Shown in pieces: positions 1 to 64,000 of a DNA stretch of 64,000 nucleotides. The notes under the pieces are model-generated. The model saw nothing but the letters and a program-made list of their open reading frames with translations, did no database searches and was not told where the DNA came from. Source of the DNA: Faecalibacterium langellae (GTDB taxonomy: Bacteria; Bacillota; Clostridia; Oscillospirales; Ruminococcaceae); assembly GCF_002549775.1 (NCBI RefSeq), contig NZ_NMTR01000004.1:1-64000 (forward strand). Direction: 5' to 3'. A program made the position numbers and the translations under genes. Within the stretch, counting starts at the first letter, position 1, and every line of letters begins with the position of its first letter.

Positions 1-96
1 GAGCAGAGCCACAGGAAAATTGCGGAGAAATCGCTTGAAGAGAGGAATTTTGTCTAATTTGATTATAGCATATCTTTTGGAAGAACAAAATACTTT

Positions 97-118
97 ATGT
101 ACGCCGCCCGCAGGCGGC
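97..118 (-). repeat. GC hairpin followed by GTACAT, copy 1
   Basis: A perfect 6-bp stem (GCCGCC / GGCGGC, loop CGCA) lies 5 bases after the stop codon of the TTRAP-like gene. On the transcribed minus strand it is followed directly by GTACAT. Three other ICE sites have the same layout (3842, 10394, 35653). It lacks a T-run, so it is more likely an mRNA 3'-end or processing hairpin than a classic terminator. Confidence 0.55.
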
Positions 119-123
119 AAAGA

Positions 124-327
124 TTAGTCCGGGGGAAATTCCAGTTCGGCAAACTCCGCATCGGTCAACAGTTTCAGCTTTTCGATACCCCCCTCCGACA
201 GTTCCCGCAGGGCAGTTTCGTCAGGCATCAGGTAGCACTGCATGAGCCGCAGTTCGTGGATAAGCCCCATCCGGGTGCCGGTGTTGTAGAGCATCATCAG
301 CATGAGTTCTTCATGGTTAAAGTTCAT
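124..327 (-). CDS. Transposon-transfer-assisting (TTRAP-like) small protein
   Basis: This 67-residue acidic, helical protein begins MNFNHEELMLMMLYNTGTR, which is typical of the TTRAP-type proteins near the topoisomerase/helicase end of Tn1549-like ICEs. The start is placed at 327 because it is preceded by a good AAGGAGCG ribosome site; an upstream in-frame ATG would overlap the previous gene far more. It overlaps the end of the YodL-like gene by about 11 bases, which suggests translational coupling. A GC hairpin follows the stop. The biochemical role is not established. Confidence 0.65.
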   Translation of the reverse strand: MNFNHEELMLMMLYNTGTRMGLIHELRLMQCYLMPDETALRELSEGGIEKLKLLTDAEFAELEFPPD

Positions 328-832
328 GGCCGCTCCTTTCTTTTTTACATCCGCCGGGATTGCACTCCGGGGCATCGCACTTTTCTTTGAGATTCATCAG
401 CACCGAAGGACGTTCCGGCTTTGTATCCAGAAACCCCGGCAGTTCCTTGAAGCCGATGCTGTCCACATAATGCACAGATACCTCGCCATTGCGTTTGATT
501 GCAATCACATCGCTGACGGACAGGCTGTGCCCCTCAAAATCCTGCGGGCGGGAGATGTTGAACATCTGAAACAGTTCTTCCAGAACCTCGTTGTCCGGCA
601 CATCCTGCCACATGGCGGGCAAATCAGCATAGTAGGTGACCTCGTAATGCTCCGGGTCTGGCGTTTTGCCCCGACGATGCAGTTCCCGCATGGAAGCAAA
701 TCTTTCATCGAGGATTTTTTCGTCATGCCGCAGCTGCATCACCATATAAACATCGCACCCTGCGTTCAGAAACTTCTGCGGGATGTCCGTCATGGGCTCA
801 CCGTCAAAATTCTGGTTCCATTTTTGCTGCAT
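317..832 (-). CDS. YodL-like domain accessory protein of the ICE
   Basis: The 171-residue product contains the pattern GHSLSVSDVIAIKRNGEVSV followed by a 'YVDSIGF' segment, which I recognise from YodL/DUF4316-type proteins found next to topoisomerase III in conjugative transposons. No catalytic motif or membrane segment is visible. The C-terminus is cysteine-rich (CDAPECNPGGCKK), so metal binding is possible. It lies 8 bases after the 297-residue gene in the same minus-strand operon. Function is unknown; a role in element maintenance or anti-restriction is only an inference from location. Confidence 0.6.
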   Translation of the reverse strand: MQQKWNQNFDGEPMTDIPQKFLNAGCDVYMVMQLRHDEKILDERFASMRELHRRGKTPDPEHYEVTYYADLPAMWQDVPDNEVLEELFQMFNISRPQDFEGHSLSVSDVIAIKRNGEVSVHYVDSIGFKELPGFLDTKPERPSVLMNLKEKCDAPECNPGGCKKERSGHEL

Positions 833-840
833 CGTCTACC

Positions 841-1734
841 TCACAGTTCTGGTGCAGAACGTGCAGACGATTTTGGCGCAGACGTATCACTTGCCATTTC
901 TGCCAGCTTTTCCAGTGTGGAAGGGCGATGGTCTGCACTCAGTTTCTCGGCTTCCGCAACTTTATCCATGACTGCATCGTAGTCCTGCAGTAGCCGCCGG
1001 CCCTTTTCCATGTGGTGCGCTTCCAGAATCTGCTCACGGGCTTCCTGAATAGTCAGTTCCGGGGCATCCAGCTGCCCACCGTCCATCACAGAATAATCGC
1101 TGTGGTAGAGGGTGTAGTCCCATCCATCCTCACAGGACTGGATTGCAAGGTAGCCTTTGCCGCCCAGTTCCCACGCCGCCTGCTCGTCCTGTGTCTGAAT
1201 CTCCGGGTAGAAGTCTGCATGGTTTCGTTCCATGACCTCGGCAAACTGGCAGATGTGGAACACATTGCCCAGACCGCCCATGTCAAAGTGATAATCATCC
1301 AGATGTTCCAGCCGTGCCGTAAAGCTGCGCCCATCCGGGTAATCCACCTGTACAACTCCGCCATCTGGAATGCGGTAGAGGTCGTCATAGTGGCTGTTGA
1401 TGAGACGAATATCCTTCGGCAGCGTTTCCGGCTCCCAGATGCGCCGTCTGCCGATACCAGCTTGCGGGATGTTTTCGAGGATCTTTACGCTTTCCTGTTG
1501 GATGGCCTTGCGGTCATCGTCCGAAAGTTCAAACAGATACCAGTTCCGGGCGGCAGGAATGGCGTTCCTGCCATCGGGCGGCAGGTTCTTTTCCGAGATC
1601 TGCCCGCTTTCCAGCGGCTCACCAGTTACCTTGTTATAAGTGGCAAAGCCGACCCCTGCACCGTTTTCTCGGAGATGCAGATAGCGTTCATCGTTGATAA
1701 GGTAGACCGCTTCTTTTATCTGCTCCATCAGCAC
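841..1734 (-). CDS. ICE accessory protein, large-polyvalent-protein-associated type
   Basis: This soluble 297-residue protein has a C-terminal segment (about residues 190-240: GYLAIQSCEDGWDYTLYHSD then 'ELTIQEAREQIL') like the LPD-type domains attached to large mobile-element polyproteins. The first half has no motif I can name. The C-terminal 30 residues are Ser/Ala/Lys-rich and probably disordered. Its start overlaps the stop of topB by 7 bases, placing it in the same transcript. I cannot assign a function. Confidence 0.55.
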   Translation of the reverse strand: MLMEQIKEAVYLINDERYLHLRENGAGVGFATYNKVTGEPLESGQISEKNLPPDGRNAIPAARNWYLFELSDDDRKAIQQESVKILENIPQAGIGRRRIWEPETLPKDIRLINSHYDDLYRIPDGGVVQVDYPDGRSFTARLEHLDDYHFDMGGLGNVFHICQFAEVMERNHADFYPEIQTQDEQAAWELGGKGYLAIQSCEDGWDYTLYHSDYSVMDGGQLDAPELTIQEAREQILEAHHMEKGRRLLQDYDAVMDKVAEAEKLSADHRPSTLEKLAEMASDTSAPKSSARSAPEL

Positions 1735-3809
1735 CCACCTTCAAATTCCAGCGAAAACTTGCTGCGGCCATCGGGTTCAGTGCTCAGCAGGACGGTGGCG
1801 TTGTAGGTCTTGCCCTTGGCGCTCTTGCAGTCCTTCAGCCGGACACGGCCATCCCGCAGCAGCTTGTCCGCCATTCGGCCATCCAAACGCTTGCCCAGAC
1901 GCTTAAAGAACGCATTGTCCTTCCACAGCACGAAACGGCAAGGGTTGGATTCACAGAACCAGCCTTTTTCACGCTCTACAACATTTGCACCGCAATTCGG
2001 GCAGACACCAATGATTTTGTTTTTCATAAGCGCATTCGCTCCTTTCGCAGCCTCGGTGGTCGTTACCAGCGAGGAAATCATCTCTTTAATTTCAGTCATA
2101 AAAGTTTCCGACTCCATTTCGCCGCGTTCGATTTGCAGCAGCTTTGTTTCCCAATCGGCGGTCATTTCCGGGGATTGGATTTCTTCGGGCATCACGGTGA
2201 TGAGGGCTTTTCCCTTGTCGGTGGGCAGCAGCACCTTGGTTTTCTTGGTGCCCTTGCGCTCCAGAAAGCCCTTCTGCACCAGCTTTTCGATGGTGGCAGC
2301 TCTGGTTGCTGGAGTGCCGATGCCCTGACGCTCTACACCCTCCGGCATACTGTCTGCACTGGCGGTTTCCATCGCATGAAGTAGAAGGTCCTCGGTGAAA
2401 TGCTTCGGCGGGGACGTTTGACCTTCTTTCAGTTCGGCATTGAGGATGCCGCACTCGTTTTCCGCTGCATTGGGCAGGGCGGTGAGTTCCTGTTTTCGGT
2501 TCAGGATGTCTGCCAGCACCTTGCGTTCCACCGCTTTCCAGCCTTCCTCCAGAACCTCCTTGCCCTTGGCGGTAAACTCCTCCCCGGCACATTCGGTGGT
2601 CAACATGGTTTCCAGATACCGGAAGGGTTTGCCTACCGCCATCAGCGTCCGGGCAATGATGAGTTTCAGGGCGTTCTGCTCGCCCTTGGGCAGTGCGTCC
2701 AGATTGGCTTGCAGCATACTGCGAGTGGGCAGAATGGCGTGGTGGTCGGTGACTTTTTCCCTGTTGACGGTGCGCCGTGTCCGGGGCACCGCCTCGTCCA
2801 CATCTTCCGGGGTAATGTTGAGAAACCTTTCCAGTTCCTCAGTCAGTTCCTCCAGCATTTCCTCGTCATCGTCGGTGATATAGCAACTATCAGTTCTGGG
2901 ATAAGTGGTAAGTTTCTTCTCATACAGGTTCTGCACATAGTCCAGCGTCTGCTGTGCGCTGTACCCCAGCAGGCGGTTGGCATCCCGTTGAAGGGTGGTT
3001 AGGTCGTACAGCGGCGGCGGATTCTCGGACTTTTCCTTGCGGGTGATGCGCTGGATCGTTGCCACCATCTCCTTTCGGCAGGCTTCCAGCAGGTTCTCTG
3101 CAACGGTTTTTTCAGGAATGCGGTGGCTGGATGCCGTGCAGCCGCTGGTCAGTTCCAGATCCACCGTGTAGAATTTCTCTGGCGTGAAGGCGGCAATGGC
3201 AGCTTCCCGCACCACCGTCATGGCAAGCACCGGGGTCATAACACGCCCCACCGCCAGCGGTTGACCGTACAGACACGAAAAAAGCCGGGAACAGTTGATA
3301 CCAACCATCCAGTCGGCACGTTCCCGGCAGAGTGCTGCATTGTACAGCGCATCGTATTCAGTTGACGGTTTGAGGTGGGCAAAGCCCTCCCGGATGGCAG
3401 ATTCCTCCATGCTGGACAGCCACAGGCGGGAAAAGGGCTTTTTGCAGCCTGCTTGCTGATACACCAAGCGGAAGATCAGTTCTCCCTCGCGCCCTGCGTC
3501 CGTAGCACAGATCACGCTGTCCACATCTGGGCGGTTCATCAGGTCTTTCAGGATACCAAACTGCTTTTTGGTGGATGCAGACACAAGGTACTGCCACTTT
3601 TGCGGCAGGATGGGCAAATCTGCAATGCTCCACTTAACATACTTGGCATCGTAGACATTAGGCGGAGCCAGTTCCACCAGATGACCAACGCACCAGCTTA
3701 CTAGATAGCCGTTACCCTCCAGATAACCGTCTTTGCGGTTGGTGGCACCGAGGACTTTGGCGTAGGACATGGCAACCGAGGGCTTTTCTGCTACAACTAG
3801 AATTAAAAT
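1728..3809 (-). CDS. topB: DNA topoisomerase III (type IA)
   Basis: This is a type IA topoisomerase that would relax or decatenate element DNA during transfer and replication. The N-terminal TOPRIM domain has VVAEKPSVAMSYAKVLGA and DAGREGELIFR, and the active-site tyrosine lies in TYPRTDSCYITDD near residue 304. The C-terminus has a four-cysteine zinc ribbon (CPNCGANV through CESNPC). The reading frame is open far upstream, but that part only mirrors the CD1107-type gene. Homology starts at ILILVVAEKPS, where the only codon correctly spaced from a GGAGGG site is an ATT at 3809, so the start codon is atypical or uncertain. It is standard in Tn1549-type ICEs. Confidence 0.9.
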   Translation of the reverse strand: MLILVVAEKPSVAMSYAKVLGATNRKDGYLEGNGYLVSWCVGHLVELAPPNVYDAKYVKWSIADLPILPQKWQYLVSASTKKQFGILKDLMNRPDVDSVICATDAGREGELIFRLVYQQAGCKKPFSRLWLSSMEESAIREGFAHLKPSTEYDALYNAALCRERADWMVGINCSRLFSCLYGQPLAVGRVMTPVLAMTVVREAAIAAFTPEKFYTVDLELTSGCTASSHRIPEKTVAENLLEACRKEMVATIQRITRKEKSENPPPLYDLTTLQRDANRLLGYSAQQTLDYVQNLYEKKLTTYPRTDSCYITDDDEEMLEELTEELERFLNITPEDVDEAVPRTRRTVNREKVTDHHAILPTRSMLQANLDALPKGEQNALKLIIARTLMAVGKPFRYLETMLTTECAGEEFTAKGKEVLEEGWKAVERKVLADILNRKQELTALPNAAENECGILNAELKEGQTSPPKHFTEDLLLHAMETASADSMPEGVERQGIGTPATRAATIEKLVQKGFLERKGTKKTKVLLPTDKGKALITVMPEEIQSPEMTADWETKLLQIERGEMESETFMTEIKEMISSLVTTTEAAKGANALMKNKIIGVCPNCGANVVEREKGWFCESNPCRFVLWKDNAFFKRLGKRLDGRMADKLLRDGRVRLKDCKSAKGKTYNATVLLSTEPDGRSKFSLEFEGGC

Positions 3810-3841
3810 AAGCGTTCCCTCCAATCTGTTTTCATTTGGAT

Positions 3842-3864
3842 ATGTACGGCGGCAAAACGCCGCC
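3842..3864 (-). repeat. GC hairpin followed by GTACAT, copy 2
   Basis: A perfect stem GGCGGC / GCCGCC with a 5-base loop lies 6 bases after the stop of the CD1107-type gene. Minus-strand GTACAT follows the stem, as in copy 1. Confidence 0.55.
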
Positions 3865-3870
3865 TTAAAA

Positions 3871-4599
3871 TCAGATGGGTTCGGTATCTTCCTCACTGGG
3901 TTCCTCCGGCTCGTCCTCGGTGGGAATTTCAAAATCACCCTTGTCCTCGGTGTAGTTTGCATCGGGGTCAAGGGCTTCTTTTTCGGCCTGCTTTTTCTGC
4001 TTCTGCTTCGCAAAGGCATAGAAAACGCCGCCTACCGCCAGCGCAATCAGCACGACCGCACCCAGAAAGCCGGACGCGATCTTTGTGACCTTGTTCTCCT
4101 TGGGCTGTTCCGTGCCGGATGCTGCCGCTTCTTCGGCGGCTTTTTTCGCTTCTTCCTCGGCTTTCAGCTTATCCTGTTCCGCCTGCGCCGCCGCTTCTTT
4201 TTCAGCGGTATAAGCATCGGCAGCATCTTCCTCCATCAGAGCCAGAAGGTCGGCTTCGTCCACAAGGTTCATAAAGTGGACGGTCTGCTGCCCTTTGGCG
4301 TTGCGGTCAATCACCAGATAGAAAGTCGCACCCGACTTCGACACCAGCGTAATGAACTGCTGTCCACTGCCATCGGAATAGTCGGTGTGATAGTCGTCTA
4401 CCAGCGTCAGATTGCCCTCCGGGGTCAGGACACCAGAGGTTTCGTCCGTGACGGTGACAGTATCTTCCTCCTCCACGATTTCCGGCAGAACAGGCTGTTC
4501 CACCGGGGTGGAATCGCCCTCAAAGGCAAAAGCGGGAGCTGCCATGCCGATGCACAGCACCGCCGACACCAGCAGTGCGCCAAATCTCTTAATCTTCAT
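3871..4599 (-). CDS. CD1107-type (DUF4366-like) secreted, membrane-anchored ICE protein
   Basis: The 242-residue product has an N-terminal signal peptide (KRFGALLVSAVLCIGMAAPA, cut near AFA), an extracytoplasmic region, an Ala/Glu/Lys-rich coiled-coil stretch, and a transmembrane helix near residue 180 (IASGFLGAVVLIALAVGGVF). An acidic cytoplasmic tail follows. This matches the membrane-anchored family between DUF4315 and TopoIII in CTn elements. It probably belongs to the cell-envelope part of the mating apparatus (inference). The start at 4599 follows AAGGAGGA; an ATG at 4608 overlaps that site. It overlaps the DUF4315 gene by 11 bases. Confidence 0.75.
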   Translation of the reverse strand: MKIKRFGALLVSAVLCIGMAAPAFAFEGDSTPVEQPVLPEIVEEEDTVTVTDETSGVLTPEGNLTLVDDYHTDYSDGSGQQFITLVSKSGATFYLVIDRNAKGQQTVHFMNLVDEADLLALMEEDAADAYTAEKEAAAQAEQDKLKAEEEAKKAAEEAAASGTEQPKENKVTKIASGFLGAVVLIALAVGGVFYAFAKQKQKKQAEKEALDPDANYTEDKGDFEIPTEDEPEEPSEEDTEPI

Positions 4600-4855
4600 C
4601 CGAATCATCCTCCTTGTCGAAAGTTGCGCCCACAGCGGCCAAAGCAGCCGGGTTCGGGGTGGTAGTGGCAGACTGCCGCAGCAGGGCGGCAAGCTGTTCC
4701 GGGCTGACCTTTGCACTGCGCACCATTTCGTTCACTTCGGCGGCTTCGGCCTCCTGAATCCGCCGTTCCAGAATTTCAATGCGGTTGTTCAGCTTGATGC
4801 GCCGCTCTTTCTCTTTTTCGAGCATCGCGCGCAGCTTTTCCAGTTTTTCGCTCAT
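4589..4855 (-). CDS. DUF4315-family small coiled-coil protein
   Basis: This 88-residue highly charged protein has a heptad-like N-terminal helix (EKLEKLRAMLEKEKERRIKL) and an acidic tail DKEDDSDED. Genes of this type sit between the NlpC/P60 hydrolase and the CD1107-type gene in Tn1549-like ICEs, as here. No catalytic residues are visible. It probably mediates protein-protein contacts within the transfer complex, which is inference only. Confidence 0.75.
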   Translation of the reverse strand: MSEKLEKLRAMLEKEKERRIKLNNRIEILERRIQEAEAAEVNEMVRSAKVSPEQLAALLRQSATTTPNPAALAAVGATFDKEDDSDED

Positions 4856-4870
4856 AGTAAACCCTCCATT

Positions 4871-6604
4871 TCATTTTGAAAGCCGCCCAAATCCTGCGAG
4901 ATGCTTCTCCCAGTAGGACGAGTGGATATTTGCGTATTTGATGGGGTCTCCGGCACTGACCATCATGCCATTGCCGAGATAGATCCCGGTATGGCTCATG
5001 CCGGGGGTGTCGTAGGTGCCTTTGAAAAAGACCAAATCTCCGGGCTTTGCTTCGGCTTCGCTGATGTGCTGGCTCTTGTTCCACAGGCCGTTGGCGGTGG
5101 TGCGCCCCACATCGTAGCCGTTCTGGTTGTAGACCCAACAAACGTAGCCTGAACAGTCAAAGCCAGTTTCCGGGGTAGAACCGCCCCATACATAGGGCGT
5201 GCCCACATACTTTTGGGCTTCCTTGTAGATGGCGGCAAATTCGCTGTCGGTCAGGGCTTCTGCCGGAATCTGATAATCGATGCCCGGTGTGCCGGAGCCA
5301 TCGGAACCACCGGTCGGCAGACCACCGTTGAACAGGTAAGGCCGACCACCCAGTGTGTCCTGAAAGATTTCGTAGCGTTTCCACTGGTCAGCATCCAGTT
5401 CCTCCCGGATAACGACCTCCAGCCCTTTGTTCACCAGCTTTGTGTGAAAAATGCGGTACTCGTAGGGCACCTGCGTGGGAACCGGGATTCCTGCCGGGCT
5501 GATGACCCAGACCGTCTTATACCGTATCTGCACCTCCACCCATGTGGTCAGCTTGTACTGCTTTTTGAAGGTCTCCTTCAGCTTGCCCTGCACCTCTGAC
5601 CGGGTATAATCGTCATATAGAGTCGTGAGAAAAGAGGTCAACTGCCATGGGTCATGCTCGATGGGGTCGAGATGGTACTGGTACTCGTTGTAGCCGGGGT
5701 GGTCGGCGGGGGTGCGCTTGATTTTCTTATCCAGTTCCTTTTCCAGCTTCTTGTAATCCTGTTCTGCGCCCCGGATGTCCCTGTCCTCGGCGGAGTACAT
5801 GGTCTGCCCGGACACCTGTGTGCCGCCGGAAAAGAGGATGCCGCAGGAGGAAAAGCCGGACATCACCATCAGGATGAGCAAAAGAAAAACGCCCACGATT
5901 ACCAGAACGTGTGCGTTGCCCTTGGCGGCATTCATCAGCCCTTTCACAGCGGTGCTGACGGCAGTTTTGCCTTTCTCCACCGCCTGTTCCACGCCGGACC
6001 GGGCAGCAGATGCACCGTTGGATACCGCCTTACCGCCTGCGGTCTGCGCCGCTGTGCCCGAACGGGCGGCGGCATAATAGCTCTGCCGGATGTTCTGCTT
6101 CTGCCGCCACCGGGAGAGCCAGTTGGAGCCTCCCTCGCCGGTGCCGGATGCGCCTGCATCTTGTGCCGCAGTCGGCTCTCGTGCAGAAGATTTTGCGGTT
6201 TTGGTGCCCTTCTTGCCCTGCATCTTGGCTTTCTTTTTCAGCTTCCGGGCATAGCGGCTCTTGGCAATATCGTGGGTGGTCTCGGCGGCTTTTTCGCCCT
6301 CGCTCAGAGCCTGCACACCGACGTTTTCATCCTCGTACTGATCAACCTCCCGATGCACCGCAGACCGGGCGGCATGGGCGGCGTACATTTCCCGCTTCTG
6401 CGCCTTGCTCAAACGGCTCAGTTCGTCCGGGGTCAGTTCGGCCTTGCCGAACCGCAGGTGCTGGGCTTTTTCGGCAGTCTTTTCTGCATCGGTTTTCAGC
6501 TTTTTCTTTTTGGGCACCGACTGCTCCACCTTGGTTTTCTTCGGGGGAGAACGGGTCTTTTTGGCAGACGGCTCCTCTCTGAGATTCAGCTTCGGTTCAC
6601 TCAT
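4871..6604 (-). CDS. Conjugation cell-wall hydrolase, NlpC/P60 (C40) type, VirB1-like
   Basis: This 577-residue bitopic protein has a long basic cytoplasmic N-terminus (residues 1-230, Lys/Ala-rich). One transmembrane helix follows at about 232-252 (VLVIVGVFLLLILMVMSGF), then an extracytoplasmic stalk and a C-terminal NlpC/P60 peptidase. The catalytic Cys is in FDCSGYVCW (about 484) and the His in MSHTGIYLG (about 536). It would open peptidoglycan for the mating channel. Its start overlaps the stop of virB4 by 4 bases, which indicates translational coupling. Unlike Tn916 Orf14, I see no lysozyme-like domain ahead of the peptidase. Confidence 0.88.
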   Translation of the reverse strand: MSEPKLNLREEPSAKKTRSPPKKTKVEQSVPKKKKLKTDAEKTAEKAQHLRFGKAELTPDELSRLSKAQKREMYAAHAARSAVHREVDQYEDENVGVQALSEGEKAAETTHDIAKSRYARKLKKKAKMQGKKGTKTAKSSAREPTAAQDAGASGTGEGGSNWLSRWRQKQNIRQSYYAAARSGTAAQTAGGKAVSNGASAARSGVEQAVEKGKTAVSTAVKGLMNAAKGNAHVLVIVGVFLLLILMVMSGFSSCGILFSGGTQVSGQTMYSAEDRDIRGAEQDYKKLEKELDKKIKRTPADHPGYNEYQYHLDPIEHDPWQLTSFLTTLYDDYTRSEVQGKLKETFKKQYKLTTWVEVQIRYKTVWVISPAGIPVPTQVPYEYRIFHTKLVNKGLEVVIREELDADQWKRYEIFQDTLGGRPYLFNGGLPTGGSDGSGTPGIDYQIPAEALTDSEFAAIYKEAQKYVGTPYVWGGSTPETGFDCSGYVCWVYNQNGYDVGRTTANGLWNKSQHISEAEAKPGDLVFFKGTYDTPGMSHTGIYLGNGMMVSAGDPIKYANIHSSYWEKHLAGFGRLSK

Positions 6605-8994
6605 TTCTGCGCCCCCTCCGAAACCTCCCCCAACTTGGTGGTCATGATCCGATAGAGTTCCAGATCGGTGGGGAAGCGGTCAACGAAGGGCAGAATGACG
6701 TTGCCGAAGAACAGCAGCCCCTCGCCCTCGCCGGAGTGGGTCACATAGGAAAGCTGGTGGGGCGAGATGTTGAGCTGCTTTGCGAGAATTTGCCGGTCTC
6801 CCGCCGCCTGATTCAGCATGATGATCATGTCGCTGTTCTCGAAAATATTCTCGACCTCACGAGAAGAAAGAAGGTCTTTGACGTTCTGGGTTAATCCAGT
6901 CGGAATACCGCCCCACTTACGGAAACGCTTCCAGATTTCCACGGAATAAGCGGCGGTCTGCTCCTCTTTCAGCAAAAGGTGCATCTCATCCATATAATAC
7001 CGGGTAGACTTGCCGCTGCTGCGGTTTGCCGTGACACGCCCCCAGACCTGATCCTGTACGATGAGCATACCGAGCTTCTTCATCTGCTTGCCCAATTCCT
7101 TGATGTCATAGCAGACGATGCGGTTGTTGACGTTTACATTGGTTCTGTGATTGAACAGATTCAGGGAGCCTTTCACATAGATTTCCAGAGCCGTGGCAAC
7201 ATGGTGGGCTTCTTTCTCGTCCTGTTGGAGTAGGGCGTTGTACAAATCCTCAAGGATGGGCATATTCTCCGGGCAGGGGTCCGCAAAATATTTGCGGTAG
7301 ATCAGATGCACACAGCGGTCGATGACAGTTTTCTCCACCGGCAGCAGCCCTTCTTTGCCGCCCACCACCAGTTCACACAAAGAAAGAATAAAGTCAGCTT
7401 TCAGGGAAAGCGGATTATCTTCCTCCGAATAGTTGGCGTTAATGTCCATGGGGTTGATGAACTGGGTGCTGTTGGGGCTGACTTTGATGACCTGACCCTC
7501 CAAACGATTCACCAGCGGCGAGTATTCGCCTTCGGGGTCGTTCACAATAATATCATCATCCGTCACCAGAAACGCATTGGCAATTTCACGCTTTGCCGAG
7601 AAACTTTTGCCGGAGCCGGGCGTACCCAGAATCAGGCCGTTGGGATTCTTCAGCTTCTTCCGGTCCACCATGATCAAGTTGTTGGACAGGGCGTTCAGGC
7701 CGTAATACAGGCTTTCTTTGCCGGACTGATACAATTCCTGCGTGGTAAACGGAATAAAAATTGCCGTGCTACTGGTGGTCAGACCGCGCTGAATCTCGAT
7801 CTGGCAGTCTGCCAGCGGAAGCGAGGACATCAGCCCCTGTTCCTGCTGGAAGTCCAATCGGCACAGGTTGCAGTTGTGCTTCTGGGCGATGGAGCTGGCC
7901 TGAAAGACGTTGTTTTCCAGTTCCTGCTCCGTGCGTCCAGTGTTCAGCACCAGAAAGGTGACAAGGAACATCCGCTCGTTCTGGCTCTGCAATTCCTTCA
8001 GCAGGGCTTTGGCATCTCTGCCGTAGGTCGCCAAATCCGACGGAATGATGTCAATATCATATCCGGCACGGATGGCTTTCTTCTGCTCCTCGATCTTGCT
8101 GCGATCCAGTTCCGTGATGGTGCGCTTGACCGTCTTAATGGCCTTGTTCTGGTCAACAGACTGGATGTGCATGGTGACGATCTGGGAAGAATCCATGTCC
8201 AGAAAATCCTTCAAAAGCTGGTCGCTGATGTCGGATGCCGTGATGCTCAAGAAACTGGCGGCGCAAAAAATGCCGCCCATCTGGAACGTCCGGGAGTTTT
8301 TGAAGGCAAAGGCGGTGGGTGCAATGGCATCCTTCACGGACAGCCCGCTTTTCACGAGGTCTTTCCAGTCAAAATGAAACTTGCTGGCACCGTCCATGTT
8401 GAACATATCGTGCATGAGTTTCAGCCGCTGGGCACCGTTCAGGGGCTTTGCCTGCACCCCCAGCCGGTGGAAGTTGTTCAGCAGGTCATTCTGGATGTGG
8501 TCGAGCCGGGGCTTGACCTGTGCCATGCTTTCGCCCTCCACACCAAAGGTGATGAATTTGGTCTTAGTCAGACCATTATTGCCCTTGGCAAGCTGCTGCC
8601 GCAGCATCTGGGAATACTCCGCACGAACATCGTCAAAGCCGTCTTTCTGGTACGGAATGCGGATGCTCTTTTCAAACTCGGTGCTGTCGGTTGCCATGTT
8701 CACAAAGGACAGCTCAAATTTGATGCTGGAATCAAAGAAGTTCAGAAAACTGCACCATTCCTCAAAAATCGCAGTCTTATCCTCCTGCTGTGCCAACTGA
8801 TAGTTGATGTCCTGATACTGGATGGTGCGGGTGTAGTAGTTTGCTTTCACCCGGCAGGTGCCATCCTCAAACATCCGCTGCATGGGGATGGATTGCTGGG
8901 CGGTTCGGGGCACAGTGGGCTTTGTGTTCTGCCTGCGCTTCTGCGCAGACTGCGGCTTGCTGTGCTTACCGGTCTTTTTCCAAAACGGGATCAT
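6601..8994 (-). CDS. virB4: VirB4-type conjugation ATPase
   Basis: This 797-residue ATPase powers the type IV secretion apparatus at the inner face of the membrane. The Walker A motif is LILGTPGSGKSFSAKREI near residue 460, and a Walker B-like stretch YYMDEMHLLL lies near 670. The length is normal for the TraE/VirB4 family of Gram-positive ICEs. It overlaps the prgI-type gene at its start and the hydrolase at its end. It lies downstream of the maff2 insertion, so its expression could be affected by IME2. Confidence 0.93.
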   Translation of the reverse strand: MIPFWKKTGKHSKPQSAQKRRQNTKPTVPRTAQQSIPMQRMFEDGTCRVKANYYTRTIQYQDINYQLAQQEDKTAIFEEWCSFLNFFDSSIKFELSFVNMATDSTEFEKSIRIPYQKDGFDDVRAEYSQMLRQQLAKGNNGLTKTKFITFGVEGESMAQVKPRLDHIQNDLLNNFHRLGVQAKPLNGAQRLKLMHDMFNMDGASKFHFDWKDLVKSGLSVKDAIAPTAFAFKNSRTFQMGGIFCAASFLSITASDISDQLLKDFLDMDSSQIVTMHIQSVDQNKAIKTVKRTITELDRSKIEEQKKAIRAGYDIDIIPSDLATYGRDAKALLKELQSQNERMFLVTFLVLNTGRTEQELENNVFQASSIAQKHNCNLCRLDFQQEQGLMSSLPLADCQIEIQRGLTTSSTAIFIPFTTQELYQSGKESLYYGLNALSNNLIMVDRKKLKNPNGLILGTPGSGKSFSAKREIANAFLVTDDDIIVNDPEGEYSPLVNRLEGQVIKVSPNSTQFINPMDINANYSEEDNPLSLKADFILSLCELVVGGKEGLLPVEKTVIDRCVHLIYRKYFADPCPENMPILEDLYNALLQQDEKEAHHVATALEIYVKGSLNLFNHRTNVNVNNRIVCYDIKELGKQMKKLGMLIVQDQVWGRVTANRSSGKSTRYYMDEMHLLLKEEQTAAYSVEIWKRFRKWGGIPTGLTQNVKDLLSSREVENIFENSDMIIMLNQAAGDRQILAKQLNISPHQLSYVTHSGEGEGLLFFGNVILPFVDRFPTDLELYRIMTTKLGEVSEGAQK

Positions 8995-9331
8995 GGGTCA
9001 TGCCTCCTTTCATCAAAATTGCATAGTAGTTGTTGGTCTTGTAGGGGCGAATCTTCGGGCGGAGAAACCGGGACTGCACATAGTACGACAGCAGCTTTTC
9101 CAAAGGCTGACCGTTTTTCTCGTACATTCCAAGAAAGAACGCTGGCAGCATCACCGCCATCATGCCGAGGGTGGCGGCAGTGTTGCCGCCGGAATCCCGG
9201 AGTACAAAAAACAGCGGCACCCCAATGAGAGCCGCTGTACCGAAACAAAGCAGTTGCCGTTTGGTCAGGTTGAACGCCACTTTGGATTTGACCTTGGTCA
9301 AATCACGGGGCACGGAAATATACGCAGCCAA
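8966..9331 (-). CDS. PrgI-family (VirB3-like) membrane protein
   Basis: This 121-residue protein starts MAAYISVPRDLTKVKSKV, the signature opening of PrgI-family proteins. Two adjacent transmembrane helices follow at about 27-46 and 51-69, then a basic tail that would face VirB4. In Tn1549-like systems it precedes virB4 directly, as here, and takes the VirB3 position in the channel. It overlaps virB4 by 29 bases. Confidence 0.88.
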   Translation of the reverse strand: MAAYISVPRDLTKVKSKVAFNLTKRQLLCFGTAALIGVPLFFVLRDSGGNTAATLGMMAVMLPAFFLGMYEKNGQPLEKLLSYYVQSRFLRPKIRPYKTNNYYAILMKGGMTHDPVLEKDR

Positions 9332-9344
9332 GTAAGCACCTCCT

Positions 9345-10211
9345 TTAATGCGCTCCGAGGACGGATTTCGTCACGGAGCTGGTCTTGAACAGGCTGAAAC
9401 AGAGCAGGACGGTGTAGCCCACAATGCTCCAAATGGAGTTGATTGCATCCCCGGAAATCGCTACGCTCTGGATCAGCACCGCATAAATCGCCACGCAGAT
9501 GAGGATGAGAAAGCCCTGAAAGCCCAGTGCGAACAGGCATTTCAAGTAGTTCTGCCCCATGTGGCTCTGCTCGTGGTTGCCGAAGGTCGCCATGGGGATG
9601 GGCGCAAGGCTTACCATGCAGTAAATTTCGATCATACGCCCGTACACGATGACAAAAATGATGATGCTCAAGATCCGCATGGTGATGCCGATGAAGAAAC
9701 TTTGCAGGAACAGCCCGAACAGGGGGCCTATGTCCATCTGCATCAGGCTGGCTTCCAACATCGACAGGCCAATGTCGTTGACACGGGCGTTCCCCGTGAT
9801 GATACCTCTGGAATCGGACACCACCTTCTGGGTGATGTCGAACACCGCCATCACAATATCGAAGGTGTTGCTGATGAGCCACACCGAAACAGCGGTCTTG
9901 AAAATCCAGCGCATGATGAGGGCAGGCTCGAACTGCGCCATGTTGTTGTGTTGGGTGATCATCTCGATCAACTCATAACAGGCAATGAAGGTCAGGATGA
10001 TGCCCGCAATGGGCAGCACCACATTCCGAGAAAGAGCTTCGATCATTGCGAAAACGCGCGGTTCAAAGCTGGAGGGCTTGGTGCCCACCTGCTGGGCGAT
10101 ATTGCCGACCTGCGTGTTCACATCATCGAACAGGCCGGAAAGATTGGACATAATGCCTGCCGTCAGGATGCCTTTGATCCAGTCAGCAATGGCTTTGAGA
10201 ACGGTTTCCAT
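9345..10211 (-). CDS. TrbL/VirB6-type polytopic conjugation protein
   Basis: This 288-residue integral membrane protein has about six hydrophobic helices (for example VLPIAGIILTFIACYELIEM and ILSIIIFVIVYGRMIEIYCM). It matches the CD1112-type TrbL/VirB6 family of CTn elements. It should form part of the inner-membrane channel. It sits between maff2 and the prgI-type gene, its standard place. The stop is close to the next start, consistent with one operon. Confidence 0.85.
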   Translation of the reverse strand: METVLKAIADWIKGILTAGIMSNLSGLFDDVNTQVGNIAQQVGTKPSSFEPRVFAMIEALSRNVVLPIAGIILTFIACYELIEMITQHNNMAQFEPALIMRWIFKTAVSVWLISNTFDIVMAVFDITQKVVSDSRGIITGNARVNDIGLSMLEASLMQMDIGPLFGLFLQSFFIGITMRILSIIIFVIVYGRMIEIYCMVSLAPIPMATFGNHEQSHMGQNYLKCLFALGFQGFLILICVAIYAVLIQSVAISGDAINSIWSIVGYTVLLCFSLFKTSSVTKSVLGAH

Positions 10212-10227
10212 TCAGCAGTCACCGTCC

Positions 10228-10296
10228 TTAGCTGAAGTGGTTGATGAGGGTCTTGAGCAGGTTCAGGAGAAAGATAATGTGAGTCAAAAACTGCAT
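10228..10296 (-). CDS. Possible 22-residue hydrophobic peptide
   Basis: A short frame encodes MQFLTHIIFLLNLLKTLINH plus two residues, preceded by GAAAGGGAG. It sits between maff2 and the TrbL gene and looks like one amphipathic or membrane helix. It may be a leader coupling translation to the TrbL gene, or chance. No family recognised. Confidence 0.35.
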   Translation of the reverse strand: MQFLTHIIFLLNLLKTLINHFS

Positions 10297-10393
10297 AGAA
10301 AACACTCCCTTTCAGTTATCAGGTGGATATTCGATGCAATGCGCTCCTTATGATAAAGGGCTGTTATCCGCAGCAGAGATGGAGCGATTGCGT

Positions 10394-10417
10394 ATGTACA
10401 GGCGGGAAACCCCGCCT
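10394..10417 (-). repeat. GC hairpin followed by GTACAT, copy 3
   Basis: A perfect 7-bp stem AGGCGGG / CCCGCCT with loop AAAC lies 7 bases after the maff2 stop codon. Minus-strand GTACAT follows directly. Spacing and motif match copies 1 and 2. Confidence 0.55.
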
Positions 10418-10424
10418 GCGGCTC

Positions 10425-10520
10425 TTAGCCGAACAGACCAGACAGCAGAGGAATCAGGGTGATGCCCACCAGAGCAACGCCGCCGCCAGCCATGAGCTGC
10501 TTCATGCCCTGAGACTTTGC
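10425..10520 (-). pseudogene. maff2: maff2, 3' part (split by IME2)
   Basis: Read in frame from the junction, this segment encodes AKSQGMKQLMAGGGVALVGI followed by TLIPLLSGLFG and a stop. That is the C-terminal half of a Maff2-family membrane protein. The N-terminal half lies at 20375-20499, beyond IME2. Joining them at the shared GCAAA gives a continuous protein of about 70 residues with the family's normal length. The segment has no start codon of its own. Confidence 0.88.
10516..10520 (-). other. IME2 attachment core, maff2 3' side
   Basis: The minus-strand pentamer GCAAA occurs here and at 20375-20379, the two positions where the maff2 reading frame leaves and re-enters. The short core fits a large serine recombinase. 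Confidence 0.75.
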
Positions 10521-10606
10521 TGATGTGCGATAAAGAAGTAATAGAAGTGTAAAAAATTTTGCCGTTCCTATCCGGCACTTGGCCATTGTGTCGGATAGGT
10601 CGGGCG

Positions 10607-12226
10607 TTAGGCTTCGGGCAAGTCAATTTTGCCGACAAAGCTGTAATAAATCTCAATGTCCTGCCTGCGGGTGCCGTTCTCGTCATAGCTGCACTCATGC
10701 ACGACGATTTTCTCAATCATTTCCCGCAAGAGGGTGGGTGTCAATTCCTCAAAGGCAAGGTGCTTGCGGACAATCCCCATGAATTTCTCGGCGTTAACGG
10801 TGGCCGCCTGCGACTTGTCCAGTTCCGCCTGCAATGCGGCGGTGCGGTCTTTCAGTTCCCGCTGCTCCTGCTCATAGTCTGCCGACAGTTCCATGAAACG
10901 CTCGTCGCTGATTTTGCCGTTCACATTGTCCTCATACAGCCGCTTGATAATGCGGCTCACTTCGGCAATCCGCTCCTGCGCCTGTTCAAGCTGCTTGGTG
11001 GCTGCGGCGGTCTTTCTCTTGCCGCCGATTTCGTTCTGCTGGATCAGCAGCTTTACAAAACGGCTCTCGTGCCTGGCAGCATACTCCGTCACTTGCCGGA
11101 GATTGGAGAGGACACCGGCGGTCAGCAGGTCGGTGCGGATAAAGTGCGCCGTACAGTCGCGGGTGCGCTTCTTGTAGCTGCCGCAGATGTAACAGTCCTG
11201 CTTGCGGTTCTTGTTCTGATACCGCTGCTGGTACATCACATGGCCGCAGTCGGCGCAGAACAGCATACCAGAGAACAGCCCCACTTCGTCATAGCGGTTC
11301 GGGCGTTTGCGCTGCTTGCGTAACTCCTGCACACGCTCCCATGTTTCCGTGTCAATAATCGGCTCATGGTGGTTCTCAAAAATGGCCTGCTTCTCAATGG
11401 GATTTTCTACGCTGTGCTTGGTCTTGTAAGAGGGCTTTTCCGTCTTGAAGTTTACCAGACAGCCGGTGTACTCCCGGTTTTCGAGGATATGAACGACGGT
11501 GTTCGTCGCCCATTTACACTCATAGCCGGGGTGGTAGCGGCGTGTGCTGCCTGTCCTGCGGTATTCCAGCGTCCCCGGCGTGGGGATTTGCTGTTCCGTC
11601 AGCATACGGGCAATCTTGGTCGGGCCGTTCCCCGCAAGGCAAAGCTGGTAAATCTGCTGGACAACCGGCGCGGTTTCCTCGTCAACGATATAGTTCTCGT
11701 CCTCGTCCATGAGGTAGCCATACACCGGCTTGCTGGTAACGGGCTTGCCGCTCATGCCTTTTGCTCTTTTAACTGCCTTGATTTTCTTGCTCGTATCTCT
11801 CACCAGCCATTCGTTGAACAGATTTCGCAGAGGGGTAAAATCATTGTCCATGCCGCCGTTTGCGCTGTCCACATTGTCGTTGACAGCGATAAAACGCACG
11901 CCCTTTTGAGGGAACAGCATTTCCGTGTAAAACCCTACCTGCAAGTAGTTTCGCCCTAACCGGCTCATGTCCTTGACAATGACCGTACCAACTTTCCCGG
12001 CTTCAATGTCCGCAAGCATGGCTTGAAATCCGGGCCGCTGGAAGTTCGCGCCGGAATAACCGTCGTCGGTGTACCAGCGCAGATTGGTAAAGCCGTTCTG
12101 TTTTGCGTAGGTTTCGAGTATCCTTTTTTGGTTCGATATGGAATTACTCTCGCCTTGCAGCTCGTCCTCATGGGACAATCTCGGATAAAGGGCGGTAATG
12201 AGGTTTTGGGTGGCTTGTCTTAACAT
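10607..12226 (-). CDS. Large serine recombinase of IME2
   Basis: This 539-residue TnpX-type recombinase has a catalytic N-terminal domain (ITALYPRLSHEDELQGES, with the nucleophilic serine expected in RLS). A recombinase domain follows, then a zinc ribbon (FCADCGHVMY and CYICGSY) and a long coiled coil near residues 400-490. It sits at the maff2 3' side and should excise and insert IME2 at the GCAAA core, regenerating maff2. YPRLS instead of the more usual YxRLSR is a small variation. Related to, but clearly different from, the IME1 enzyme. Confidence 0.92.
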   Translation of the reverse strand: MLRQATQNLITALYPRLSHEDELQGESNSISNQKRILETYAKQNGFTNLRWYTDDGYSGANFQRPGFQAMLADIEAGKVGTVIVKDMSRLGRNYLQVGFYTEMLFPQKGVRFIAVNDNVDSANGGMDNDFTPLRNLFNEWLVRDTSKKIKAVKRAKGMSGKPVTSKPVYGYLMDEDENYIVDEETAPVVQQIYQLCLAGNGPTKIARMLTEQQIPTPGTLEYRRTGSTRRYHPGYECKWATNTVVHILENREYTGCLVNFKTEKPSYKTKHSVENPIEKQAIFENHHEPIIDTETWERVQELRKQRKRPNRYDEVGLFSGMLFCADCGHVMYQQRYQNKNRKQDCYICGSYKKRTRDCTAHFIRTDLLTAGVLSNLRQVTEYAARHESRFVKLLIQQNEIGGKRKTAAATKQLEQAQERIAEVSRIIKRLYEDNVNGKISDERFMELSADYEQEQRELKDRTAALQAELDKSQAATVNAEKFMGIVRKHLAFEELTPTLLREMIEKIVVHECSYDENGTRRQDIEIYYSFVGKIDLPEA

Positions 12227-12244
12227 AAAATCCTCCGTTTCTGA

Positions 12245-12297
12245 CAGCCAGCCCCACTATTCCGTGGTTTCATTGTACCACGGAACAGCGGGGGCTG
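12245..12297. repeat. Long imperfect stem-loop upstream of the IME2 recombinase gene
   Basis: The arms contain CAGCCCC...CCGTGGT and ACCACGG...GGGGCTG around a short loop, giving a hairpin of about 20 pairs with a few mismatches. It lies just upstream of the recombinase start at 12226. It could terminate upstream transcription, control recombinase expression, or bind protein. There is no T-run on the minus strand. Confidence 0.5.
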
Positions 12298-12337
12298 TAC
12301 AGCGGCAAAAGCGTTAAATTTGCTTCTTTACAGTCGG

Positions 12338-12526
12338 TCAAATTGCCGGTTTTTGCGTAGCAGCGGCTTCCGCTTCCAGTACCCGCGCCATTTTGTCGGC
12401 GGCGGTGGTCGTGGTATCTTTCTTGAAATAGCCGGACACGACAAGGACGGAATTGCCCATGCGGATTTCCGTCACGCAGTCGGGGCGGCGGGCGGTGCGG
12501 GTGTCGTGCTGCTTGTTATCTGCCAT
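12338..12526 (-). CDS. TnpW-like small transposon protein
   Basis: This 62-residue protein has the core TEIRMGNSVLVVSGYFKKD and 'TAADKMARVLEAE', similar in layout to the short TnpW-type proteins of Tn4451-like elements. IME1 has its own, more typical, version at 21497. The start at 12526 follows AAGGAG. It lies between the recombinase and the DnaC-like gene. Function unknown. Confidence 0.6.
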   Translation of the reverse strand: MADNKQHDTRTARRPDCVTEIRMGNSVLVVSGYFKKDTTTTAADKMARVLEAEAAATQKPAI

Positions 12527-12540
12527 AGGCAATACTCCTT

Positions 12541-13383
12541 TCAGTCGGTAATCAGTTTCTTCATGCTCTCCATTTTCCGCTTGGCGGTTTCCTGCCGGAA
12601 GTTGTCGCCGGTAAAGCGTACCGGGACGCACATGGAAAGCAGCCGGTCATAAATCCGGGAATGGGCGGTGTCCTCCGGGTTTCGCAGGTCGTCCAGCGTG
12701 AGGTTGGTCGTGACGATCAGCGGCTTGCCGCTGCGGTAACGGCTGTCAATCACATTGAAAACCTGTTCCAGCCCGTAGTCGGTGCCGCGTTCCATGCCAA
12801 AGTCGTCAAGGATCAGCAGCGGATAGCGGCAAAGGCGGGAAATGTACTCGTTGCGCCCCTCAAAGCTGGCGGCAAGGTCATTGAGGATCAGGGCAAAGTT
12901 CGTCATGTGGACGGGGATTTCTTTCTCCATGAGGGCGTTTGCGATACAGCCCGCAAGGTAGCTTTTCCCGGTTCCTACGCCGCCCCAGAACAGGCAGCCG
13001 ATATTGTCTGTCCGCATATCCTCCCAATGCTCCACATACCGGCGGGCAAGCCCGGCCTGCGGGTTCCTGCCGTTGTCATTCTCGAAAGTCCAGTCCCGCA
13101 TGGCGGGGTCGGTAAAGCCCCGGCGTTTCAGTTCTTCCACGGTGTCAAGGTGCCTGCGCCGCTTTTCGGCGGCTTCCCGTTCCTCGCGGGCGGTTTTCTG
13201 GCAGTCGCACTCTGCCGGGTGGCGGTCGCGCCCGAAGATAGCGGCCTTATCCGGCGCAAAATAGGCTTCTTTCGGCTTGCGGCACTTGCCGCAGTACAGC
13301 AAACCGTCCTCGCCGGTGTAGTCCTCCGGCTCCGGGGTGGTGGCCGTCATATTCTCCAAAACAGCGTTGATTTCGTTCTTCAT
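12541..13383 (-). CDS. DnaC/IstB-like helicase-loader ATPase
   Basis: The 280-residue protein has an N-terminal Cys pattern (CGKCRKPK...CDC) that may bind zinc, and a AAA+ core with Walker A FWGGVGTGKSYLAGCIANAL and Walker B LLILDDFGMER. This matches DnaC/DnaI-type loaders that place replicative helicase on DNA opened by an initiator. Its upstream partner is the replisome organizer, with a 4-base overlap (13380-13383). The start at 13383 follows AAGGAGGG. Together they suggest IME2 replicates as a circle after excision. Confidence 0.88.
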   Translation of the reverse strand: MKNEINAVLENMTATTPEPEDYTGEDGLLYCGKCRKPKEAYFAPDKAAIFGRDRHPAECDCQKTAREEREAAEKRRRHLDTVEELKRRGFTDPAMRDWTFENDNGRNPQAGLARRYVEHWEDMRTDNIGCLFWGGVGTGKSYLAGCIANALMEKEIPVHMTNFALILNDLAASFEGRNEYISRLCRYPLLILDDFGMERGTDYGLEQVFNVIDSRYRSGKPLIVTTNLTLDDLRNPEDTAHSRIYDRLLSMCVPVRFTGDNFRQETAKRKMESMKKLITD

Positions 13384-14132
13384 AAACTCTCGCCCTCCTT
13401 GCATGAGTAGTCTGGTATGCCCTTTTTCGGGGCTTTCTTAGTTGCGTCCTCCTGCGCCCATTTGTAGATGGTGGCGGCATGGCTCTTGTATCGCTTGCCG
13501 CTGGACGCGATATGGCAGGATAGCCGGTCAATGTAATAGTCCCATTTGCCGGGCAGGTCTGCTTTCAGCCCGTCCAGTTCCGATTGCGAAAGAAAAACAT
13601 TTTCATACCGGCCATAGGCGGCGCGGGCGGGTTGTCCCGTATCTAACTCTCGCTCTCTCTCTTTTTCTATCTCTTTCTCTATCTCTATCTCTGGTGGACA
13701 AATGTCCGCTTGATATGGTGGACATTTGTCCGCCCCGGCCTTTGGCAAGGCTTTCTGCTCCTGCAAAGCCAGCCTTGCCCGCCGTTTTCGCTCCCCCTCG
13801 GTAGAGGATTGGCCGATCAGTAGTTCAATGTTGCTCATATACAGTGCGCCGTTCTGTAACGGCTCCACAAGCCCCAGCTTCATAAAAATCTGCAAGGCCC
13901 GTTCTACGGTGCCGACTTGCTGACGGGTAATGGTGGCAATCATCTGCGCGGTGTAGGGGATATTTTCATCAAGCTGCAACTTCCCGCCGTTTTTCAGCGA
14001 TTTCAGGTACAGTTTCAAGAGGATGTTGGAATAGAGGATACCGTCCTGCATACTTTCCAGCAGCACAATGGCGTCCTCGTCAAAGTAATTCTCTTTCAGC
14101 TTGAGGTAGTAGTATTTTCGGTTGTCTGACAT
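13380..14132 (-). CDS. Replisome organizer / replication initiator of IME2
   Basis: This 250-residue protein starts MSDNRKYYYLKLKENYFDED, the typical opening of phage replisome-organizer N-terminal (winged-helix) domains. A low-complexity EIEIEKEIEKERERE linker follows near residue 150, then a C-terminal domain. It is expected to bind origin repeats and recruit the DnaC-like loader encoded next. The gene contains two near-palindromic repeats at 13695-13732 that are good iteron candidates, as in phages where the origin lies inside the initiator gene. The start at 14132 follows AAGGAGG. Confidence 0.85.
   Translation of the reverse strand: MSDNRKYYYLKLKENYFDEDAIVLLESMQDGILYSNILLKLYLKSLKNGGKLQLDENIPYTAQMIATITRQQVGTVERALQIFMKLGLVEPLQNGALYMSNIELLIGQSSTEGERKRRARLALQEQKALPKAGADKCPPYQADICPPEIEIEKEIEKERERELDTGQPARAAYGRYENVFLSQSELDGLKADLPGKWDYYIDRLSCHIASSGKRYKSHAATIYKWAQEDATKKAPKKGIPDYSCKEGESL
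13695..13732. repeat. Candidate IME2 origin iterons
   Basis: Two copies of the 12-bp palindrome-like block GGACAAATGTCC (13696) and GGACATTTGTCC (13720) lie 24 bases apart. Each is flanked by the same GT on the left and GC on the right. They sit within the linker-coding part of the replisome organizer gene, next to an AG-rich tract. Origin function is inference. Confidence 0.5.
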
Positions 14133-14244
14133 GGTTCCTCCTTTGGGTGGATTTGGGGTGTTTGTACGCATTTAGAACGCCGTTTCCGGGGGAAAAGGAT
14201 AAATGTATCGCGTACCCTTTGACACCCACGAAAAAAGCCTTGAT

Positions 14245-14631
14245 TTATGCGGGTTTGAAAGGCTCTAAAGCGTGACATCTCTGCCTTTGTTTCCGCTTTC
14301 TCTCGGCGGCGCGGATTTTCTTCATGCGCCCGGCGCAGTCGGGGCAGTATTTCCCCCGGTTGGATTTGGGGACAAAGGCCGCTCCGCAGACGGCACACCG
14401 TTTCCGGCTCCCCCGGTATAAGAGGGCTGCGGACAGCTCCCCGTCAAGGGGCAGGACAGCCACACGGAACCAGCGGCACATGAGGGAAAGGGAAATGCTC
14501 TGGACGCACACGCAAGGCTCCCCGTCGTCTAACAGCAGGCAGTTCCCCTCGTCGTAGTTACAGCACTCATGTACCAGCCGCCGCGCCCGCCGGTGCTGGC
14601 GGTAGTCCATGCGGGGCAGGTTATCGCTCAT
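14245..14631 (-). CDS. Cysteine-rich VLP-domain protein
   Basis: This 128-residue protein has cysteines in an N-terminal cluster (HECCNYDEGNC...CVC) and a C-terminal zinc ribbon (CAVCGAAFVPK...YCPDC), ending in a very basic tail (RAAERKRKQRQR). It matches the Cys-rich VLP proteins that accompany Tn4451/Tn1549-type mobilization genes. DNA or RNA binding is likely from the charge. The start at 14631 overlaps the relaxase stop by 11 bases. Confidence 0.75.
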   Translation of the reverse strand: MSDNLPRMDYRQHRRARRLVHECCNYDEGNCLLLDDGEPCVCVQSISLSLMCRWFRVAVLPLDGELSAALLYRGSRKRCAVCGAAFVPKSNRGKYCPDCAGRMKKIRAAERKRKQRQRCHALEPFKPA

Positions 14632-16246
14632 GGCTCTGCTCCTTTCTGCGGTGCGGCTCGTCCCGGCGCAAAATCTGGTTGATATTCCGCTTGACGGTCT
14701 GCAACTCCTTGAACCGCTGCTTCTGTTCGTGATAGGTGTTATACAGGCCGTCTTTCTCGGAGATAAGCTGCTCGATCTCGGCCTGCAACGCTTTCCGGGC
14801 GGGCAGCTTGGTAATGCCATGCGCCTTGAAATACCGGGCGGCTGCGTCGGCTATGATAAAATCGCTCTCATGGGCCTGCCGGTATGCGGCGCGGGCTTTC
14901 TCGGATTTCTGCGCTTTCAACCCGTCGCGGGCGGGCTTGGTCTGGGCGTAGGCCAACACCTGCCGCTGCAACTCCTTTTTCCCTTGCAGCTTGGTTTCCA
15001 GTGCTTTCAGTTCGCCGCTGGTCTGGCGCATTTCCGCATAGGCGGTATCAACGGCGGCTTCTAACTGCTCCGGGGAAGTAAAGCCGTACTGCTGGTAGAC
15101 GGACAGCGTTTTGGCGGCCTGCTTCAGATTGTGTATCTTCGCCCAGCGTTCATAGCCCCGGCCTTTGCCCTCGGCCATTTTCTGCTCAATGTCCACAAGC
15201 CGCTGCACTCCGTCCTGTTTGGGGGCGGTTTGAGGGGCTTTTGCGGGCTGTATGCCGCGTTTCTCCTGCCAGGGGTATTCAGGTATGGCTGCGGCCTTTT
15301 CTATGGCTCTGGCGGCATTCTGCTCCAAAACGGCAAGGACGGCGGTGCGGTCAAAATCGTCGCCCAGCTTCCGGGCGGTGATGGGCTTTGTCCTGTCCGG
15401 CGTGAGATAGGACAGCCGCCCCCGGCTCTCCTTGACGGTCACACCCTCCCGCAGCAGCAGAGAGGAAAACTCGTCAAAGCTGGCGGCGGTGGCAAGGGCT
15501 TTCCGTATGGTCTGCCGCAGCTTTTCCTTGTTCGTTTCAAACTTGGTCTGCCGGGGCGTGATACCATCGGCAATCATGGGGGCGTTCTGCTTGTCCAGCG
15601 CGGCTTGTCCCTTTTTCTGCGCCCAATACTCCCGGTCGGTGATGCGGTTCTTGCTGCCGTTCAAGAGGTCGATTTGGTAAAGCTCCTCCCGGTGGCACAT
15701 CTCCATGACTTCGGATTTGAAGTAGCGCAGGGCAGCGTCGGTACATCGGTGCTTGCAGCCGGCTTTCGTGTCGGCTGGCCTGTCCATGTAGGGCAGGAAC
15801 GGCACTTCCTCAATCCGCAGGCTGTTTATGACGATATGCACATGAATGTTGCCGCTGTGGTTATGCCCGTCCGGGTGGGTGCAGACAAGGGCTTGGTGGC
15901 CGGGGAAATGTTCTTTACAGAATTGCTCCCCCAACGCCTGCGCCCGGTCTACGGTCAGGCCGTTGTCCGGCCCGTCCCGCGGGTCAAAGCTGATGATGTA
16001 GTGGTGGCTTTTCACATCTTCCCGCCGCTGGTTTTTCTCATAGCGGAGATTGGCCCGCATACACGCAACGGCAAAATCCTCCCCGCCGCAGTTCAGCGTA
16101 GACAGCCGGTAGTCCTCGCGGGGGATAAGCCTGCCGGTTTCATCAAGGACGGGCTTCATGGTAAATTCGTCATGCTCAAAGAGCAGGTATTGTTCGGCGG
16201 CTCCGTAGTCGGCGTTTTTAGAGTTGATATGTTTGAGTGTTGCCAA
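14621..16246 (-). CDS. MOBP-type relaxase of IME2
   Basis: The 541-residue relaxase nicks oriT and pilots the strand. The three-histidine motif is visible in HPDGHNHSGNIHVHIVI near residue 130, and the N-terminal ATLKHINSKNADY matches the ICE relaxase closely. A long coiled-coil C-terminus follows. I place the start at TTG 16246: it is 5 bases after AGGTGA and aligns exactly with the ATG of the ICE relaxase (MATLKHI). GTG 16255 is the alternative. Overlap with mobC indicates coupling. Confidence 0.92.
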   Translation of the reverse strand: MATLKHINSKNADYGAAEQYLLFEHDEFTMKPVLDETGRLIPREDYRLSTLNCGGEDFAVACMRANLRYEKNQRREDVKSHHYIISFDPRDGPDNGLTVDRAQALGEQFCKEHFPGHQALVCTHPDGHNHSGNIHVHIVINSLRIEEVPFLPYMDRPADTKAGCKHRCTDAALRYFKSEVMEMCHREELYQIDLLNGSKNRITDREYWAQKKGQAALDKQNAPMIADGITPRQTKFETNKEKLRQTIRKALATAASFDEFSSLLLREGVTVKESRGRLSYLTPDRTKPITARKLGDDFDRTAVLAVLEQNAARAIEKAAAIPEYPWQEKRGIQPAKAPQTAPKQDGVQRLVDIEQKMAEGKGRGYERWAKIHNLKQAAKTLSVYQQYGFTSPEQLEAAVDTAYAEMRQTSGELKALETKLQGKKELQRQVLAYAQTKPARDGLKAQKSEKARAAYRQAHESDFIIADAAARYFKAHGITKLPARKALQAEIEQLISEKDGLYNTYHEQKQRFKELQTVKRNINQILRRDEPHRRKEQSHER

Positions 16247-16616
16247 CCGCGTCACCTACTTTCTTTAAGACTTCATACTTGAGGGCGGCAAGGTCGGCTA
16301 TGGCGGCGCGTACCTCGCCGGACAACGCATGATAGGGCGCGCCGTACTCGTTCAGATACCGGGCAATCTGGTTGAGGTTGCCGCCGATCCTGCCGTACTC
16401 GGCTGCGAGCTTCCCGACAGCGGAGAGCAGTTCGTCATTGACCGACGACACATGGAGTACGGGGCGTATGGTGGTACGCCGTATCGCCTGCCGGAGAAAT
16501 TCCGACTGGCTGATACCATAGGGCGCAAGCCGCGCTGTGAAGTCGGCGTATTCATCTTCGGTCAGCCGGGTTTTCACAACGCGGCTGCGGTGGGGTGTGT
16601 TGTATTTTTTTCGCAT
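16218..16616 (-). CDS. mobC: MobC-type relaxosome protein of IME2
   Basis: The 132-residue protein has a ribbon-helix-helix N-terminus (RVVKTRLTEDEYADF, SQSEFLRQAIRR) and the family segment GGNLNQIARYLNEYG. MobC proteins bind oriT and help the relaxase melt it. It overlaps the relaxase gene by 29 bases and lies just left of the oriT hairpins. The ICE carries a homologue at 38458. Confidence 0.88.
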   Translation of the reverse strand: MRKKYNTPHRSRVVKTRLTEDEYADFTARLAPYGISQSEFLRQAIRRTTIRPVLHVSSVNDELLSAVGKLAAEYGRIGGNLNQIARYLNEYGAPYHALSGEVRAAIADLAALKYEVLKKVGDAVGNTQTYQL

Positions 16617-17137
16617 GGTCGTGACCTCCTTTCTTGCCGCATGAGCGCGGCGGGGATAAGCGGCGCAAGCCGCATAGCAGGGTTTGGGGAAGGCACTCCC
16701 CAACAAGTTTCCCGCGAGGGGCAAAACCGCAGAATTGCGGATTTTGGCACCGTGGTAGAAACTTGCTCTCCGTGACTGCAAACTTTCTCTCACTTCCGTC
16801 CGCCACTTTTTTGGAAAACTGCAACCACAAAAGTTTGTTTCTCTTTTTCTGCTACTACTAATCCTGTAAAGGGCATTCCTGCCCGCTTTCGCTAAAATGA
16901 CACCGGACGCAGTGGTTTCTACCCGGTGTTGGAGAAATCCTTTCTCTTTGCCCTCTACTACGGGTAAATGCTCCAAATGCCAAACACCAGGGCAGAAAAA
17001 TTCCCTCCTCGCTTACTACTACAACCGGCAGGGGGCAAAATGGCCGGGAGCGGAGCCGGACAACAAAAAAAGCAGTAAATCTTTTTCAAGACTTACTGCT
17101 TTCGCTGGCCGCGTCGGTGGCGGCTGGTATTCAGTTT
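16617..17137. other. IME2 oriT region
   Basis: No gene is visible in these 521 bases. At 16660-16673 a GCGGC / GCCGC hairpin with loop GCAA is followed by AGCAGGG and a 7-bp hairpin TTGGGGA / TCCCCAA with loop AGGCAC (16676-16707). The ICE oriT at 38955-39012 has the same order, with 30 of 32 bases identical over the second motif. A further hairpin around CCGCA...TGCGG lies near 16727. Nicking is expected here because mobC and the relaxase start immediately to the left. Confidence 0.75.
17064..17100 (-). terminator. Intrinsic terminator after the IME2 HTH gene
   Basis: On the minus strand, AGCAGTAA pairs with TTACTGCT within a longer imperfect stem and is followed by seven T residues. It would end the transcript running through tet(W), the sigma-like and the HTH genes before oriT. 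Confidence 0.75.
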
Positions 17138-17350
17138 TTATGACTTGTCCGGTGGTTCGTCAAGCCGGAACTTGAATTGACAGTCAATTAACCGCTGCTT
17201 TACATAGTCCTCCACCTCGGCGTTGACCTGCCCGTTCACTTTTGAGAAATAGCGGATATATCCGGCGTAGTGGAGCAGGACAGCGTTCACGGCTTCTGGG
17301 TCGCCCTCACGGGCTTTGAGGATTGTTTCATAGGGGAGAAGTCTACTCAT
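17138..17350 (-). CDS. Small HTH-like regulator (Tn916 Orf8-like)
   Basis: The 70-residue protein MSRLLPYETILKAREGDPEA... resembles the helix-turn-helix proteins of conjugative transposons, which pair with a small sigma-like protein. It overlaps the sigma-like gene by 8 bases and precedes a strong terminator. Probably regulatory; the target is unknown. Confidence 0.7.
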   Translation of the reverse strand: MSRLLPYETILKAREGDPEAVNAVLLHYAGYIRYFSKVNGQVNAEVEDYVKQRLIDCQFKFRLDEPPDKS

Positions 17351-17624
17351 ACCGGCTCACCCCCATTTCTTCGCGTAGCCGCTGCAAGGCAAGCTGGATA
17401 TGCCGCCCCGCTGTGCTGCGTGACCGGCCAATACACGCGCCGATCACGCGCTGCGGCTGGCGCAGAAAGTAATAGCGCAGGATTTCTTCCCGCGTCTGCT
17501 CCGGCAAAACAGAGATCGCGTCGGCAAGGGCGGCGTTGCAGAGCAGGACGGTCTGACCGCAGACGGTAAATGGGTATTCCTCGTCCGGCTCCGACGCGGC
17601 AAACTGGACAAACTTCTCGTTCAT
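17343..17624 (-). CDS. Sigma-70 region 4-like regulator (Tn916 Orf7-like)
   Basis: The 93-residue protein has the pattern DAISVLPEQTREEILRYYFL followed by a second HTH part, as in the short sigma-like regulators of Tn916-type elements. Region 2 is absent, so it is unlikely to act as a complete sigma factor alone. It is downstream of tet(W) on the same strand, so tetracycline-induced readthrough could raise its expression, as known for tet(M) in Tn916. That link is an inference here. Confidence 0.72.
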   Translation of the reverse strand: MNEKFVQFAASEPDEEYPFTVCGQTVLLCNAALADAISVLPEQTREEILRYYFLRQPQRVIGACIGRSRSTAGRHIQLALQRLREEMGVSRYE

Positions 17625-17631
17625 CAGATAG

Positions 17632-17748
17632 TCAAGGGAATTGTGCGTTCTCCTCCCAGATTTTTTTACTTTCCTCTGTTCCCATGTTCTCTCCCACTCC
17701 CCAAATTTGCTTTTTTGCTTCCATTAAATCTTCCTTACTATATTCCAT
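17632..17748 (-). CDS. 38-residue peptide downstream of tet(W)
   Basis: A short frame (MEYSKEDLMEAKKQIWGVGE...) is preceded by GGAGGG at correct spacing. It resembles the beginning of short 'KEDLxEA' mobile-element proteins and may be a truncated copy of one. It lies between tet(W) and the sigma-like gene, co-oriented. No function assigned. Confidence 0.45.
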   Translation of the reverse strand: MEYSKEDLMEAKKQIWGVGENMGTEESKKIWEENAQFP

Positions 17749-17798
17749 TGTTACCCTCCATAACTTCTGATTGTTGCCGTCTTGACGATTATGTATCT

Positions 17799-19718
17799 TT
17801 ACATTACCTTCTGAAACATATGGCGCACCTTGTCCAGGCGGCTGTTTGGACGGCGGGGCTGGATGACCGGCTGACCGACAACGGCCTGATATCCTTTCAG
17901 CTCTGTAAGGCATACGCTCCGCCCGTTGGTGTAAAAGGCCAGATCAGTACGGTATGCCTGTATACAGCGGGCGGGAATCTCGCCAGTAAAGACAACTTCA
18001 TCCTTTTTTACCTGGGCCGTTTCGATGGTGGCACAGTATTTCGGTGCATCATGATAAGCCCTGGAAAGGTATTCCTGGGGCGCATAGAGGATGAAGGAGA
18101 GATAAGGTTCCAGCAGCTGCGTCCCCGATTCCTTCAATGCCTGTTCCAATACAATCGGGGCCAATGAGCGGAAGTCCGCCGGCGTGCTGACCGGACTGTA
18201 ATAAAGCCCGTATTCAAAGCAAATCTTACAGTCCGTTACGTTCCAGCCGAACAAGCCCTGCTCCAGCCCGTAACGGATACCATCCCTGACAGCGTTTTGA
18301 AAACTCTGGTTCAAGTATCCCAGCGAAACCCGGCTCTCGTATTGTACACCGGAGCCAAGCGAGAGTGGTGTAACAGACAGTCCTATGGATGCCCAAAACG
18401 GGTTGGGCGGCACCTCGATATGGATGGTGTGGCTGGCTGCTTTGAGCGGCCGCTCCATATAAATGACGGAGGGTTCCTTTACCACTGTTTCAAGCTTGTA
18501 TTTTTCCGACAGCAAAGCGGAAACAACCTCCAACTGCACCCGGCCCAAAAAAGAAAGAATGATCTCATGGGTGATGGAATCCACTTCGCAACGCAAAAGC
18601 GGGTCAGTATCCGCAAGTTGCGTAAGAGCGTCCAGCAGCCGTTCTCTTTGCGCTGCCGTTTTCGGCGCAATCGTCGTCCGCAGCATGGGGAGGGGGTCCT
18701 CGCGCCACCTTTTACGAGGGAGCCGGGTTTGGTCCCCTAATACATCGTTTAACCTCACGCTGTCGCTGGGAAGGATAACAATTTCACCCTGATAAGCGGT
18801 GTCTGTCCGAACAATTTCCCCTTTGGATGGAATACGCATCTCTGTGATTTTCAGCTTTTCTCTCCCGGCCAGGGCCACCGTATCCCGCAGGCGCAGCGTT
18901 CCGCTGTATAACCGTAGATAGACACGCCGCTGGCCGCAATCGGTGTACTCAACCTTGAAAACGCTGCCGCATAGGGCGGCGCCCCCCTGTTCCCCAATCG
19001 GTTGGAACAGCCCTGTCACCGCATCCATCAACGGTTGAATGCCAAGGCCATTTTTGGCGCTGCCATGATAGACTGGGAACAGGGAGGCGTCTTGAACCCG
19101 CTGCTGTTCCTCCCGCGCAAGTTTTTCCCGGCTGATTGGTTCTCCTGCGATATACTTTTCCAATAATTCATCGTTATTTTCGATGACCGCATCCCATGCT
19201 TCTATGTCGGTATTTTCCTCCAGGACTATTTCCGGGGACAGCGACACCGTCTGCTTGATGATAATATCGGCGGAGAGCTTATCCCGAACAGACTGAACCA
19301 CGCTCTGCAAATCAACGCCAGCCTGGTCGATCTTGTTGATAAAGATAACGGTGGGAATGTTCATTTTCCGCAGGGCATGGAACAGAATACGGGTCTGGGC
19401 CTGCACGCCATCTTTAGCGGAGATCACCAAGATGGCCCCATCTAAAACAGCCAAAGAGCGGTACACCTCCGCCAAAAAATCCATGTGGCCGGGCGTATCC
19501 ACAATGTTAACTTTACATCTGTGCCACTGGAAGGAAGTGACTGCCGCTTGAATGGTAATCCCACGCTGCCGCTCCAAAAACATGGTGTCCGTCCTCGTTG
19601 TCCCTTTTTCGACGCTCCCCGGTTCTGAAATGGCTCCGCTGGCATATAGCAGGCTCTCCGTCAAGGTCGTCTTTCCAGCGTCTACATGGGCAAGAATTCC
19701 AATATTGATTATTTTCAT
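17799..19718 (-). CDS. tet(W): Tetracycline resistance ribosomal protection protein Tet(W)
   Basis: The 639-residue translational GTPase is related to EF-G and removes tetracycline from the ribosome. It has the G1 motif [19 protein letters not shown]3 DTPGHMD and G4 NKID. The sequence agrees with Tet(W) as I recall it, and differs throughout from Tet(O) and Tet(M), so I see no mosaic structure. The length is complete. The start follows GGGAGGA. Two leader peptides and two hairpins upstream give attenuation control. The gene is IME2's only obvious cargo. Confidence 0.97.
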
Positions 19719-19756
19719 GTGATTGTCCTCCCTTTACAGCCCCAAAGGGCATAAAA

Positions 19757-19791
19757 ATCCCCAGCAGTAAAATACTTTTACCACTGGGGAT
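19757..19791 (-). terminator. tet(W) leader attenuator hairpin
   Basis: On the minus strand ATCCCCAG pairs with CTGGGGAT, with further inner pairing, followed by a short T-run. It overlaps the end of the 14-codon leader frame, the arrangement known from tet(M)-type attenuation. Confidence 0.8.
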
Positions 19792-19822
19792 TATAAGTTG
19801 CGGACATACACATATACAGCAT
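19778..19822 (-). CDS. tet(W) leader peptide, 14 residues
   Basis: The frame encodes MLYMCMSATYNPQW and ends inside the attenuator stem. Tetracycline-slowed translation through this frame would alter hairpin formation and let RNA polymerase reach tet(W). This follows the accepted model for tet(M)-class leaders. Confidence 0.75.
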   Translation of the reverse strand: MLYMCMSATYNPQW

Positions 19823-19895
19823 ACACCTGTTTGTGATTGCTGTTTTTGGGGATATGTCAAAATTGATAAGGCAAAAGTATTCTTAAATTGGGTAC

Positions 19896-19923
19896 AAAAA
19901 ACTAAGCCCCTACAAAAGGAGCT
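19896..19923 (-). terminator. Upstream attenuator in the tet(W) leader
   Basis: On the minus strand AGCTCC pairs with GGGGCT (one G-T pair) and is followed by TTAGTTTTTT. It lies between the promoter and the 14-residue leader, giving the transcript a second stop point. Confidence 0.65.
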
Positions 19924-19959
19924 ATCATAATCCTTTGTTCCCACTATTTGATTATAGTT

Positions 19960-19983
19960 TTATTTAAGAAAACCTTGCCGCAT
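19960..19983 (-). CDS. Seven-residue upstream leader peptide
   Basis: An AAAGGAG site precedes ATG and a frame encoding MRQGFLK, just ahead of the first attenuator. Position and size suggest a second leader peptide. Confidence 0.45.
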   Translation of the reverse strand: MRQGFLK

Positions 19984-20011
19984 ATTTTTTACTCCTTTTC
20001 TGGTTTAAATC

Positions 20012-20040
20012 ATTGTATCACATCAGTTTTAGGAAAGCAA
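20012..20040 (-). promoter_or_regulatory. Promoter of the tet(W) leader transcript
   Basis: On the minus strand TTGCTT (20040-20035) and TACAAT (20017-20012) are separated by 17 bases, a good sigma-A type promoter. It is oriented toward both leader peptides and tet(W). Confidence 0.65.
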
Positions 20041-20079
20041 GTACCTAAAAGAAATTTTTCTTCCCCTTATATGTAACAA

Positions 20080-20196
20080 TCATACCGGCTTCCTAGCGTT
20101 CAGAATGTTTTCTGCTGTCTGCTGTGGTGTTTGGTTGGAATTGTCCAACCAAAAGCCGATCCGTGGTGTTGTCTGCATTTTACTAAATACAAATTC
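20080..20196 (-). pseudogene. Possible C-terminal remnant of a P-loop kinase-type protein
   Basis: The frame's last 38 residues (TPRIGFWLDNSNQTPQQTAE...) look like the C-terminal tail of small AAA/shikimate-kinase-like proteins ('DNSxxTPEQTVxEIL'). No catalytic part is present and codons upstream show no similarity. It may be scrap left when tet(W) was acquired. The identification is weak. Confidence 0.3.
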
Positions 20197-20374
20197 AATG
20201 TATACAGAAAGATATAAGGAGTGGGAGGGATTCCGCCGTAGTTGGCATTGTAGGAAAATCCAAAAGTTTAGATTTTCCCACAATGCTTATCTTTTGGTCT
20301 TTGGTTCGGAATAGTGTAGTGCTGGCGGTCTATCTCTTGTTTTCGGTTGCTTGCTTCCTTACCGTACATGAGCA

Positions 20375-20499
20375 TTTGCGGAGGGGTTATCGCCGCCGTA
20401 ACCCTCCATCAGGTTGACGGCACCCCACACGCCCAGACCGGCACCCAATGCCACGACCAGAGTCTTCAGAACGTCCACTGCGCTGTTAAAGAATTCCAT
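20375..20499 (-). pseudogene. maff2: maff2, 5' part (split by IME2)
   Basis: Starting at ATG 20499 after CAAAGGAGA, the frame encodes MEFFNSAVDVLKTLVVALGA and continues GLGVWGAVNLMEGYGGDNPSA, the N-terminal half of a Maff2-family membrane protein. After the GCAAA core it runs into IME2 sequence and stops after a few foreign residues. Maff2 proteins lie between virD4 and trbL in Tn1549-type ICEs and are probably pilin- or channel-like. The gene is regenerated if IME2 excises. Confidence 0.88.
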
Positions 20500-20636
20500 A
20501 GAAAAATCTCCTTTGTTTTGAAAAAGTGACCCTGCACACACCTGAAATCCGTTTGCAAAAAGCCGAAAACCACGGCGAAGGCTGATTTTCCGGTGTACCT
20601 GTTGGGTCAATGGGTAAAAAATAACCGCTCGTCTTA

Positions 20637-21452
20637 TCAGGCGGGCGGGAGTGAATCAGCATCCACCATGACAAAGGTATCGTCTGGGTGGATTTTTTCT
20701 TTTCGGTTCAAGAACTTCTCGATATCGAGTGCGTTCTTGGGGTCATAGTCGGAGGTGTACTTGTAGTTCGGGTGCTGGGTCAGGTCGTACTTGTCGCTCA
20801 TAAACGGGCGCACACCCCGCAATTGCAGGATGCACTTGCCGCCATCCAGCACCGCCAGTTCATCCCGGCTCATAAGTTCGTGACCGAGTTTTTGATAGTT
20901 GGTGCCATAGCTTGGGCTATTGCCACGGGTATCGGAATTGTTGTAGCTGTCGATGGTTTCCTTGCCGAGTGCTTCGGCAAGATCTTTCAGGGTGGTAGGC
21001 TCACTGCCGCCGAGGAAAATCTGGCTGTCCATATTGCCCACGATGGTATCCGCATTATCTTTGTAGATGGCTTTCAACTGGCTGCGGGTCTGCAAGACCA
21101 GACACGCCGAGATCTCACGGCTGCGGATGGTAGCCACCAGCTTTTCCAGATTGGGAATCTGCCCGATATTGGCGCACTCGTCGATCAGACAGCGTACATG
21201 GATGGGCAGCTTGCCGCCGTACACATCATCTGCCTTGTCGCACAGCAGATTGAAAAGCTGGGTGTAGACCATCGAAATCAGAAAGTTGAAGGTGCTGTCC
21301 GTATCGCTCATGATAAGGAACAGCGCCGTTTTCCGGTCACCTAGCTTGTCCAGCGCCAGCTCATCGTACATCGTTAAATCACGCAATTCTTGGATGTCGA
21401 AGGGGGCTAATCTGGCACCACAGGAAATGAGGATGGATTTTGCGGTCTTGCC
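20637..21452 (-). pseudogene. virD4: virD4 (traG) coupling protein, 3' part (split by IME1)
   Basis: Read in frame from the junction, this 271-residue segment begins GKTAKSILISCGARLAPFDI, then ELRDLTMYDELALDKLGDRK. It contains the Walker B region VRCLIDECANIGQIP and the C-terminal TraG signatures (ATIRSREISACLVLQ, LGKETIDSYN). Joined to the 5' part at 29083-30035 it gives a coupling protein of about 588 residues, normal for the family. An internal ATG at 21386 exists but would make a fragment without Walker A. Confidence 0.9.
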
Positions 21453-21496
21453 AGAGACGAAAAGTCAAGGACTTTTTCATCAAATTCAAAAAGAAG

Positions 21497-21655
21497 TCAC
21501 ATTTTGCGGACTTCTTCACGGAGCATACGCTTGATTTTGTCCTCCATCGTCTCCTTGGCGGTCTCGCTGAAATGGACACGGACGATATAGGTGGTCTTGC
21601 CAATCTGCTTTCTGACAGTCGGGCAAGTGGTGGTGTTGGTTGCGGTATTGTTCAT
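21497..21655 (-). CDS. TnpW-like small transposon protein of IME1
   Basis: The 52-residue protein contains KQIGKTTYIVRVHFSETAKE and 'MEDKIKRMLREE', the pattern of TnpW proteins in Tn4451-type elements. It is the last gene before the virD4 3' junction. The start at 21655 follows AGGAGGA. No function is established. Confidence 0.75.
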   Translation of the reverse strand: MNNTATNTTTCPTVRKQIGKTTYIVRVHFSETAKETMEDKIKRMLREEVRKM

Positions 21656-21798
21656 TCAAAATCCTCCTGTAAATGAAAAAGTGCCCGGTAACTATTCATC
21701 ATCGGGCGGTGTCGGTATGAGGGAACAAGGCAAGGCGGCAACATTAAGGTATCTATAAAAACCTTGCCGTCTTTGCCACGCTTGCCGTGTTCCTGTTG

Positions 21799-23670
21799 TC
21801 AGTCTCGGAGATAGCAGACCCATGCTGTGCTGTCTTTCTCGGTCACAAGCCTGTCTCCGATACGGCTCTTTGCCGTTCTCATGGTGCGTGAGGAAATCCC
21901 ACGCTCATTGACTGCCTTTTCCAGCTCTGCACTCGGCATACGCTTTCCGTTTGCAAGCAATTCCAGAATGAGCATTTGCGCCTGTGCGGTCTTGCTCTCG
22001 GTCTTTGCGGTGTCTGTCCCGGCAAGAAGCTCGTCAGCGGTAATGTCATAAGCCCCTATCCACTCAAAGCCTTTCTCGTCTCCCAGAGAAAAGGCAAGGG
22101 ACTGTCCGGGCGGCGCAAGGGAGCTTTTCTCATGGATAAGTACCCTTGTTGTGGGGCTGTCCCTCAGCTTGCCAATAAAGAGCAGACTGCGGACTGCCGC
22201 CGTAATGTCGATAGACCCTAATCCCCGGTAGGTGCTTTGCGTTCCTGCGGCTTTGTTGAGGTGTCCGATCAGCACGATAGCGCACCCGGTAGCCTGTGCA
22301 ATGTCTCCCAGACTGCGGAATATCGGGCGCACTTCATTTGCCCGGTTCATGTCCACATCTGCGCCCAGAAACGCCTGCACCGGGTCAATGATAACCAGCC
22401 TTGCGTTGTTCTCACGGATTGCCCTTGCTATGCGCTCATCGGCAAGGGTCAGCGGCGTGTCTCTATCGTCAATGACAAGTACTCTTTCAAGGTCTGCGTC
22501 CGCTTCCATCAGCCGGGGCTTAACGGTATCGCCCAGACCGTCCTCGGCGGTCTGATAGATGATATTGAAAGGCTCAAGTGTCTCCATACCGGGTAAAGGC
22601 TTTCGATTGGTGCAAGCCGCCGCAAGGCGCATAGCAAAGTAGGTCTTGCCCTCGCCGGGATTGCCCTGGATAATTGTCAGCTTTCCAAAGGGGATATACG
22701 GAAACCATAGCCAATCCACGCTCGTCAGCTCCACATCTGCCATGCGGAGCATGGGGACAGGCTGGGCGGTGGGCAGCTCTCGCAGCGTGATTGTCTCGGC
22801 TATGAATTTGCGGCTGGGAATGTCCCCTTGCTGACGGAGAACATCGTTCCAGTCTTTCCTTGCCGGGACAAGGCGAATGACGGCGATCTCGCTGGGAATG
22901 TCCTGCGCCAGTCGGAAGCAGGCTTCACCTCCTGCGGTGTCGCTGTCAAGGCAGAGGAATACTTTTCGGGTGTCCTTGCGTTCAGAAAGAAAACGGTCAA
23001 GGGCTTTGCCCGAAACGCCGCCCAGGGCAAGATAATTTCTTGTCTGCCAATCCTGCGGATAAAGGCAGATAAAGGACAAAAGGTCAATCGGCGCTTCAAA
23101 AACAAAAAGCTGGTTGCCGTTTCCCTCATAGCGGAACGGATAGGACTTGTCAGACCCGGTAATATCCTGTCTGAATGGGTCTGCCGTTCCTCGCACATGG
23201 GCGTATCTCGGCGTACCGCTTCGGTCTCTGCCGACAAACACAACATTGTGCCGCTTTGCGTCCTCGTAAATATCCCCGGAAAGAAGAAAAGCCTCAACAA
23301 GCGTTTTGTTGAGACCTCGGCTTTCTGTGAGATATTGAATTGCTCTGTCGGCTGTTCGGTTGTGCAAGGGCAAGTGGAACGCTGTGGGCGGTGCTGTGGT
23401 GGCTTCGGTCTGCCCCTCGCCGCTTTCGCCGGTCAGGAGCTGGACGGCTTCGGGAAAGGACTTTCCGTAAAACTCCATGACAAAATCAATGGGATAGCCG
23501 CCCTTGCTCTGGCTGTGTCGAAACCACTTGTTTCCCCGGACGGTCAGGCTGTCATGTTCTTTCCAGCGGTATTCTCGTCCGCTTTTGATAAGTGTCTCTC
23601 CCTGTGTGCGGAGAAAATCTTCCAGTCTGACGGCGTTTGCCCGGTCAATCTGTGCTTGGGTGTAATTCAT
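21799..23670 (-). CDS. Primase/helicase-type replication protein of IME1
   Basis: The 623-residue protein has an N-terminal DUF3991-like region (RWKEHDSLTVRGNKWF), then a TOPRIM segment (KVFLCLDSDTAGGEACF near 255), then a RecA-like ATPase with Walker A IIQGNPGEGKTYFAMRLAAA near 335 and Walker B RLVIIDPVQAF. The C-terminus looks like a winged helix. This fusion resembles RepA-type helicase-primase proteins of small mobilizable elements. Its start overlaps the relaxase stop by 4 bases. It suggests IME1 copies itself after excision or during transfer. Confidence 0.85.
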   Translation of the reverse strand: MNYTQAQIDRANAVRLEDFLRTQGETLIKSGREYRWKEHDSLTVRGNKWFRHSQSKGGYPIDFVMEFYGKSFPEAVQLLTGESGEGQTEATTAPPTAFHLPLHNRTADRAIQYLTESRGLNKTLVEAFLLSGDIYEDAKRHNVVFVGRDRSGTPRYAHVRGTADPFRQDITGSDKSYPFRYEGNGNQLFVFEAPIDLLSFICLYPQDWQTRNYLALGGVSGKALDRFLSERKDTRKVFLCLDSDTAGGEACFRLAQDIPSEIAVIRLVPARKDWNDVLRQQGDIPSRKFIAETITLRELPTAQPVPMLRMADVELTSVDWLWFPYIPFGKLTIIQGNPGEGKTYFAMRLAAACTNRKPLPGMETLEPFNIIYQTAEDGLGDTVKPRLMEADADLERVLVIDDRDTPLTLADERIARAIRENNARLVIIDPVQAFLGADVDMNRANEVRPIFRSLGDIAQATGCAIVLIGHLNKAAGTQSTYRGLGSIDITAAVRSLLFIGKLRDSPTTRVLIHEKSSLAPPGQSLAFSLGDEKGFEWIGAYDITADELLAGTDTAKTESKTAQAQMLILELLANGKRMPSAELEKAVNERGISSRTMRTAKSRIGDRLVTEKDSTAWVCYLRD

Positions 23671-25163
23671 CGGGATAGTTCCTCCTTTTTCTGTCGTGTT
23701 TGGGGTCGATTTTGGAGTTTTTGTTCCTCTGTGCGCTCGTTAAATCGGGCGGCAGTATCTACACATGACTTGACCTTCCAAAGGCGGTGTAAATCGTCTC
23801 TGACGGTCTTAAACTCGCCATAGGTGGTGTTGTGCGCCTGTTCCAGCTCGTCATACTCGTCGGACAGCTTTTTCATATCCACCTTGCCGTCCGGGAACTC
23901 CTCGGTCAGCTTGCGTCTGGCGGTGTAGAACATTTTCAGCTCGTCGGCGTGTTCTGCCTTGTACTTGGCTCTGGACTTCTCAAACTTGATTTTCTGCAAG
24001 CCGTCACAGACAGGCTTCAAGCTCTGGAAGGTAGCGGAGTAGTCATAAAGCCGCTTGATTTCTTTCATTCGTGCGGTCTGCCCGTCCAGCGTTTTCTTCA
24101 AGCTCTCTGTGGTGGAGCTGTGTTCATTGACATGGCTTTCCAAATCTTCAAGGGTGTAAATGCCGTTTGCCCGGAGATAATTGAAAGTCTCGTTCATCTC
24201 CTTTAGGTTGCTGATTTTGCCTTTCTGGGAATAAGCCCCGGCTTTGCGCTGGGTGTAGTAGGCGTTCAGCAGAGAAACAAGGTCGGGGGTCTGCGGCTTG
24301 GCAAGCTCTGCTTTTGCTTCGGCAATCCAATCGAACAGGAGAGTGATTTTCTTCTTGATGTCCCGGATAACGGCATTGGTGGCTTTGATCCAGCGGTTGA
24401 ACTCTCCCTTTTCGGTGCGTATGCCTTTCTTCTCCATTGCCCGGACGGTTGCGCCCTCATGGATGGTGGGAAGTAAATCCACGCCCTGCCGTTCATAGCT
24501 TCGGTGGTCGATACGGACAGTAAGACCTTTCTCCGCAAACTTGGCGTTGCACATTTCAGCCCATGTCTGCCGCCAGTGTTCCAGCGTTTCGGGACTGCCC
24601 CAGTCGGTAGTGGGAACGGCATTGAAAACAAACTCTCCGTTCTGGTCTCGGATGCGGTTGCCGTCCTCGTCCAGCGCATACACTCGGCGTTGCTTTAGTC
24701 CCCATGTGCCGTCCTGCTCGATGGGACGGATAGGACAGAGGAAATGAAAATGGGGGTTGGGTGTGCCGCCGTCCTCATGCTCCTTTTCGTGAAAGGAAAC
24801 ATCAACGGTCATGCCACGGCTCACAAACTGCTCCAACAAAAATTTCCTTGCCAGAGCGATGTTTTCTTCAAGGGAAAACTCATTCTGCAAGGAAATCTCA
24901 AAACTGTATGCAAGCTGTGCCGTCTTTCCACGCTCGGCTTTTTCCACGGCGTTCCATAGGGTCTGACGGTCTGCGTATTCTTTCGGTGCATGGGACGGCA
25001 GGAGAATGTCGGAGCATATCACGCCGCCCTTGCGGGTGTAGTCGCTGTATTCGCCATAATACTCGCTATACAATCGCTCCCCGGCACGGTAGGCGGCAGA
25101 AGCAATAGCGGACTGTCCTGCGCTTCGCTTAGTCTGCGTGACGCTCAGATGAAATAGTGCCAT
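23667..25163 (-). CDS. mobA: MobA/MobL (MOBQ) relaxase of IME1
   Basis: The 498-residue protein opens MALFHLSVTQTKRSAGQSAI and has AAYRAGERL, the typical start of MobA/MobL relaxases with the catalytic tyrosine region. Its metal-binding histidines are in GGTPNPHFHFLCPIRP near 130. The C-terminal half is coiled coil. It should nick the IncQ-like oriT at 26356-26390. This relaxase class differs from those of IME2 and the ICE, so IME1 uses an independent mobilization route. Confidence 0.93.
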   Translation of the reverse strand: MALFHLSVTQTKRSAGQSAIASAAYRAGERLYSEYYGEYSDYTRKGGVICSDILLPSHAPKEYADRQTLWNAVEKAERGKTAQLAYSFEISLQNEFSLEENIALARKFLLEQFVSRGMTVDVSFHEKEHEDGGTPNPHFHFLCPIRPIEQDGTWGLKQRRVYALDEDGNRIRDQNGEFVFNAVPTTDWGSPETLEHWRQTWAEMCNAKFAEKGLTVRIDHRSYERQGVDLLPTIHEGATVRAMEKKGIRTEKGEFNRWIKATNAVIRDIKKKITLLFDWIAEAKAELAKPQTPDLVSLLNAYYTQRKAGAYSQKGKISNLKEMNETFNYLRANGIYTLEDLESHVNEHSSTTESLKKTLDGQTARMKEIKRLYDYSATFQSLKPVCDGLQKIKFEKSRAKYKAEHADELKMFYTARRKLTEEFPDGKVDMKKLSDEYDELEQAHNTTYGEFKTVRDDLHRLWKVKSCVDTAARFNERTEEQKLQNRPQTRQKKEELSR

Positions 25164-25488
25164 CGGCTTTCTGCTCCTTTCCTCTGCTCGCTTGGTTGAT
25201 GTGGGTAATCGCCATGTGACGGACGGCTCGCTGGACTTCGGGCAGAGAAAAGATGTACTCCATCAGCTCCGTCATTTCGGTGCGTGTGAGATCTTTGAAC
25301 TCCGGGGCAAGGCTCTCAATCGTGCCGCCCAGATTGCAAAGACGGTGGGTGCGCTTTTGTCTCTCGCCTTTCTCCAGATACTTCTTTCTGTTCTCCAGAC
25401 GCTCCAGCTTGTGCTGTTCCTGTGCAAGCTGTGTCTCGACCTGTTCCTTTTCGGCTCGGAGCTGTTCAAGGTTTTTCGGTTTTGCCAT
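25129..25488 (-). CDS. DUF3847-like mobilization accessory protein
   Basis: The 119-residue protein is coiled coil at the N-terminus (LEQLRAEKEQVETQLAQEQH) followed by THRLCNLGGTIESLAPEF, typical of the DUF3847-type partner upstream of MobA/L relaxases. The start at 25488 follows GGAGGT. It overlaps the relaxase start by 35 bases. It is likely part of the relaxosome. Confidence 0.75.
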   Translation of the reverse strand: MAKPKNLEQLRAEKEQVETQLAQEQHKLERLENRKKYLEKGERQKRTHRLCNLGGTIESLAPEFKDLTRTEMTELMEYIFSLPEVQRAVRHMAITHINQASRGKEQKADGTISSERHAD

Positions 25489-25521
25489 TTTTCGTGACCT
25501 CCTTTTTTGAAAATGGGGATA

Positions 25522-25566
25522 AAAAAAGACCGTCAACTTTTCGCAGATTGCGACCAGTCAACGGTC
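25522..25566 (-). terminator. Terminator-like hairpin before the IME1 mobilization genes
   Basis: On the minus strand GACCGT and ACGGTC pair around an imperfect inner stem and are followed by seven T residues. It lies between the DUF gene ending at 25616 and the next start at 25488. Confidence 0.5.
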
Positions 25567-25615
25567 AGTTTTTCGGTATTCAGTTGTTGTGTTCAGTTCG
25601 GTAAATTGAAGTTGG

Positions 25616-26140
25616 TCAAAGTTGTTGGCGAAGATATTCCACAACATTTCCATTCGTATCATAGAAACAGATGTTTCCTACATTGAGGGGCAGGACAATG
25701 GCGAAAGGCTTGCCACTATCAATATCAATCACCTGAATGCCGTTGCCATCATCTACTTCAAGTCGAACAATATTTTGGGTATTCATTGAGATAAATGCCC
25801 TTTCGTTATTTCCCTCAACAACAAACTCTGCAATGTAATCATCAACCTCAACTATATCTCCACCACCACGGAAGAAATATCCAAAAGACAAGCCAGGGCG
25901 ATTTACATAGACAGAAAAAGTGTGGTCTGTCTTGTCCTGTGGGTAAGAAATAAATGCAGCCATTGTGTCGGAAATGCTTCCATCAACAATCCAATCATCC
26001 AAAATTTTTTGAGATTGGCGAATGTCTGCTTCTAAACTGTTTGCGGTTTTACCAATGTCATTGTTTGCATAAAGGAAACCGAAAACCAACACACAAGCCA
26101 AAATAACACCCAAGAGGATTATGGGTAATTTCTTTTTCAT
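25616..26140 (-). CDS. Membrane-anchored extracytoplasmic protein of IME1 (unknown)
   Basis: This 174-residue protein has one N-terminal transmembrane or signal segment (KKLPIILLGVILACVLVFGF), then a soluble extracellular domain with repeated beta-strand-like stretches. It is not recognised; the layout resembles DUF4830-type proteins but that is uncertain. It has an AAGGAG site just upstream. It is more AT-rich than its neighbours, which suggests separately acquired cargo. Confidence 0.65.
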   Translation of the reverse strand: MKKKLPIILLGVILACVLVFGFLYANNDIGKTANSLEADIRQSQKILDDWIVDGSISDTMAAFISYPQDKTDHTFSVYVNRPGLSFGYFFRGGGDIVEVDDYIAEFVVEGNNERAFISMNTQNIVRLEVDDGNGIQVIDIDSGKPFAIVLPLNVGNICFYDTNGNVVEYLRQQL

Positions 26141-26429
26141 AGAATCACACTCCTTTATCAAATTAAGATTCTTGATTTTCAAACTTGCTGGCGGCGAACG
26201 GTTTGTCAAAACCGTTTGCGGACGGCAAGTCCACAGGGGATAGCCGCTTTAGCGGCGCAAGGGGGTGTAGCCACCTTGACGGAACGAAGTGACGCAACAT
26301 TCTCGGTCATGCAGTTTTCTTCTGCTGACGGAGAATGAAGCTCCGCAGGACGCACTACTCTCGACAGAGAGTATAGAAGTGCGCCCTTTAGTTCCTAAAG
26401 GGGTTTTATCAGTGCGACAAACTGAAATT
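26141..26429. other. IME1 intergenic region with oriT and inverted repeats
   Basis: No gene is visible. An inverted repeat around AACGGTTT / AAACCGTT lies near 26199-26216. The oriT is annotated separately. Confidence 0.6.
26356..26390 (+). other. IME1 oriT with IncQ-type nic site
   Basis: A perfect 7-bp inverted repeat TACTCTC / GAGAGTA with loop GACA is followed 3 bases later by AAGTGCGCCCTTT. That is the nic-region sequence known for IncQ plasmids and Gram-positive MOBQ plasmids such as pIP501. The nick is expected between G and C of GTGCG/CCC. It fits the MobA/L relaxase class encoded nearby. Confidence 0.85.
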
Positions 26430-26627
26430 TTACGATTTTTTGTTTTTCAAAAAGTCAATAGTTCTTTTCACGATAAATACGATACATATCAAACCTGCAA
26501 TCCCACAAACAATAGAGTCCTTTAAGTCTGCAAATCCTCCTGTGTACTGCATTGCATAATAATAAACCGTCCATATCAGTATCAATACGAACACACTAAT
26601 ACTTAACCAATAAGACTTTTTCTTCAT
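26430..26627 (-). CDS. Small two-helix membrane protein of IME1
   Basis: This 65-residue AT-rich gene encodes two transmembrane helices (WLSISVFVLILIWTVYYYAM; SIVCGIAGLICIVFIV) with a basic tail. It follows a TGAGGA ribosome site. No family recognised. Confidence 0.5.
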   Translation of the reverse strand: MKKKSYWLSISVFVLILIWTVYYYAMQYTGGFADLKDSIVCGIAGLICIVFIVKRTIDFLKNKKS

Positions 26628-26732
26628 CTAATTTTCCTCACATTGAACTTCCGATTTGTTGCTCAATTTCGTATTCAAATTATACCATAAAACTTGTGAA
26701 CAATTCTACCGCAACTTTGGACTATATGAGAA

Positions 26733-26760
26733 AAGTCCGAACAGTTTTCTGCCCGGACTT
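26733..26760 (-). terminator. Intrinsic terminator after the TnpV-like gene
   Basis: On the minus strand AAGTCCGG and CGGACTT form a stem with a TTTTC tail, a few bases after the stop codon at 26767. Confidence 0.7.
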
Positions 26761-26766
26761 CCTCGC

Positions 26767-27111
26767 TCAATTATAAATCAACTCTGCTTTCACAACTTCC
26801 TCTGCCTGCGCCTTGCAAGCGTTCATCTGCCGCACCCATTCCATTTGGTTTTCAGCTTTCAGTTGCTCGGTCACGCCGTTTTGCTCTGCCAGTGACCGCA
26901 CGATCAGCTCCATGCGGTTTCGTGCCGCTTCGTCAATCTCGGCGCAATGCTCAAAGAACTTGTCGGATAGTACCAGCTCATTGAACAGTATCGGACGGTG
27001 CATTTTCAGATACGCCTTGCGAAGTCTGCCGTAGTGTCCGAGGGGCTTGGTCTTGCGGATAACGATGTTCGGGATAAGATAATCTCCGTTCTGTGTGTAA
27101 GCGATATTCAT
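26767..27111 (-). CDS. TnpV-like transposon protein
   Basis: The 114-residue protein MNIAYTQNGDYLIPNIVIRK with GHYGRLRKAYLKMHRP matches the TnpV-type proteins of Tn4451-like elements. Its start overlaps the recombinase stop by 4 bases (ATGA), so the two are co-translated. Its role is unknown; a recombination accessory function is plausible from its fixed position. Confidence 0.78.
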   Translation of the reverse strand: MNIAYTQNGDYLIPNIVIRKTKPLGHYGRLRKAYLKMHRPILFNELVLSDKFFEHCAEIDEAARNRMELIVRSLAEQNGVTEQLKAENQMEWVRQMNACKAQAEEVVKAELIYN

Positions 27112-28994
27112 GCTGTTTGTACTCCTTTCATCGGCTCTCTCTGCGGTAAACTGCTGACAGGGACGAACACGCCCTTTGCAATGTCCTCCGCACGAATGGC
27201 GGCTTTCTTAGCTTCAATTTCTGCCTTTTTCCGCTTCTTGATTTTGTCCTCGTATCGCTTCTGCGCTCCGCTGGCTTTCCGCTTCAAGTAGTTCTGATGA
27301 AGCCTGTCCTTGCGTTCCTCACGCTTGCGGATTTCCTCTAATTCCTCCGGGGTAAGCTCCGCTTCTCCAAACGCCGGGGGAACGAATCGCCCAACAAAAT
27401 TGAAGTAAATCTCGACCTCCTGTGTGGTCTGTATACTGCCTTTACGGTCACGCTCATGCACAAGGATTTTCTCGATAAACTCGTTGAGCATGGCAATGGT
27501 CAGCTTGTCGAAGTTCTCATACTTGTCAATCAGAGCGATAAAACGGTCAGCGTCCTTTTCGTGCTTCTCATAGCTCTTGACAGCCTTTTCCAGAACAGAG
27601 ATTTCAGCGGTAAGTTCGGACTGTTCCTTTTCGTATTGAGCGTCCAGAGTGGCGTATCTGCTGTCGGACAGCTTTCCTAAAATGTTGTCCTCATAGATTT
27701 TACAGAGCAGGACTTCCAGCTCGGAGACTCTCTGCTTTGCGGTGGCAAGGCGTGTCCGCTGTTTCTTGACCTCTGCCGTCTGCTGGCTGGACTGCGCTTC
27801 CTGCACCACACGGACAAACTCGGCTCGGTCATGCTTGGCATACTCGGCAATAGCTTTGAGCATTTCAGAGACAAGGGACAGTACCACATCTTCATTGATA
27901 CGGTGCTGTGTCGTGCAGAGCTTTCCAACTGGGACTTTGCTGTATTGGGAACAGGTATATTGAGAAATACGCTTGCCGTTGTTGGTACGGTGGACATACA
28001 TCTTGCCGCCGCAATCGGCACAATAGAGCAAGCCCGTGAGGGGAGCTGCTTCGCCCCAGCCGTCCGGGTAGCGTCTGACATTCCCACGGATTTTCTGCAC
28101 AAGGTCAAAGGTCTGCTGGTCAATGATAGGCTCATGGGTATTCTCGAAAATTGTCCATTCGTCCTCCGGGACATAATGGCTTTTCTTGTCCTTGAAGTGC
28201 TTTCGGGTCTTGAAATTGATGGTGTGTCCCAGATATTCACGCTTTTCAAGAATGTTGCAGATGGTGGAAGAACCCCAGTCGTACACATCTTTGAAAGTCT
28301 TATTCTTGTTCACACCCTCGCCGTGCTGGGCAAGGTAAGCGGACGGAATAAGCACCTTTTCCGATTTCAGTTTGCTGGCGATCTGATACGGACCGTAGCC
28401 GTCAATCGTCATGGAAAAGATACGCTTTACCACTTCGGCGGCTTCGGGGTCAACCAACCATTGGTCTCTGGCTTCATTCCAGAGATAGCCGTAAATGACC
28501 GTGCCTGTAAGGTGCTTGCCGGACTTGCCTTTGGACTGGAAAGTGGAACGGATTTTACGGCTGGTGTCTCTGGCGTAATACTCGTTCATAATGTTGCGGA
28601 AAGGGGTAAAATCATCGTCCCCTCTGGCACTGTCCACGCCGTCATTGATGGCGATAAGGCGAACGCCACGCTGACGCAGGATTTCCATAATCTGACCGAC
28701 TTTCAGATAGTCACGACCCATGCGGCTCATGTCCTTGATACACAGGTACTCCACATTCCCGGCTTCAACCTCTTTCATCATTGCCAGAAATCCGGGACGG
28801 TCAAAGCAGGTACCGCTAATGCCATCGTCCGTGAAATGGACAATGTTTGTAAAGCCCTGCCGTGCGGCGAACTCCTCCAACATAGCCTTTTGATTGGAAA
28901 TGGAATTGCTCTCACGCTGTTGGTCATCATCTTTGCCAAAGTCATCACGGCTCAGTCGTTCGTACAGAGCTGTGATTTTCTCATTTTTTCTCAT
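27108..28994 (-). CDS. Large serine recombinase of IME1 (TnpX-type)
   Basis: The 628-residue enzyme has the catalytic domain ITALYERLSRDDFGKDDDQQ, a recombinase domain, a zinc ribbon (LYCADCGGKMYV to LCTTQHR), a coiled coil, and a lysine-rich C-terminal extension. The start at 28994 follows AAAGGAG. The frame upstream is open all the way into virD4, so translation from virD4 could run through into the recombinase without a stop. It should excise IME1 at the GG core and restore virD4. Confidence 0.93.
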   Translation of the reverse strand: MRKNEKITALYERLSRDDFGKDDDQQRESNSISNQKAMLEEFAARQGFTNIVHFTDDGISGTCFDRPGFLAMMKEVEAGNVEYLCIKDMSRMGRDYLKVGQIMEILRQRGVRLIAINDGVDSARGDDDFTPFRNIMNEYYARDTSRKIRSTFQSKGKSGKHLTGTVIYGYLWNEARDQWLVDPEAAEVVKRIFSMTIDGYGPYQIASKLKSEKVLIPSAYLAQHGEGVNKNKTFKDVYDWGSSTICNILEKREYLGHTINFKTRKHFKDKKSHYVPEDEWTIFENTHEPIIDQQTFDLVQKIRGNVRRYPDGWGEAAPLTGLLYCADCGGKMYVHRTNNGKRISQYTCSQYSKVPVGKLCTTQHRINEDVVLSLVSEMLKAIAEYAKHDRAEFVRVVQEAQSSQQTAEVKKQRTRLATAKQRVSELEVLLCKIYEDNILGKLSDSRYATLDAQYEKEQSELTAEISVLEKAVKSYEKHEKDADRFIALIDKYENFDKLTIAMLNEFIEKILVHERDRKGSIQTTQEVEIYFNFVGRFVPPAFGEAELTPEELEEIRKREERKDRLHQNYLKRKASGAQKRYEDKIKKRKKAEIEAKKAAIRAEDIAKGVFVPVSSLPQREPMKGVQTA

Positions 28995-29082
28995 AACTTG
29001 CGCTCCTTTCTTCGGTTTTAGGTTGTGTGTTCTAAGAGACTTCCCAACCGCTTGATTAAGAAGTCTTTTAGAGCATACAACA

Positions 29083-30035
29083 CCGGCAGCCAGCTTGTAA
29101 AGTTTGTACTGCCGCCCGGCAAAGCTGTTTGGCTTCTTTTTTGCCAGTTCCTCAAACAGCAGATCCACCGGGTTCTGGTATTCCTCATCGTCCTCCAGCA
29201 CCTGCATGGTGTTGAGCATTTCCAACAGTGTTGCAAAATTCTGCTCCTCCACAGGGGCTTCATAATGCAGATAGGCGATCAGTGCAGTGAGCAAAAGACG
29301 TTCGCTTTTCTCCCAAAATGGATCGCCGCCGCTGCCTTCACCTTTCGTGTTGGTCATCAGGGTCGTGACCAGTTTCAGAATATCTTTTTCGCTGTGGACA
29401 TAGGCGAAGGGGTTATAGTGCATCGACTTTTTGAAGTTGATGGTGTTCAGGATCCTGACCTTGTAGCCGTTTTTCAACATTGCGTTGCCACATTCAAGCA
29501 AGATCGTACTTTTGGGGTCAGTGACCACATAGGAGCTGTGACATTGTAAAAGGTTGGGCTTGAGCCAAAACCGGGTCTTGCCGCTGCCGGAGCCGCCCAC
29601 CACCAGCACGTTTTTATTTCTCGCGTTCTTGGGGTCCGGCGGGCGATTGCTCATCATCAGCCGTTCCGTTTTGGTAAGGATGATATTGTCCTCAAACTTC
29701 GGAGCCATGAACGGCTCAATGTCCTTGGGGGTGCCCCACCGGGCTGAACCGTACTCCATGCCATGCCGGTACTTCTTGGCGTTTTTGCCACGCAGATAGA
29801 CCGCCAGTCGCAGCCCTGCGCCGCAGCATACGCCCACCAGCAAATCAAGCGGATGCAGGCTGGGCAGCGGGTTCGCAAACGCCAGCGGAACAGTGCCCAT
29901 CATGGACATGATCTTATCGCCCAGTTCCTTGCCCTCCGCAAGCCGCCATGCTTCACCAAAGTTGGTTGCCGCCAGCCCTAGCAAAATATAGGGCAGATAC
30001 AGTGCCAGCAGCTTTGTCAGCTTTTTCGTGGTCAC
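29083..30035 (-). pseudogene. virD4: virD4 (traG) coupling protein, 5' part (split by IME1)
   Basis: From ATG 30035 the segment encodes two transmembrane helices (LLALYLPYILLGLAATNF; LLVGVCCGAGLRLAVYL) and the Walker A motif VLVVGGSGSGKTRFWLKPNL. It ends at LYKLAAG, after which IME1 sequence begins. VirD4 links the relaxosome to the mating channel. The start overlaps the pcfB stop by 4 bases. Without IME1 excision no protein with both Walker motifs can be made. Confidence 0.92.
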
Positions 30036-30490
30036 AGTCCACGCTCCTGTTCCTTATGCCGGACTTTGCCGGGGAGTTCTGCCGCCGCCTGCACCAGTTC
30101 CTGCAATCGTGCCAGCACCGAGGGGCGTTTGTCCTTGTTCAGCAGGGACGCCGAATACTCCTTGAACGCAGAGTGAAAGGCTTCAGCGTCCGGGGCTTTG
30201 AAAAAGACCAGATACCGGGGCGGCACCTCGGAGGTGTCCTTGCGGATGGCGTAGTCGATGCCGTACTTTTTGGCATAGCGTTCCAAGCCATGGATACCGG
30301 TCTTGCTGATCTCCACGCTGGACACACCCCGGTTCTGCCGCAACAGGGTGCGGACGCTCTGCTTGCCTTGGGATGCCTTGGACTGGTACAGCCGAAACGC
30401 CGCCTTTACCGCCCGGAGGACAGTCCGGGCGGACAGCTTTGTGGTGGAAATCATAATGTTGAATGACTTCTGTTCGATTTCTTCCTGCAC
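30032..30490 (-). CDS. pcfB: PcfB-family conjugation protein
   Basis: The 152-residue protein (QEEIEQKSFNIMISTTKLSA ... RAVKAAFRLYQ) matches the PcfB family that links relaxosome and coupling protein in Gram-positive conjugation. The likely start is GTG 30490, 8 bases after GGAGG; ATG 30496 lies too close to that site. It precedes virD4 with a 4-base overlap, the conserved order. Confidence 0.82.
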   Translation of the reverse strand: MQEEIEQKSFNIMISTTKLSARTVLRAVKAAFRLYQSKASQGKQSVRTLLRQNRGVSSVEISKTGIHGLERYAKKYGIDYAIRKDTSEVPPRYLVFFKAPDAEAFHSAFKEYSASLLNKDKRPSVLARLQELVQAAAELPGKVRHKEQERGL

Positions 30491-30520
30491 TGCCATCACC
30501 TCCCGTGCAGCAGGGTGATT

Positions 30521-30952
30521 TTAGCGGTCATGCTCAGCCGGGGGCTTGGTGCGGGGCTTTTCTGTGGGCGGTTCATCCGGCACCGGCAGCACCAGCAGAT
30601 GGTTGCCCAGTTTCAGAAAGGCTTCCGGCTGATGAAAAAGCTGCTCGTACTTCTGCGCCAGTTCCGGGGTCAGGGATGCAAAATCCTCCTCGCCCAGACC
30701 CACCACCAGAAAGTCTCCGGCAACGGCATCGTACATTTCTCCGTTTTCATCCCGAAGGGCACGGTTCAGAGGCAGTCCCATGAGCTTGCCGTCATCGGCA
30801 TAAACGATGGCAACCGGGTCGGCAAAGGGATAGCTTGCGCCGATGGAGCCGCCCACAGCCTGCTGCAAAGCCTTCAGGTCGTTATCGATCTCGACCTGCT
30901 GCGGATGCTGTCCCGGCGCAATTTGCAGCACTGATAAGGTGTTTTCAGCCAT
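30521..30952 (-). CDS. DUF3846-family ICE protein
   Basis: The 143-residue protein has the DUF3846 pattern: an N-terminal strand-helix (LQIAPGQHPQQVEIDNDLKA) followed by VAIVYADDGKLMGLPLNRAL. The family is common in Tn1549-like ICEs and has no known activity. The start overlaps the end of the small DUF3789-like gene by 8 bases. Confidence 0.78.
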   Translation of the reverse strand: MAENTLSVLQIAPGQHPQQVEIDNDLKALQQAVGGSIGASYPFADPVAIVYADDGKLMGLPLNRALRDENGEMYDAVAGDFLVVGLGEEDFASLTPELAQKYEQLFHQPEAFLKLGNHLLVLPVPDEPPTEKPRTKPPAEHDR

Positions 30953-31076
30953 GCGAATCCTCCTTTCCGTTCAGTCCGATCTCACCGCTCCGTGCCTCCT
31001 GCATCAGAGCCGCCACGAAGAAGCCGAAAAAGGCACCCGCTTCAAAAAAGGCGAAACCGATAAAAAAGTTCAGCAT
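30945..31076 (-). CDS. DUF3789-like small membrane protein
   Basis: A 43-residue protein starts MLNFFIGFAFFEAGAFFGFF, one transmembrane helix, and ends in a charged tail. Its last codons overlap the DUF3846 start, which suggests coupling. Small proteins of this type occur at this position in related ICEs. Confidence 0.65.
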   Translation of the reverse strand: MLNFFIGFAFFEAGAFFGFFVAALMQEARSGEIGLNGKEDSHG

Positions 31077-31084
31077 AGCACACC

Positions 31085-31507
31085 TCAGTCGATGCAGATG
31101 CAGGGCAACTTCTGGTCGTCTGCCATCAGGGTGATGCTGTGGCTTGCCAGATACTTCTGGAACAGGTAGACCTCATCAATGGTCAGCGAGATGACCTCGC
31201 CGTCCATGTTGGTGCGGACCAGAATCACCGGGCCGGTCAGGTAGTGCTTGCCGCCCATCTTCAGCACTTGCGCCGGATTGTAGCAGAGCAGCAGTGAGGT
31301 ATCAGGGAGGTTCAGGCAAGCATCATCCTCCTCAAAGCAGGGCAGGATGCCGGGAGCCTCATCCAGCGTGATGACGGTCAGCTCCATATCCGGGGCAATG
31401 GCTGCGAGGTAGACCTCACCGCCCCGGTTTGCCGCCAGTGCAGCGCAGATACGCACGTCAATGGTGATTTTCTCGGAGCGGATGGTACAGGTAGCGTTGT
31501 TTTTCAT
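31085..31507 (-). CDS. ICE accessory protein of unknown function
   Basis: The 140-residue soluble protein has mostly beta-strand-like sequence (KITIDVRICAALAANRGGEV; YLTGPVILVRTNMDGEVISL). No family recognised with confidence. The start at 31507 follows AAAGGAG. It is the first gene after the terminator that separates the partition operon from the accessory operon. Confidence 0.65.
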   Translation of the reverse strand: MKNNATCTIRSEKITIDVRICAALAANRGGEVYLAAIAPDMELTVITLDEAPGILPCFEEDDACLNLPDTSLLLCYNPAQVLKMGGKHYLTGPVILVRTNMDGEVISLTIDEVYLFQKYLASHSITLMADDQKLPCICID

Positions 31508-31532
31508 AGGCGTTTCTCCTTTTGTTTGCAAA

Positions 31533-31560
31533 AGAAAAAGACCCCATCGGGTCTTTCGTT
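31533..31560 (-). terminator. Terminator after parB
   Basis: On the minus strand AAAGACCCGATGGGGTCTTT forms a GACCC / GGGTC hairpin followed by TTTTTC, directly after the parB stop. It separates partition genes from the following accessory operon. Confidence 0.75.
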
Positions 31561-31570
31561 ACGGTATAAG

Positions 31571-32500
31571 TCAGCGTTCATTCTGCCGCTGCTGTTTGCG
31601 CTGCCATTGTTCCAGCAGCTTGATGATGGTGTCCTCCATCTGTTTCGGGGTGTAGCTGCGAGGAAAGTATTTTCGCAGGGTGTCGTTTTTGATGACTACC
31701 TTGTCCAGTTCATCCTTTTTTTCTTCTCCCATCACGGCAAAGGCAACATCATACGAGAAATGTCCTTCCTGCGCCAGCTTTTTAAGCCGCTGCGCTTGGG
31801 ATAAAGACGGTGCATTCTGGGTGTCGTTCATTGCTTCTAAAAAATCCCGCTGTTGGCTTTCGTCCAGATAGGACAACTCCACAGCGGGATTGAAGGCAAT
31901 TTTCTTTTCGTCCACCATGTCCAGCAGTTCGGGGATAAGGTTGGTCAGGCGGATGAACCGCTGGACGGTTTTATATCCCTCGCCAGCATCTTCCGCAACC
32001 CGTTCAATGGACAGCTTCGACTTCTGGACAATTTGTCCAGAAGTTAAATCTGACCTAGCACCTTGATTTTTTATTGCTTCCAGCTTCATCTTGTAAGCGA
32101 AAGCCCTCTCGCTTGGCAAGATGGTTTCGCGTTGAAGATTGCTGTCTACCATGAGCAAAACAGCGGCATCATCATCCATATTGCGGACAATGACCGGCAG
32201 GGTGTCCAGTCCGGCAAGCTGTGCAGCGTGCTGACGGCGATGCCCGGAGATGATCTCATAGCCCCCTTCCGGGCGAGGGCGGACAATCAGCGGAGACAGC
32301 ACGCCGTACTGTTCCACGCTTTCCACCGTGCGCTGCATGGACTCGTCATCCAAGACCTTAAAGGGATGGTCTTTGAAGGGGAACAATTCTCCAATGGGAA
32401 TCTGCTGCACCTGCTCCCGCTGCTGTTCCTGTCGGGATTCTTCCGTGGAGAAAATGTCATCTACCCCTTTCAGCGACACGCTTAAGCTGCTTTTCGGCAT
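31571..32500 (-). CDS. parB: ParB partition protein of the ICE
   Basis: The 309-residue protein has the ParB N-terminal domain (IPIGELFPFKDHPFKVLDDE; GYEIISGHRRQHAAQLAGL) followed by an HTH segment (LSIERVAEDAGEGYKTVQRF). It partners ParA to stabilise the excised circular element. It overlaps parA by 44 bases. A second, divergent ParB-like gene lies at 36003. Confidence 0.92.
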   Translation of the reverse strand: MPKSSLSVSLKGVDDIFSTEESRQEQQREQVQQIPIGELFPFKDHPFKVLDDESMQRTVESVEQYGVLSPLIVRPRPEGGYEIISGHRRQHAAQLAGLDTLPVIVRNMDDDAAVLLMVDSNLQRETILPSERAFAYKMKLEAIKNQGARSDLTSGQIVQKSKLSIERVAEDAGEGYKTVQRFIRLTNLIPELLDMVDEKKIAFNPAVELSYLDESQQRDFLEAMNDTQNAPSLSQAQRLKKLAQEGHFSYDVAFAVMGEEKKDELDKVVIKNDTLRKYFPRSYTPKQMEDTIIKLLEQWQRKQQRQNER

Positions 32501-33317
32501 TCGCCAGCACCTCCTTCGTCAGAGATTGGTAGGCTTCTGCCACCTTACCTTTGGGGTCGTGCTGGAAAATGCTTTTGCCCACTGCACTGATTTCCGCAGC
32601 GCGGACAGACCGTGGAATGGTCTGGTCGAACACCTTGATCTTGCTGCCGTAAGCACCCCGAATCAGGTTGTCGATCTGCTGCCCATAGTTGGTGCGGCTA
32701 TCTGTCATAGTCAGCAGGATGCCTTCGATTTTCAGCTTCGGGTTGATCTGCCGCCGAACTTTTTGGACGGTCCGTAAAAGCTGTTCCAGACCTTTTGCAG
32801 ACAGGTACTGTGCCTGCACCGGAATCAGAGCAGCGTCTGCCGCCGCCAGTGCGTTGATGGTGAGCATCCCCAGCGAGGGCATACAGTCCAACAGAATAAA
32901 ATCGTACTCCCGTTTGGCACTGTCCAGCACCTGTTTGAGCATCTTTTCTCGGTTCATGCTGTTCACAAGGGCAACTTCTAGCCCTGCCAGTTCAATGTTT
33001 GCTGGAATAAGGTCAACGCCCTCTGCGTGGTGCAGAATGCCCTCGCCGGGCTGGATGGGCTGGTCGTTCATGGCTTTCTGCATCAGGGTGGACAGAGTGG
33101 TGGGCAGTTCATCGGGCTGCTGCCAGCCCATACTAATGGTCAATGACCCCTGCGGGTCGGTGTCCACCAGCAGAATTTTTTTGCCCTCCATCGCCAGCCC
33201 AATGCCTAAGTTCTCACAGGTGGTGCTTTTCCCCACACCACCTTTTTGATTGGTGACTGCGATAATCGTAGCTTTCTTTGCGATAACATCACCCCGCTTT
33301 CGGTGAACCACGCGCAA
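32457..33317 (-). CDS. parA: ParA/Soj-type partition ATPase
   Basis: The protein has the deviant Walker A motif AVTNQKGGVGKSTTCENLGI and DTDPQGSLT, with IPANIELAGLEVALVNSMN typical of ParA/Soj. The length is normal. The start is uncertain: the frame opens with TTG at 33317 inside the repA tail without a clear ribosome site, while GGGGTGAT immediately precedes the conserved part, where no ATG is in frame. It overlaps repA and parB. Confidence 0.92.
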   Translation of the reverse strand: MRVVHRKRGDVIAKKATIIAVTNQKGGVGKSTTCENLGIGLAMEGKKILLVDTDPQGSLTISMGWQQPDELPTTLSTLMQKAMNDQPIQPGEGILHHAEGVDLIPANIELAGLEVALVNSMNREKMLKQVLDSAKREYDFILLDCMPSLGMLTINALAAADAALIPVQAQYLSAKGLEQLLRTVQKVRRQINPKLKIEGILLTMTDSRTNYGQQIDNLIRGAYGSKIKVFDQTIPRSVRAAEISAVGKSIFQHDPKGKVAEAYQSLTKEVLANAEKQLKRVAERGR

Positions 33318-34170
33318 AGTCGTGGTTTGTCTTGTTCTGATAGTAGAGGTTCATGGTGGTGGGCGCATTGTAGAGCATCGCCAGCAGATACTGCTTCATG
33401 TTCCGCACCGGGGCGGTGTTTTCTACCAGAGAATCCAGCACAAAACGGATGTGGTCAGCGTTCAGCTTCATAAACCGGCTGCGTACCACCTCGGCGGGCT
33501 TATCGTCCCCGGCAATGTGCAGCAGTTTGCGGTTGGTGGCACAGGTGTCCACCAGCAAATCTACGATCTGATAGATGGTATCCTCATCGTCCGGGCAGAG
33601 CCGGAGCAGAAGGTCTACCTCCAAAGACTGAGAAAAATATTCTTCCAGTTGGGCGCGTTTGCTCATCTCATCCGATTCTTCAGAATAGAATGGATCAGTC
33701 TCACTCATTTCAGTATCATTCTCTTTAGTCTTATTACATCGTGATTTTGAAGGGTCTTGACACGCGATTTTGAAGCCTCCAGAATCGTGATTTTCACGAT
33801 TCTGGAATATTGATTTTGACGATTCTGCTGAAAAGTTTTTCACATACACCAAACTTGGCTTTCCCAGACCTCTGCGTTTTCGTTCAATCAGACCAAACTT
33901 TTCGAGTTCCCGGAGCAGCTTTGTCGCTTTGTTGTCTGCGCAACACAACGCCCTCTTGACATCCTCTATCGTGAAGGTAATGAACACCCGGTTCTGCTCG
34001 TCCAGCCAGCCGTTTTTCACGGACAGGCTCATGCGGTCAAGCAGGATGCCGTACAGGGTTTTGGCATCGGTTGATAAGCTCTGGAATCGCTGTTCCTGAA
34101 ACAGAGCCTTGGGAATGCGGTAGAACGAAAACAGCTCTCCGGCCTGTCCGTAAAAATAGTCAAGGGTCAT
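33289..34170 (-). CDS. repA: RepA-type replication initiator of the ICE
   Basis: The 293-residue protein has the winged-helix initiator domain (FYRIPKALFQEQRFQSLSTD; AKTLYGILLDRMSLS). A variable linker follows, then a C-terminal DUF6017-like domain (YQIVDLLVDTC; LNADHIRFVLDSL). Together with parA-parB it suggests that the excised ICE replicates and segregates like a plasmid. It follows a strong minus-strand terminator at 34252. Confidence 0.88.
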   Translation of the reverse strand: MTLDYFYGQAGELFSFYRIPKALFQEQRFQSLSTDAKTLYGILLDRMSLSVKNGWLDEQNRVFITFTIEDVKRALCCADNKATKLLRELEKFGLIERKRRGLGKPSLVYVKNFSAESSKSIFQNRENHDSGGFKIACQDPSKSRCNKTKENDTEMSETDPFYSEESDEMSKRAQLEEYFSQSLEVDLLLRLCPDDEDTIYQIVDLLVDTCATNRKLLHIAGDDKPAEVVRSRFMKLNADHIRFVLDSLVENTAPVRNMKQYLLAMLYNAPTTMNLYYQNKTNHDFARGSPKAG

Positions 34171-34251
34171 ACAATTCTGTCAAGGATGAAAAAACAACGA
34201 TGATTCATTGACATGGTTGACAAATCCTCCTTATAGATAATTCGTGCAAAC

Positions 34252-34291
34252 AAAAAAGCGCAATCTCGATTTTTGAAAATCGGAATTGCGC
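34252..34291 (-). terminator. Strong terminator upstream of repA
   Basis: On the minus strand GCGCAATTCCGATTTT pairs with AAAATCGAGATTGCGC (one mismatch) and is followed by TTTTTTG. It isolates the repA operon from transcription coming from the right. Confidence 0.8.
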
Positions 34292-34469
34292 CATGTAACT
34301 TAGTAGGGGAGAATGGTCATTTGTCAGGGTCGGTTGACCACAATTTGACCACAAAAGAAACGAAACATCTTGACATCTAACGAAACAGAATGATAAAATA
34401 ATTTTGAAATTTGATGATACTGCGTACAAGTGGTATCGGAGTGTCCATTGCGTTTTTGAGAGAAGCACA

Positions 34470-34514
34470 ATGGGGTTCAAGAGGCCGTGAGTTCGATTCT
34501 CGCCACTCGGACCA
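34470..34514 (+). pseudogene. tRNA 3'-end-like fragment
   Basis: The segment ending CACTCGGACCA contains a T-arm (GTGAG TTCGATT CTCGC) and a 3' acceptor strand with CCA. No matching D-arm or complete 5' half is visible, although CGGAGTG at about 34437 could be a degraded 5' acceptor. It may be a leftover attachment site or a truncated tRNA-Leu/Ser-like gene. Confidence 0.5.
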
Positions 34515-34520
34515 AACAAA

Positions 34521-34570
34521 AATAATCCGAACTTGTTTCCGATAGGAGATGGGTTCGGATTATTTGTTTT
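34521..34570 (+). terminator. Terminator following the tRNA-like fragment
   Basis: A perfect 12-bp stem AATAATCCGAAC / GTTCGGATTATT is followed by TGTTTTC. It is what one expects directly after a tRNA gene, which supports the tRNA reading of the fragment before it. Confidence 0.75.
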
Positions 34571-34666
34571 CTTCGGAAAACTCAATATGGGTGTCCGTGG
34601 AAGATGAAATCCGAAATCATAGATTGACCGACATAAGCCACAACATGATTTCAGGAGGACACGAGT

Positions 34667-34897
34667 ATGAAGTACGATGCAAGAGCTTGCAAATTCAACA
34701 TGGACACCGGCTGCGTGGAGCTGCTGCTCCGGGATGGAAGAAAAATTTCCATCAATTGCACCGGAGTCGAGGATGCGTTGGATGTGACCATAGCGCAGAG
34801 GGCAGAATTGGACTACCTCATCTACAATGACCCACTGGCGTATGCAGATTTGATTCTGAATGGTGACCCGGAGAAATATCTGAAACAAATTTTGTGA
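34667..34897 (+). CDS. DUF6061-like small protein
   Basis: The 76-residue protein contains ACKFNMDTGCVELLLRDGRK and 'ELDYLIYNDPLAYADLIL', a pattern I recognise from small Faecalibacterium-type proteins of unknown function. It has an AGGAGG site. It lies on the plus strand, opposite to the ICE operons, so it belongs to a separate insert together with the next gene. Confidence 0.65.
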   Translation: MKYDARACKFNMDTGCVELLLRDGRKISINCTGVEDALDVTIAQRAELDYLIYNDPLAYADLILNGDPEKYLKQIL

Positions 34898-34995
34898 AAT
34901 GAATATTCTGCGATTTTACTGAAGAATTGACAATGTAGCGAAAACTAGATATCATAGCAACAGGCTTTATTTTGTTTCAGAAGAGGTATTAGCAT

Positions 34996-35553
34996 ATGGA
35001 AGCGTATGAATTAGATAAAATAAAAGTTTTGGCAACTTCTTTCCGTGGTGCAATTGAGATAGCAAAAGATGCTGGTGAATTTGATAATGACTTTGCATTT
35101 CCTCGATTTCCCAAAGGATGCTGTGGAGATACAAGCAATCTTTTAGCTGAGTATTTGGCACAGCATGATATTTACACATATTATGTCTGTGGTCAAAAAG
35201 GTACCCAATCACACGCATGGCTGGTTCTTGTAAACACTGTAACAGTGACAACTGATAATTCAGATGCTGACAGAAAGTATAAAAGTCTGATAAGTGTTTA
35301 TAATGAAGATAATGATGTAATGCTACTGCGAAAATACTATAACTTAAAAGATGCTATTATTATTGACATAACCGGAGATCAGTTCACAAATCAAAAATGT
35401 TTTTTGTATTATAACATTCCTGTTTATGTTGGTTTTTTAGATGACTTTCATAAACTTTTTAGGGTGGATCAATGCTCTATCCATGAACCTGCTAGATTGT
35501 GGGATGCTCGCTGCAAAAGTCTGTATCGAGCAATAACTAAATATATAAAGTGA
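34996..35553 (+). CDS. Transglutaminase/papain-fold-like cargo protein
   Basis: This AT-rich 185-residue gene encodes a soluble protein with a possible Cys-His-Asp triad: Cys43 in FPKGCCGDTSNLL, His73 in QSHAWLVL, and Asp124 in IIIDITGDQF. That order and spacing resemble transglutaminase-like or NlpC-like cysteine enzymes. It has no signal peptide. Composition and strand differ from the ICE, so it is probably acquired cargo. Substrate and role unknown; family membership is my inference from motifs. Confidence 0.6.
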   Translation: MEAYELDKIKVLATSFRGAIEIAKDAGEFDNDFAFPRFPKGCCGDTSNLLAEYLAQHDIYTYYVCGQKGTQSHAWLVLVNTVTVTTDNSDADRKYKSLISVYNEDNDVMLLRKYYNLKDAIIIDITGDQFTNQKCFLYYNIPVYVGFLDDFHKLFRVDQCSIHEPARLWDARCKSLYRAITKYIK

Positions 35554-35577
35554 TTCGCAGTATGAAACGAAGTTTTT

Positions 35578-35859
35578 TCAATTAAGGTATAAAACAAAAA
35601 CAGGGTGCGCCCACCCGGACGCACCCTGCCAAAAGCCACAGACAAGAATGATATGTACAGCAGGGAGTTCCCCAGCGGGAACTTCCTGTTTTTCGTTGTT
35701 TGCATGATGAGCCTGCTCTGCCTGCCATGCGGCAAACTCCCTCTGGCCTTCCTCACTGTTCCAGCAGGCAAGGATGGCCGGGTAGAATGCCCGTGCCAGA
35801 CGGTCGATGACTTCATCGGGATATGGGAAAGTGTTTGTGGACTTTTTCTTTTTGTTCAA
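35578..35859 (-). CDS. Small Tn1549-type ICE protein of unknown function
   Basis: The 93-residue product starts LNKKKKSTNTFPYPDEVIDR, then 'LARAFYPAILACWNSEEGQREFAAWQAEQ', typical of a small protein near the partition genes of these ICEs. The start is TTG 35859, 7 bases after AAAGGAG, the same layout as the next gene upstream. The last third of the frame runs through the fourth GC hairpin at 35653, so the ancestral stop may have been earlier. Confidence 0.6.
   Translation of the reverse strand: MNKKKKSTNTFPYPDEVIDRLARAFYPAILACWNSEEGQREFAAWQAEQAHHANNEKQEVPAGELPAVHIILVCGFWQGASGWAHPVFVLYLN
35653..35688 (-). repeat. Hairpin followed by GTACAT, copy 4
   Basis: On the minus strand CAGGAAGTTCCC and GGGAACTCCCTG form a 12-bp stem (one G-T pair, loop GCTG), with GTACAT 2 bases further. 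Unlike copies 1-3 it lies inside an open frame and has a different stem sequence. Confidence 0.4.
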
Positions 35860-36002
35860 ACGCACGCTCCTTTGATCGTCCCACCGTGGCAAATTCGGGC
35901 GAGAAAATCAAAGTTCCAATTTTTATCAGGCGCAAGGGCGCGGATAGTTTCCGCCCTGCACTTGCGGCTGGTGGCTCGTTGATGGCTTACAAGTGCCTGT
36001 CG

Positions 36003-36938
36003 TTATGCCGTTTTAGAGGATTCACCGCTGGATTCTGCAAGAACTTCGTCCAGCGTTTTCAAAAATTCAAGGTGAGGTTTCAAGGCAAAGCGAAGAACTT
36101 TGACCTGTTCCGGATGCGTAAGAAGTTTCGGGTTCAAGTCGAACGTAACTTCCCAACTCTTTCGCATGAGAGATTCAGCATTGTGGAGCCGATAGTACAG
36201 TTCGAGAAACTTTTGGGGAACATCATAGTTTTCATCAATGGTGTTGCTGGCGGCTTTTTCTGCCTGCTTCACCGTTACTTTGTTGGGCTTGACTTTCTTC
36301 GGCTTCGGCACATAATTCTTGATTTCTTTAAAGATTTCAGCCTGATCTTCGGGCTTGGCTTTGCCGAGATTTTCGAGAAGATAATCGGGAATGTGCAGTT
36401 CCTCGCGGAAGAACCGATCACGGAAACCGGGAGACAGTTCATCCGCAACGTCAACGCCGTGGGCATAGTATTCTGCCCGGCGGACTGAACTTGCGCTGCT
36501 GTGATTTTCCTGTGCAATGCGCTCACAGGTTTTCATGGGCTTCTGGTTGTGTTCAGATTGAACACTGCCAGATTTCTTTGCAGTATGCTGATTGCCGCGA
36601 AATGCTTCGGTGCGCTTTTCAGAGGAATACTGCTTACCCATAAGGAACTTCTTCTGCTCCGGGGTCAGATTACGCCGCCCTAACTGATTCTTGCAGATCC
36701 ATGCGAGGACTTCTTCTCTGCTTTCAAACGGGAGCGGCATGGTAGAGAAAGAGATTTCGGGATGCTCCTGAACGATTTCATAACGATTGTGACCGTCAAC
36801 AAGGGTGTTGTTCCACACGATCAAAGGAGAGAGCAGCTTGCCCTCTTTGAGGATATTTTCTTCAAGCTGCTTGAATTCATCATCGGTCAGAGGGGGAATC
36901 TGGGACTGGAACTCCGGGTCGATTTTCAGATTGATCAT
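36003..36938 (-). CDS. ParB-like nuclease-domain protein
   Basis: The 311-residue protein has an N-terminal ParB/Srx-type domain (PPLTDDEFKQLEENILKEGK; 'PLIVWNNTLVDGHNRYEI') then an HTH-containing middle (TCERIAQENHSSASSVRRAE) and a helical C-terminus. It is diverged from the ParB at 31571. ATG 36938 is 7 bases after AAAGGAG. It may regulate transfer or act on the same centromere; this is not shown by sequence. Confidence 0.78.
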   Translation of the reverse strand: MINLKIDPEFQSQIPPLTDDEFKQLEENILKEGKLLSPLIVWNNTLVDGHNRYEIVQEHPEISFSTMPLPFESREEVLAWICKNQLGRRNLTPEQKKFLMGKQYSSEKRTEAFRGNQHTAKKSGSVQSEHNQKPMKTCERIAQENHSSASSVRRAEYYAHGVDVADELSPGFRDRFFREELHIPDYLLENLGKAKPEDQAEIFKEIKNYVPKPKKVKPNKVTVKQAEKAASNTIDENYDVPQKFLELYYRLHNAESLMRKSWEVTFDLNPKLLTHPEQVKVLRFALKPHLEFLKTLDEVLAESSGESSKTA

Positions 36939-36950
36939 ACGCACACTCCT

Positions 36951-38486
36951 TTATCTCTCCTGCTGCGCCGGTTCTTCCTCCCGGAAAAAGGACGCAACAT
37001 TCTGCTTTGCGGTTTTCAGTTTGAGCAGTTCTTCCTTAGCTTCCTTGTACTGCTCGTAGAACTTTGCCTTTTCGGATGCCAGCTGCGCATACTCGGCTTC
37101 CAGCTTTTTCGGGCTGGGCAGCTTGGTGATGTCGTTTGCCTTGAAATAGGCTGCTGCTGCACGGTATGCTGTCAGCTCTGCACGGTGCAGCTCCTCAAAG
37201 GCTGCGGGTCGTTTGGCAGCTTTCAGTTTCTGCGCAATCGGGCGGTACTGCTGGTAGGCAGTAGCGTGACTGCGCAGATTCTTGTTTTCTGCCATGCGGG
37301 TTTCGAGGTCTTTCACCACTGCCAGTGTGTCGTGATACTTGGTTTCCAGTTCAGCGATGCGCTGGTTTAGAGCGTCCTCGTCGGTCAAGCCCTTTTCCTG
37401 CAGAAGCTTCACGGTCTGTGCCATAACTTTGAGATTGTGTTTCGTGAGCCAACGCTTATAGCCAATGCCCTTGCCCTCGGTCATCCTCGACTGGATGTCG
37501 ATCAGTTTCCCAATGGTATCCTGCTTGAACTGAGCCTTGGGTTTGCGTTCGGCGTTTGCCTGCAACGTGGCAAGCACTGCTGCCTTATCGAACTTGTCAC
37601 CGAGATGTTTCGCTCGGATGAACTTTGTTCTTCCAGCAGGCAGATAACTTAGGCATCCGCGACTTTCCTTGACGGTGATGCCATACTGCTGCATGAGCCT
37701 GTCAGAAAATTCTTCAAAGCTGGTAGCACGGTACAATACAGATGAAATCTGTCTCCGCAAGATGTCCTTTACGGTTTCAAACTTCTTCCGCTTGGGCGGC
37801 TGTCCGGCTGCAGTGAGGGCTGCGTTTGCAAGGTCGAGCTTCTGCTGCCCACGCCGTCTTGCCCAATACTCGGCTTCGCTCACGCGCTCCTTGGAGCCGT
37901 TGAGCAGGTCAATCTGGTACAGTCCGGCACCCTCGCACAACTCCATGACCTCGACACGCAAGTGCCGCATAGTCTGGGCAGTGCTGGAGTGCTTCATGCC
38001 CTCTAGCCAGTCACGGGGCTTCTGCATATAGGGCTTGCGTTCCACCTCGCGCATTCGGATGCTGCCGATCACGATGTGGACATGGATGTTTCCCGAATGG
38101 TTGTGCCCATCCGGGTGAGTGCAGACGATGGCAGGATGACCGGGAAAGTTTTCTTCGCAGAATTTCAGACCAAGGGCCTGTGCCTTTTCCATGGTCAGCC
38201 CGTTGTCGGCTGCATCTCTGGGGTCAAAGCTGATGATATACTGGTGGCTTTTGATATCACCGTGCTGGGTGTTCTTACCATACTTGCGGTTTGCCAGCAG
38301 ACAGGCTGTTGCAAACGAGAAATCGCCACACTCAAGGGTGTCGAGCAGGTACGAATCCCGCAGCTTCGGCTTGCCCTGTTCATCCAGAAGTTGCTTTCCG
38401 GTGAACGCGTCGTGCTGGTAAACGAGGTACGCTTCGATGGCGGTGTAGTCCGAGTTTTTAGAGGCGATATGCTTGAGCGTTGCCAT
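36951..38486 (-). CDS. MOBP-type relaxase of the ICE
   Basis: The 511-residue relaxase shares long blocks with the IME2 relaxase, including the three-histidine motif HPDGHNHSGNIHVHIVI and YIISFDPRDAADNGLT. The N-terminal third is the nicking domain and the rest is coiled coil. ATG 38486 is 5 bases after GGGTGA. It overlaps mobC by 29 bases, exactly as in IME2. Confidence 0.93.
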   Translation of the reverse strand: MATLKHIASKNSDYTAIEAYLVYQHDAFTGKQLLDEQGKPKLRDSYLLDTLECGDFSFATACLLANRKYGKNTQHGDIKSHQYIISFDPRDAADNGLTMEKAQALGLKFCEENFPGHPAIVCTHPDGHNHSGNIHVHIVIGSIRMREVERKPYMQKPRDWLEGMKHSSTAQTMRHLRVEVMELCEGAGLYQIDLLNGSKERVSEAEYWARRRGQQKLDLANAALTAAGQPPKRKKFETVKDILRRQISSVLYRATSFEEFSDRLMQQYGITVKESRGCLSYLPAGRTKFIRAKHLGDKFDKAAVLATLQANAERKPKAQFKQDTIGKLIDIQSRMTEGKGIGYKRWLTKHNLKVMAQTVKLLQEKGLTDEDALNQRIAELETKYHDTLAVVKDLETRMAENKNLRSHATAYQQYRPIAQKLKAAKRPAAFEELHRAELTAYRAAAAYFKANDITKLPSPKKLEAEYAQLASEKAKFYEQYKEAKEELLKLKTAKQNVASFFREEEPAQQER

Positions 38487-38892
38487 ACAGTTCACCCAGA
38501 ACTTTCTCGGCGCTGAGCCGGAATGCGGTCAGGTCTGCAAGTTCGTCAAGGATTTTCGCTCGAATCTGCTCGGTGTCTGCACCGCCGGAGTTGAAGTGCC
38601 TTGCAAGCTGGTTGAGGTTGGTGCCCACCTTGCTGCACTGAGCAAGCAGGGTGGAAACGGCGGTCAAGGCTTCTTCTCCGCCGTCGGCAACGATGACTGT
38701 TTTCTCGATCTTGACATTGTGGATGGCACGGCGGATAAAAGTGGAGAGGGAGAGATTCAGGAGTTTTGCAGTACATTCGAGTTCCAGTTTTTCATTTTCC
38801 GTTACCCGGAACTTGATGACGTGCGTTTTGATGTTCGGCGTGTCGTGGTGCTGGGAATTGCTAGGGGTCGATTGAACATTCGTTTTGGTCAT
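38458..38892 (-). CDS. mobC: MobC-type relaxosome protein of the ICE
   Basis: The 144-residue protein has a ribbon-helix-helix region (THVIKFRVTENEKLELEC; LSTFIRRAIHNVKIE) and the family segment KVGTNLNQLARHFNSGG. It should bind the adjacent oriT. The start follows ACAGGAGG. Confidence 0.88.
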   Translation of the reverse strand: MTKTNVQSTPSNSQHHDTPNIKTHVIKFRVTENEKLELECTAKLLNLSLSTFIRRAIHNVKIEKTVIVADGGEEALTAVSTLLAQCSKVGTNLNQLARHFNSGGADTEQIRAKILDELADLTAFRLSAEKVLGELYGNAQAYRL

Positions 38893-38954
38893 TGTACCTC
38901 CTGTCTGTTCGATAACTCCTCGGTGAAGTTATGTAAGCACGACACGCCGTTGCT

Positions 38955-39012
38955 GTTCGCACCGTCAGGTGCGAACCATGAGCAGGGTTTGGGGCAGGCA
39001 CGCCCCAACAAG
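38955..39012. other. ICE oriT candidate
   Basis: A 9-bp hairpin GTTCGCACC / GGTGCGAAC (loop GTCA) is followed by AGCAGGG and a 7-bp hairpin TTGGGGC / GCCCCAA with loop AGGCAC. The same architecture lies at 16660-16707 in IME2, and one stem base pair changes from A-T to C-G between them. Position upstream of mobC and relaxase supports oriT. Confidence 0.78.
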
Positions 39013-39756
39013 ATCACTTCGGAAATGCAGACGCATTGTAGAAGTGAAGTCCCGGATGGACAGAAAATTTTCAAGAATTGAAAATTTGTGGCCACGGGAC
39101 GGTTCTTGCCCTCTACCGCTGCGCTCAAAACGTATTTTCAGTGATTGTTTCCGAATTGTTAAGACACAAAAATAAGTAGAGGTTGTCCTGCTCATGTATG
39201 AGAATCGCCGTTTGTTCCGAACGAAGTTCCTGCCCCTGTTTGTGCAACGGCGTTGACGGAAAGTCGGTATCACGTCCGGTCGGCTCATGAAATTTTCAAG
39301 GTGCAGCTCCCGTAAAAGAAAAATACCGCCCACGCAGCGCAGCGATGATTTTGTCGGGTGAATCGGCGGCAAAATGAATCGGGTGTGTTGCGGGGCGGTT
39401 AATCTTTCAGGGATGATCCACGGCGAGGCAGTGTTCAAAATGAACACGACCACATCTTGTGGATGGTTTCAAACCAATCCACAAAAGCAGCGGGATTTGT
39501 GACAGAGAATATCACGCATTGAACGGTGCGTCAAGATAATTTGAAAAAAATTATTGCGGCAAAGCGGTGATAGTAGGACTTATAGGAGGCTGCTTGAGCT
39601 GTTTTTTCTATTTACAGCTACAATGATAGCCATAGGGGGATTGTGATTGGTCAGGGCTGAAAAGGGCTTTCATAATTTGCTGCAGAGCATCATGTCCTCG
39701 ACGCTCCCAGCGTCCTCAAAGGACGATTTGATGGGTGTGTAGGGATAAGCTGTAAA

Positions 39757-39800
39757 AAGAAGCATGGACGCCCCCGAAAAGGAGAGCGTCCATGCTTCTT
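39757..39800 (-). terminator. Terminator of the nahK operon
   Basis: On the minus strand AGAAGCATGGACGC and GCGTCCATGCTTCT form a 14-bp stem around CCTTTTC-containing loop bases, shortly after the nahK stop at 39830. Because the stem is nearly symmetric it could work in both directions. Confidence 0.8.
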
Positions 39801-39829
39801 GCTGTATCCGAATGGAGGAGATTGCGAAA

Positions 39830-40942
39830 TCAGCGATTGTCCGGGCAGACGATTTCCAGCATCTGATCGAAAACCTCTTCCATCTGCCGCACCAGTGTGA
39901 ACTGGGTGCGGGCGCGGTCGAGGTTGTGATCCGGGCGAGCAATATGGAAATAATGGTCGCCCTCCAGATAGTCAGTCAGAAAACGGATACCGCATTCCAG
40001 TGTCATGAGCCTTGCACCCCATGCAAGACTCTTTTTTTCTGCCATGCTCATAGATGCCCCGGCAGTGGAGAGATACCCTTTGGCGAACACTTCGTACAGA
40101 TGCAGGTCAAAATGGACTTTGCTCTGGTCAGGTTCGTCCTCAGCGCAGTCGTTGGCACCGGTGCGGATGGAATCGCCGAAGTCGTAGGCCGAAAGTCCCG
40201 GCATCACGGTGTCGAGGTCAATGACACAGATGCCTTTTCCGGTAGCGGCATCGATGAGGACATTGTTGATCTTGGTGTCATTGTGGGTGACGCGCAGAGG
40301 AATTTCGCCAGCTGCCAGCTGATCCAGCAGGACATGGCAGTCCTGCTCCCTCGCATGGATAAATTCGATTTCCGACGTGATATTTTTTGCCCGGCTCAGT
40401 GCATCGGCGGCGAGGGCTTTTTCAAAATTGGCATAGCGGTTGGGCGTGTCGTGGAAGCGGGCGATGGTTTCGTGGAGGGTGGAGGCCGGGTAATCCTCCA
40501 GCTGGTTCTGGAATTTGCCCAGTGTCTCGGCCACGGTGCGGAAGTCGGTTTCGCTGCCGACCTGCTGCAAACAGATGGTATCTTCTACAAAGTCGTAGGC
40601 ACGCCATGCGCCGCCGTCTGCATCCAGATAGTAAGTCGACCCCGACAAAGTTGGGATGACATTCAGCGTTTCCCGTGCTGGGTCGCCGCCCTCGGCAAGA
40701 ATTTTCGCCCGCAGATGCCGGGTCACGCCGCAGACATTCTCCATCAGGCCCACCGGGTTAGTAAAGGTATCTGTGTTGATGCGCTGCAAAATAAAGCGTT
40801 TGGAATGATCTTCCCGCCAGACCACAAAGGTGTCGTTGATATGCCCCTCACCATAGTGGTGAGCATCGCAGAGCACAGGTCCGCCAAAATCAAAGGCATT
40901 TGCAACAGACTGGAGCAGAGAAAGGGTAACGGATTTCATCAT
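39830..40942 (-). CDS. nahK: N-acetylhexosamine 1-kinase (NahK-like, APH fold)
   Basis: The 370-residue aminoglycoside-phosphotransferase-fold kinase has a catalytic loop VTHNDTKINNVLID and a metal-binding GICVIDLDTVMPG. With the GH112 phosphorylase in the same locus it would phosphorylate the released GlcNAc or GalNAc at C1, feeding nucleotide-sugar or glycolytic routes. ATG 40942 (or 40939) follows ACGAGGA. It is 16 bases downstream of the AraC-type gene. A different sugar kinase specificity cannot be excluded from sequence alone. Confidence 0.88.
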   Translation of the reverse strand: MMKSVTLSLLQSVANAFDFGGPVLCDAHHYGEGHINDTFVVWREDHSKRFILQRINTDTFTNPVGLMENVCGVTRHLRAKILAEGGDPARETLNVIPTLSGSTYYLDADGGAWRAYDFVEDTICLQQVGSETDFRTVAETLGKFQNQLEDYPASTLHETIARFHDTPNRYANFEKALAADALSRAKNITSEIEFIHAREQDCHVLLDQLAAGEIPLRVTHNDTKINNVLIDAATGKGICVIDLDTVMPGLSAYDFGDSIRTGANDCAEDEPDQSKVHFDLHLYEVFAKGYLSTAGASMSMAEKKSLAWGARLMTLECGIRFLTDYLEGDHYFHIARPDHNLDRARTQFTLVRQMEEVFDQMLEIVCPDNR

Positions 40943-40958
40943 AAATTCCTCGTTTTCG

Positions 40959-41825
40959 TTATACTTCATGCCGTTTTGACGGGGCAGGGCGTTGTCCCTG
41001 CCGCACCTGACGGCGGTATTCATTGGGGGTCAAGCCTTCCGCCTTGCGGAAGCATTGGGAAAAATAGCTGGGAGAGGAAAAACCCATCAACTCGCTGATC
41101 TGCGCCAGACTGTAACCGGTGTTGCCCAGCATATACTTGCTTTCCTCAATGCGGCGGCGGTTCAGATAGGTGATGGGAGAGATGCCATACTCTTTTTGGA
41201 AGGTATGGGCCAGATAGTATTTGTTGATGTGGGCGATTTCGGCAAGGGCATCCAGCGAGATATCTTCGCGGTAGTTGCTGTCCAGATACCGCTTGATCTC
41301 CACACACTCCCGGCTGTCGGAGCGGGGCGTTTCCTCTACCTGCAAAGAAAGCGTGGTACACCGCACCAGCCAGATGAGCAACACTTCCAGCAGATCCTGA
41401 CAGACCGTTTCGCAGCCGTCCAGACTGCGGTCTGCTTCGGCCAGCAGCATATGGAGCAGCGTCACCATCCGTTCCCGATTTTCCCGGCAGTTGAATATGG
41501 CGTAGGAAGAATCTGATTTTCCAAATAAGATCTCGATGCCAGCAACGCCCAATACAATGTATTCCAGCGGTGCAGCATTCAGGCTCAACTCGGTATGCTC
41601 TACCTGCGGATTGACGATAATCATATCATCCGGTTTGACCGGATAAAGCTGACCGCTTAGATAAAACTGACCTTCTCCGCTCAGACAGTAGAACAGCTCT
41701 GTGCAGGAATGGGTGTGGGCAGTACTGTTCCAATCGCCGCCAAATTTGCTTTTGCTGATGTACAGCAGCCGGAAGGATTCCCGTGGAGCGGGAGCATGGC
41801 GGATATCAAATCGCTCGGTACTCAT
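40959..41825 (-). CDS. AraC-family transcriptional regulator
   Basis: The 288-residue protein has an N-terminal cupin-like sensing domain (HTHSCTELFYCLSGEGQFYL) and two C-terminal HTH units (ISLDALAEIAHINKYYLAHT; GYSLAQISELMGFSSPSYFS). It probably senses GNB/LNB or a derivative and activates the divergent transport/phosphorylase operon as well as its own. ATG 41825 follows AAAAGGAG. The reading frame extends further upstream without a better start. Confidence 0.88.
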   Translation of the reverse strand: MSTERFDIRHAPAPRESFRLLYISKSKFGGDWNSTAHTHSCTELFYCLSGEGQFYLSGQLYPVKPDDMIIVNPQVEHTELSLNAAPLEYIVLGVAGIEILFGKSDSSYAIFNCRENRERMVTLLHMLLAEADRSLDGCETVCQDLLEVLLIWLVRCTTLSLQVEETPRSDSRECVEIKRYLDSNYREDISLDALAEIAHINKYYLAHTFQKEYGISPITYLNRRRIEESKYMLGNTGYSLAQISELMGFSSPSYFSQCFRKAEGLTPNEYRRQVRQGQRPAPSKRHEV

Positions 41826-42241
41826 AAATGGCTCCTTTTGAGGCAAAACGCAAAAACTATAAAAATAAAAGCAAGATACTAAAAATGCAAGTCTAAAAAC
41901 GATGCGTTTTTTCGTGCGTTTTTTCTCATTATAGAGGCAATGAAGAAAAAATGCAAGCCCTGATTTTTGGATGGGTTCAATACTTTTGCCTTCGATGACG
42001 TGCAAAAATGTGTCAAATTAGTTACAGATTGGGAAATGTTCCAAAACAATCCGACCAATTTTAGTGCTTTTGCCGAAAGAATTTTCCAAAAAGCAATATT
42101 TCTAAAAAATGAAACAACAAAGACCTTGTTGCAAACCGTAAAAACCTCTATATTGGAACCAGAAAAAACCACAGCCCTCTCGGACGAAGCCTGTTTGCCC
42201 CGGCTGTGTTTTGAACGGAATTTTATGATGGAGGATACACT
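41826..42241. promoter_or_regulatory. Divergent control region between araC-type and binding-protein genes
   Basis: No gene is visible in these 416 AT-rich bases. Two tandem copies of TGCGTTTTTTC (41903 and 41915, 12-bp period) lie 78 bases upstream of the regulator start, and GCGTTTTG occurs inverted near 41843-41850. Such direct repeats are typical AraC-family half-sites, but the assignment is an inference. I could not pick a convincing -35/-10 pair. Confidence 0.45.
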
Positions 42242-43615
42242 ATGAAACGCATTTCTCGTCGCAATTTTCTGAAAGCGGCTGGCGTGGGCGCCGCTGCACT
42301 GGGTCTGGCCGCCTGCGGCGGTTCTTCCAGCTCTACCGCTTCCAGCACAGCTTCTTCTGCCGTTGCATCGTCCGCTGCTCCCGCTGAGGACGTGACCATC
42401 AAGGTCGCCGCCATTGAGACCGCTTACGGTTCCGAGATGTGGCAGAAAGTCACTGATGCCTTTACCGCCCAGACCGGCATCAAAGTGGAGCTGACCACCG
42501 ACAAGAATCTGGAAGATGTCATCGGCCCCTCCATGCAGGGCGGCGACTACCCCGACGTGGTCCATCTGGCCACCGGCCGTGAAGCTGCCCTGACCGAGCA
42601 GTTCATCAAGGGCAACCTGATCGCCGACATCACCGATGTGCTGAGCATGACCGTGCCCGGCGAGAGCAAGAAGGTGAGCGAGAAGATTGCCGGCGGCTTT
42701 ACCGACACCTCCCTGACCAACCCCTACGGCGACGGCAAGACCTATCTGGCTCCCATGTTCTACAGCCCCTGCGGCCTGTTCTACAACGCCGGTTTCCTGA
42801 AGGAAAAGGGCTGGGATGTGCCTACTACTTGGGATGAGATGTGGGAACTGGGGGATAAGGCTGCTGCCGAGGGCACCTATCTGTTCACCTACCCCACCAC
42901 CGGCTACTTCGACGCATTCTTCTACGCACTGATGTACGCCGCAGGCGGCCCCGACTTCTTCAACAAGGCTACCCACTACGAAGAAGGCATCTGGGACACC
43001 CCCGAGGCACAGACCTGTTTTGATATCGTGACTAAGCTGGCCTCCTACACCAATCCCATCACCCCCGCACAGGCCAACGATCAGGACTTTACCCAGAATC
43101 AGCAGCTGGTGCTGGACAACAAGGCCCTGTTCATGCCCAACGGCACATGGATCGTGGGCGAGATGGCCGAGGCTCCCCGCGCCGACGGCTTCGAGTGGGA
43201 CATGACTGCTCTGCCGGCTGTCAAGGCGGGCGGCGACCAGTACAGCTACACTTGGTTCGAGCAGGCATGGATCCCGGCGGGTGCAGAACATCTGGATGCA
43301 GCCAAGCAGTTTGTAGCCTATCTGTACAGCGATGAAGCCTGCAAGCTGTTTGCCGAGAGCGGTGCTATCCAGCCTGTGCTGGGCATTGCCGATGATCTGG
43401 ACGGCGACAACAAGATGTTCTACTCCATTTATGATAACGGCGCAAAGGCAGCTATGGGCAACTTCGCTTCCTTTACCGCAATCCCCGGCGTGGAAGTCCG
43501 CACCGTGTTCTTCGATCCCGTCAACTCGCTGGTGTCCGGCAGCATGACCGAGCAGCAGTGGATCGACGGCATCAAGTCCGCCAGCGACCAGATGCGCGCC
43601 AACATCATCGAGTAA
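42242..43615 (+). CDS. ABC transporter sugar-binding lipoprotein (GNB/LNB type)
   Basis: The 457-residue family 1 solute-binding protein has an unusual signal: SRRNFLK (Tat-like) followed by a lipobox LAAC with Cys25. A Ser/Ala-rich linker and the binding domain follow. Position in front of two permeases and a GH112 phosphorylase suggests that it captures galacto-N-biose or lacto-N-biose from mucin or milk glycans. ATG 42242 follows GGAGGA. A terminator after the gene would give more of it than of the permeases. Confidence 0.88.
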   Translation: MKRISRRNFLKAAGVGAAALGLAACGGSSSSTASSTASSAVASSAAPAEDVTIKVAAIETAYGSEMWQKVTDAFTAQTGIKVELTTDKNLEDVIGPSMQGGDYPDVVHLATGREAALTEQFIKGNLIADITDVLSMTVPGESKKVSEKIAGGFTDTSLTNPYGDGKTYLAPMFYSPCGLFYNAGFLKEKGWDVPTTWDEMWELGDKAAAEGTYLFTYPTTGYFDAFFYALMYAAGGPDFFNKATHYEEGIWDTPEAQTCFDIVTKLASYTNPITPAQANDQDFTQNQQLVLDNKALFMPNGTWIVGEMAEAPRADGFEWDMTALPAVKAGGDQYSYTWFEQAWIPAGAEHLDAAKQFVAYLYSDEACKLFAESGAIQPVLGIADDLDGDNKMFYSIYDNGAKAAMGNFASFTAIPGVEVRTVFFDPVNSLVSGSMTEQQWIDGIKSASDQMRANIIE

Positions 43616-43629
43616 TTAAGCCCTGCCCA

Positions 43630-43661
43630 GCGGGGGCGGTTTTTACCGCCTCCGCTTTTTT
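43630..43661 (+). terminator. Partial terminator between binding protein and permeases
   Basis: An 11-bp GC-rich stem (5' arm GCGGGGGCGGT, loop TTTT, one G-T pair) is followed by six T residues, between the binding protein stop and the first permease. It probably reduces permease expression relative to the binding protein. Confidence 0.82.
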
Positions 43662-43702
43662 GGGCTGTACAGTACCATCAAGAAAGGAGCGGTCAATCCC
43701 CT

Positions 43703-44587
43703 ATGAGAACGGATAAAAGCCGCAAACGGTTCGTATTCCTCTGTGTGGCACCGGCTACCATCCTGTTTTTCCTCTTTATGATCCTGCCCACCCTCAACGT
43801 GTTCCGCATGAGTTTGTATGAGCGGGGTGCCTATTCTCCCAACGAGACCTTTGTGGGGCTTAAAAACTTCCAGCATCTGCTGCGGGACGCCCAGTTCATC
43901 CGCTCCATGCAGAATATGATCCTGCTCGTGGTGGTGGTCACCATCGTCACCTTTGCGTTTGCACTGGTGTTTGCCGCCATCCTCACCCGCGAAAAGATCA
44001 AAGGCCAGAACTTTTTCCGCATCATCTTCTACATCCCCAACATCCTGTCGGTGGTCGTCATCTCCGGCATCTTCTCTGCCATCTATAAGCCGGAAAACGG
44101 CATGCTGAACAGCATCATCGGCCTGTTCCGCAACATGAGCGACCCCATCCTGTGGAAGGGCGAAAAACTGGTCATCCCCTCCATCATCATTGCCATGGTG
44201 TGGCAGGCCATCGGCTACTACATGGTCATGTACATGGCCTCCATGTCTGCCGTGCCCATCAGCCTGTACGAGAGCGCCAATCTGGACGGTGCCGGGCGGC
44301 TGACCCAGTTCTTCCAGATTACCATCCCCCTCATCTGGACGAATATCCGCACCACCCTGACCTTCTTCATTATCTCCACCATTAACATGGCGTTCCTGTT
44401 TGTCAAGGCCATGACCAGCGGCGGGCCCAACGGCGCATCGGATGTGGCGCTGAGCTATATGTACAGCCAGAAGGACGCTGGCCTGTATGGTTACAGTATG
44501 GCCATCGGCGTGGTAATCTTCCTGTTCTCGTTTGCCCTGTCCGCCTGTGTCAACAAGGTCACCAACCGCGATACGCTGGAATTTTAA
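43703..44587 (+). CDS. ABC sugar permease, MalF-type
   Basis: The 294-residue protein has six transmembrane helices (first: FLCVAPATILFFLFMILPTL) and the cytoplasmic EAA loop YESANLDGAGRLTQFFQITI, which contacts the ATPase. It forms the channel with the next permease. It starts 88 bases after the binding protein, beyond the terminator. No ATPase gene is nearby, so a shared MsmK-type ATPase elsewhere is likely. Confidence 0.92.
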   Translation: MRTDKSRKRFVFLCVAPATILFFLFMILPTLNVFRMSLYERGAYSPNETFVGLKNFQHLLRDAQFIRSMQNMILLVVVVTIVTFAFALVFAAILTREKIKGQNFFRIIFYIPNILSVVVISGIFSAIYKPENGMLNSIIGLFRNMSDPILWKGEKLVIPSIIIAMVWQAIGYYMVMYMASMSAVPISLYESANLDGAGRLTQFFQITIPLIWTNIRTTLTFFIISTINMAFLFVKAMTSGGPNGASDVALSYMYSQKDAGLYGYSMAIGVVIFLFSFALSACVNKVTNRDTLEF

Positions 44588-44599
44588 GGAGGGAAGAAG

Positions 44600-45496
44600 A
44601 TGCAGAATACCACCGAAAAATCTTCCCGCTCTGCGGAAGGTCTGTACAAGTTTTTCATCTATTTTGTGCTGGTTCTGCTGGCCGTTACCATCATCGTGCC
44701 GGTGGCATGGGTGTTCATGGCCTCCATCAAGCAGAATGCAGAGTTCTACGGCAACCCCTGGGCACTGCCCGCCGGGTTCTACTGGCAGAACTTCGTCAAC
44801 GCATGGAACGGCGCGAAAATGGGCGAATATATGCTCAACTCGGTCATCGTCACCGCGCTGGCGCTGGCGCTGCTGCTGGTCGTTGCCCTGCCCGCCGCCT
44901 ACTGCCTGTCCCGCTTCCACTTCAAGGCGCGCAGGCTGCTGAACACCCTGTTCATGGCGGGCTTGTTCATCAACGTGAACTACATCGTGGTGCCCATCTT
45001 TCTGATGCTGCGGGACGGCGATGTGTGGCTGAAAAGCCATTTCGGCAGCGGCTTTCTGCTGAACAATCTGGCGGTGCTGGCGGTGGTGTACGCCGCCACC
45101 GCGCTGCCCTTTACCATCTACCTGCTGTCGGGCTATTTCGCCACTCTGCCGCACGATTTTGAGGAGGCCGCCTATATCGACGGTGCAAGCTATTTTTCCA
45201 CCATGACCCGCATCATCTTCCCCATGGCAAAGCCCTCCATCATCACCATTATCCTGTTCAACTTCCTGTCCTTCTGGAACGAGTATATCATCTCCATGAC
45301 CCTGATGAGCTCCACCAAGGCACCCCGCACCCTGCCGGTAGGTCTTTTGAACCTGATGCAGGCGCAGCAGAGCGCCGCCCAGTACGGTACCATGTACGCA
45401 GGCCTTGTGCTGGTGATGCTGCCCACCCTGATTTTGTACATCTGCGTGCAGCGGCAGCTGACGCAGGGCATGACCGTGGGCGGCCTGAAAGGTTAA
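44600..45496 (+). CDS. ABC sugar permease, MalG-type
   Basis: The 298-residue polytopic protein has the EAA loop FEEAAYIDGASYFSTMTRII and C-terminal residues typical of MalG-like permeases. It is 12 bases after the MalF-type gene with a GGAGGG site, and is its partner in importing GNB/LNB. Confidence 0.92.
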   Translation: MQNTTEKSSRSAEGLYKFFIYFVLVLLAVTIIVPVAWVFMASIKQNAEFYGNPWALPAGFYWQNFVNAWNGAKMGEYMLNSVIVTALALALLLVVALPAAYCLSRFHFKARRLLNTLFMAGLFINVNYIVVPIFLMLRDGDVWLKSHFGSGFLLNNLAVLAVVYAATALPFTIYLLSGYFATLPHDFEEAAYIDGASYFSTMTRIIFPMAKPSIITIILFNFLSFWNEYIISMTLMSSTKAPRTLPVGLLNLMQAQQSAAQYGTMYAGLVLVMLPTLILYICVQRQLTQGMTVGGLKG

Positions 45497-45507
45497 GGTG
45501 ACAGACG

Positions 45508-45696
45508 ATGAAAGCATATTGGAAAAACCATCCCGCCCTGCGCATGATCCTGATGCTGGCGCTGTTCGTGCTGGCACTGGTGCTGGTGGTGTCCGGCTGG
45601 AAAATGACCGGACAGCTGGCAGGGCTTGGCATCATGCTGGTGGGCGTAGCGCTGCTGCTGGCTGTGCTGGCGCTGTATAACGCCGCCTACGATTGA
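45508..45696 (+). CDS. Small two-helix membrane protein in the sugar operon (DUF6903-like)
   Basis: This 62-residue protein has two transmembrane helices (MILMLALFVLALVLVVSGW; LGIMLVGVALLLAVLALY). Similar small proteins occur beside Faecalibacterium-type sugar ABC transporters, as I recall. It sits between the permeases and the phosphorylase on the same strand. A role in transporter assembly is only a guess. Confidence 0.65.
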   Translation: MKAYWKNHPALRMILMLALFVLALVLVVSGWKMTGQLAGLGIMLVGVALLLAVLALYNAAYD

Positions 45697-45735
45697 CCCC
45701 CTACGATTCAAAGAGAGGCAAAAGGAGAGTTTCCC

Positions 45736-47895
45736 ATGGATGAAATAAGAAAGACCGGGCGCGTGACCATTCCCACAGACTTGGACGTTGTACCCGAAAC
45801 ACTGGAGATCTTAAAAAAGTGGGGTGCCGATGCCATCCGCGACTGCGACGGCACCGACTTTCCGCAGCAGCTGAAGGATGCCGATGCAAAGATCTACTCC
45901 ACCTATTATACCACCCGCAAGGACAACGCATGGGCCAAGGCGAACCCGGACGAGGTACAGCAGTGCTACATCATGACCGGCTTCTACACCGCGCCCGGCG
46001 ACACCGTGACCATCCCGCTGATGAAGGGCATCAGCCCGGAGCTGATGCAGGTGAACACCAACGACGACATCACCCGCTGGTGGGAGGTCATGGATCGAAC
46101 CACCGGTCAGCCCGTGCCGCCGGAGCAGTGGAGCTACGCCGACGGCAGTGTGACCGTACAGGCCGTGCCGTTCCATGAGTATACCGTCAGTTTTCTGGCT
46201 TACCTCATCTGGGACCCGGTGCATATGTACAACGCTACCACCAACGGCTGGACGAATTTTGAGCACCAGATCACCTTTGACGTGCGTCAGCCCAAGACCC
46301 ACAAGTATTCCATGGAGCGCCTGCGCAAGTTCATTGCAGAGCACCCCTATGTTAACGTCATCCGCTACACCACCTTCTTCCACCAGTTCACCCTGATCTT
46401 CGACGAGCTGAAGCGGGAGAAGTTCGTGGACTGGTATGGATACTCTGCTTCGGTCAGCCCTTATATCCTCAACCAGTTCGAGCAGGAGGTGGGCTATAAG
46501 TTCCGCCCGGAGTACATCATCGATCAGGGCTACTATAACAACCAGTATCGGGTGCCCAGCAAGGAATTCCGGGATTTTCAGGCCTTCCAGCGCCGTGAGG
46601 TAGCAAAGCTTGCCAAGGAGATGGTGGACATCACCCACGAGTGTGGGTGCGAAGCCATGATGTTCCTCGGCGACCACTGGATCGGCACCGAACCCTTTAT
46701 GCCGGAGTTCAAGAGCATCGGTCTGGATGCCGTGGTGGGCAGCGTGGGCAACGGCTCCACCCTGCGCCTGATCTCTGACATTGAGGGCGTGAAGTACACC
46801 GAGGGCCGTTTCCTGCCGTACTTCTTCCCCGACACCTTCCACGAGGGCGGCGACCCGGTGCGGGAAGCCAAGGAGAACTGGGTTACAGCCCGCCGCGCTA
46901 TCCTGCGCAAGCCCATCGACCGCATCGGCTATGGCGGCTATCTGAAACTGGCCTTGCAGTTCCCGGAGTTCGTGGACTACGTGGAGAGCGTCTGCAACGA
47001 GTTCCGCGAACTGTACGAGAACATCAAGGGCACCACACCCTACTGTGTCAAGCGAGTGGCCGTGCTGAACTGTTGGGGTAAAATGCGGGCTTGGGGCTGT
47101 CACATGGTGCATCACGCCCTCTATTACAAGCAGAACTATAGCTATGCCGGTGTCATTGAGATGCTGTCCGGTGCGCCCTTTGATGTGAAGTTTATCAGCT
47201 TTGAGGATATCAAGAACGACCCGCATCTGCTGGATTCGTTGGATGTCATTATCAATGTCGGCGATGCCGACACCGCACACACCGGCGGCATCTGGTGGGA
47301 AGACCCGGAGATCTCCTCCGCTATCCGCAAGTTCGTCTGGAACGGCGGCGGCTTTATCGGCGTGGGTGAGCCTTCCGGTCACCCGTATCAGGGCCACATT
47401 CTCCAGCTTGCCAGCGTGTTGGGCGTGGAAGAAGAAAACGGCTTCACCCTGAACTACGACAAATACAACTGGGAGGAGCACCCCGACCACTTTATCTTGC
47501 AGGACGCCGACCAACCCGTGGACTTTGGCGAGGGCAAAAAGAACATCTACGCCCTTGAAGGCACCGAAGTGCTGGTGCAGCGAAACAAAGAAGTGCAGAT
47601 GGCGGCACACGACTTCGGCAAGGGTCGTGCCGTGTACATCAGCGGCGTGCCGTACAGCTTTGCCAACAGCCGTACCCTGTACCGTGCTATCCTGTGGAGC
47701 GCCCACAGCGAGGAGGAACTGCATACATGGTTCAGCTCCAACTACAACGTGGAGGTGCACGCCTACGTCAAAAACGGCAAGTACTGCGTGGTGAACAACA
47801 CCTACGAGCCGCAGGACACCACCGTTTACACCACCGGCGGCAGCAGCTTTGCTCTGCATCTGGATGCCAACGAGATCAAGTGGTATGAGATCTAA
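45736..47895 (+). CDS. lnpA: 1,3-beta-galactosyl-N-acetylhexosamine phosphorylase (GH112)
   Basis: The 719-residue enzyme splits galacto-N-biose or lacto-N-biose with phosphate to galactose-1-phosphate plus GalNAc or GlcNAc. It agrees along its full length with GH112 GNB/LNB phosphorylases: a TIM-barrel N-terminal part, then a beta/alpha domain and a C-terminal beta domain. Asp313 in FLGDHWIGTEPF falls at the position described as catalytic acid in the Bifidobacterium enzyme. It starts after AAAGGAG. The products feed NahK and, elsewhere, GalT/GalE, which are not in this window. Confidence 0.95.
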   Translation: MDEIRKTGRVTIPTDLDVVPETLEILKKWGADAIRDCDGTDFPQQLKDADAKIYSTYYTTRKDNAWAKANPDEVQQCYIMTGFYTAPGDTVTIPLMKGISPELMQVNTNDDITRWWEVMDRTTGQPVPPEQWSYADGSVTVQAVPFHEYTVSFLAYLIWDPVHMYNATTNGWTNFEHQITFDVRQPKTHKYSMERLRKFIAEHPYVNVIRYTTFFHQFTLIFDELKREKFVDWYGYSASVSPYILNQFEQEVGYKFRPEYIIDQGYYNNQYRVPSKEFRDFQAFQRREVAKLAKEMVDITHECGCEAMMFLGDHWIGTEPFMPEFKSIGLDAVVGSVGNGSTLRLISDIEGVKYTEGRFLPYFFPDTFHEGGDPVREAKENWVTARRAILRKPIDRIGYGGYLKLALQFPEFVDYVESVCNEFRELYENIKGTTPYCVKRVAVLNCWGKMRAWGCHMVHHALYYKQNYSYAGVIEMLSGAPFDVKFISFEDIKNDPHLLDSLDVIINVGDADTAHTGGIWWEDPEISSAIRKFVWNGGGFIGVGEPSGHPYQGHILQLASVLGVEEENGFTLNYDKYNWEEHPDHFILQDADQPVDFGEGKKNIYALEGTEVLVQRNKEVQMAAHDFGKGRAVYISGVPYSFANSRTLYRAILWSAHSEEELHTWFSSNYNVEVHAYVKNGKYCVVNNTYEPQDTTVYTTGGSSFALHLDANEIKWYEI

Positions 47896-47914
47896 GTTCT
47901 CCTTTTCATAAACG

Positions 47915-47956
47915 AACACAACGGGCAGCTCTGTTACCAGAGTTGCCCGTTGTGTT
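47915..47956 (+). terminator. Terminator of the GNB/LNB operon
   Basis: A perfect 13-bp stem AACACAACGGGCA / TGCCCGTTGTGTT with an additional inner stem lies 20 bases after the phosphorylase stop. Confidence 0.85.
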
Positions 47957-48047
47957 TGCTGTATCTGCCGATAACTCAACCTGTGTCAATCGAACGCTGC
48001 AATGGAGATGGCTGGAAACGCAGAAATTCAGTAATGCAAGCGTAATA

Positions 48048-48200
48048 GACCTGCAGAAAAAAGAAACTGCCCGCGCAAGTATGCGTAAGATGGTGAAGCA
48101 CTTGCTGAAAAAATATAAGTATCCACCGGAAGATTATGATACGGCAATCAGCACGGTTATTAGCCAGTGTGAGATGTGGACTGACAACATGATAGTATGA
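48048..48200 (+). pseudogene. Type I restriction HsdR C-terminal remnant
   Basis: The frame encodes DLQKKETARASMRKMVKHLL and 'KKYKYPPEDYDTAISTVISQCEMWTDN', which looks like the last about 50 residues of type I restriction endonuclease subunits (DUF3387 region). The residues before it show no similarity and overlap the terminator of the previous operon. The rest of the R subunit and hsdM/hsdS are absent. Confidence 0.65.
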
Positions 48201-48227
48201 ATTGTATGAAATGCCGTTGATTTGTGC

Positions 48228-48256
48228 TTGACAATCGGATTCCTTTTCTGTAAAAT
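48228..48256 (+). promoter_or_regulatory. Promoter of the nucleotidyltransferase/partner pair
   Basis: TTGACA (48228-48233) and TAAAAT (48251-48256) are separated by 17 bases, close to consensus, 44 bases before the start at 48300. Confidence 0.75.
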
Positions 48257-48299
48257 GATTTTAGAAAATACTATTATTGAAAATAAGAAAGGCTGTTTT

Positions 48300-48839
48300 A
48301 TGGGAAAGATGATCTTAGATGACCTCCGCAAGCGTCTGGAACGTCTGGACGAAGACGCCGATCTGATGATCGACAATAACGACCGCTATCAGATGGTGAT
48401 TGTGGGCGGCAGTGCATTCATTTTGATGGGTAAGCTGACCCGCGCCACCCATGACATTGATGCCTTGAGTGTTCCGAAAGAACTATACAGTTTGCTCGGC
48501 AAGTACGACATCAACACCGATGTGGAAGCCTACATCGACAATTTCCCGTATAACTTCCAAGACCGGCTTCAGCCGCTACCCTTTGGTGGTACAAAGGTGC
48601 AGTTCTACACTCCCAGTCTGGAAGACTTGGTGATTGCAAAGCTCTGCTCGTTCCGGGATACTGACAAGGCAGACGTAGAGAGCGAAGCTGTGCGGAACTC
48701 TTTGGATTGGGACTTGCTGGAACACCTTGCAACGGATGAAGATGAACTGAAAGCCAGCATCTTGAACGATTGGCGGTATCGGGATTTTTATATCCGTTAT
48801 CAGGAGTATGTGGAGAGGTGGAGACCATGCGAAAGCTGA
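48300..48839 (+). CDS. DUF6036-like nucleotidyltransferase (possible toxin or defence effector)
   Basis: The 179-residue protein has a nucleotidyltransferase-like core: VIVGGSAFILMGKLTRATHD ('GGSA' helix plus the D-x-D-type 'HDIDAL' motif) and a later TPSLEDLVIAKLCSFRDTDK, as in DUF6036 and AbiEii-like proteins. Its stop overlaps the next gene, so the two are translationally coupled. Such pairs are often toxin-antitoxin or defence modules next to recombinases, but activity is not shown here. ATG 48300 follows AAGAAAGG. Confidence 0.72.
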   Translation: MGKMILDDLRKRLERLDEDADLMIDNNDRYQMVIVGGSAFILMGKLTRATHDIDALSVPKELYSLLGKYDINTDVEAYIDNFPYNFQDRLQPLPFGGTKVQFYTPSLEDLVIAKLCSFRDTDKADVESEAVRNSLDWDLLEHLATDEDELKASILNDWRYRDFYIRYQEYVERWRPCES

Positions 48840-49366
48840 CATTTGAGGGTTTCTTGAAGCAGTATGTGGCAGAGCTTTCCGGGGTGCAAACGGCAAGCGT
48901 CCATAAGCTGGCAGATCGTATGGCTGAAAATCCCCGCCTGAAAGAACCGCTGTTTCTCTATGCGCTGGCCTTTAATAAAGTAGAACTGCTGCTCCGCTAC
49001 ACCGCAAACAGCACGATTGCTGCGGAATATGAGCAGCTTTCCAATCGCTACTCGCTGGCGCAAATGCTTCTACTTCTGGAAAAACAGTCACCTGAACTGC
49101 CAGAAGGCTATCGGAAAGTCTGGCGCAGCTATTGTTCGGTGCGGGATGCCGTCCTTGCAGACAATGACACGAAAGAACTGATCCATCGCCGGGTATTGGA
49201 ACTTCAGCGAAAAAAGAAATTGACGAATTATCGTCTCTACACGGACTTAAAGCTGAATCCGGGCAACGTGAACGCATGGCTCAAACACAACGATTCCAGC
49301 AAAATGAGCCTTGACTGTGCACGGCAGATCTACAAGTATGCAAAAAGCTACCCGTCTGTTCGATAA
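48827..49366 (+). CDS. Partner protein of the nucleotidyltransferase, HTH-like C-terminus
   Basis: The 179-residue helical protein ends with a segment (LTNYRLYTDLKLNPGNVNAW followed by 'LKHNDSSKMSLDCARQIYKY') that looks like an HTH of the XRE type. ATG 48827 lies 13 bases inside the previous gene with GGAGAGG upstream. It may be the antitoxin or regulator of the pair. I do not recognise the N-terminal 120 residues. Confidence 0.65.
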   Translation: MRKLTFEGFLKQYVAELSGVQTASVHKLADRMAENPRLKEPLFLYALAFNKVELLLRYTANSTIAAEYEQLSNRYSLAQMLLLLEKQSPELPEGYRKVWRSYCSVRDAVLADNDTKELIHRRVLELQRKKKLTNYRLYTDLKLNPGNVNAWLKHNDSSKMSLDCARQIYKYAKSYPSVR

Positions 49367-49384
49367 GAAAAAGGAAGTGAGTCT

Positions 49385-51226
49385 ATGACCGCCGTAATCT
49401 ACGCCCGCTATTCATCAGATAACCAGCGTGAAGAATCTATCGAGGGGCAGATTCGGGAATGTACCGCCTATGCGGAAAAGAACGGCATCACGGTCATCAA
49501 GCACTACATTGACCGTGCATTCTCTGCCAAAACGGACAATCGCCCGGAATTCCAGCAGATGATCAAAGACAGCGGCAAAAAGCTGTTTGATGTTGTTCTC
49601 GTCTGGAAATTTGACCGCTTTGCCCGGAATCGTTTTGATAGTGCTAACTACAAGATGATTCTGAAAAAGAACGGCGTCCACCTGATTTCTGTTATGGAAC
49701 CCATTGCCGAGGGCTCACAGGGCATTCTGGTAGAAACCCTTCTGGAAGGTATGGCGGAATACTACTCGGCAGAGCTGTCCGAAAAGGTGATTCGTGGTCA
49801 GACCGAAAACGCTCTGAAAGGGAAGTGTACCGGCGGTACGGGAACCATTGGTTATAAAATCGACGAGGACAAGTTTTATCATCTTGACCCGCTGACCGCT
49901 CCGCTGGTGCTGGAAGCTTTTCAGCGGTATGACAACGGCGATAAGATGGTGGAAATCGTAAACTTCCTCAATGACAAGGGTGTCCGCAATATGTTGGGCG
50001 GCAAAATGACCCACAGTAGCGTAAACACCATGCTGAAGAACCGCCGGTACATTGGCGAACTGTCTTTCCGGGATATCGTTGTGCCGGGAGCGATTCCAGT
50101 TATTGTTCCGAAAGACCTGTTTGACCGGGTGCAGAAGCGTCTGGATAAGAACAAGCGTGCCCCTGCCTGTGGCAAGGCAGACGAGGAATATCTGCTGACC
50201 ACCAAGCTGCTCTGCGGCAAGTGTGGTGCGCTGATGTTCGGCGAAAGCGGAACCAGTGCCACCGGACGCACCTACTATTATTATAAATGCGCCAACGTCA
50301 AGCGCCGCAAGGGCTGCAATAAAAAGACCGTGCAGAAGGACTGGCTGGAAGATCTGGTCGTCCGGGAGACCATGAAGCTGATTCAGGACGATGCGATGAT
50401 CGACAAGATCGTTCAACTGGTCATGGATGTCCAGAATCAGGAGAACACCACGATCCCGCTGCTGGAAAAGCAACTGCGAGAGGTCAACAAAAAGTTGGAC
50501 AACCTGATGAAGGCAATCGAGGACGGCTTGTACACCCGGACAACGAAAGAGCGTCTGGAAGCGCTGGAAATCCAGAAAGATGAGCTGACTGTAAAAATCG
50601 CAGATGAAAAATTGAAGAAGCCCAGCTTCAATGAGGATTTCATCCGATTCTGGCTGATGAAATTCAGAAAGTTCGATATTTCGCAGAAAAAGCAGCGGAA
50701 AGCGCTGATTGAAATTTTTATAAATGCCATTTTCCTGTACGATGACCGGATGCTAATCACGTTCAACTACAAGGATGGCACCCAAATCGTCCGATTTGAG
50801 GACGCTTTGACGGCTGATGGGGTAGAAGGAAAAAGTTCGGATTTGTCCAGCTCTGCTGGACCAAAAGCTCTCTCGATTCGTCGAGAGAGCTTTTTTGTTT
50901 GTGTGCTTGTCAAAATGGAACAGCAGGGCCGGTGGTCAATGACCACCGGCCCTGCTGCGTTTACTGCGCCGCTTTTTTGCACCAGAGCAGCCCGCCACGT
51001 CGACGGCGGTGTCGGCGGCGTTGAACAGCTGCTGCAGCATGCTGCTGGCGGCAATGGGCAGGGCGAACCGGATCAATTTCCCGGTCAATGGCCTGTGGAG
51101 CATGTCCACGGAGGATGCGGTCTGCATGGAGATTCCTCCTTGAAAAAACGCAGGCATTATTGTAGCACCTGTTGTAGAATGAGAAAAGCGAATCTTTCAA
51201 ATGCTATCCATGCAAAAACTGAATGA
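49385..51226 (+). CDS. Large serine recombinase with an aberrant C-terminal extension
   Basis: The first about 490 residues form a normal large serine recombinase: catalytic YARYSSDNQREESIEGQI, recombinase domain, zinc ribbon (LLCGKCGALMFGE ... CNKKT), coiled coil. After about residue 490 the frame passes through a strong terminator (50863-50894) and then antisense MATE sequence before a stop at 51224. The last about 120 residues are therefore not native and the real end is lost or frameshifted. The gene lies 18 bases after the partner gene. Confidence 0.8.
   Translation: MTAVIYARYSSDNQREESIEGQIRECTAYAEKNGITVIKHYIDRAFSAKTDNRPEFQQMIKDSGKKLFDVVLVWKFDRFARNRFDSANYKMILKKNGVHLISVMEPIAEGSQGILVETLLEGMAEYYSAELSEKVIRGQTENALKGKCTGGTGTIGYKIDEDKFYHLDPLTAPLVLEAFQRYDNGDKMVEIVNFLNDKGVRNMLGGKMTHSSVNTMLKNRRYIGELSFRDIVVPGAIPVIVPKDLFDRVQKRLDKNKRAPACGKADEEYLLTTKLLCGKCGALMFGESGTSATGRTYYYYKCANVKRRKGCNKKTVQKDWLEDLVVRETMKLIQDDAMIDKIVQLVMDVQNQENTTIPLLEKQLREVNKKLDNLMKAIEDGLYTRTTKERLEALEIQKDELTVKIADEKLKKPSFNEDFIRFWLMKFRKFDISQKKQRKALIEIFINAIFLYDDRMLITFNYKDGTQIVRFEDALTADGVEGKSSDLSSSAGPKALSIRRESFFVCVLVKMEQQGRWSMTTGPAAFTAPLFCTRAARHVDGGVGGVEQLLQHAAGGNGQGEPDQFPGQWPVEHVHGGCGLHGDSSLKKRRHYCSTCCRMRKANLSNAIHAKTE
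50863..50900 (+). terminator. Terminator inside the recombinase reading frame
   Basis: A perfect 14-bp stem AAAAGCTCTCTCGA / TCGAGAGAGCTTTT (loop TTCG) is followed by further T residues. It probably marks the true end of the recombinase transcript. Confidence 0.88.
50921..50957. terminator. Terminator of the MATE gene remnant
   Basis: A perfect 17-bp stem (CAGCAGGGCCGGTGGTC, loop AAT) lies 4 bases from the stop codon of the MATE 3' remnant. The symmetric stem could act in both directions. Confidence 0.8.
50961..51127 (-). pseudogene. MATE-family efflux transporter with internal deletion
   Basis: From ATG 51127 the frame encodes MQTASSVDMLHRPLTGKLIR and 'FALPIAASSMLQQLFNAADTAV', the N-terminus of a MATE transporter. 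The next bases shift into a frame ending LLWCKKAAQ and a stop at 50961, a plausible MATE C-terminus, next to a strong terminator. About 400 residues are missing. It is divergent from the LysR-type gene, a common regulator-transporter arrangement. Confidence 0.78.
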
Positions 51227-51241
51227 AACGGAGGAAGCCCC

Positions 51242-51715
51242 ATGGACATGAACCTGCTGAAGTACCGCGCATTCGTCGCCACGGTGGAAGACGGCAGCTT
51301 TACCCGCGCGGCAGAACGGCTGCATTACTCGCAGTCCGGCATCAGCCGGATGATCGCCGACCTGGAGCGGGAGTGGAACCTGACGCTGCTGGAAAAAGGC
51401 GCAAAGGCCGAGATTGCGGCGCTGTTTGAGCGGTATCACCTGCAGCCGAACGTCCACTTCACCACCTGGGACGACTACGCGGTGATGTCCATGGTGGAAA
51501 GCGGGCTGGGCATCAGCATCCTGCCGGAGCTGATCCTGAAGCGGGTGCCCTACCGCATTGCTATCCGGGAGCTGGATGTGCCCGCGCTGCGCACCATCGC
51601 GTTCTGCCTGCGGGACAGAAAGAACGCTTCGCTTGCGGTGAAGCGCTTTCTCGAATATCTCGATTTCCGCGAAGAAAAAACAGCACAGCCATGCGGGAAA
51701 GCTCGAAAAAATTGA
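51242..51715 (+). pseudogene. LysR-family regulator with in-frame internal deletion
   Basis: The 157-residue frame joins a complete LysR HTH (LLKYRAFVATVEDGSFTRAA; SQSGISRMIADLEREW) directly to the last third of a LysR effector domain (YHLQPNVHFTTWDDYAVMSM; 'GLGISILPELIL'). About 130-140 residues between are missing, with the frame kept. It could still bind DNA but lacks most of the ligand pocket. The start follows ACGGAGGA. Confidence 0.75.
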
Positions 51716-51911
51716 AAAAAGTCGGGACGAAATTTTGTGGGATGTGTAGAATATCGCTCGAAAAACTGGACATTTTGCCTAACAAATAGAGTGGAAACGT
51801 GTCAATATTGAGAAAAAAGTTTCACCATCGTTTACAAAACGGTTACAAGCTGGTATACTTTAAGGCAGTGAACGCATGAAAGCTGCCTGAGACCGAAAGG
51901 AGAATCCACCC

Positions 51912-52934
51912 GTGAATACCGCTGCACCGTCCCGAAAGAAGAAGCTGCTGAGCCTTGTGCTGACGCTGGTGTTTCTGCTCACCTGCCTGCCTGCCGCTTT
52001 TGCAGTGGACCTGAACGTGGACGCGGGCTTCTACTTCAAGCAGAGCCGCGGCGGCACCTGCACGCTGGCTTCGGCCGCCATGATGCTGCGGCGGCGCGCC
52101 TACTTCGACGGCCTGACCGACTGGTCTTCCGTCACCGAGAACAGTGTGCGCGGCACGGCATGGGCCAACGGCCTGTCTCACAGCTTTACATACAAGGAGA
52201 TGCAGGTGGGCTACGCCACCCTGCCTTCCAGCAAAGTGGAAAAGATCCAGACCCTCATCACCCTGCTTTCGCAGCACCCGGAGGGCATCGTCCTGTATGA
52301 CCGCAGCCAGCCCCACGCCGTGCTGCTGACCGACTACACCAACGGCGTGTTCTATTGCTCCGACCCGGCCGGGAACATTTCCTCCGGCCGCATCCCGCTC
52401 ACCAGCTCCAGCGTGTCCGTCAACGGCGCGTCCTGCTACTGGTACGTTACCTCTGACCACAACTCGGTGGCTTCGGTGGCCGACGGTCTGCGCCTGGAGG
52501 GCATGAGTTACCCGGTCAACATTCAGGTGGGCAAGGGCATGGCCCTGACCGGCACGGCCAACAGTGCATCCGGCACCACCCTGACCAGCGTGCAGGTGGC
52601 CATTCTGGACACCAATGATCAGCCCGTGCAGACCGCACAGGCGGTGGTGGAAGGCACCAGCTTCTCCTTCAAGAGCGTGGACAGCCAGATCAAGTTCGGT
52701 GAGCTGGCAGAAGGCGCTTACACCTACATGGTCATGCTGACCGACTCCAACGGCGAGACCCTCTGCTTCACCAGCGACTTCACCGTTTCGGACGGTTCCA
52801 GCAGCACGGCTACTTATTGGTCTGCACAGGACACCGAAGGCACGAAGCTCTCCGAGGGCATCCAGCAGATCGAAACGACTCTGACCGATGCGGCCGAAAC
52901 GACCATGGGCTGGCTCACCAGCCTGTTCGGCTAA
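51912..52934 (+). CDS. Secreted C39-like cysteine-peptidase-fold protein
   Basis: The 340-residue protein has a signal peptide (KKKLLSLVLTLVFLLTCLPA) and a papain-like domain with a possible catalytic Cys50 in SRGGTCTLASAAMM and His in QPHAVLLTDY followed by an Asp in YCSDPAGN. A beta-sandwich-like domain follows at about residues 205-290. The start is GTG 51912 after AAAGGAG. It is exported and not anchored by any motif I can see. Substrate unknown; it could be a non-peptidase of the same fold. Confidence 0.72.
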   Translation: MNTAAPSRKKKLLSLVLTLVFLLTCLPAAFAVDLNVDAGFYFKQSRGGTCTLASAAMMLRRRAYFDGLTDWSSVTENSVRGTAWANGLSHSFTYKEMQVGYATLPSSKVEKIQTLITLLSQHPEGIVLYDRSQPHAVLLTDYTNGVFYCSDPAGNISSGRIPLTSSSVSVNGASCYWYVTSDHNSVASVADGLRLEGMSYPVNIQVGKGMALTGTANSASGTTLTSVQVAILDTNDQPVQTAQAVVEGTSFSFKSVDSQIKFGELAEGAYTYMVMLTDSNGETLCFTSDFTVSDGSSSTATYWSAQDTEGTKLSEGIQQIETTLTDAAETTMGWLTSLFG

Positions 52935-52944
52935 AGATGCAAAC

Positions 52945-52986
52945 AAAGCGGCCCGGAATGTGAAAAACATTCCGGGCCGCTTTTTG
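52945..52986. terminator. Bidirectional terminator
   Basis: AAAGCGGCCCGGAATGT pairs with ACATTCCGGGCCGCTTT around a short AAAA-containing loop and has T runs on both strands. It serves the converging C39-like and RluA genes. Confidence 0.9.
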
Positions 52987-53012
52987 CTGTCTGGGGTGCT
53001 TGAGAAAACGTC

Positions 53013-53963
53013 TTATTTCAGCGTACCGTCCAGCACCTGGCTGTAGTACCAGGGCTTCGGGGCGTGGAAGGTCTTGCCGCTGAGGAACTCAAAGTCTGGC
53101 TGGTTGAAGTGCGGCATGGTCAGCTCCCAGGCGCACAGGGCCTGATACTTCAGCTTCAGCTCACGGTTGGCGGTGTTGTTGCCGTACTTGCTGTCGCCCA
53201 GGATGGGGCAGCCGATGCTGGCCATGTGGGCACGGATCTGGTGGGTGCGGCCGGTGATGAGATTGACCTTCAGCAGGGCCAGACGGCCGGAGACGGCGAT
53301 GGTCTCATACTGGGTCTCCACTTCCTTGGCACCGGGCTGCTTGTCCTCCACGATCTTCACGATGCCGCGGTCCGCATCCTTGAGCAGGTAGCCGCCCAGG
53401 GTGGCATCCGGCGGCACGGGGCGGCCGAAGGTGACGCAGAGGTAGGTCTTTTTCACTTCACGGTTCTTGATGGCGGCCAGGAACAGCTCCTCGGCTTCCG
53501 GGGTCTTGGCAATGATCACAAGACCGCTGGTGCCGGTGTCCAGCCGGTGGCACAGAGCGGGGGTGTACAGGCTGTTTTCCTTATACTCGCCCTGCTGGTT
53601 CAGGTAGAGCAGGGCACGGTTCAGCAGGGTGTCGTCCTCCGGGCCGTCCACGGCAAGGCCGGCGGGTTTATTTACAATTAAAATCTGCGGGCAGTCGTAC
53701 ACCACCTGTGCCGGGCCGCGGGCGTTCTTCCAGGCCGGGCCGTCCACGCGCTTGTCGGCGTCCAGCACCTCGTCCAGAATGAACAGCTTGATCTCGTCGC
53801 CGGCCATCACGCGGGTGGAGAGCGGCTGTTTTTTGCCGTTGAGCTTGATCTTATTCTCGCGCAGAGCTTTGTTCAGGCGGCCGGGGGTCAGGGCGGGGTA
53901 CTGCTGGGTCAGATAATTGTCAAGCCGGGTGGGGGCCAGACATTTTACTTTTAAAATTTTCAC
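53013..53963 (-). CDS. RluA-family pseudouridine synthase
   Basis: The 316-residue protein has an N-terminal S4-like RNA-binding domain (RLNKALRENKIKLNGKK), then the catalytic core with the active Asp in CHRLDTGTSGLVI, and RTHQIRAHM. It modifies uridines in rRNA; whether it is RluC- or RluD-like cannot be decided here. It is monocistronic, facing the preceding gene. Confidence 0.92.
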   Translation of the reverse strand: MKILKVKCLAPTRLDNYLTQQYPALTPGRLNKALRENKIKLNGKKQPLSTRVMAGDEIKLFILDEVLDADKRVDGPAWKNARGPAQVVYDCPQILIVNKPAGLAVDGPEDDTLLNRALLYLNQQGEYKENSLYTPALCHRLDTGTSGLVIIAKTPEAEELFLAAIKNREVKKTYLCVTFGRPVPPDATLGGYLLKDADRGIVKIVEDKQPGAKEVETQYETIAVSGRLALLKVNLITGRTHQIRAHMASIGCPILGDSKYGNNTANRELKLKYQALCAWELTMPHFNQPDFEFLSGKTFHAPKPWYYSQVLDGTLK

Positions 53964-54067
53964 GGGAAATTCCTCTCTATCTTAAAATCAGTCGCAATAG
54001 AATGGGTCTTTGATTCGTTTTTATTGTAGCGGAAGAAATCTACCGCGTCAAGAAAGAAGGCGTTTTT

Positions 54068-54784
54068 ATGAACCTGAAATATAAGATTCTGGCTGTTCTG
54101 GCTGCGGGCATTGCGTTGACGGCCTGCGGCGGCTCCGGCACCCCCGCCAGCACCCCCGCCTCCAGTGCGGTGCCCGCCTCGTCCCATGTGGCAGAAGAAG
54201 GCGTTACAGAGCCGATCAATCTGCTGACCGGGACACTGGACGATCTGGACGACCCGGATACGGTAACGTTTATCCCGGCATCCATCGTTTCCGGCGTACA
54301 GGACGGTAAATTGACTGCTAAGGTGTTCAGCTACGACCGTTATAAAAAAGAGGATATTGAAAACCTTGCTGTTGGCGACAAGATCACCTTCCACGAGGAG
54401 GGTGCGGCATGGAATCAGGTCGTGAACGATGCGGTGACGAGCATCGAAAAAAATGACGAATACCATCTTGTAAGCATCAACGGCGGCATGGAGCAGCCCA
54501 GCGGGCTGGACTTGAAGCTGGAGGATGACGACACCTACCGGACGATGACCTTTGACGATTACCCGCTCTATTACGAGATGGGAGAAAAGACGATGCCGCT
54601 GGCAGAGGATGTAGTGCTGAAAGACAGTTCTGCTGACCCGCAGGCCGAAGCCGTGGAGACCACAGGCGCGGATGCGGTGGCAGCGGCGATCAATGCGGAA
54701 CCCGACAACTGGACCACCTATAATACCACGCTGGTGGTGCAGGGCGGCAAGGTGCTGGAGGTGCGCCGCATCTGGGTGCCGTAA
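54068..54784 (+). CDS. Lipoprotein of unknown function
   Basis: The 238-residue protein has a lipoprotein signal (KILAVLAAGIALTACGGSG, lipobox Cys23) and a Thr/Ser/Ala/Pro-rich spacer. Two repeat-like regions follow that start from similar 'D...TFxP/FDDYP' segments. It starts after AAGAAAG. No family recognised. Confidence 0.65.
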   Translation: MNLKYKILAVLAAGIALTACGGSGTPASTPASSAVPASSHVAEEGVTEPINLLTGTLDDLDDPDTVTFIPASIVSGVQDGKLTAKVFSYDRYKKEDIENLAVGDKITFHEEGAAWNQVVNDAVTSIEKNDEYHLVSINGGMEQPSGLDLKLEDDDTYRTMTFDDYPLYYEMGEKTMPLAEDVVLKDSSADPQAEAVETTGADAVAAAINAEPDNWTTYNTTLVVQGGKVLEVRRIWVP

Positions 54785-54800
54785 ATTTTGCTCAAAACCG

Positions 54801-54828
54801 TTGACAAACGTATTGCGTATGCTATAAT
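54801..54828 (+). promoter_or_regulatory. Promoter of the T-box/alaS transcript
   Basis: TTGACA (54801-54806) and TATAAT (54823-54828) are consensus boxes with 16 bases between them. Confidence 0.88.
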
Positions 54829-54834
54829 TTAGCT

Positions 54835-55140
54835 GTACGCGAAGGGACGCTGTGTCTGCTTTGCGGAATGTAAAATTATGACAGATGGCAATGATGGGGT
54901 CAGAAATGCACACACCACCGTCCAGAGAGAGCGCCCACGGCTGTAAGGCGCTCCGGTCGGGATCATTTCGCGCCACCCCGGAGCTTCCGGCGAATGTAAA
55001 CCGGACGCTGCGCAGCGTTAATGCGCCGAAAGCGGCAGGGGACAAGTGATCCTTTGCAATTTGGGTGGTACCACGGAGTTTGATGCACAAGCAGCCTTCG
55101 TCCCTTTTGGGATGAGGGCTGCTTTTTGTTTTTTCACCGT
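54835..55140 (+). promoter_or_regulatory. T-box riboswitch controlling alaS
   Basis: Between the promoter and alaS lies a structured leader. It contains the T-box sequence GGGTGGTACCACGG (55063-55076), then an intrinsic terminator GCAGCC...GGGCTGC with a T-run (55089-55136). Uncharged tRNA-Ala would stabilise the antiterminator and switch on alaS. Stem I and the specifier lie between 54840 and about 54960; I did not fix the specifier codon. Confidence 0.92.
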
Positions 55141-55209
55141 GCCGCCCCTCTGCCATAACAGCATAAAAACGGCGCCTGAGCGCCAAAAACGATTGAGGAG
55201 AGAAAACCT

Positions 55210-57873
55210 ATGCAATGGACCGGTTTGAATGAACTGCGTGAAAAGTACCTGAGCTTCTTTGAGAGCAAGGGCCACCTGCGTCTGGACAGCTTCCCCCTGG
55301 TGCCGAAAAACGACCCCAGCCTGCTGCTGATCAACAGCGGCATGGCCCCCATGAAGAAGTGGTTCCTGGCGCAGGAGGAGCCGCCCCGCCATCGTGTGAC
55401 CACCTGCCAGAAGTGCATCCGCACCCCGGATATCGAGCGCGTGGGCATCACCGCCCGCCATGGCACCTTCTTTGAGATGCTGGGCAACTTCTCCTTCCAG
55501 GATTACTTCAAGGAAGAAGTCATTCCCTGGGCCTGGGAGTTCCTGACCAGCGACGAGTGGATGGCCATCCCGAAGGACAAGCTGCACATCTCCGTCTACG
55601 AGGAAGATGACGAGGCTTACGATATCTGGACCAAGAAGGTGGGCATCGCTCCGGACCACATGGTGCGTCTGGGCAAGGAAGACAACTTCTGGGAGCACGG
55701 CTCCGGCCCGTGCGGCCCCTGCTCTGAGATCTACTTCGACCGCGGCCCCGAGTACGGCTGCGGCAAGCCGACCTGCGGCGTGGGCTGTGACTGCGACCGC
55801 TATATGGAAATCTGGAACCTGGTGTTCAGCCAGTTTGATGCTGACGGCAAGGGCCACTACGAGCGCCTGGCACGCCCCAACATCGACACCGGCATGGGTC
55901 TGGAGCGTCTGGCCTGCGTGATGCAGGGCGTGGGCAACCTGTTCGAGGTGGACACCGTGCAGAGCGTGCTGCACCATGTGGAGCACATCGCAAACAAGAC
56001 CTACGGCGACGACGCCAAGACCGATATCTCCATCCGCGTCATCACCGACCACATCCGCAGCTGCACCTTTATGGTGTCGGACGGCATCCTGCCTTCCAAC
56101 GAGGGCCGCGGCTATGTGCTGCGCCGCCTGCTGCGCCGCGCCGCACGTCATGGTCGGATGCTGGGTGTTACCCGCCCGTTCCTGGTGGAGCTGGTGGAAA
56201 CGGTCATCCAGTCCAGCGAGTCCGCCTACCCCGAGCTGCGGGAGCACGATGCCTACATCAAGAAGGTCATCGGTACCGAGGAAGCAAATTTTGCCCGCAC
56301 CATTGATGCCGGCATGAACATCCTGAACACCATGATCGATGGTCTGGAAAAGGCACACGAGCATCTGCTGAAGGGTCTGGACGTCTTCAAGCTGAACGAT
56401 ACCTTCGGCTTCCCGCTGGACCTGACCAAGGAGATCGCTGCCGAGCAGGGCATTGAGATCGACGAGGAAGGCTTCCACGCCGAGATGACCAAGCAGAAGG
56501 AGCGTGCCCGCGCCGAGCGCCTGAAGAAGAACATCTCCGGCTGGAGCGAGGACCTGTTCGGCGCACTGGAGGCCGAGCCCACCGTCTTTACCGGCTACGA
56601 CACCCTGACCGACAAGGGCACCGTTGTGGCGCTGAGCGACGAGGAGACCCTGACCGATGCCATTGCCACCGACGAGGAGGCAAAGGACGGCGTGCTGGTG
56701 GTGCTGGATAAGACCCCCTTCTACGCTGAGATGGGCGGTCAGGCTGCCGACCACGGCGTGCTGAGCAGTGCTGACTGCAGCCTGCGCGTGTTGGATGTCA
56801 AGAAGACCCCAAAGGGCTACTATGTCCACACCTGCGTGCTGGAAAGCGGCATCGTGAAGGTGGGCGACCACCTGACCGCTCAGGTCGATAAGGAATACCG
56901 CATGGCCATTGCCCGCAACCACACCGCCACCCACCTGCTGCAGGCAGCTCTGCGCGAAGTGCTGGGCGACCATGTGCATCAGGCAGGCTCCTATCAGGAT
57001 GCTGAGATCACCCACTTCGACTTCACCCACTTCAGCGCTGTGACCCCCGAGGAGCTGGCCCGCGTGCAGAAGATCGTGAACGACAAAATCTACGAGTCCA
57101 TGAACGTCACCGTCAAGGAGATGCCCATTGAGGAAGCCAAGAAGCTGGGCGCAATGGCTCTGTTCGGCGAGAAGTACGGCAAGGTGGTCCGCGTGGTCGA
57201 TATCGAGGGCTGGTCCACCGAGTTCTGCGGCGGCACCCACGTCAAGAACACTGCCCAGATCGGCGGCTTCAAGATCGTGAGCGAGTCCTCCGTTGCTGCG
57301 GGTATCCGCCGCATCGAGGCTGTCACCGGCCGCAACCTGCTGATCCGTGCAAACCTGCAGGAAGTAATGCTGCACACTGTGGCAAACACCCTGAAGGCAA
57401 ACAACGTCACCGCTCTGCCTGCCCGTGCCGAGGCTGTCATGGCTGAGAACAAGGCTCTGAGCAAGGAGCTGGAGGAGATCAAGGCAAAGGTCGCTGCTTC
57501 CAAGGTGACCAGCCTGTTCGACAATGCCGAGGAGATCGGCGGCGTGAAGATCGCTTCCGCTTACTTCACCGGCACCACCGGCGACACCCTGCGCGGCATG
57601 TGCGATACCATCCGCGACAAGGCTGTTAAGCCTGCTGTGGCTGTGCTGGTGGGCAAGGCTGAGGACAAGATCACCATGGCCGTCACCGTCACCAAGGCTG
57701 CACAGGAAAAGGGCCTGAAGGCTGGTGCGTTGGTCAAGGAGATCTCCGCCATCGCAGGCGGCAAGGGCGGCGGCAAGCCCGACTTTGCAATGGCCGGCCT
57801 GAAGGACGAGACCAAGATCGACGAAGCTCTGGCTGCTGTCGGCGGCATCGTCAAGAAGGCCCTGGGCGAATAA
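55210..57873 (+). CDS. alaS: Alanyl-tRNA synthetase
   Basis: The 887-residue class II synthetase has SGMAPMKKWFL and TPDIERVGITARHGTFFEM in the catalytic domain, an editing domain with the zinc ligands RNHTATHLLQ and FCGGTHVKN, and the C-terminal DHHA1 domain (GGKGGGKPDFAMAG). The length is normal. It is controlled by the T-box upstream. The following HIT gene lies 33 bases downstream. Confidence 0.98.
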   Translation: MQWTGLNELREKYLSFFESKGHLRLDSFPLVPKNDPSLLLINSGMAPMKKWFLAQEEPPRHRVTTCQKCIRTPDIERVGITARHGTFFEMLGNFSFQDYFKEEVIPWAWEFLTSDEWMAIPKDKLHISVYEEDDEAYDIWTKKVGIAPDHMVRLGKEDNFWEHGSGPCGPCSEIYFDRGPEYGCGKPTCGVGCDCDRYMEIWNLVFSQFDADGKGHYERLARPNIDTGMGLERLACVMQGVGNLFEVDTVQSVLHHVEHIANKTYGDDAKTDISIRVITDHIRSCTFMVSDGILPSNEGRGYVLRRLLRRAARHGRMLGVTRPFLVELVETVIQSSESAYPELREHDAYIKKVIGTEEANFARTIDAGMNILNTMIDGLEKAHEHLLKGLDVFKLNDTFGFPLDLTKEIAAEQGIEIDEEGFHAEMTKQKERARAERLKKNISGWSEDLFGALEAEPTVFTGYDTLTDKGTVVALSDEETLTDAIATDEEAKDGVLVVLDKTPFYAEMGGQAADHGVLSSADCSLRVLDVKKTPKGYYVHTCVLESGIVKVGDHLTAQVDKEYRMAIARNHTATHLLQAALREVLGDHVHQAGSYQDAEITHFDFTHFSAVTPEELARVQKIVNDKIYESMNVTVKEMPIEEAKKLGAMALFGEKYGKVVRVVDIEGWSTEFCGGTHVKNTAQIGGFKIVSESSVAAGIRRIEAVTGRNLLIRANLQEVMLHTVANTLKANNVTALPARAEAVMAENKALSKELEEIKAKVAASKVTSLFDNAEEIGGVKIASAYFTGTTGDTLRGMCDTIRDKAVKPAVAVLVGKAEDKITMAVTVTKAAQEKGLKAGALVKEISAIAGGKGGGKPDFAMAGLKDETKIDEALAAVGGIVKKALGE

Positions 57874-57906
57874 GACTGCATCAAAATCAGAAAGGAGTTG
57901 TTTCCC

Positions 57907-58239
57907 ATGGAAGATTGTCTGTTTTGCATGATCGCAGAGGGAAAGATCCCCTCTAAGAAGCTGTACGAAGACGAGCAGGTGGTGGCGTTTTACGACATCA
58001 ACCCGCAGGCCAAGGTGCACTTCCTGGTGGTGCCCAAAAAGCACATCCCCTCTGCCGCTGCGCTGACCGAAGAAGACGGCGCACTGCTGGGCCACATCTT
58101 CGCCGTCATCGGCAAGCTGGCCAAGGAGCAGGGCCTGGACAACGGCTACCGCGTCATCTCCAACGTGGGTGAGGACGCAGGCCAGACCGTGAAGCACCTG
58201 CATTTCCATGTTCTGGGCGGCGAAAAACTGCCTGTCTGA
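57907..58239 (+). CDS. HIT-family nucleotide hydrolase (HinT-like)
   Basis: The 110-residue protein has the zinc-type N-terminus CLFCMIAEGKIPSKK and the HIT motif KHLHFHVLGG. HinT proteins hydrolyse nucleoside phosphoramidates. ATG 57907 follows AAAGGAG. It is probably co-transcribed with alaS. Confidence 0.93.
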   Translation: MEDCLFCMIAEGKIPSKKLYEDEQVVAFYDINPQAKVHFLVVPKKHIPSAAALTEEDGALLGHIFAVIGKLAKEQGLDNGYRVISNVGEDAGQTVKHLHFHVLGGEKLPV

Positions 58240-58268
58240 TTTCAATAGAAAAGGGAGATCGTTGAATT

Positions 58269-58808
58269 ATGGCTGAGACTTATACGCTGCACGTTGCAGG
58301 CCTGACCCGTGAACTGACCCGCTGCAAGCTGAACGACCACATGGACATTGCTGCTTTCATCATGCTGGGCGATACCGAGCTGACCGTGGCTGCTGCTGCG
58401 GAGCTGCTGAAGAAGTGCCCGGATTTTGATATCCTGCTCACCGCCGAGGCCAAGGGCATCCCGCTGGCGCACGAGATGAGCCGTCAGAGCGGCAAGCCCT
58501 ATATCTGCGCCCGCAAGGGTGTCAAGCTGTATATGCCGGACCCCGTGGTAGTGGAGGATCAGTCCATTACCACTGCCGGTAAGCAGAAGCTGGTCATCGA
58601 CCGCAAGGAGCTGGAAAAGATGAACGGCAAGCGTGTGCTGGTGGTGGACGATGTCATCTCCACCGGCGGTTCCCTGAAGGCTCTGGATGCTCTGGCCGAG
58701 CAGACCCAGTGCACCATCGTGGGCCAGGCCGCTGTTCTGGCCGAGGGCGACGCAGCCGAGCGCAAGGATATCATCTTCCTGGAGCCGCTGCCCCTGTTCT
58801 TCCACTAA
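58269..58808 (+). CDS. Phosphoribosyltransferase, adenine-PRT-like
   Basis: The 179-residue protein has the PRPP-binding motif RVLVVDDVISTGGSLKAL and the loop TAEAKGIPLAHEM. It resembles Apt-type purine salvage enzymes, but Xpt- or PyrR-like specificity is possible. It starts after AAGGGAG and is 29 bases after the HIT gene. Confidence 0.85.
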   Translation: MAETYTLHVAGLTRELTRCKLNDHMDIAAFIMLGDTELTVAAAAELLKKCPDFDILLTAEAKGIPLAHEMSRQSGKPYICARKGVKLYMPDPVVVEDQSITTAGKQKLVIDRKELEKMNGKRVLVVDDVISTGGSLKALDALAEQTQCTIVGQAAVLAEGDAAERKDIIFLEPLPLFFH

Positions 58809-58814
58809 GCCGTC

Positions 58815-60926
58815 ATGCGACGCCCGCTCTGCGTTTTCTGCGCCGGAATGCTGGGTGTTGAGTTAGTGTACGCTTTTTTGCCGCAAACGGAACGTTTTGT
58901 GCCGTTTGCGGCATTTTTTGTTGCCCTTTGCCTGCTGCTCTGCATCTTTGAAAAGACGCGGGCGGCGGCGCTGTGCATCCTGCTGGGGGCCGCTGCGGGC
59001 ATGGCGTCCGTGCTGTACACCGAGAACCGGATGGAACAGCTTCGGGTGCGGTACGCCGGGCGTCCGCTGGTGCTGACGGCAGAGGTGGAAACGGCCTCGG
59101 ACTCCTATTACCCCGGCATCGTGGATGCGGTCCTGCATGTGGAAGAAGTGAACGGCCAGACGGTGTCCTTTCGGGTGGAGTGCGAGACGCTGCCGGACTG
59201 CGAAGCAGGCCAGCGGGTGCAGGGACGCTTTACCCTGGCGGCACCCGCAGCAGGCAGCCGGGTGGACCGATACACCGACGGCATTGCCCTGCTGGCCGTA
59301 CCGGACGAAGACAAACCGGATCTTGAAGTTCTGGGCGAGAGCGGCAGCTTCCGCGCCCGCACCCACCGCCTGCAGCAGAAACTCAGTGCATCCCTGCGCC
59401 GCCGCATGGATGGCAGCACCGGCGGTGTGCTGGCCGCTATGACGGTGGGTGACCGCAGCCATCTTTCAGCGGCGCTGCGCAGTGCTTACCGGAGTGCGGG
59501 CCTGTCCCATGTGCTGGTGGTCAGCGGCATGCATGTGTCCATCCTCTGCGGTGATATCCTTTCATCGCTTATCCCTTATGAATGGGAGCAGAGCTACCGC
59601 AGCCGCAAGCGTCGGGCCCTGTTCCGCAGTCTGCTGGCCTTTCTGCTCATGGGCGTGACCGGCTTCACGCCCTCGGTGTGCCGTGCGGCGGTGGCAGTGT
59701 GGGTGAGCGCGCTGGGAGTGTGGGTCTACGGTGCACCGGACACCCTCACCTCGCTGGCCGTTGCGGGCATTGCCATGACCGCGGGCAACAGCTATGCAGC
59801 CTGTGATATCGGCTTCGAGCTCTCGTTTGCGGCTGTGCTGGGCACCGTGGCGGGCGGTGCATGCGTCCGCCGCGCCCGGGAGTGGTACTGCCGCCGGTTC
59901 TGGAAAAAGGCGAAGAACCCGGTCAAACGCCCGTGGTATCTCAAGCTGCCAATGCGGCTGTGGGGCCTGGCGGAAAGCGCCTGCATCGCGGCTTGTGCGT
60001 CGGCTGCCACCTTCCCGGTGCTAGTGCTGCGGGGGCTGAGCATCAGCGTGTGGGCGGTGGCATCCAGTGTGGCCGTGCTGTGGCTGGTCCAGCCGATGCT
60101 GCTGCTCGGCCTTGGCACGGCTTTTGCCGGGCTGGTCCCGGCCCTTGCGCCGGTGTATGGGCTGCTGTCCCGTGCGGCCGTGCTGCTCACCGGCCTGATG
60201 GACCGCTGGGCGCTGTGGCTGGCCGAAAAGCCGGGCACCGGTCTTTATTTTGACACGGCCTATGCGGCCATCGTGTGCCTTGTGCTCATCGGGCTGTGCT
60301 GGCTTGCATTCCGCTGGAAGGTGCGCCTGCGTGCAGCCGTACCCTGCATCCTGCTGACGGCGGCGGTGACCGTCGGGCTGGGCAATGCTCTCAGCCGGGA
60401 CGTGGTGCACATCGACCTTGTGGGCAGTGCCAACGCGCCGGCAGTGGTGGTCACCCAGAACGAGACGGCCGTGGTGCTGTTCCGGGGCGGAGCTTCTGCC
60501 CAGAACGCAGTGGAAAACCAGCTGGCTCGGCGGGGCGTGCAGAACGTGGAACTTCTGGTGGACCTGCGCACGAAGCCGCAGATGGCCTGCACGCTGGAAG
60601 CGGCGCGGACCGTCCGGGCCGAACAAATGGCGGCGAACACGGCACAGGAGCTGCGGTGCACACCGGCACGGGTGGAAGTGCTGCGCACCCGGGGCGGCAG
60701 CCTTGCGCGGCTGACCATCGGCAACCGGCAGTTTGTTGCCCTCAGCGGAAATGTGGAACTGGCAGAGCCGGTCTCAGCACAGTGGCTGCTGGCATCGCCT
60801 GCAAAGCCGACGGCAGTCCGGTATGGGAATGTGCTGGCGTTGCGCCGGTACGATTGGCTAGAGAGTGGGGATGCACTGCCTGCATCCCTCAGCCTGCGCC
60901 GGGGCGGCGGACTGAAGGCAGAGTAA
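58815..60926 (+). CDS. comEC: ComEC/Rec2-family DNA-uptake channel protein, degenerate C-terminus
   Basis: The 703-residue polytopic protein has an N-terminal DUF4131-like region and the competence domain (SHVLVVSGMHVSILCGDILS). Several transmembrane helices lie between about 260 and 520. The C-terminal part (VVHIDLVGSANAPAVVVTQN...) sits where a metallo-beta-lactamase domain is expected but has no HxHxDH motif. The start is 6 bases after the PRT stop without a clear ribosome site. A terminator-like hairpin lies within its first codons. No comEA is adjacent. Confidence 0.85.
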   Translation: MRRPLCVFCAGMLGVELVYAFLPQTERFVPFAAFFVALCLLLCIFEKTRAAALCILLGAAAGMASVLYTENRMEQLRVRYAGRPLVLTAEVETASDSYYPGIVDAVLHVEEVNGQTVSFRVECETLPDCEAGQRVQGRFTLAAPAAGSRVDRYTDGIALLAVPDEDKPDLEVLGESGSFRARTHRLQQKLSASLRRRMDGSTGGVLAAMTVGDRSHLSAALRSAYRSAGLSHVLVVSGMHVSILCGDILSSLIPYEWEQSYRSRKRRALFRSLLAFLLMGVTGFTPSVCRAAVAVWVSALGVWVYGAPDTLTSLAVAGIAMTAGNSYAACDIGFELSFAAVLGTVAGGACVRRAREWYCRRFWKKAKNPVKRPWYLKLPMRLWGLAESACIAACASAATFPVLVLRGLSISVWAVASSVAVLWLVQPMLLLGLGTAFAGLVPALAPVYGLLSRAAVLLTGLMDRWALWLAEKPGTGLYFDTAYAAIVCLVLIGLCWLAFRWKVRLRAAVPCILLTAAVTVGLGNALSRDVVHIDLVGSANAPAVVVTQNETAVVLFRGGASAQNAVENQLARRGVQNVELLVDLRTKPQMACTLEAARTVRAEQMAANTAQELRCTPARVEVLRTRGGSLARLTIGNRQFVALSGNVELAEPVSAQWLLASPAKPTAVRYGNVLALRRYDWLESGDALPASLSLRRGGGLKAE
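58876..58919 (+). terminator. Terminator-like hairpin within the comEC 5' coding region
   Basis: A perfect 11-bp stem GCCGCAAACGG / CCGTTTGCGGC (58880-58890, 58902-58912) with a 11-base loop is followed by A and six T residues. It falls at about codons 22-35 of comEC and would stop much of the transcription from the alaS-PRT genes. Confidence 0.75.
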
Positions 60927-60988
60927 CGCTTTGCATTTGTGCCGGAGTGTGGTACAATAAAACAATATGAGGGAAGGGAGGTGCCTGC

Positions 60989-62017
60989 ATGGCCACCGAA
61001 GCAAAACTGCGGCAGCTGGCCGACAAGGGCTGCCCGGTCTACTATTTTTATTCCAGCGAACGCTACCTTGTGCGGCAGGCGGTGGCGGCGGCCACCCGCA
61101 TCCTCACGGCCGACAGCGACGAGGACGCTACCGTGCTGGACGGCGCGGCCCCGGAGATCGAACAGCTCATTATGGCGGCGGGCACTATCTCCTTCTTCGG
61201 CACCCGGCGCGTGGTGGTGCTGCCGGAGGTGGAGCCCGGCGGCTACGGCGACAAAGACCTGGAGGAACTCTGCAGCACCCTTGCCAGCCTGGAAAACGCC
61301 GTGGTGGTGCTGGGCAGCGTGTTTGAGCTGGAGCGCAATAAGCTCAAGATGAGCAAGCGGGCGCAAAAGCTTATTGCCCAGTGCAAAGCCCTTGGCTACA
61401 CCGAAGAACTGGCAAAACCCAAGCCCTTTGAGCTGAAAGTGATGATGATCGACCGCGCCAAAGAGCAGGGGGCCACCCTGCCGGAGGGGGCTGCCACGGC
61501 TCTGCTGGAGCGCTGCGGCGAGGACCCCTTCCTTTTGGAAAACGAGGTGGACAAGCTCTGTGCGCTGTCCGGCTACCAGACCGTCTCGACGGCCATGGTG
61601 GCCGAGATGAGCACGGTGAGCCTGGATGCGGACGTGTTCGAGATGATCCGCATGATCACAGCCAAAAACGCCACCGGTGCCTGCAAGAAGCTGCAGACTT
61701 TGCTGCGGCTGCAGCAGGAGCCCATCGCCATCACGGGTGCCATGATCGGCAGCTATGTGGACCTGTATCGGGTCAAGCTGGGGGCTGCAAAGCGCAAACC
61801 TTATGGCACCGTGTTCAAGGATTTCGGCTATAAGGGCAGCGACTACCGGCTCAAGCGCTCGGCGGAAACGGCGTCGCACTATACGCTGAAGCAGATCGAA
61901 AATTGTATGCAGGTGCTGCTGGAACTGGACCAGAGCCTGAAAGGCCAGCCGGTGGACGCGCAGATTTTGCTGGAAACAGCGCTGTGCCGCCTGGCGATGG
62001 CGGGGAGCGGACGATGA
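60989..62017 (+). CDS. holA: DNA polymerase III delta subunit
   Basis: The 342-residue AAA+-like clamp-loader subunit contains YYFYSSERYLVRQAV, and DADVFEMIRMITAKNATGAC with KPYGTVFKDFGYKGSDYRLK, typical of Firmicutes HolA. It helps load the sliding clamp. ATG 60989 follows GGGAGG. It overlaps the next gene (ATGA). Confidence 0.93.
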   Translation: MATEAKLRQLADKGCPVYYFYSSERYLVRQAVAAATRILTADSDEDATVLDGAAPEIEQLIMAAGTISFFGTRRVVVLPEVEPGGYGDKDLEELCSTLASLENAVVVLGSVFELERNKLKMSKRAQKLIAQCKALGYTEELAKPKPFELKVMMIDRAKEQGATLPEGAATALLERCGEDPFLLENEVDKLCALSGYQTVSTAMVAEMSTVSLDADVFEMIRMITAKNATGACKKLQTLLRLQQEPIAITGAMIGSYVDLYRVKLGAAKRKPYGTVFKDFGYKGSDYRLKRSAETASHYTLKQIENCMQVLLELDQSLKGQPVDAQILLETALCRLAMAGSGR

Positions 62018-62628
62018 AGGAAAACGAGATGATCCACACCGGCCGGGTGCTGATCGTGGAAGGAAAATACGATGCAGCGCGGCTTTCACACCTGACGGAC
62101 GCCATGATCCTGCTGACGGACGGCTTTGGCATCTACAGCGACAAACAGCGCCAGCAGCTGTTCAAGGCGCTGGCGCAGAAAAACGGATTGATTCTGCTCA
62201 CCGATTCGGACGCGGCGGGCTTCCGCATCCGCAACTATATCACGAATCTCGTGGGCGCAAAAAACGTGGTGCAGGCCTATGTGCCCGCCATCCACGGCAA
62301 GGAAAAGCGCAAGGAGCAGCCCGGCAAAGAGGGCCTGCTGGGTGTGGAGGGCGTGGACGATGCCATCGTGCTGCAGGCCTTGCGGGATGCCCTGGGTGCA
62401 GAGGCCGGGGCCACTCCCGCCCGCCCGGAGGGGCGGCAGATTACCTACACCGATCTGTATGAATGGGGCCTTTCCGGCAAGCCGGGCAGCGCCGAGCGCA
62501 AGGCGAAGCTGCTGAACGCGCTGGGCCTGCCGCCGCGTCTTTCCAAAAAAGAGCTGGTGGAAGCACTGAACCGTCTTTACAGCTTTGAACAATTAAACGA
62601 AATGCAGTTGAAAATTCTGGAAGATTGA
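62014..62628 (+). CDS. rnmV: Ribonuclease M5-like TOPRIM protein
   Basis: The 204-residue protein has a TOPRIM domain (RVLIVEGKYDAARLSHL; 'LILLTDSDAAGFRIRN') and a DUF4093-like C-terminal domain. RNase M5 matures 5S rRNA. It starts within the holA stop (ATGA overlap), indicating translational coupling. Confidence 0.85.
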   Translation: MKENEMIHTGRVLIVEGKYDAARLSHLTDAMILLTDGFGIYSDKQRQQLFKALAQKNGLILLTDSDAAGFRIRNYITNLVGAKNVVQAYVPAIHGKEKRKEQPGKEGLLGVEGVDDAIVLQALRDALGAEAGATPARPEGRQITYTDLYEWGLSGKPGSAERKAKLLNALGLPPRLSKKELVEALNRLYSFEQLNEMQLKILED

Positions 62629-62632
62629 ACGC

Positions 62633-62666
62633 ACGGCGCAAAGGCTATGGCTTTTGCGCCGTTTTT
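62633..62666. terminator. Convergent terminator
   Basis: ACGGCGCAAA...GC and GC...TTTGCGCCGT form a stem of about 12 bp with a T-run on the plus strand. It lies between rnmV and the sigma factor gene and overlaps the latter's stop codon. Confidence 0.85.
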
Positions 62667-63340
62667 GTGTCCCATCGCTGGCGCAGCAGGTCCAGCGCAT
62701 GGGTCTCCAAGCGGGAGACATAGCTCCGGCTGATGTGCAGAAGGCCTGCCACTTCCAGCTGGGTCAGCGGGGGCTGCCCGGCCAGGCCGTACCGCAGCAG
62801 AATGATCTGCCGCTCCCGGGCGGGCAGAGTGTCCAGCAGCTGGCGCACCCGGCGCACCGCGTCCTGGGTCTCGCAGGTGTCTTCCATGCAGAAGCTGTCC
62901 TGCAGCACATCGGCCAGCGTCAGGGCCGAGTCGCCGTCCGCTTCCAGCGATTCCTGCAGGGAGATGGTCTGCCCGGTCTTGCGGTCCCGCCGGAACTGCA
63001 TACGGATCTCATTTTCAATACACCGGCTGGCGTAGGTGGAAAAGCGCGCTTTGCGGGTGGTGTCAAAGGTGTCCACGGCCTTCATCAGGCCGATGGTGCC
63101 GATGGAAACAAGGTCTTCCTGGTCGCCGGGGAGAGCGTAGTATTTTTTCACGATGTGTGCCACCAGCCGCAGGTTGTGCCGGATGAGCTTTTCCCGCGCA
63201 GCGGTGTCCCCGGCGTGCAGGGCGCTGAAGGCGGCAGCCTCCTCCCGGGCTGTGAGTGGACGCGGAAAGCAGCCGCTTTCCAGATGGAGCGCCAGAAACA
63301 GAAATTTTGTGGCGAAAAATTGCAGCAGGGTCAGCAGCAT
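62645..63340 (-). CDS. Sigma-70 family factor, SigK-like
   Basis: The 231-residue protein has region 2 (RLVAHIVKKYYALPGDQEDL; 'IGTIGLMKAVDTFD') and region 4 (RQIILLRYGLAGQPPLTQLE). Its N-terminus (SGCFPRPLTAREEAAAFSAL) resembles the mature SigK/SigE group of sporulation sigma factors. An N-terminal hydrophobic stretch (LLTLLQFFATKFLFLALHL) recalls pro-sigma or SigK leaders. Its target genes are unknown. Confidence 0.85.
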   Translation of the reverse strand: MLLTLLQFFATKFLFLALHLESGCFPRPLTAREEAAAFSALHAGDTAAREKLIRHNLRLVAHIVKKYYALPGDQEDLVSIGTIGLMKAVDTFDTTRKARFSTYASRCIENEIRMQFRRDRKTGQTISLQESLEADGDSALTLADVLQDSFCMEDTCETQDAVRRVRQLLDTLPARERQIILLRYGLAGQPPLTQLEVAGLLHISRSYVSRLETHALDLLRQRWDTKTAQKP

Positions 63341-63461
63341 ACCGGTTCCCTCCGTTCATTGCGGCGAAAAAAATGCATCACTGGAATGTATGCGCGAAGG
63401 CTTGGACGTTATCCAAACAGAAAAAAGAACATAAGGGAAGTTTATGGTACATCACTTTTTG

Positions 63462-63467
63462 TATAAT
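63462..63467 (+). promoter_or_regulatory. -10 box before the glycine-rich gene
   Basis: TATAAT, preceded by TTG, lies 44 bases before the ATG at 63512. No good -35 box at 17 bases is seen. Confidence 0.5.
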
Positions 63468-63511
63468 AACCTCATAAGAAGCAACAACAGACTTCTGAGG
63501 AGGACAAAACA

Positions 63512-63727
63512 ATGGCAAACGGTGACTACGGCTACTTCGGCAAAGGCGACACGGGCTATGCCCAGTACATGACGGCATTCAACCGCAGCTTCGGCGGTTC
63601 GTCCGGCGGCGGTGGTGGCGGCGGAAACCACAACAACAATGGCGGCGGCGGGGACGGCAGCGGATGCGGCTGCCTGATCGCTATTGCAGTGGTCGTGGTG
63701 CTGATCCTGATCGTCCTGGGTGGCTGA
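63512..63727 (+). CDS. Glycine-rich small membrane protein
   Basis: The 71-residue protein has a Gly/Asn-rich middle (residues 29-50) and a C-terminal transmembrane helix after CGC (LIAIAVVVVLILIVLGG). The start follows GAGGAGGA. The Cys-Gly-Cys before the helix may be modified. Function unknown; it is probably exposed at the membrane. Confidence 0.75.
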   Translation: MANGDYGYFGKGDTGYAQYMTAFNRSFGGSSGGGGGGGNHNNNGGGGDGSGCGCLIAIAVVVVLILIVLGG

Positions 63728-63730
63728 ATC

Positions 63731-63775
63731 AATCCCTGCAGGTGAAACACAAGTTTTCCCTGTGGGGATTTTTTG
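63731..63775 (+). terminator. Terminator of the glycine-rich gene
   Basis: AATCCC...CAGG and CCTG...GGGATT form a stem followed by six T residues. Confidence 0.75.
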
Positions 63776-63842
63776 AATCTGCTTGTAGAAAGCGGTGGTC
63801 TATGATAGGATGGGGCTAACGAAAAATTAGGAGGGCTTACAC

Positions 63843-64000
63843 ATGGTTTTACTGGTTGTGGATACACAAAAAGGTATCGTGGATGAACGCCTGTATGCGT
63901 TTGAAAAGTTTGTCAGCAACATCAGGGAATTGATCCGGACTGCCCGCGAACAGGGAATCGAGGTCGTCTATGTCCAGCATGACGATGGGCCCGGTACCGG
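63843..64000 (+). CDS. Isochorismatase-family cysteine hydrolase (partial, runs off the window)
   Basis: The first 52 residues (MVLLVVDTQKGIVDERLYAF; 'REQGIEVVYVQHDDG') have the Asp of the LVVDTQ motif and the layout of isochorismatase-like hydrolases. ATG 63843 follows AGGAGGG. The end lies outside the window. Confidence 0.85.
   Translation, partial: MVLLVVDTQKGIVDERLYAFEKFVSNIRELIRTAREQGIEVVYVQHDDGPGT

What the first reader, a model, noticed from the sequence alone, without database searches (positions are those of the whole stretch)
10425..30035. Two serine-recombinase IMEs sit in consecutive essential transfer genes of one ICE and lock it
virD4 and maff2, neighbours in the ICE, are each split by an IME whose ends share only a short core (GG for IME1, GCAAA for IME2). 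On paper, removing both restores a virD4 of about 588 codons and a maff2 of about 70 codons, in frame. While both are present no complete coupling protein or Maff2 can be made. The ICE should therefore be unable to transfer itself or its passengers until both excise. This is a layered dependency in which the parasites control their own vehicle.
Basis: partly seen in the sequence, partly recalled or inferred. Interest (0 to 1): 0.88.

Follow-up and report, generated by a model that had tools for sequence, protein, structure and literature searches.

The report
Two hitchhikers nested in one ICE
A conjugative element in a gut Faecalibacterium carries two smaller mobile elements, one with a tetracycline resistance gene, each sitting in a conjugation gene; this nesting is an already described kind and is common in the genus, but the ends of the smaller elements suggest a promoter that forms only when they circularise.

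Summary
A Tn1549/CTn4-type ICE in a Faecalibacterium genome has virD4 split by IME1 (21451-29082, Tn4451/Tn6104-like) and maff2 split by IME2 (about 10516-20376, an IME_Rho_tet with a tet(W)-type gene). Mapped separately onto intact relatives, the halves meet with a 2-bp overlap (GG; AA, so GCAAA is over-long). The arrangement, and the idea that excision re-opens the ICE, are in print (Coluzzi 2017, Guedon 2017; IME_Rho_tet in MAFF2, 2026). Of 71 Faecalibacterium modules, 19 have a virD4 IME, 31 a maff2 IME and 11 both (8.3 expected, Fisher p 0.18): two busy sites rather than a built lock. The same genome has an intact virD4-maff2 module on another contig, and published ICEs with IMEs in maff2 and snf2 still transferred. 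New here: virD4 has four IME sites; where found, the recombinase always reads with virD4; and in 16 of 16 scored elements a -35 at the right end and a -10 at the left end lie exactly 17 bp apart across the circle joint. That suggests a circle-only promoter, as reported for Tn4451, though in the window's own copy the integrated state scores no worse. Excision itself was not tested.

The parts
29083..30035 (-). virD4 5' part up to and including the GG core
   Evidence: Pfam T4SS-DNA_transf 36-205; NCBIfam conju_CD1115 1-207; maps to intact relatives
21451..29082 (-). IME1, 7632 bp, Tn4451/Tn6104-like
   Evidence: span; recombinase 27108 to about 28994, TnpV 26767-27111, MobQ relaxase 23667-25163, TnpW 21497-21655
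27108..28994 (-). IME1 large serine recombinase, start about 89 nt behind the left crossover, in frame with the virD4 5' part
20637..21452 (-). virD4 3' part from the GG core
20375..20499 (-). maff2 5' part up to the AA core
   Evidence: Maff2 profile 1-42
10516..20376 (-). IME2, about 9.86 kb, IME_Rho_tet type (the span includes both copies of the AA core)
   Evidence: recombinase 10607-12226, IstB/DnaC-like 12541-13404, replisome organiser 13380-14171, relaxase 14621-16255, MobC/NikA-like 16218-16976, HTH 17138-17350, sigma-like 17343-17624, resistance gene 17799-19718; ends
17799..19718 (-). ribosomal-protection tetracycline resistance gene, tet(W) type (exact allele not tested)
   Evidence: NCBIfam NF033148 (TetM/TetW/TetO/TetS family) 1283 bits, cut-off 1100
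10425..10517 (-). maff2 3' part from the AA core
   Evidence: Maff2 profile 40-70
9345..10211 (-). ICE TrbL/VirB6-like gene behind maff2
6601..8994 (-). ICE VirB4-type ATPase (name recalled)
   Evidence: ORF; 55% identical to its counterpart in the intact C78 module
30032..30499 (-). ICE DUF3801 gene in front of virD4

Best explanation
Two independent integrative and mobilizable elements have used two of the regular landing sites of one Tn1549/CTn4-type ICE. While they sit there this ICE cannot make its own whole VirD4 or Maff2 (shown by sequence). Each should leave precisely by its own serine recombinase, which would re-open the gene (inferred from the 2-bp cores, intact relatives and the TnpX family). 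For IME1 the likely control is as follows: when integrated, the recombinase lies directly behind the virD4 5' part on the same strand and can be read from the ICE's own transfer transcript; when circular, the right end supplies a -35 and the left end a -10 that together form a promoter for the recombinase, favouring re-integration in the donor or the recipient (inferred from conserved ends; reported for Tn4451). IME2 has its recombinase at the far end and no such -35, so its trigger is unknown. The double insertion is a common coincidence of two busy sites, not a purpose-built lock.
For: Clean 2-bp junctions against intact relatives. Mobility of IME1 apart from its ICE: 6.3-6.8 of its 7.6 kb at 93-94% identity in Oscillibacter valericigenes An860 (L020) and two other Faecalibacterium genomes (G029, G015); virD4 parts relative to one intact reference are 67/83% (L020), 92/97% (G029), 57/67% (G015) and 90/91% (window). 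Four virD4 sites (about codons 97-100, 173-176, 315-318, 507-510) used by different IMEs. TTGAC close to the crossover at 29 of 30 distinct right ends at these sites (the miss is G009_C62 at site 176). -35/-10 best pair exactly 17 bp apart across the joint in 16 of 16 elements scored, and in a 17th that the script had failed to parse; scores 9-12 of 12; 9 or more in 2.5% of random pairs and 11.7% of shuffled ends, 11 or more in 0.005% and 0.12%. Eight further left ends from Agathobaculum, Gemmiger and Pseudoflavonifractor (picked from 37 matches): the hexamer TATGCT stands at the expected place in 7 of 7 that could be parsed, and the recombinase follows on the same strand in 8 of 8. Recombinase co-oriented with virD4 in 20 of 20 elements with a recombinase hit, and with maff2 in 11 of 11. 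Double insertion 11 of 71 against 8.3 expected.
Against: No excision, transcription or transfer was measured. In the window itself the virD4 DNA happens to supply a fair -35 (TTTACA, spacer 18) for the IME1 -10, so the promoter score is 9 of 12 both integrated and circular; the same hexamer occurs in 5 of 9 site-318 loci. In site-510 elements the recombinase is not the first gene behind the joint. Elements at one site share ancestry, so 16 of 16 is about seven lineages, and the 8 further loci have recombinases 72-99% identical to that of IME1, so their match may be descent. Swapping ends between sites at a fixed 17 bp gave 6-10 where the split differs, which overlaps the weakest true pairs, and 10-12 where it is the same (part of the pairs shown). 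An IME in an S. suis ICE did not excise though its ICE moved (PMC7168690).
Confidence: 0.6

Rival explanations
1. One reading: the two IMEs together hold the ICE shut and decide when it moves.
For: Both genes are open only if both elements leave; virD4 is a coupling protein gene. Coluzzi 2017 and Guedon 2017 propose excision on induction of the ICE.
Against: No significant excess of double insertions (11 of 71, p 0.18). An intact related module exists in the same genome. ICEs with IMEs in maff2 and snf2 transferred (PMC5704250, PMC7168690). The two IMEs carry relaxases of different Pfam families; shared control was not looked for.
Confidence: 0.2
2. The ICE is a dead landing pad: the insertions are effectively permanent and the IMEs move with the help of other conjugative elements.
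For: Other ICE-like loci of this genome look decayed: C11 has only the virD4 5' part followed by a recombinase, C76 has a virD4 cut at codon 510 and a partial virB4. C78 is a possible helper.
Against: Both virD4 halves and both maff2 halves in the window are open and collinear with intact relatives; but IME1 has moved recently (93-94% identity in other ICEs), so lack of decay is weak evidence.
Confidence: 0.3
3. Assembly artefact: contigs joined wrongly at repeated IMEs.
For: Draft genome of 78 contigs with several related IMEs; the window begins at a contig end.
Against: IMEs at the same sites, doubles included, occur in single-contig genomes (G014, G027, G028; virD4 alone in G029), and the core is exact.
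Confidence: 0.03

Closest known systems
IMEs in traG, maff2 and snf2 of Tn5252-superfamily ICEs of streptococci (Coluzzi 2017, PMC5357655; Guedon 2017, PMC5704250)
   Same: Serine-recombinase IMEs inside virD4 (two sites) and maff2 (two sites) of an ICE, 1 to 3 per ICE; excision on induction proposed
   Different: Here four virD4 sites in Faecalibacterium and relatives, joint promoter at the ends, co-occurrence counted
Tn6103 with Tn6104, Tn6105 and Tn6106 in C. difficile (PMC3158075)
   Same: Three IMEs in the conjugation module of one ICE, two in one gene (Tn6104 listed in traG in the table of PMC5704250); Tn6104 has TnpX-like and TnpV-like proteins, a mobA/mobL gene and a 2-bp repeat, and its excision was seen
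   Different: Other cargo; here the maff2 element is IME_Rho_tet with a tetracycline resistance gene
IMEs in traG, a membrane protein gene and a COG4646 gene of Tn1549-related ICEs of S. suis (PMC7168690)
   Same: Same ICE family and same kinds of target gene
   Different: Different host; no sequences compared here
IME_Rho_tet (PMC12904643)
   Same: Gene set, MAFF2 target, 3' boundary about 89 nt behind the recombinase stop (81-90 in the paper), 5' boundary about 656 nt in front of the resistance gene (about 656 in the paper)
   Different: No feature found that sets IME2 apart; the paper does not name Faecalibacterium in its main text
Tn4451/Tn4453 joint promoter for TnpX (Lyras and Rood 2000; title seen in the reference list of PMC13023037, content recalled)
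   Same: Large serine recombinase next to the end; promoter formed by circularisation
   Different: Here inferred from sequence only, for elements with four fixed target sites in one gene

Membership tests
IME_Rho_tet | relaxase, mobC, serine recombinase and ribosomal-protection tet gene together | tested here: met
IME_Rho_tet | 3' boundary 81-90 nt behind recombinase stop; 5' boundary about 656 nt from tet(W) | tested here: met
   about 89 and 656 nt; paper values read
IME_Rho_tet | 21-bp terminal inverted repeats | tested here: met
   17 of 21 letters agree by eye between the two ends; not compared with the published motif
IME_Rho_tet | recombinase at least 85% similar to the R. hominis copy | not tested
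   the reference protein was not fetched
Tn4451/Tn6104-type mobilizable elements (IME1) | large serine recombinase, TnpV, TnpW, MobA/MobL (set partly recalled) | tested here: met
Tn4451/Tn6104-type mobilizable elements (IME1) | 2-bp target duplication | tested here: met
   GG
Tn4451/Tn6104-type mobilizable elements (IME1) | circular form and TnpX-driven excision | not testable with these tools
   needs DNA of the strain
Tn1549/CTn4 (Tn5252 superfamily) ICE | CD1115-family VirD4, with DUF3801, Maff2, TrbL_2 and VirB4 in this order (order recalled) | tested here: met
   the two VirD4 parts match conju_CD1115 at 267.5 and 231.8 bits, cut-off 250 for a whole protein, so one part alone is below it
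Tn1549/CTn4 (Tn5252 superfamily) ICE | integrase and both ends | tested here: inconclusive
   the window starts at a contig end; no integrase of the ICE among the ORFs tested

The most novel reading that the evidence does not exclude
The virD4 gene of these ICEs is a recombination switch with four sockets. IMEs are kept in the sense orientation so that the ICE's own transfer transcript turns on their recombinase and re-opens the gene, while a promoter that exists only in the circle (always 17 bp, wherever the crossover cuts it) turns the recombinase on again to re-insert. Conjugation of the ICE would thus trigger release of its passengers, not the reverse.
Probability: 0.3. Interest if true: 0.65.

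Novelty: new member of a known kind. Interest (0 to 1): 0.45.

Why it matters
It shows that nesting of IMEs in conserved ICE genes is frequent in a major human gut genus (39 of 71 modules have at least one in virD4 or maff2), and it offers a directly testable switch for when passengers leave their vehicle, among them IME_Rho_tet, to which 68% of tet(W) copies were linked in PMC12904643.

Tried and rejected
First region request failed for being one base too long and was repeated with 20,000 bases each. Pattern search of 394 genomes for the site-318 right end is void: I wrote one N too many, and the own genome gave no hit; not repeated. A specific association of the two insertions was tested and not found (p 0.18). 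L137/L139 (partial upstream copies), L064 and L069 (group-II-intron-like inserts in virD4) and L121 (unclear truncation) were not used as IME cases; L128 has such an insert too but also a site-173 right end, and is counted for that. Apparent breaks elsewhere in virD4 (for example L023, L026, L027, L042, L046) were not studied.

Rows dropped before the 71: no maff2 found (L121, L145, L161, L168, L169, L171), virD4 cut by a contig end (L098, L109), decayed own loci C11 and C76; two short matches of G013 (C5, C29) were not fetched. L111 was moved by hand from 'maff2 only' to 'both', because a frameshift hid its right end from the script (10, 8, 21, 32, p 0.28; after: 11, 8, 20, 32, p 0.18); own C1 was added by hand. 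The script labelled L170 maff2 as intron; its sequence is that of an intact gene, which does not change the counts. The 30 right ends count L014/L113 once and leave out L046 and L165. Two recombinases on the opposite strand (L151, L105) lie outside the split genes and are not in the orientation counts; partial recombinase hits (L164, own C1, G009_C62, G012_C16) are. Where in the shared letters the crossover falls is not certain: with TG instead of GG at site 100 its split is 12+5, and at site 176 the shared stretch is longer; the sum of 17 does not depend on it. Structure prediction was not used.

Literature basis: PMC12904643 (abstract, first part of Results, passages), PMC5704250 (section 3.5 whole, passages), PMC3158075 and PMC7168690 (abstract, passages), PMC5357655, PMC13239906 and PMC13023037 (passages). 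Four virD4 sites and a joint promoter for virD4 IMEs were not seen in the listings nor in the passages read; subscription papers are not held.

Full report
What is there. The window is the start of a 261-kb contig of a 2.8-Mb draft genome; the nearest named loci are Faecalibacterium. From about 0.3 to 38 kb it holds a conjugative module on the minus strand: relaxase (36951-38495), RepA_N, ParA- and ParB-like genes, DUF3801, virD4, maff2, TrbL, a PrgI-like gene, VirB4, NlpC/P60, topoisomerase (the ParA, ParB, PrgI and VirB4 labels are recalled).

Junctions. The 5' and 3' pieces of each gene were mapped separately onto intact relatives. For virD4 they meet with a 2-bp overlap, GG, in 7 distinct loci (L010, L011, L013, L099, L101, L108, L112) and also in L009, whose contig begins inside the gene; for maff2 the overlap is AA. 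An intact virD4 has 588 codons and an intact Maff2 71 (L010). The halves were not joined.

What the elements are. IME1 (7632 bp) has a large serine recombinase, TnpV, MobQ relaxase and TnpW, like Tn4451 and Tn6104. IME2 (about 9.86 kb) fits IME_Rho_tet in genes, target and both boundary distances; 116 of 256 recreated integration sites in that study were MAFF2 genes. IME1 moves apart from its ICE: 6.3-6.8 kb of it are 93-94% identical in Oscillibacter valericigenes An860 and two other Faecalibacterium genomes with differing virD4 genes.

How common. The C half of virD4 was searched in 31 genomes of the genus, the own included; 19 have matches at E up to 1e-30, and 76 stretches were fetched besides those of the own genome (two short matches left out). 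IMEs occur at four virD4 sites, near codons 97-100, 173-176, 315-318 and 507-510, and at two maff2 sites, besides group-II-intron-like inserts in both genes. Of 71 modules that could be judged for both genes (own C78, own C1 and the window included), 11 have IMEs in both, 8 in virD4 only, 20 in maff2 only, 32 in neither; expected both 8.3, Fisher p 0.18, odds ratio 2.2 (one row moved and one added by hand). Outside the genus the site-318 right end also occurs in L020, L033, L034, L041, L080 and L082, and L082 carries a maff2 IME as well. So the double insertion is frequent and is roughly what two independent sites would give.

The rest of the genome. Besides the window there are four virD4 loci. 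C78 has an intact virD4-maff2-TrbL-PrgI-VirB4 module. C1 has virD4 split at codon 510 by a 13.1-kb element and two maff2 copies, each split by an IME_Rho-like element, one of whose recombinases is broken. C11 keeps only the virD4 5' part before a recombinase in the 40 kb looked at. C76 has virD4 cut at codon 510 and a partial virB4. Hence this ICE cannot make its own coupling protein while IME1 is in place, but the cell can make a related one.

A possible switch. At 29 of 30 distinct right ends at the four virD4 sites a TTGAC lies close to the crossover (the miss is at site 176 of G009_C62). In all 16 elements scored, the best -35/-10 pair across the circle joint is exactly 17 bp apart (15 to 19 allowed), with scores of 9-12 of 12; a 17th element, which the script had failed to parse, also gives 17. 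As scored, the crossover divides the spacer as 13+4, 16+1, 12+5 or 6+11; the exact place within the shared letters is uncertain (site 100 becomes 12+5 with a TG core), but site 510 clearly differs from site 318. Random pairs reach 9 in 2.5% and 11 in 0.005%; shuffled ends in 11.7% and 0.12%. Swapped ends at 17 bp score 6-10 where the split differs and 10-12 where it is the same. Elements at one site are related, so about seven lineages stand behind the 16. In eight further left ends from other genera, picked from 37 matches, the -10-like hexamer stands where expected in 7 of 7 parsed cases, with the recombinase next, same strand, in 8 of 8; these are relatives of IME1. In the six elements of sites 100, 176 and 318 looked at, the recombinase starts within about 100 nt behind the joint; at site 510 it does not. 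When integrated, the gene supplies a -35 of 2-5 matches in 6; the window is among five of nine site-318 loci with 5 (TTTACA, spacer 18), so in the window the predicted promoter is not weaker when integrated by this score. The IME2 right end shows no TTGAC in its last 100 nt, nor does a second IME_Rho-type right end in the stretch seen, in line with their recombinase lying at the other end. In 20 of 20 virD4 elements and 11 of 11 maff2 elements with a recombinase hit the recombinase reads in the direction of the target gene; orientation is fixed per site, so this is evidence from about six site types only.

Mechanism. Most likely: ICE transcription through virD4 makes IME1 recombinase, IME1 leaves, virD4 is whole, and the circle's own promoter then favours re-insertion. 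Shown: the split genes, the exact cores, the conserved ends and orientation. Inferred: excision, read-through, promoter activity, any effect on transfer.

ICESp2905 moved with IMEs in maff2 and snf2, and an S. suis ICE moved at about 2 x 10^-3 without detectable excision of its SNF2 IME (PMC5704250, PMC7168690); neither concerns virD4. Tn6103, with three IMEs in its conjugation module, circularised but its transfer was not demonstrated (PMC3158075). The proposal that ICE induction frees the IME is in PMC5357655 and PMC5704250.

Verdict. A real and cleanly confirmed case of a known kind, common in the genus, with a resistance gene as cargo. The lock reading is possible for virD4 but not shown, and the pair is not more than two busy sites. 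The joint promoter with a fixed 17-bp spacer across four sites is the part most worth testing.

Noticed in passing
G000 contig C1 (L087 and L092): A second ICE of the same genome has virD4 split at codon 510 and both of its two maff2 copies split by IME_Rho-like elements, one with a broken recombinase.
   Followed up: partly
L064, L069, L128 (virD4); L106, L114, L119, L132, L144 (maff2): Inserts with group-II-intron-like ends lie in the same two genes (label recalled from their end letters, not tested with Rfam).
   Followed up: no
27108-30035: The virD4 5' part and the IME1 recombinase form one open frame of 975 codons; whether a fusion protein is made is unknown.
   Followed up: no
G016 contig C17; G017 C1 near 0.88 Mb; G027 C1 near 0.54 Mb: Single virD4 genes that seem to carry insertions at two or more sites at once.
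   Followed up: partly
G000 contig C11 (L090): Decayed relative of the window ICE (DUF3801 95%, ParA-like 91% identical) with only the virD4 5' part left, followed by a recombinase.
   Followed up: partly
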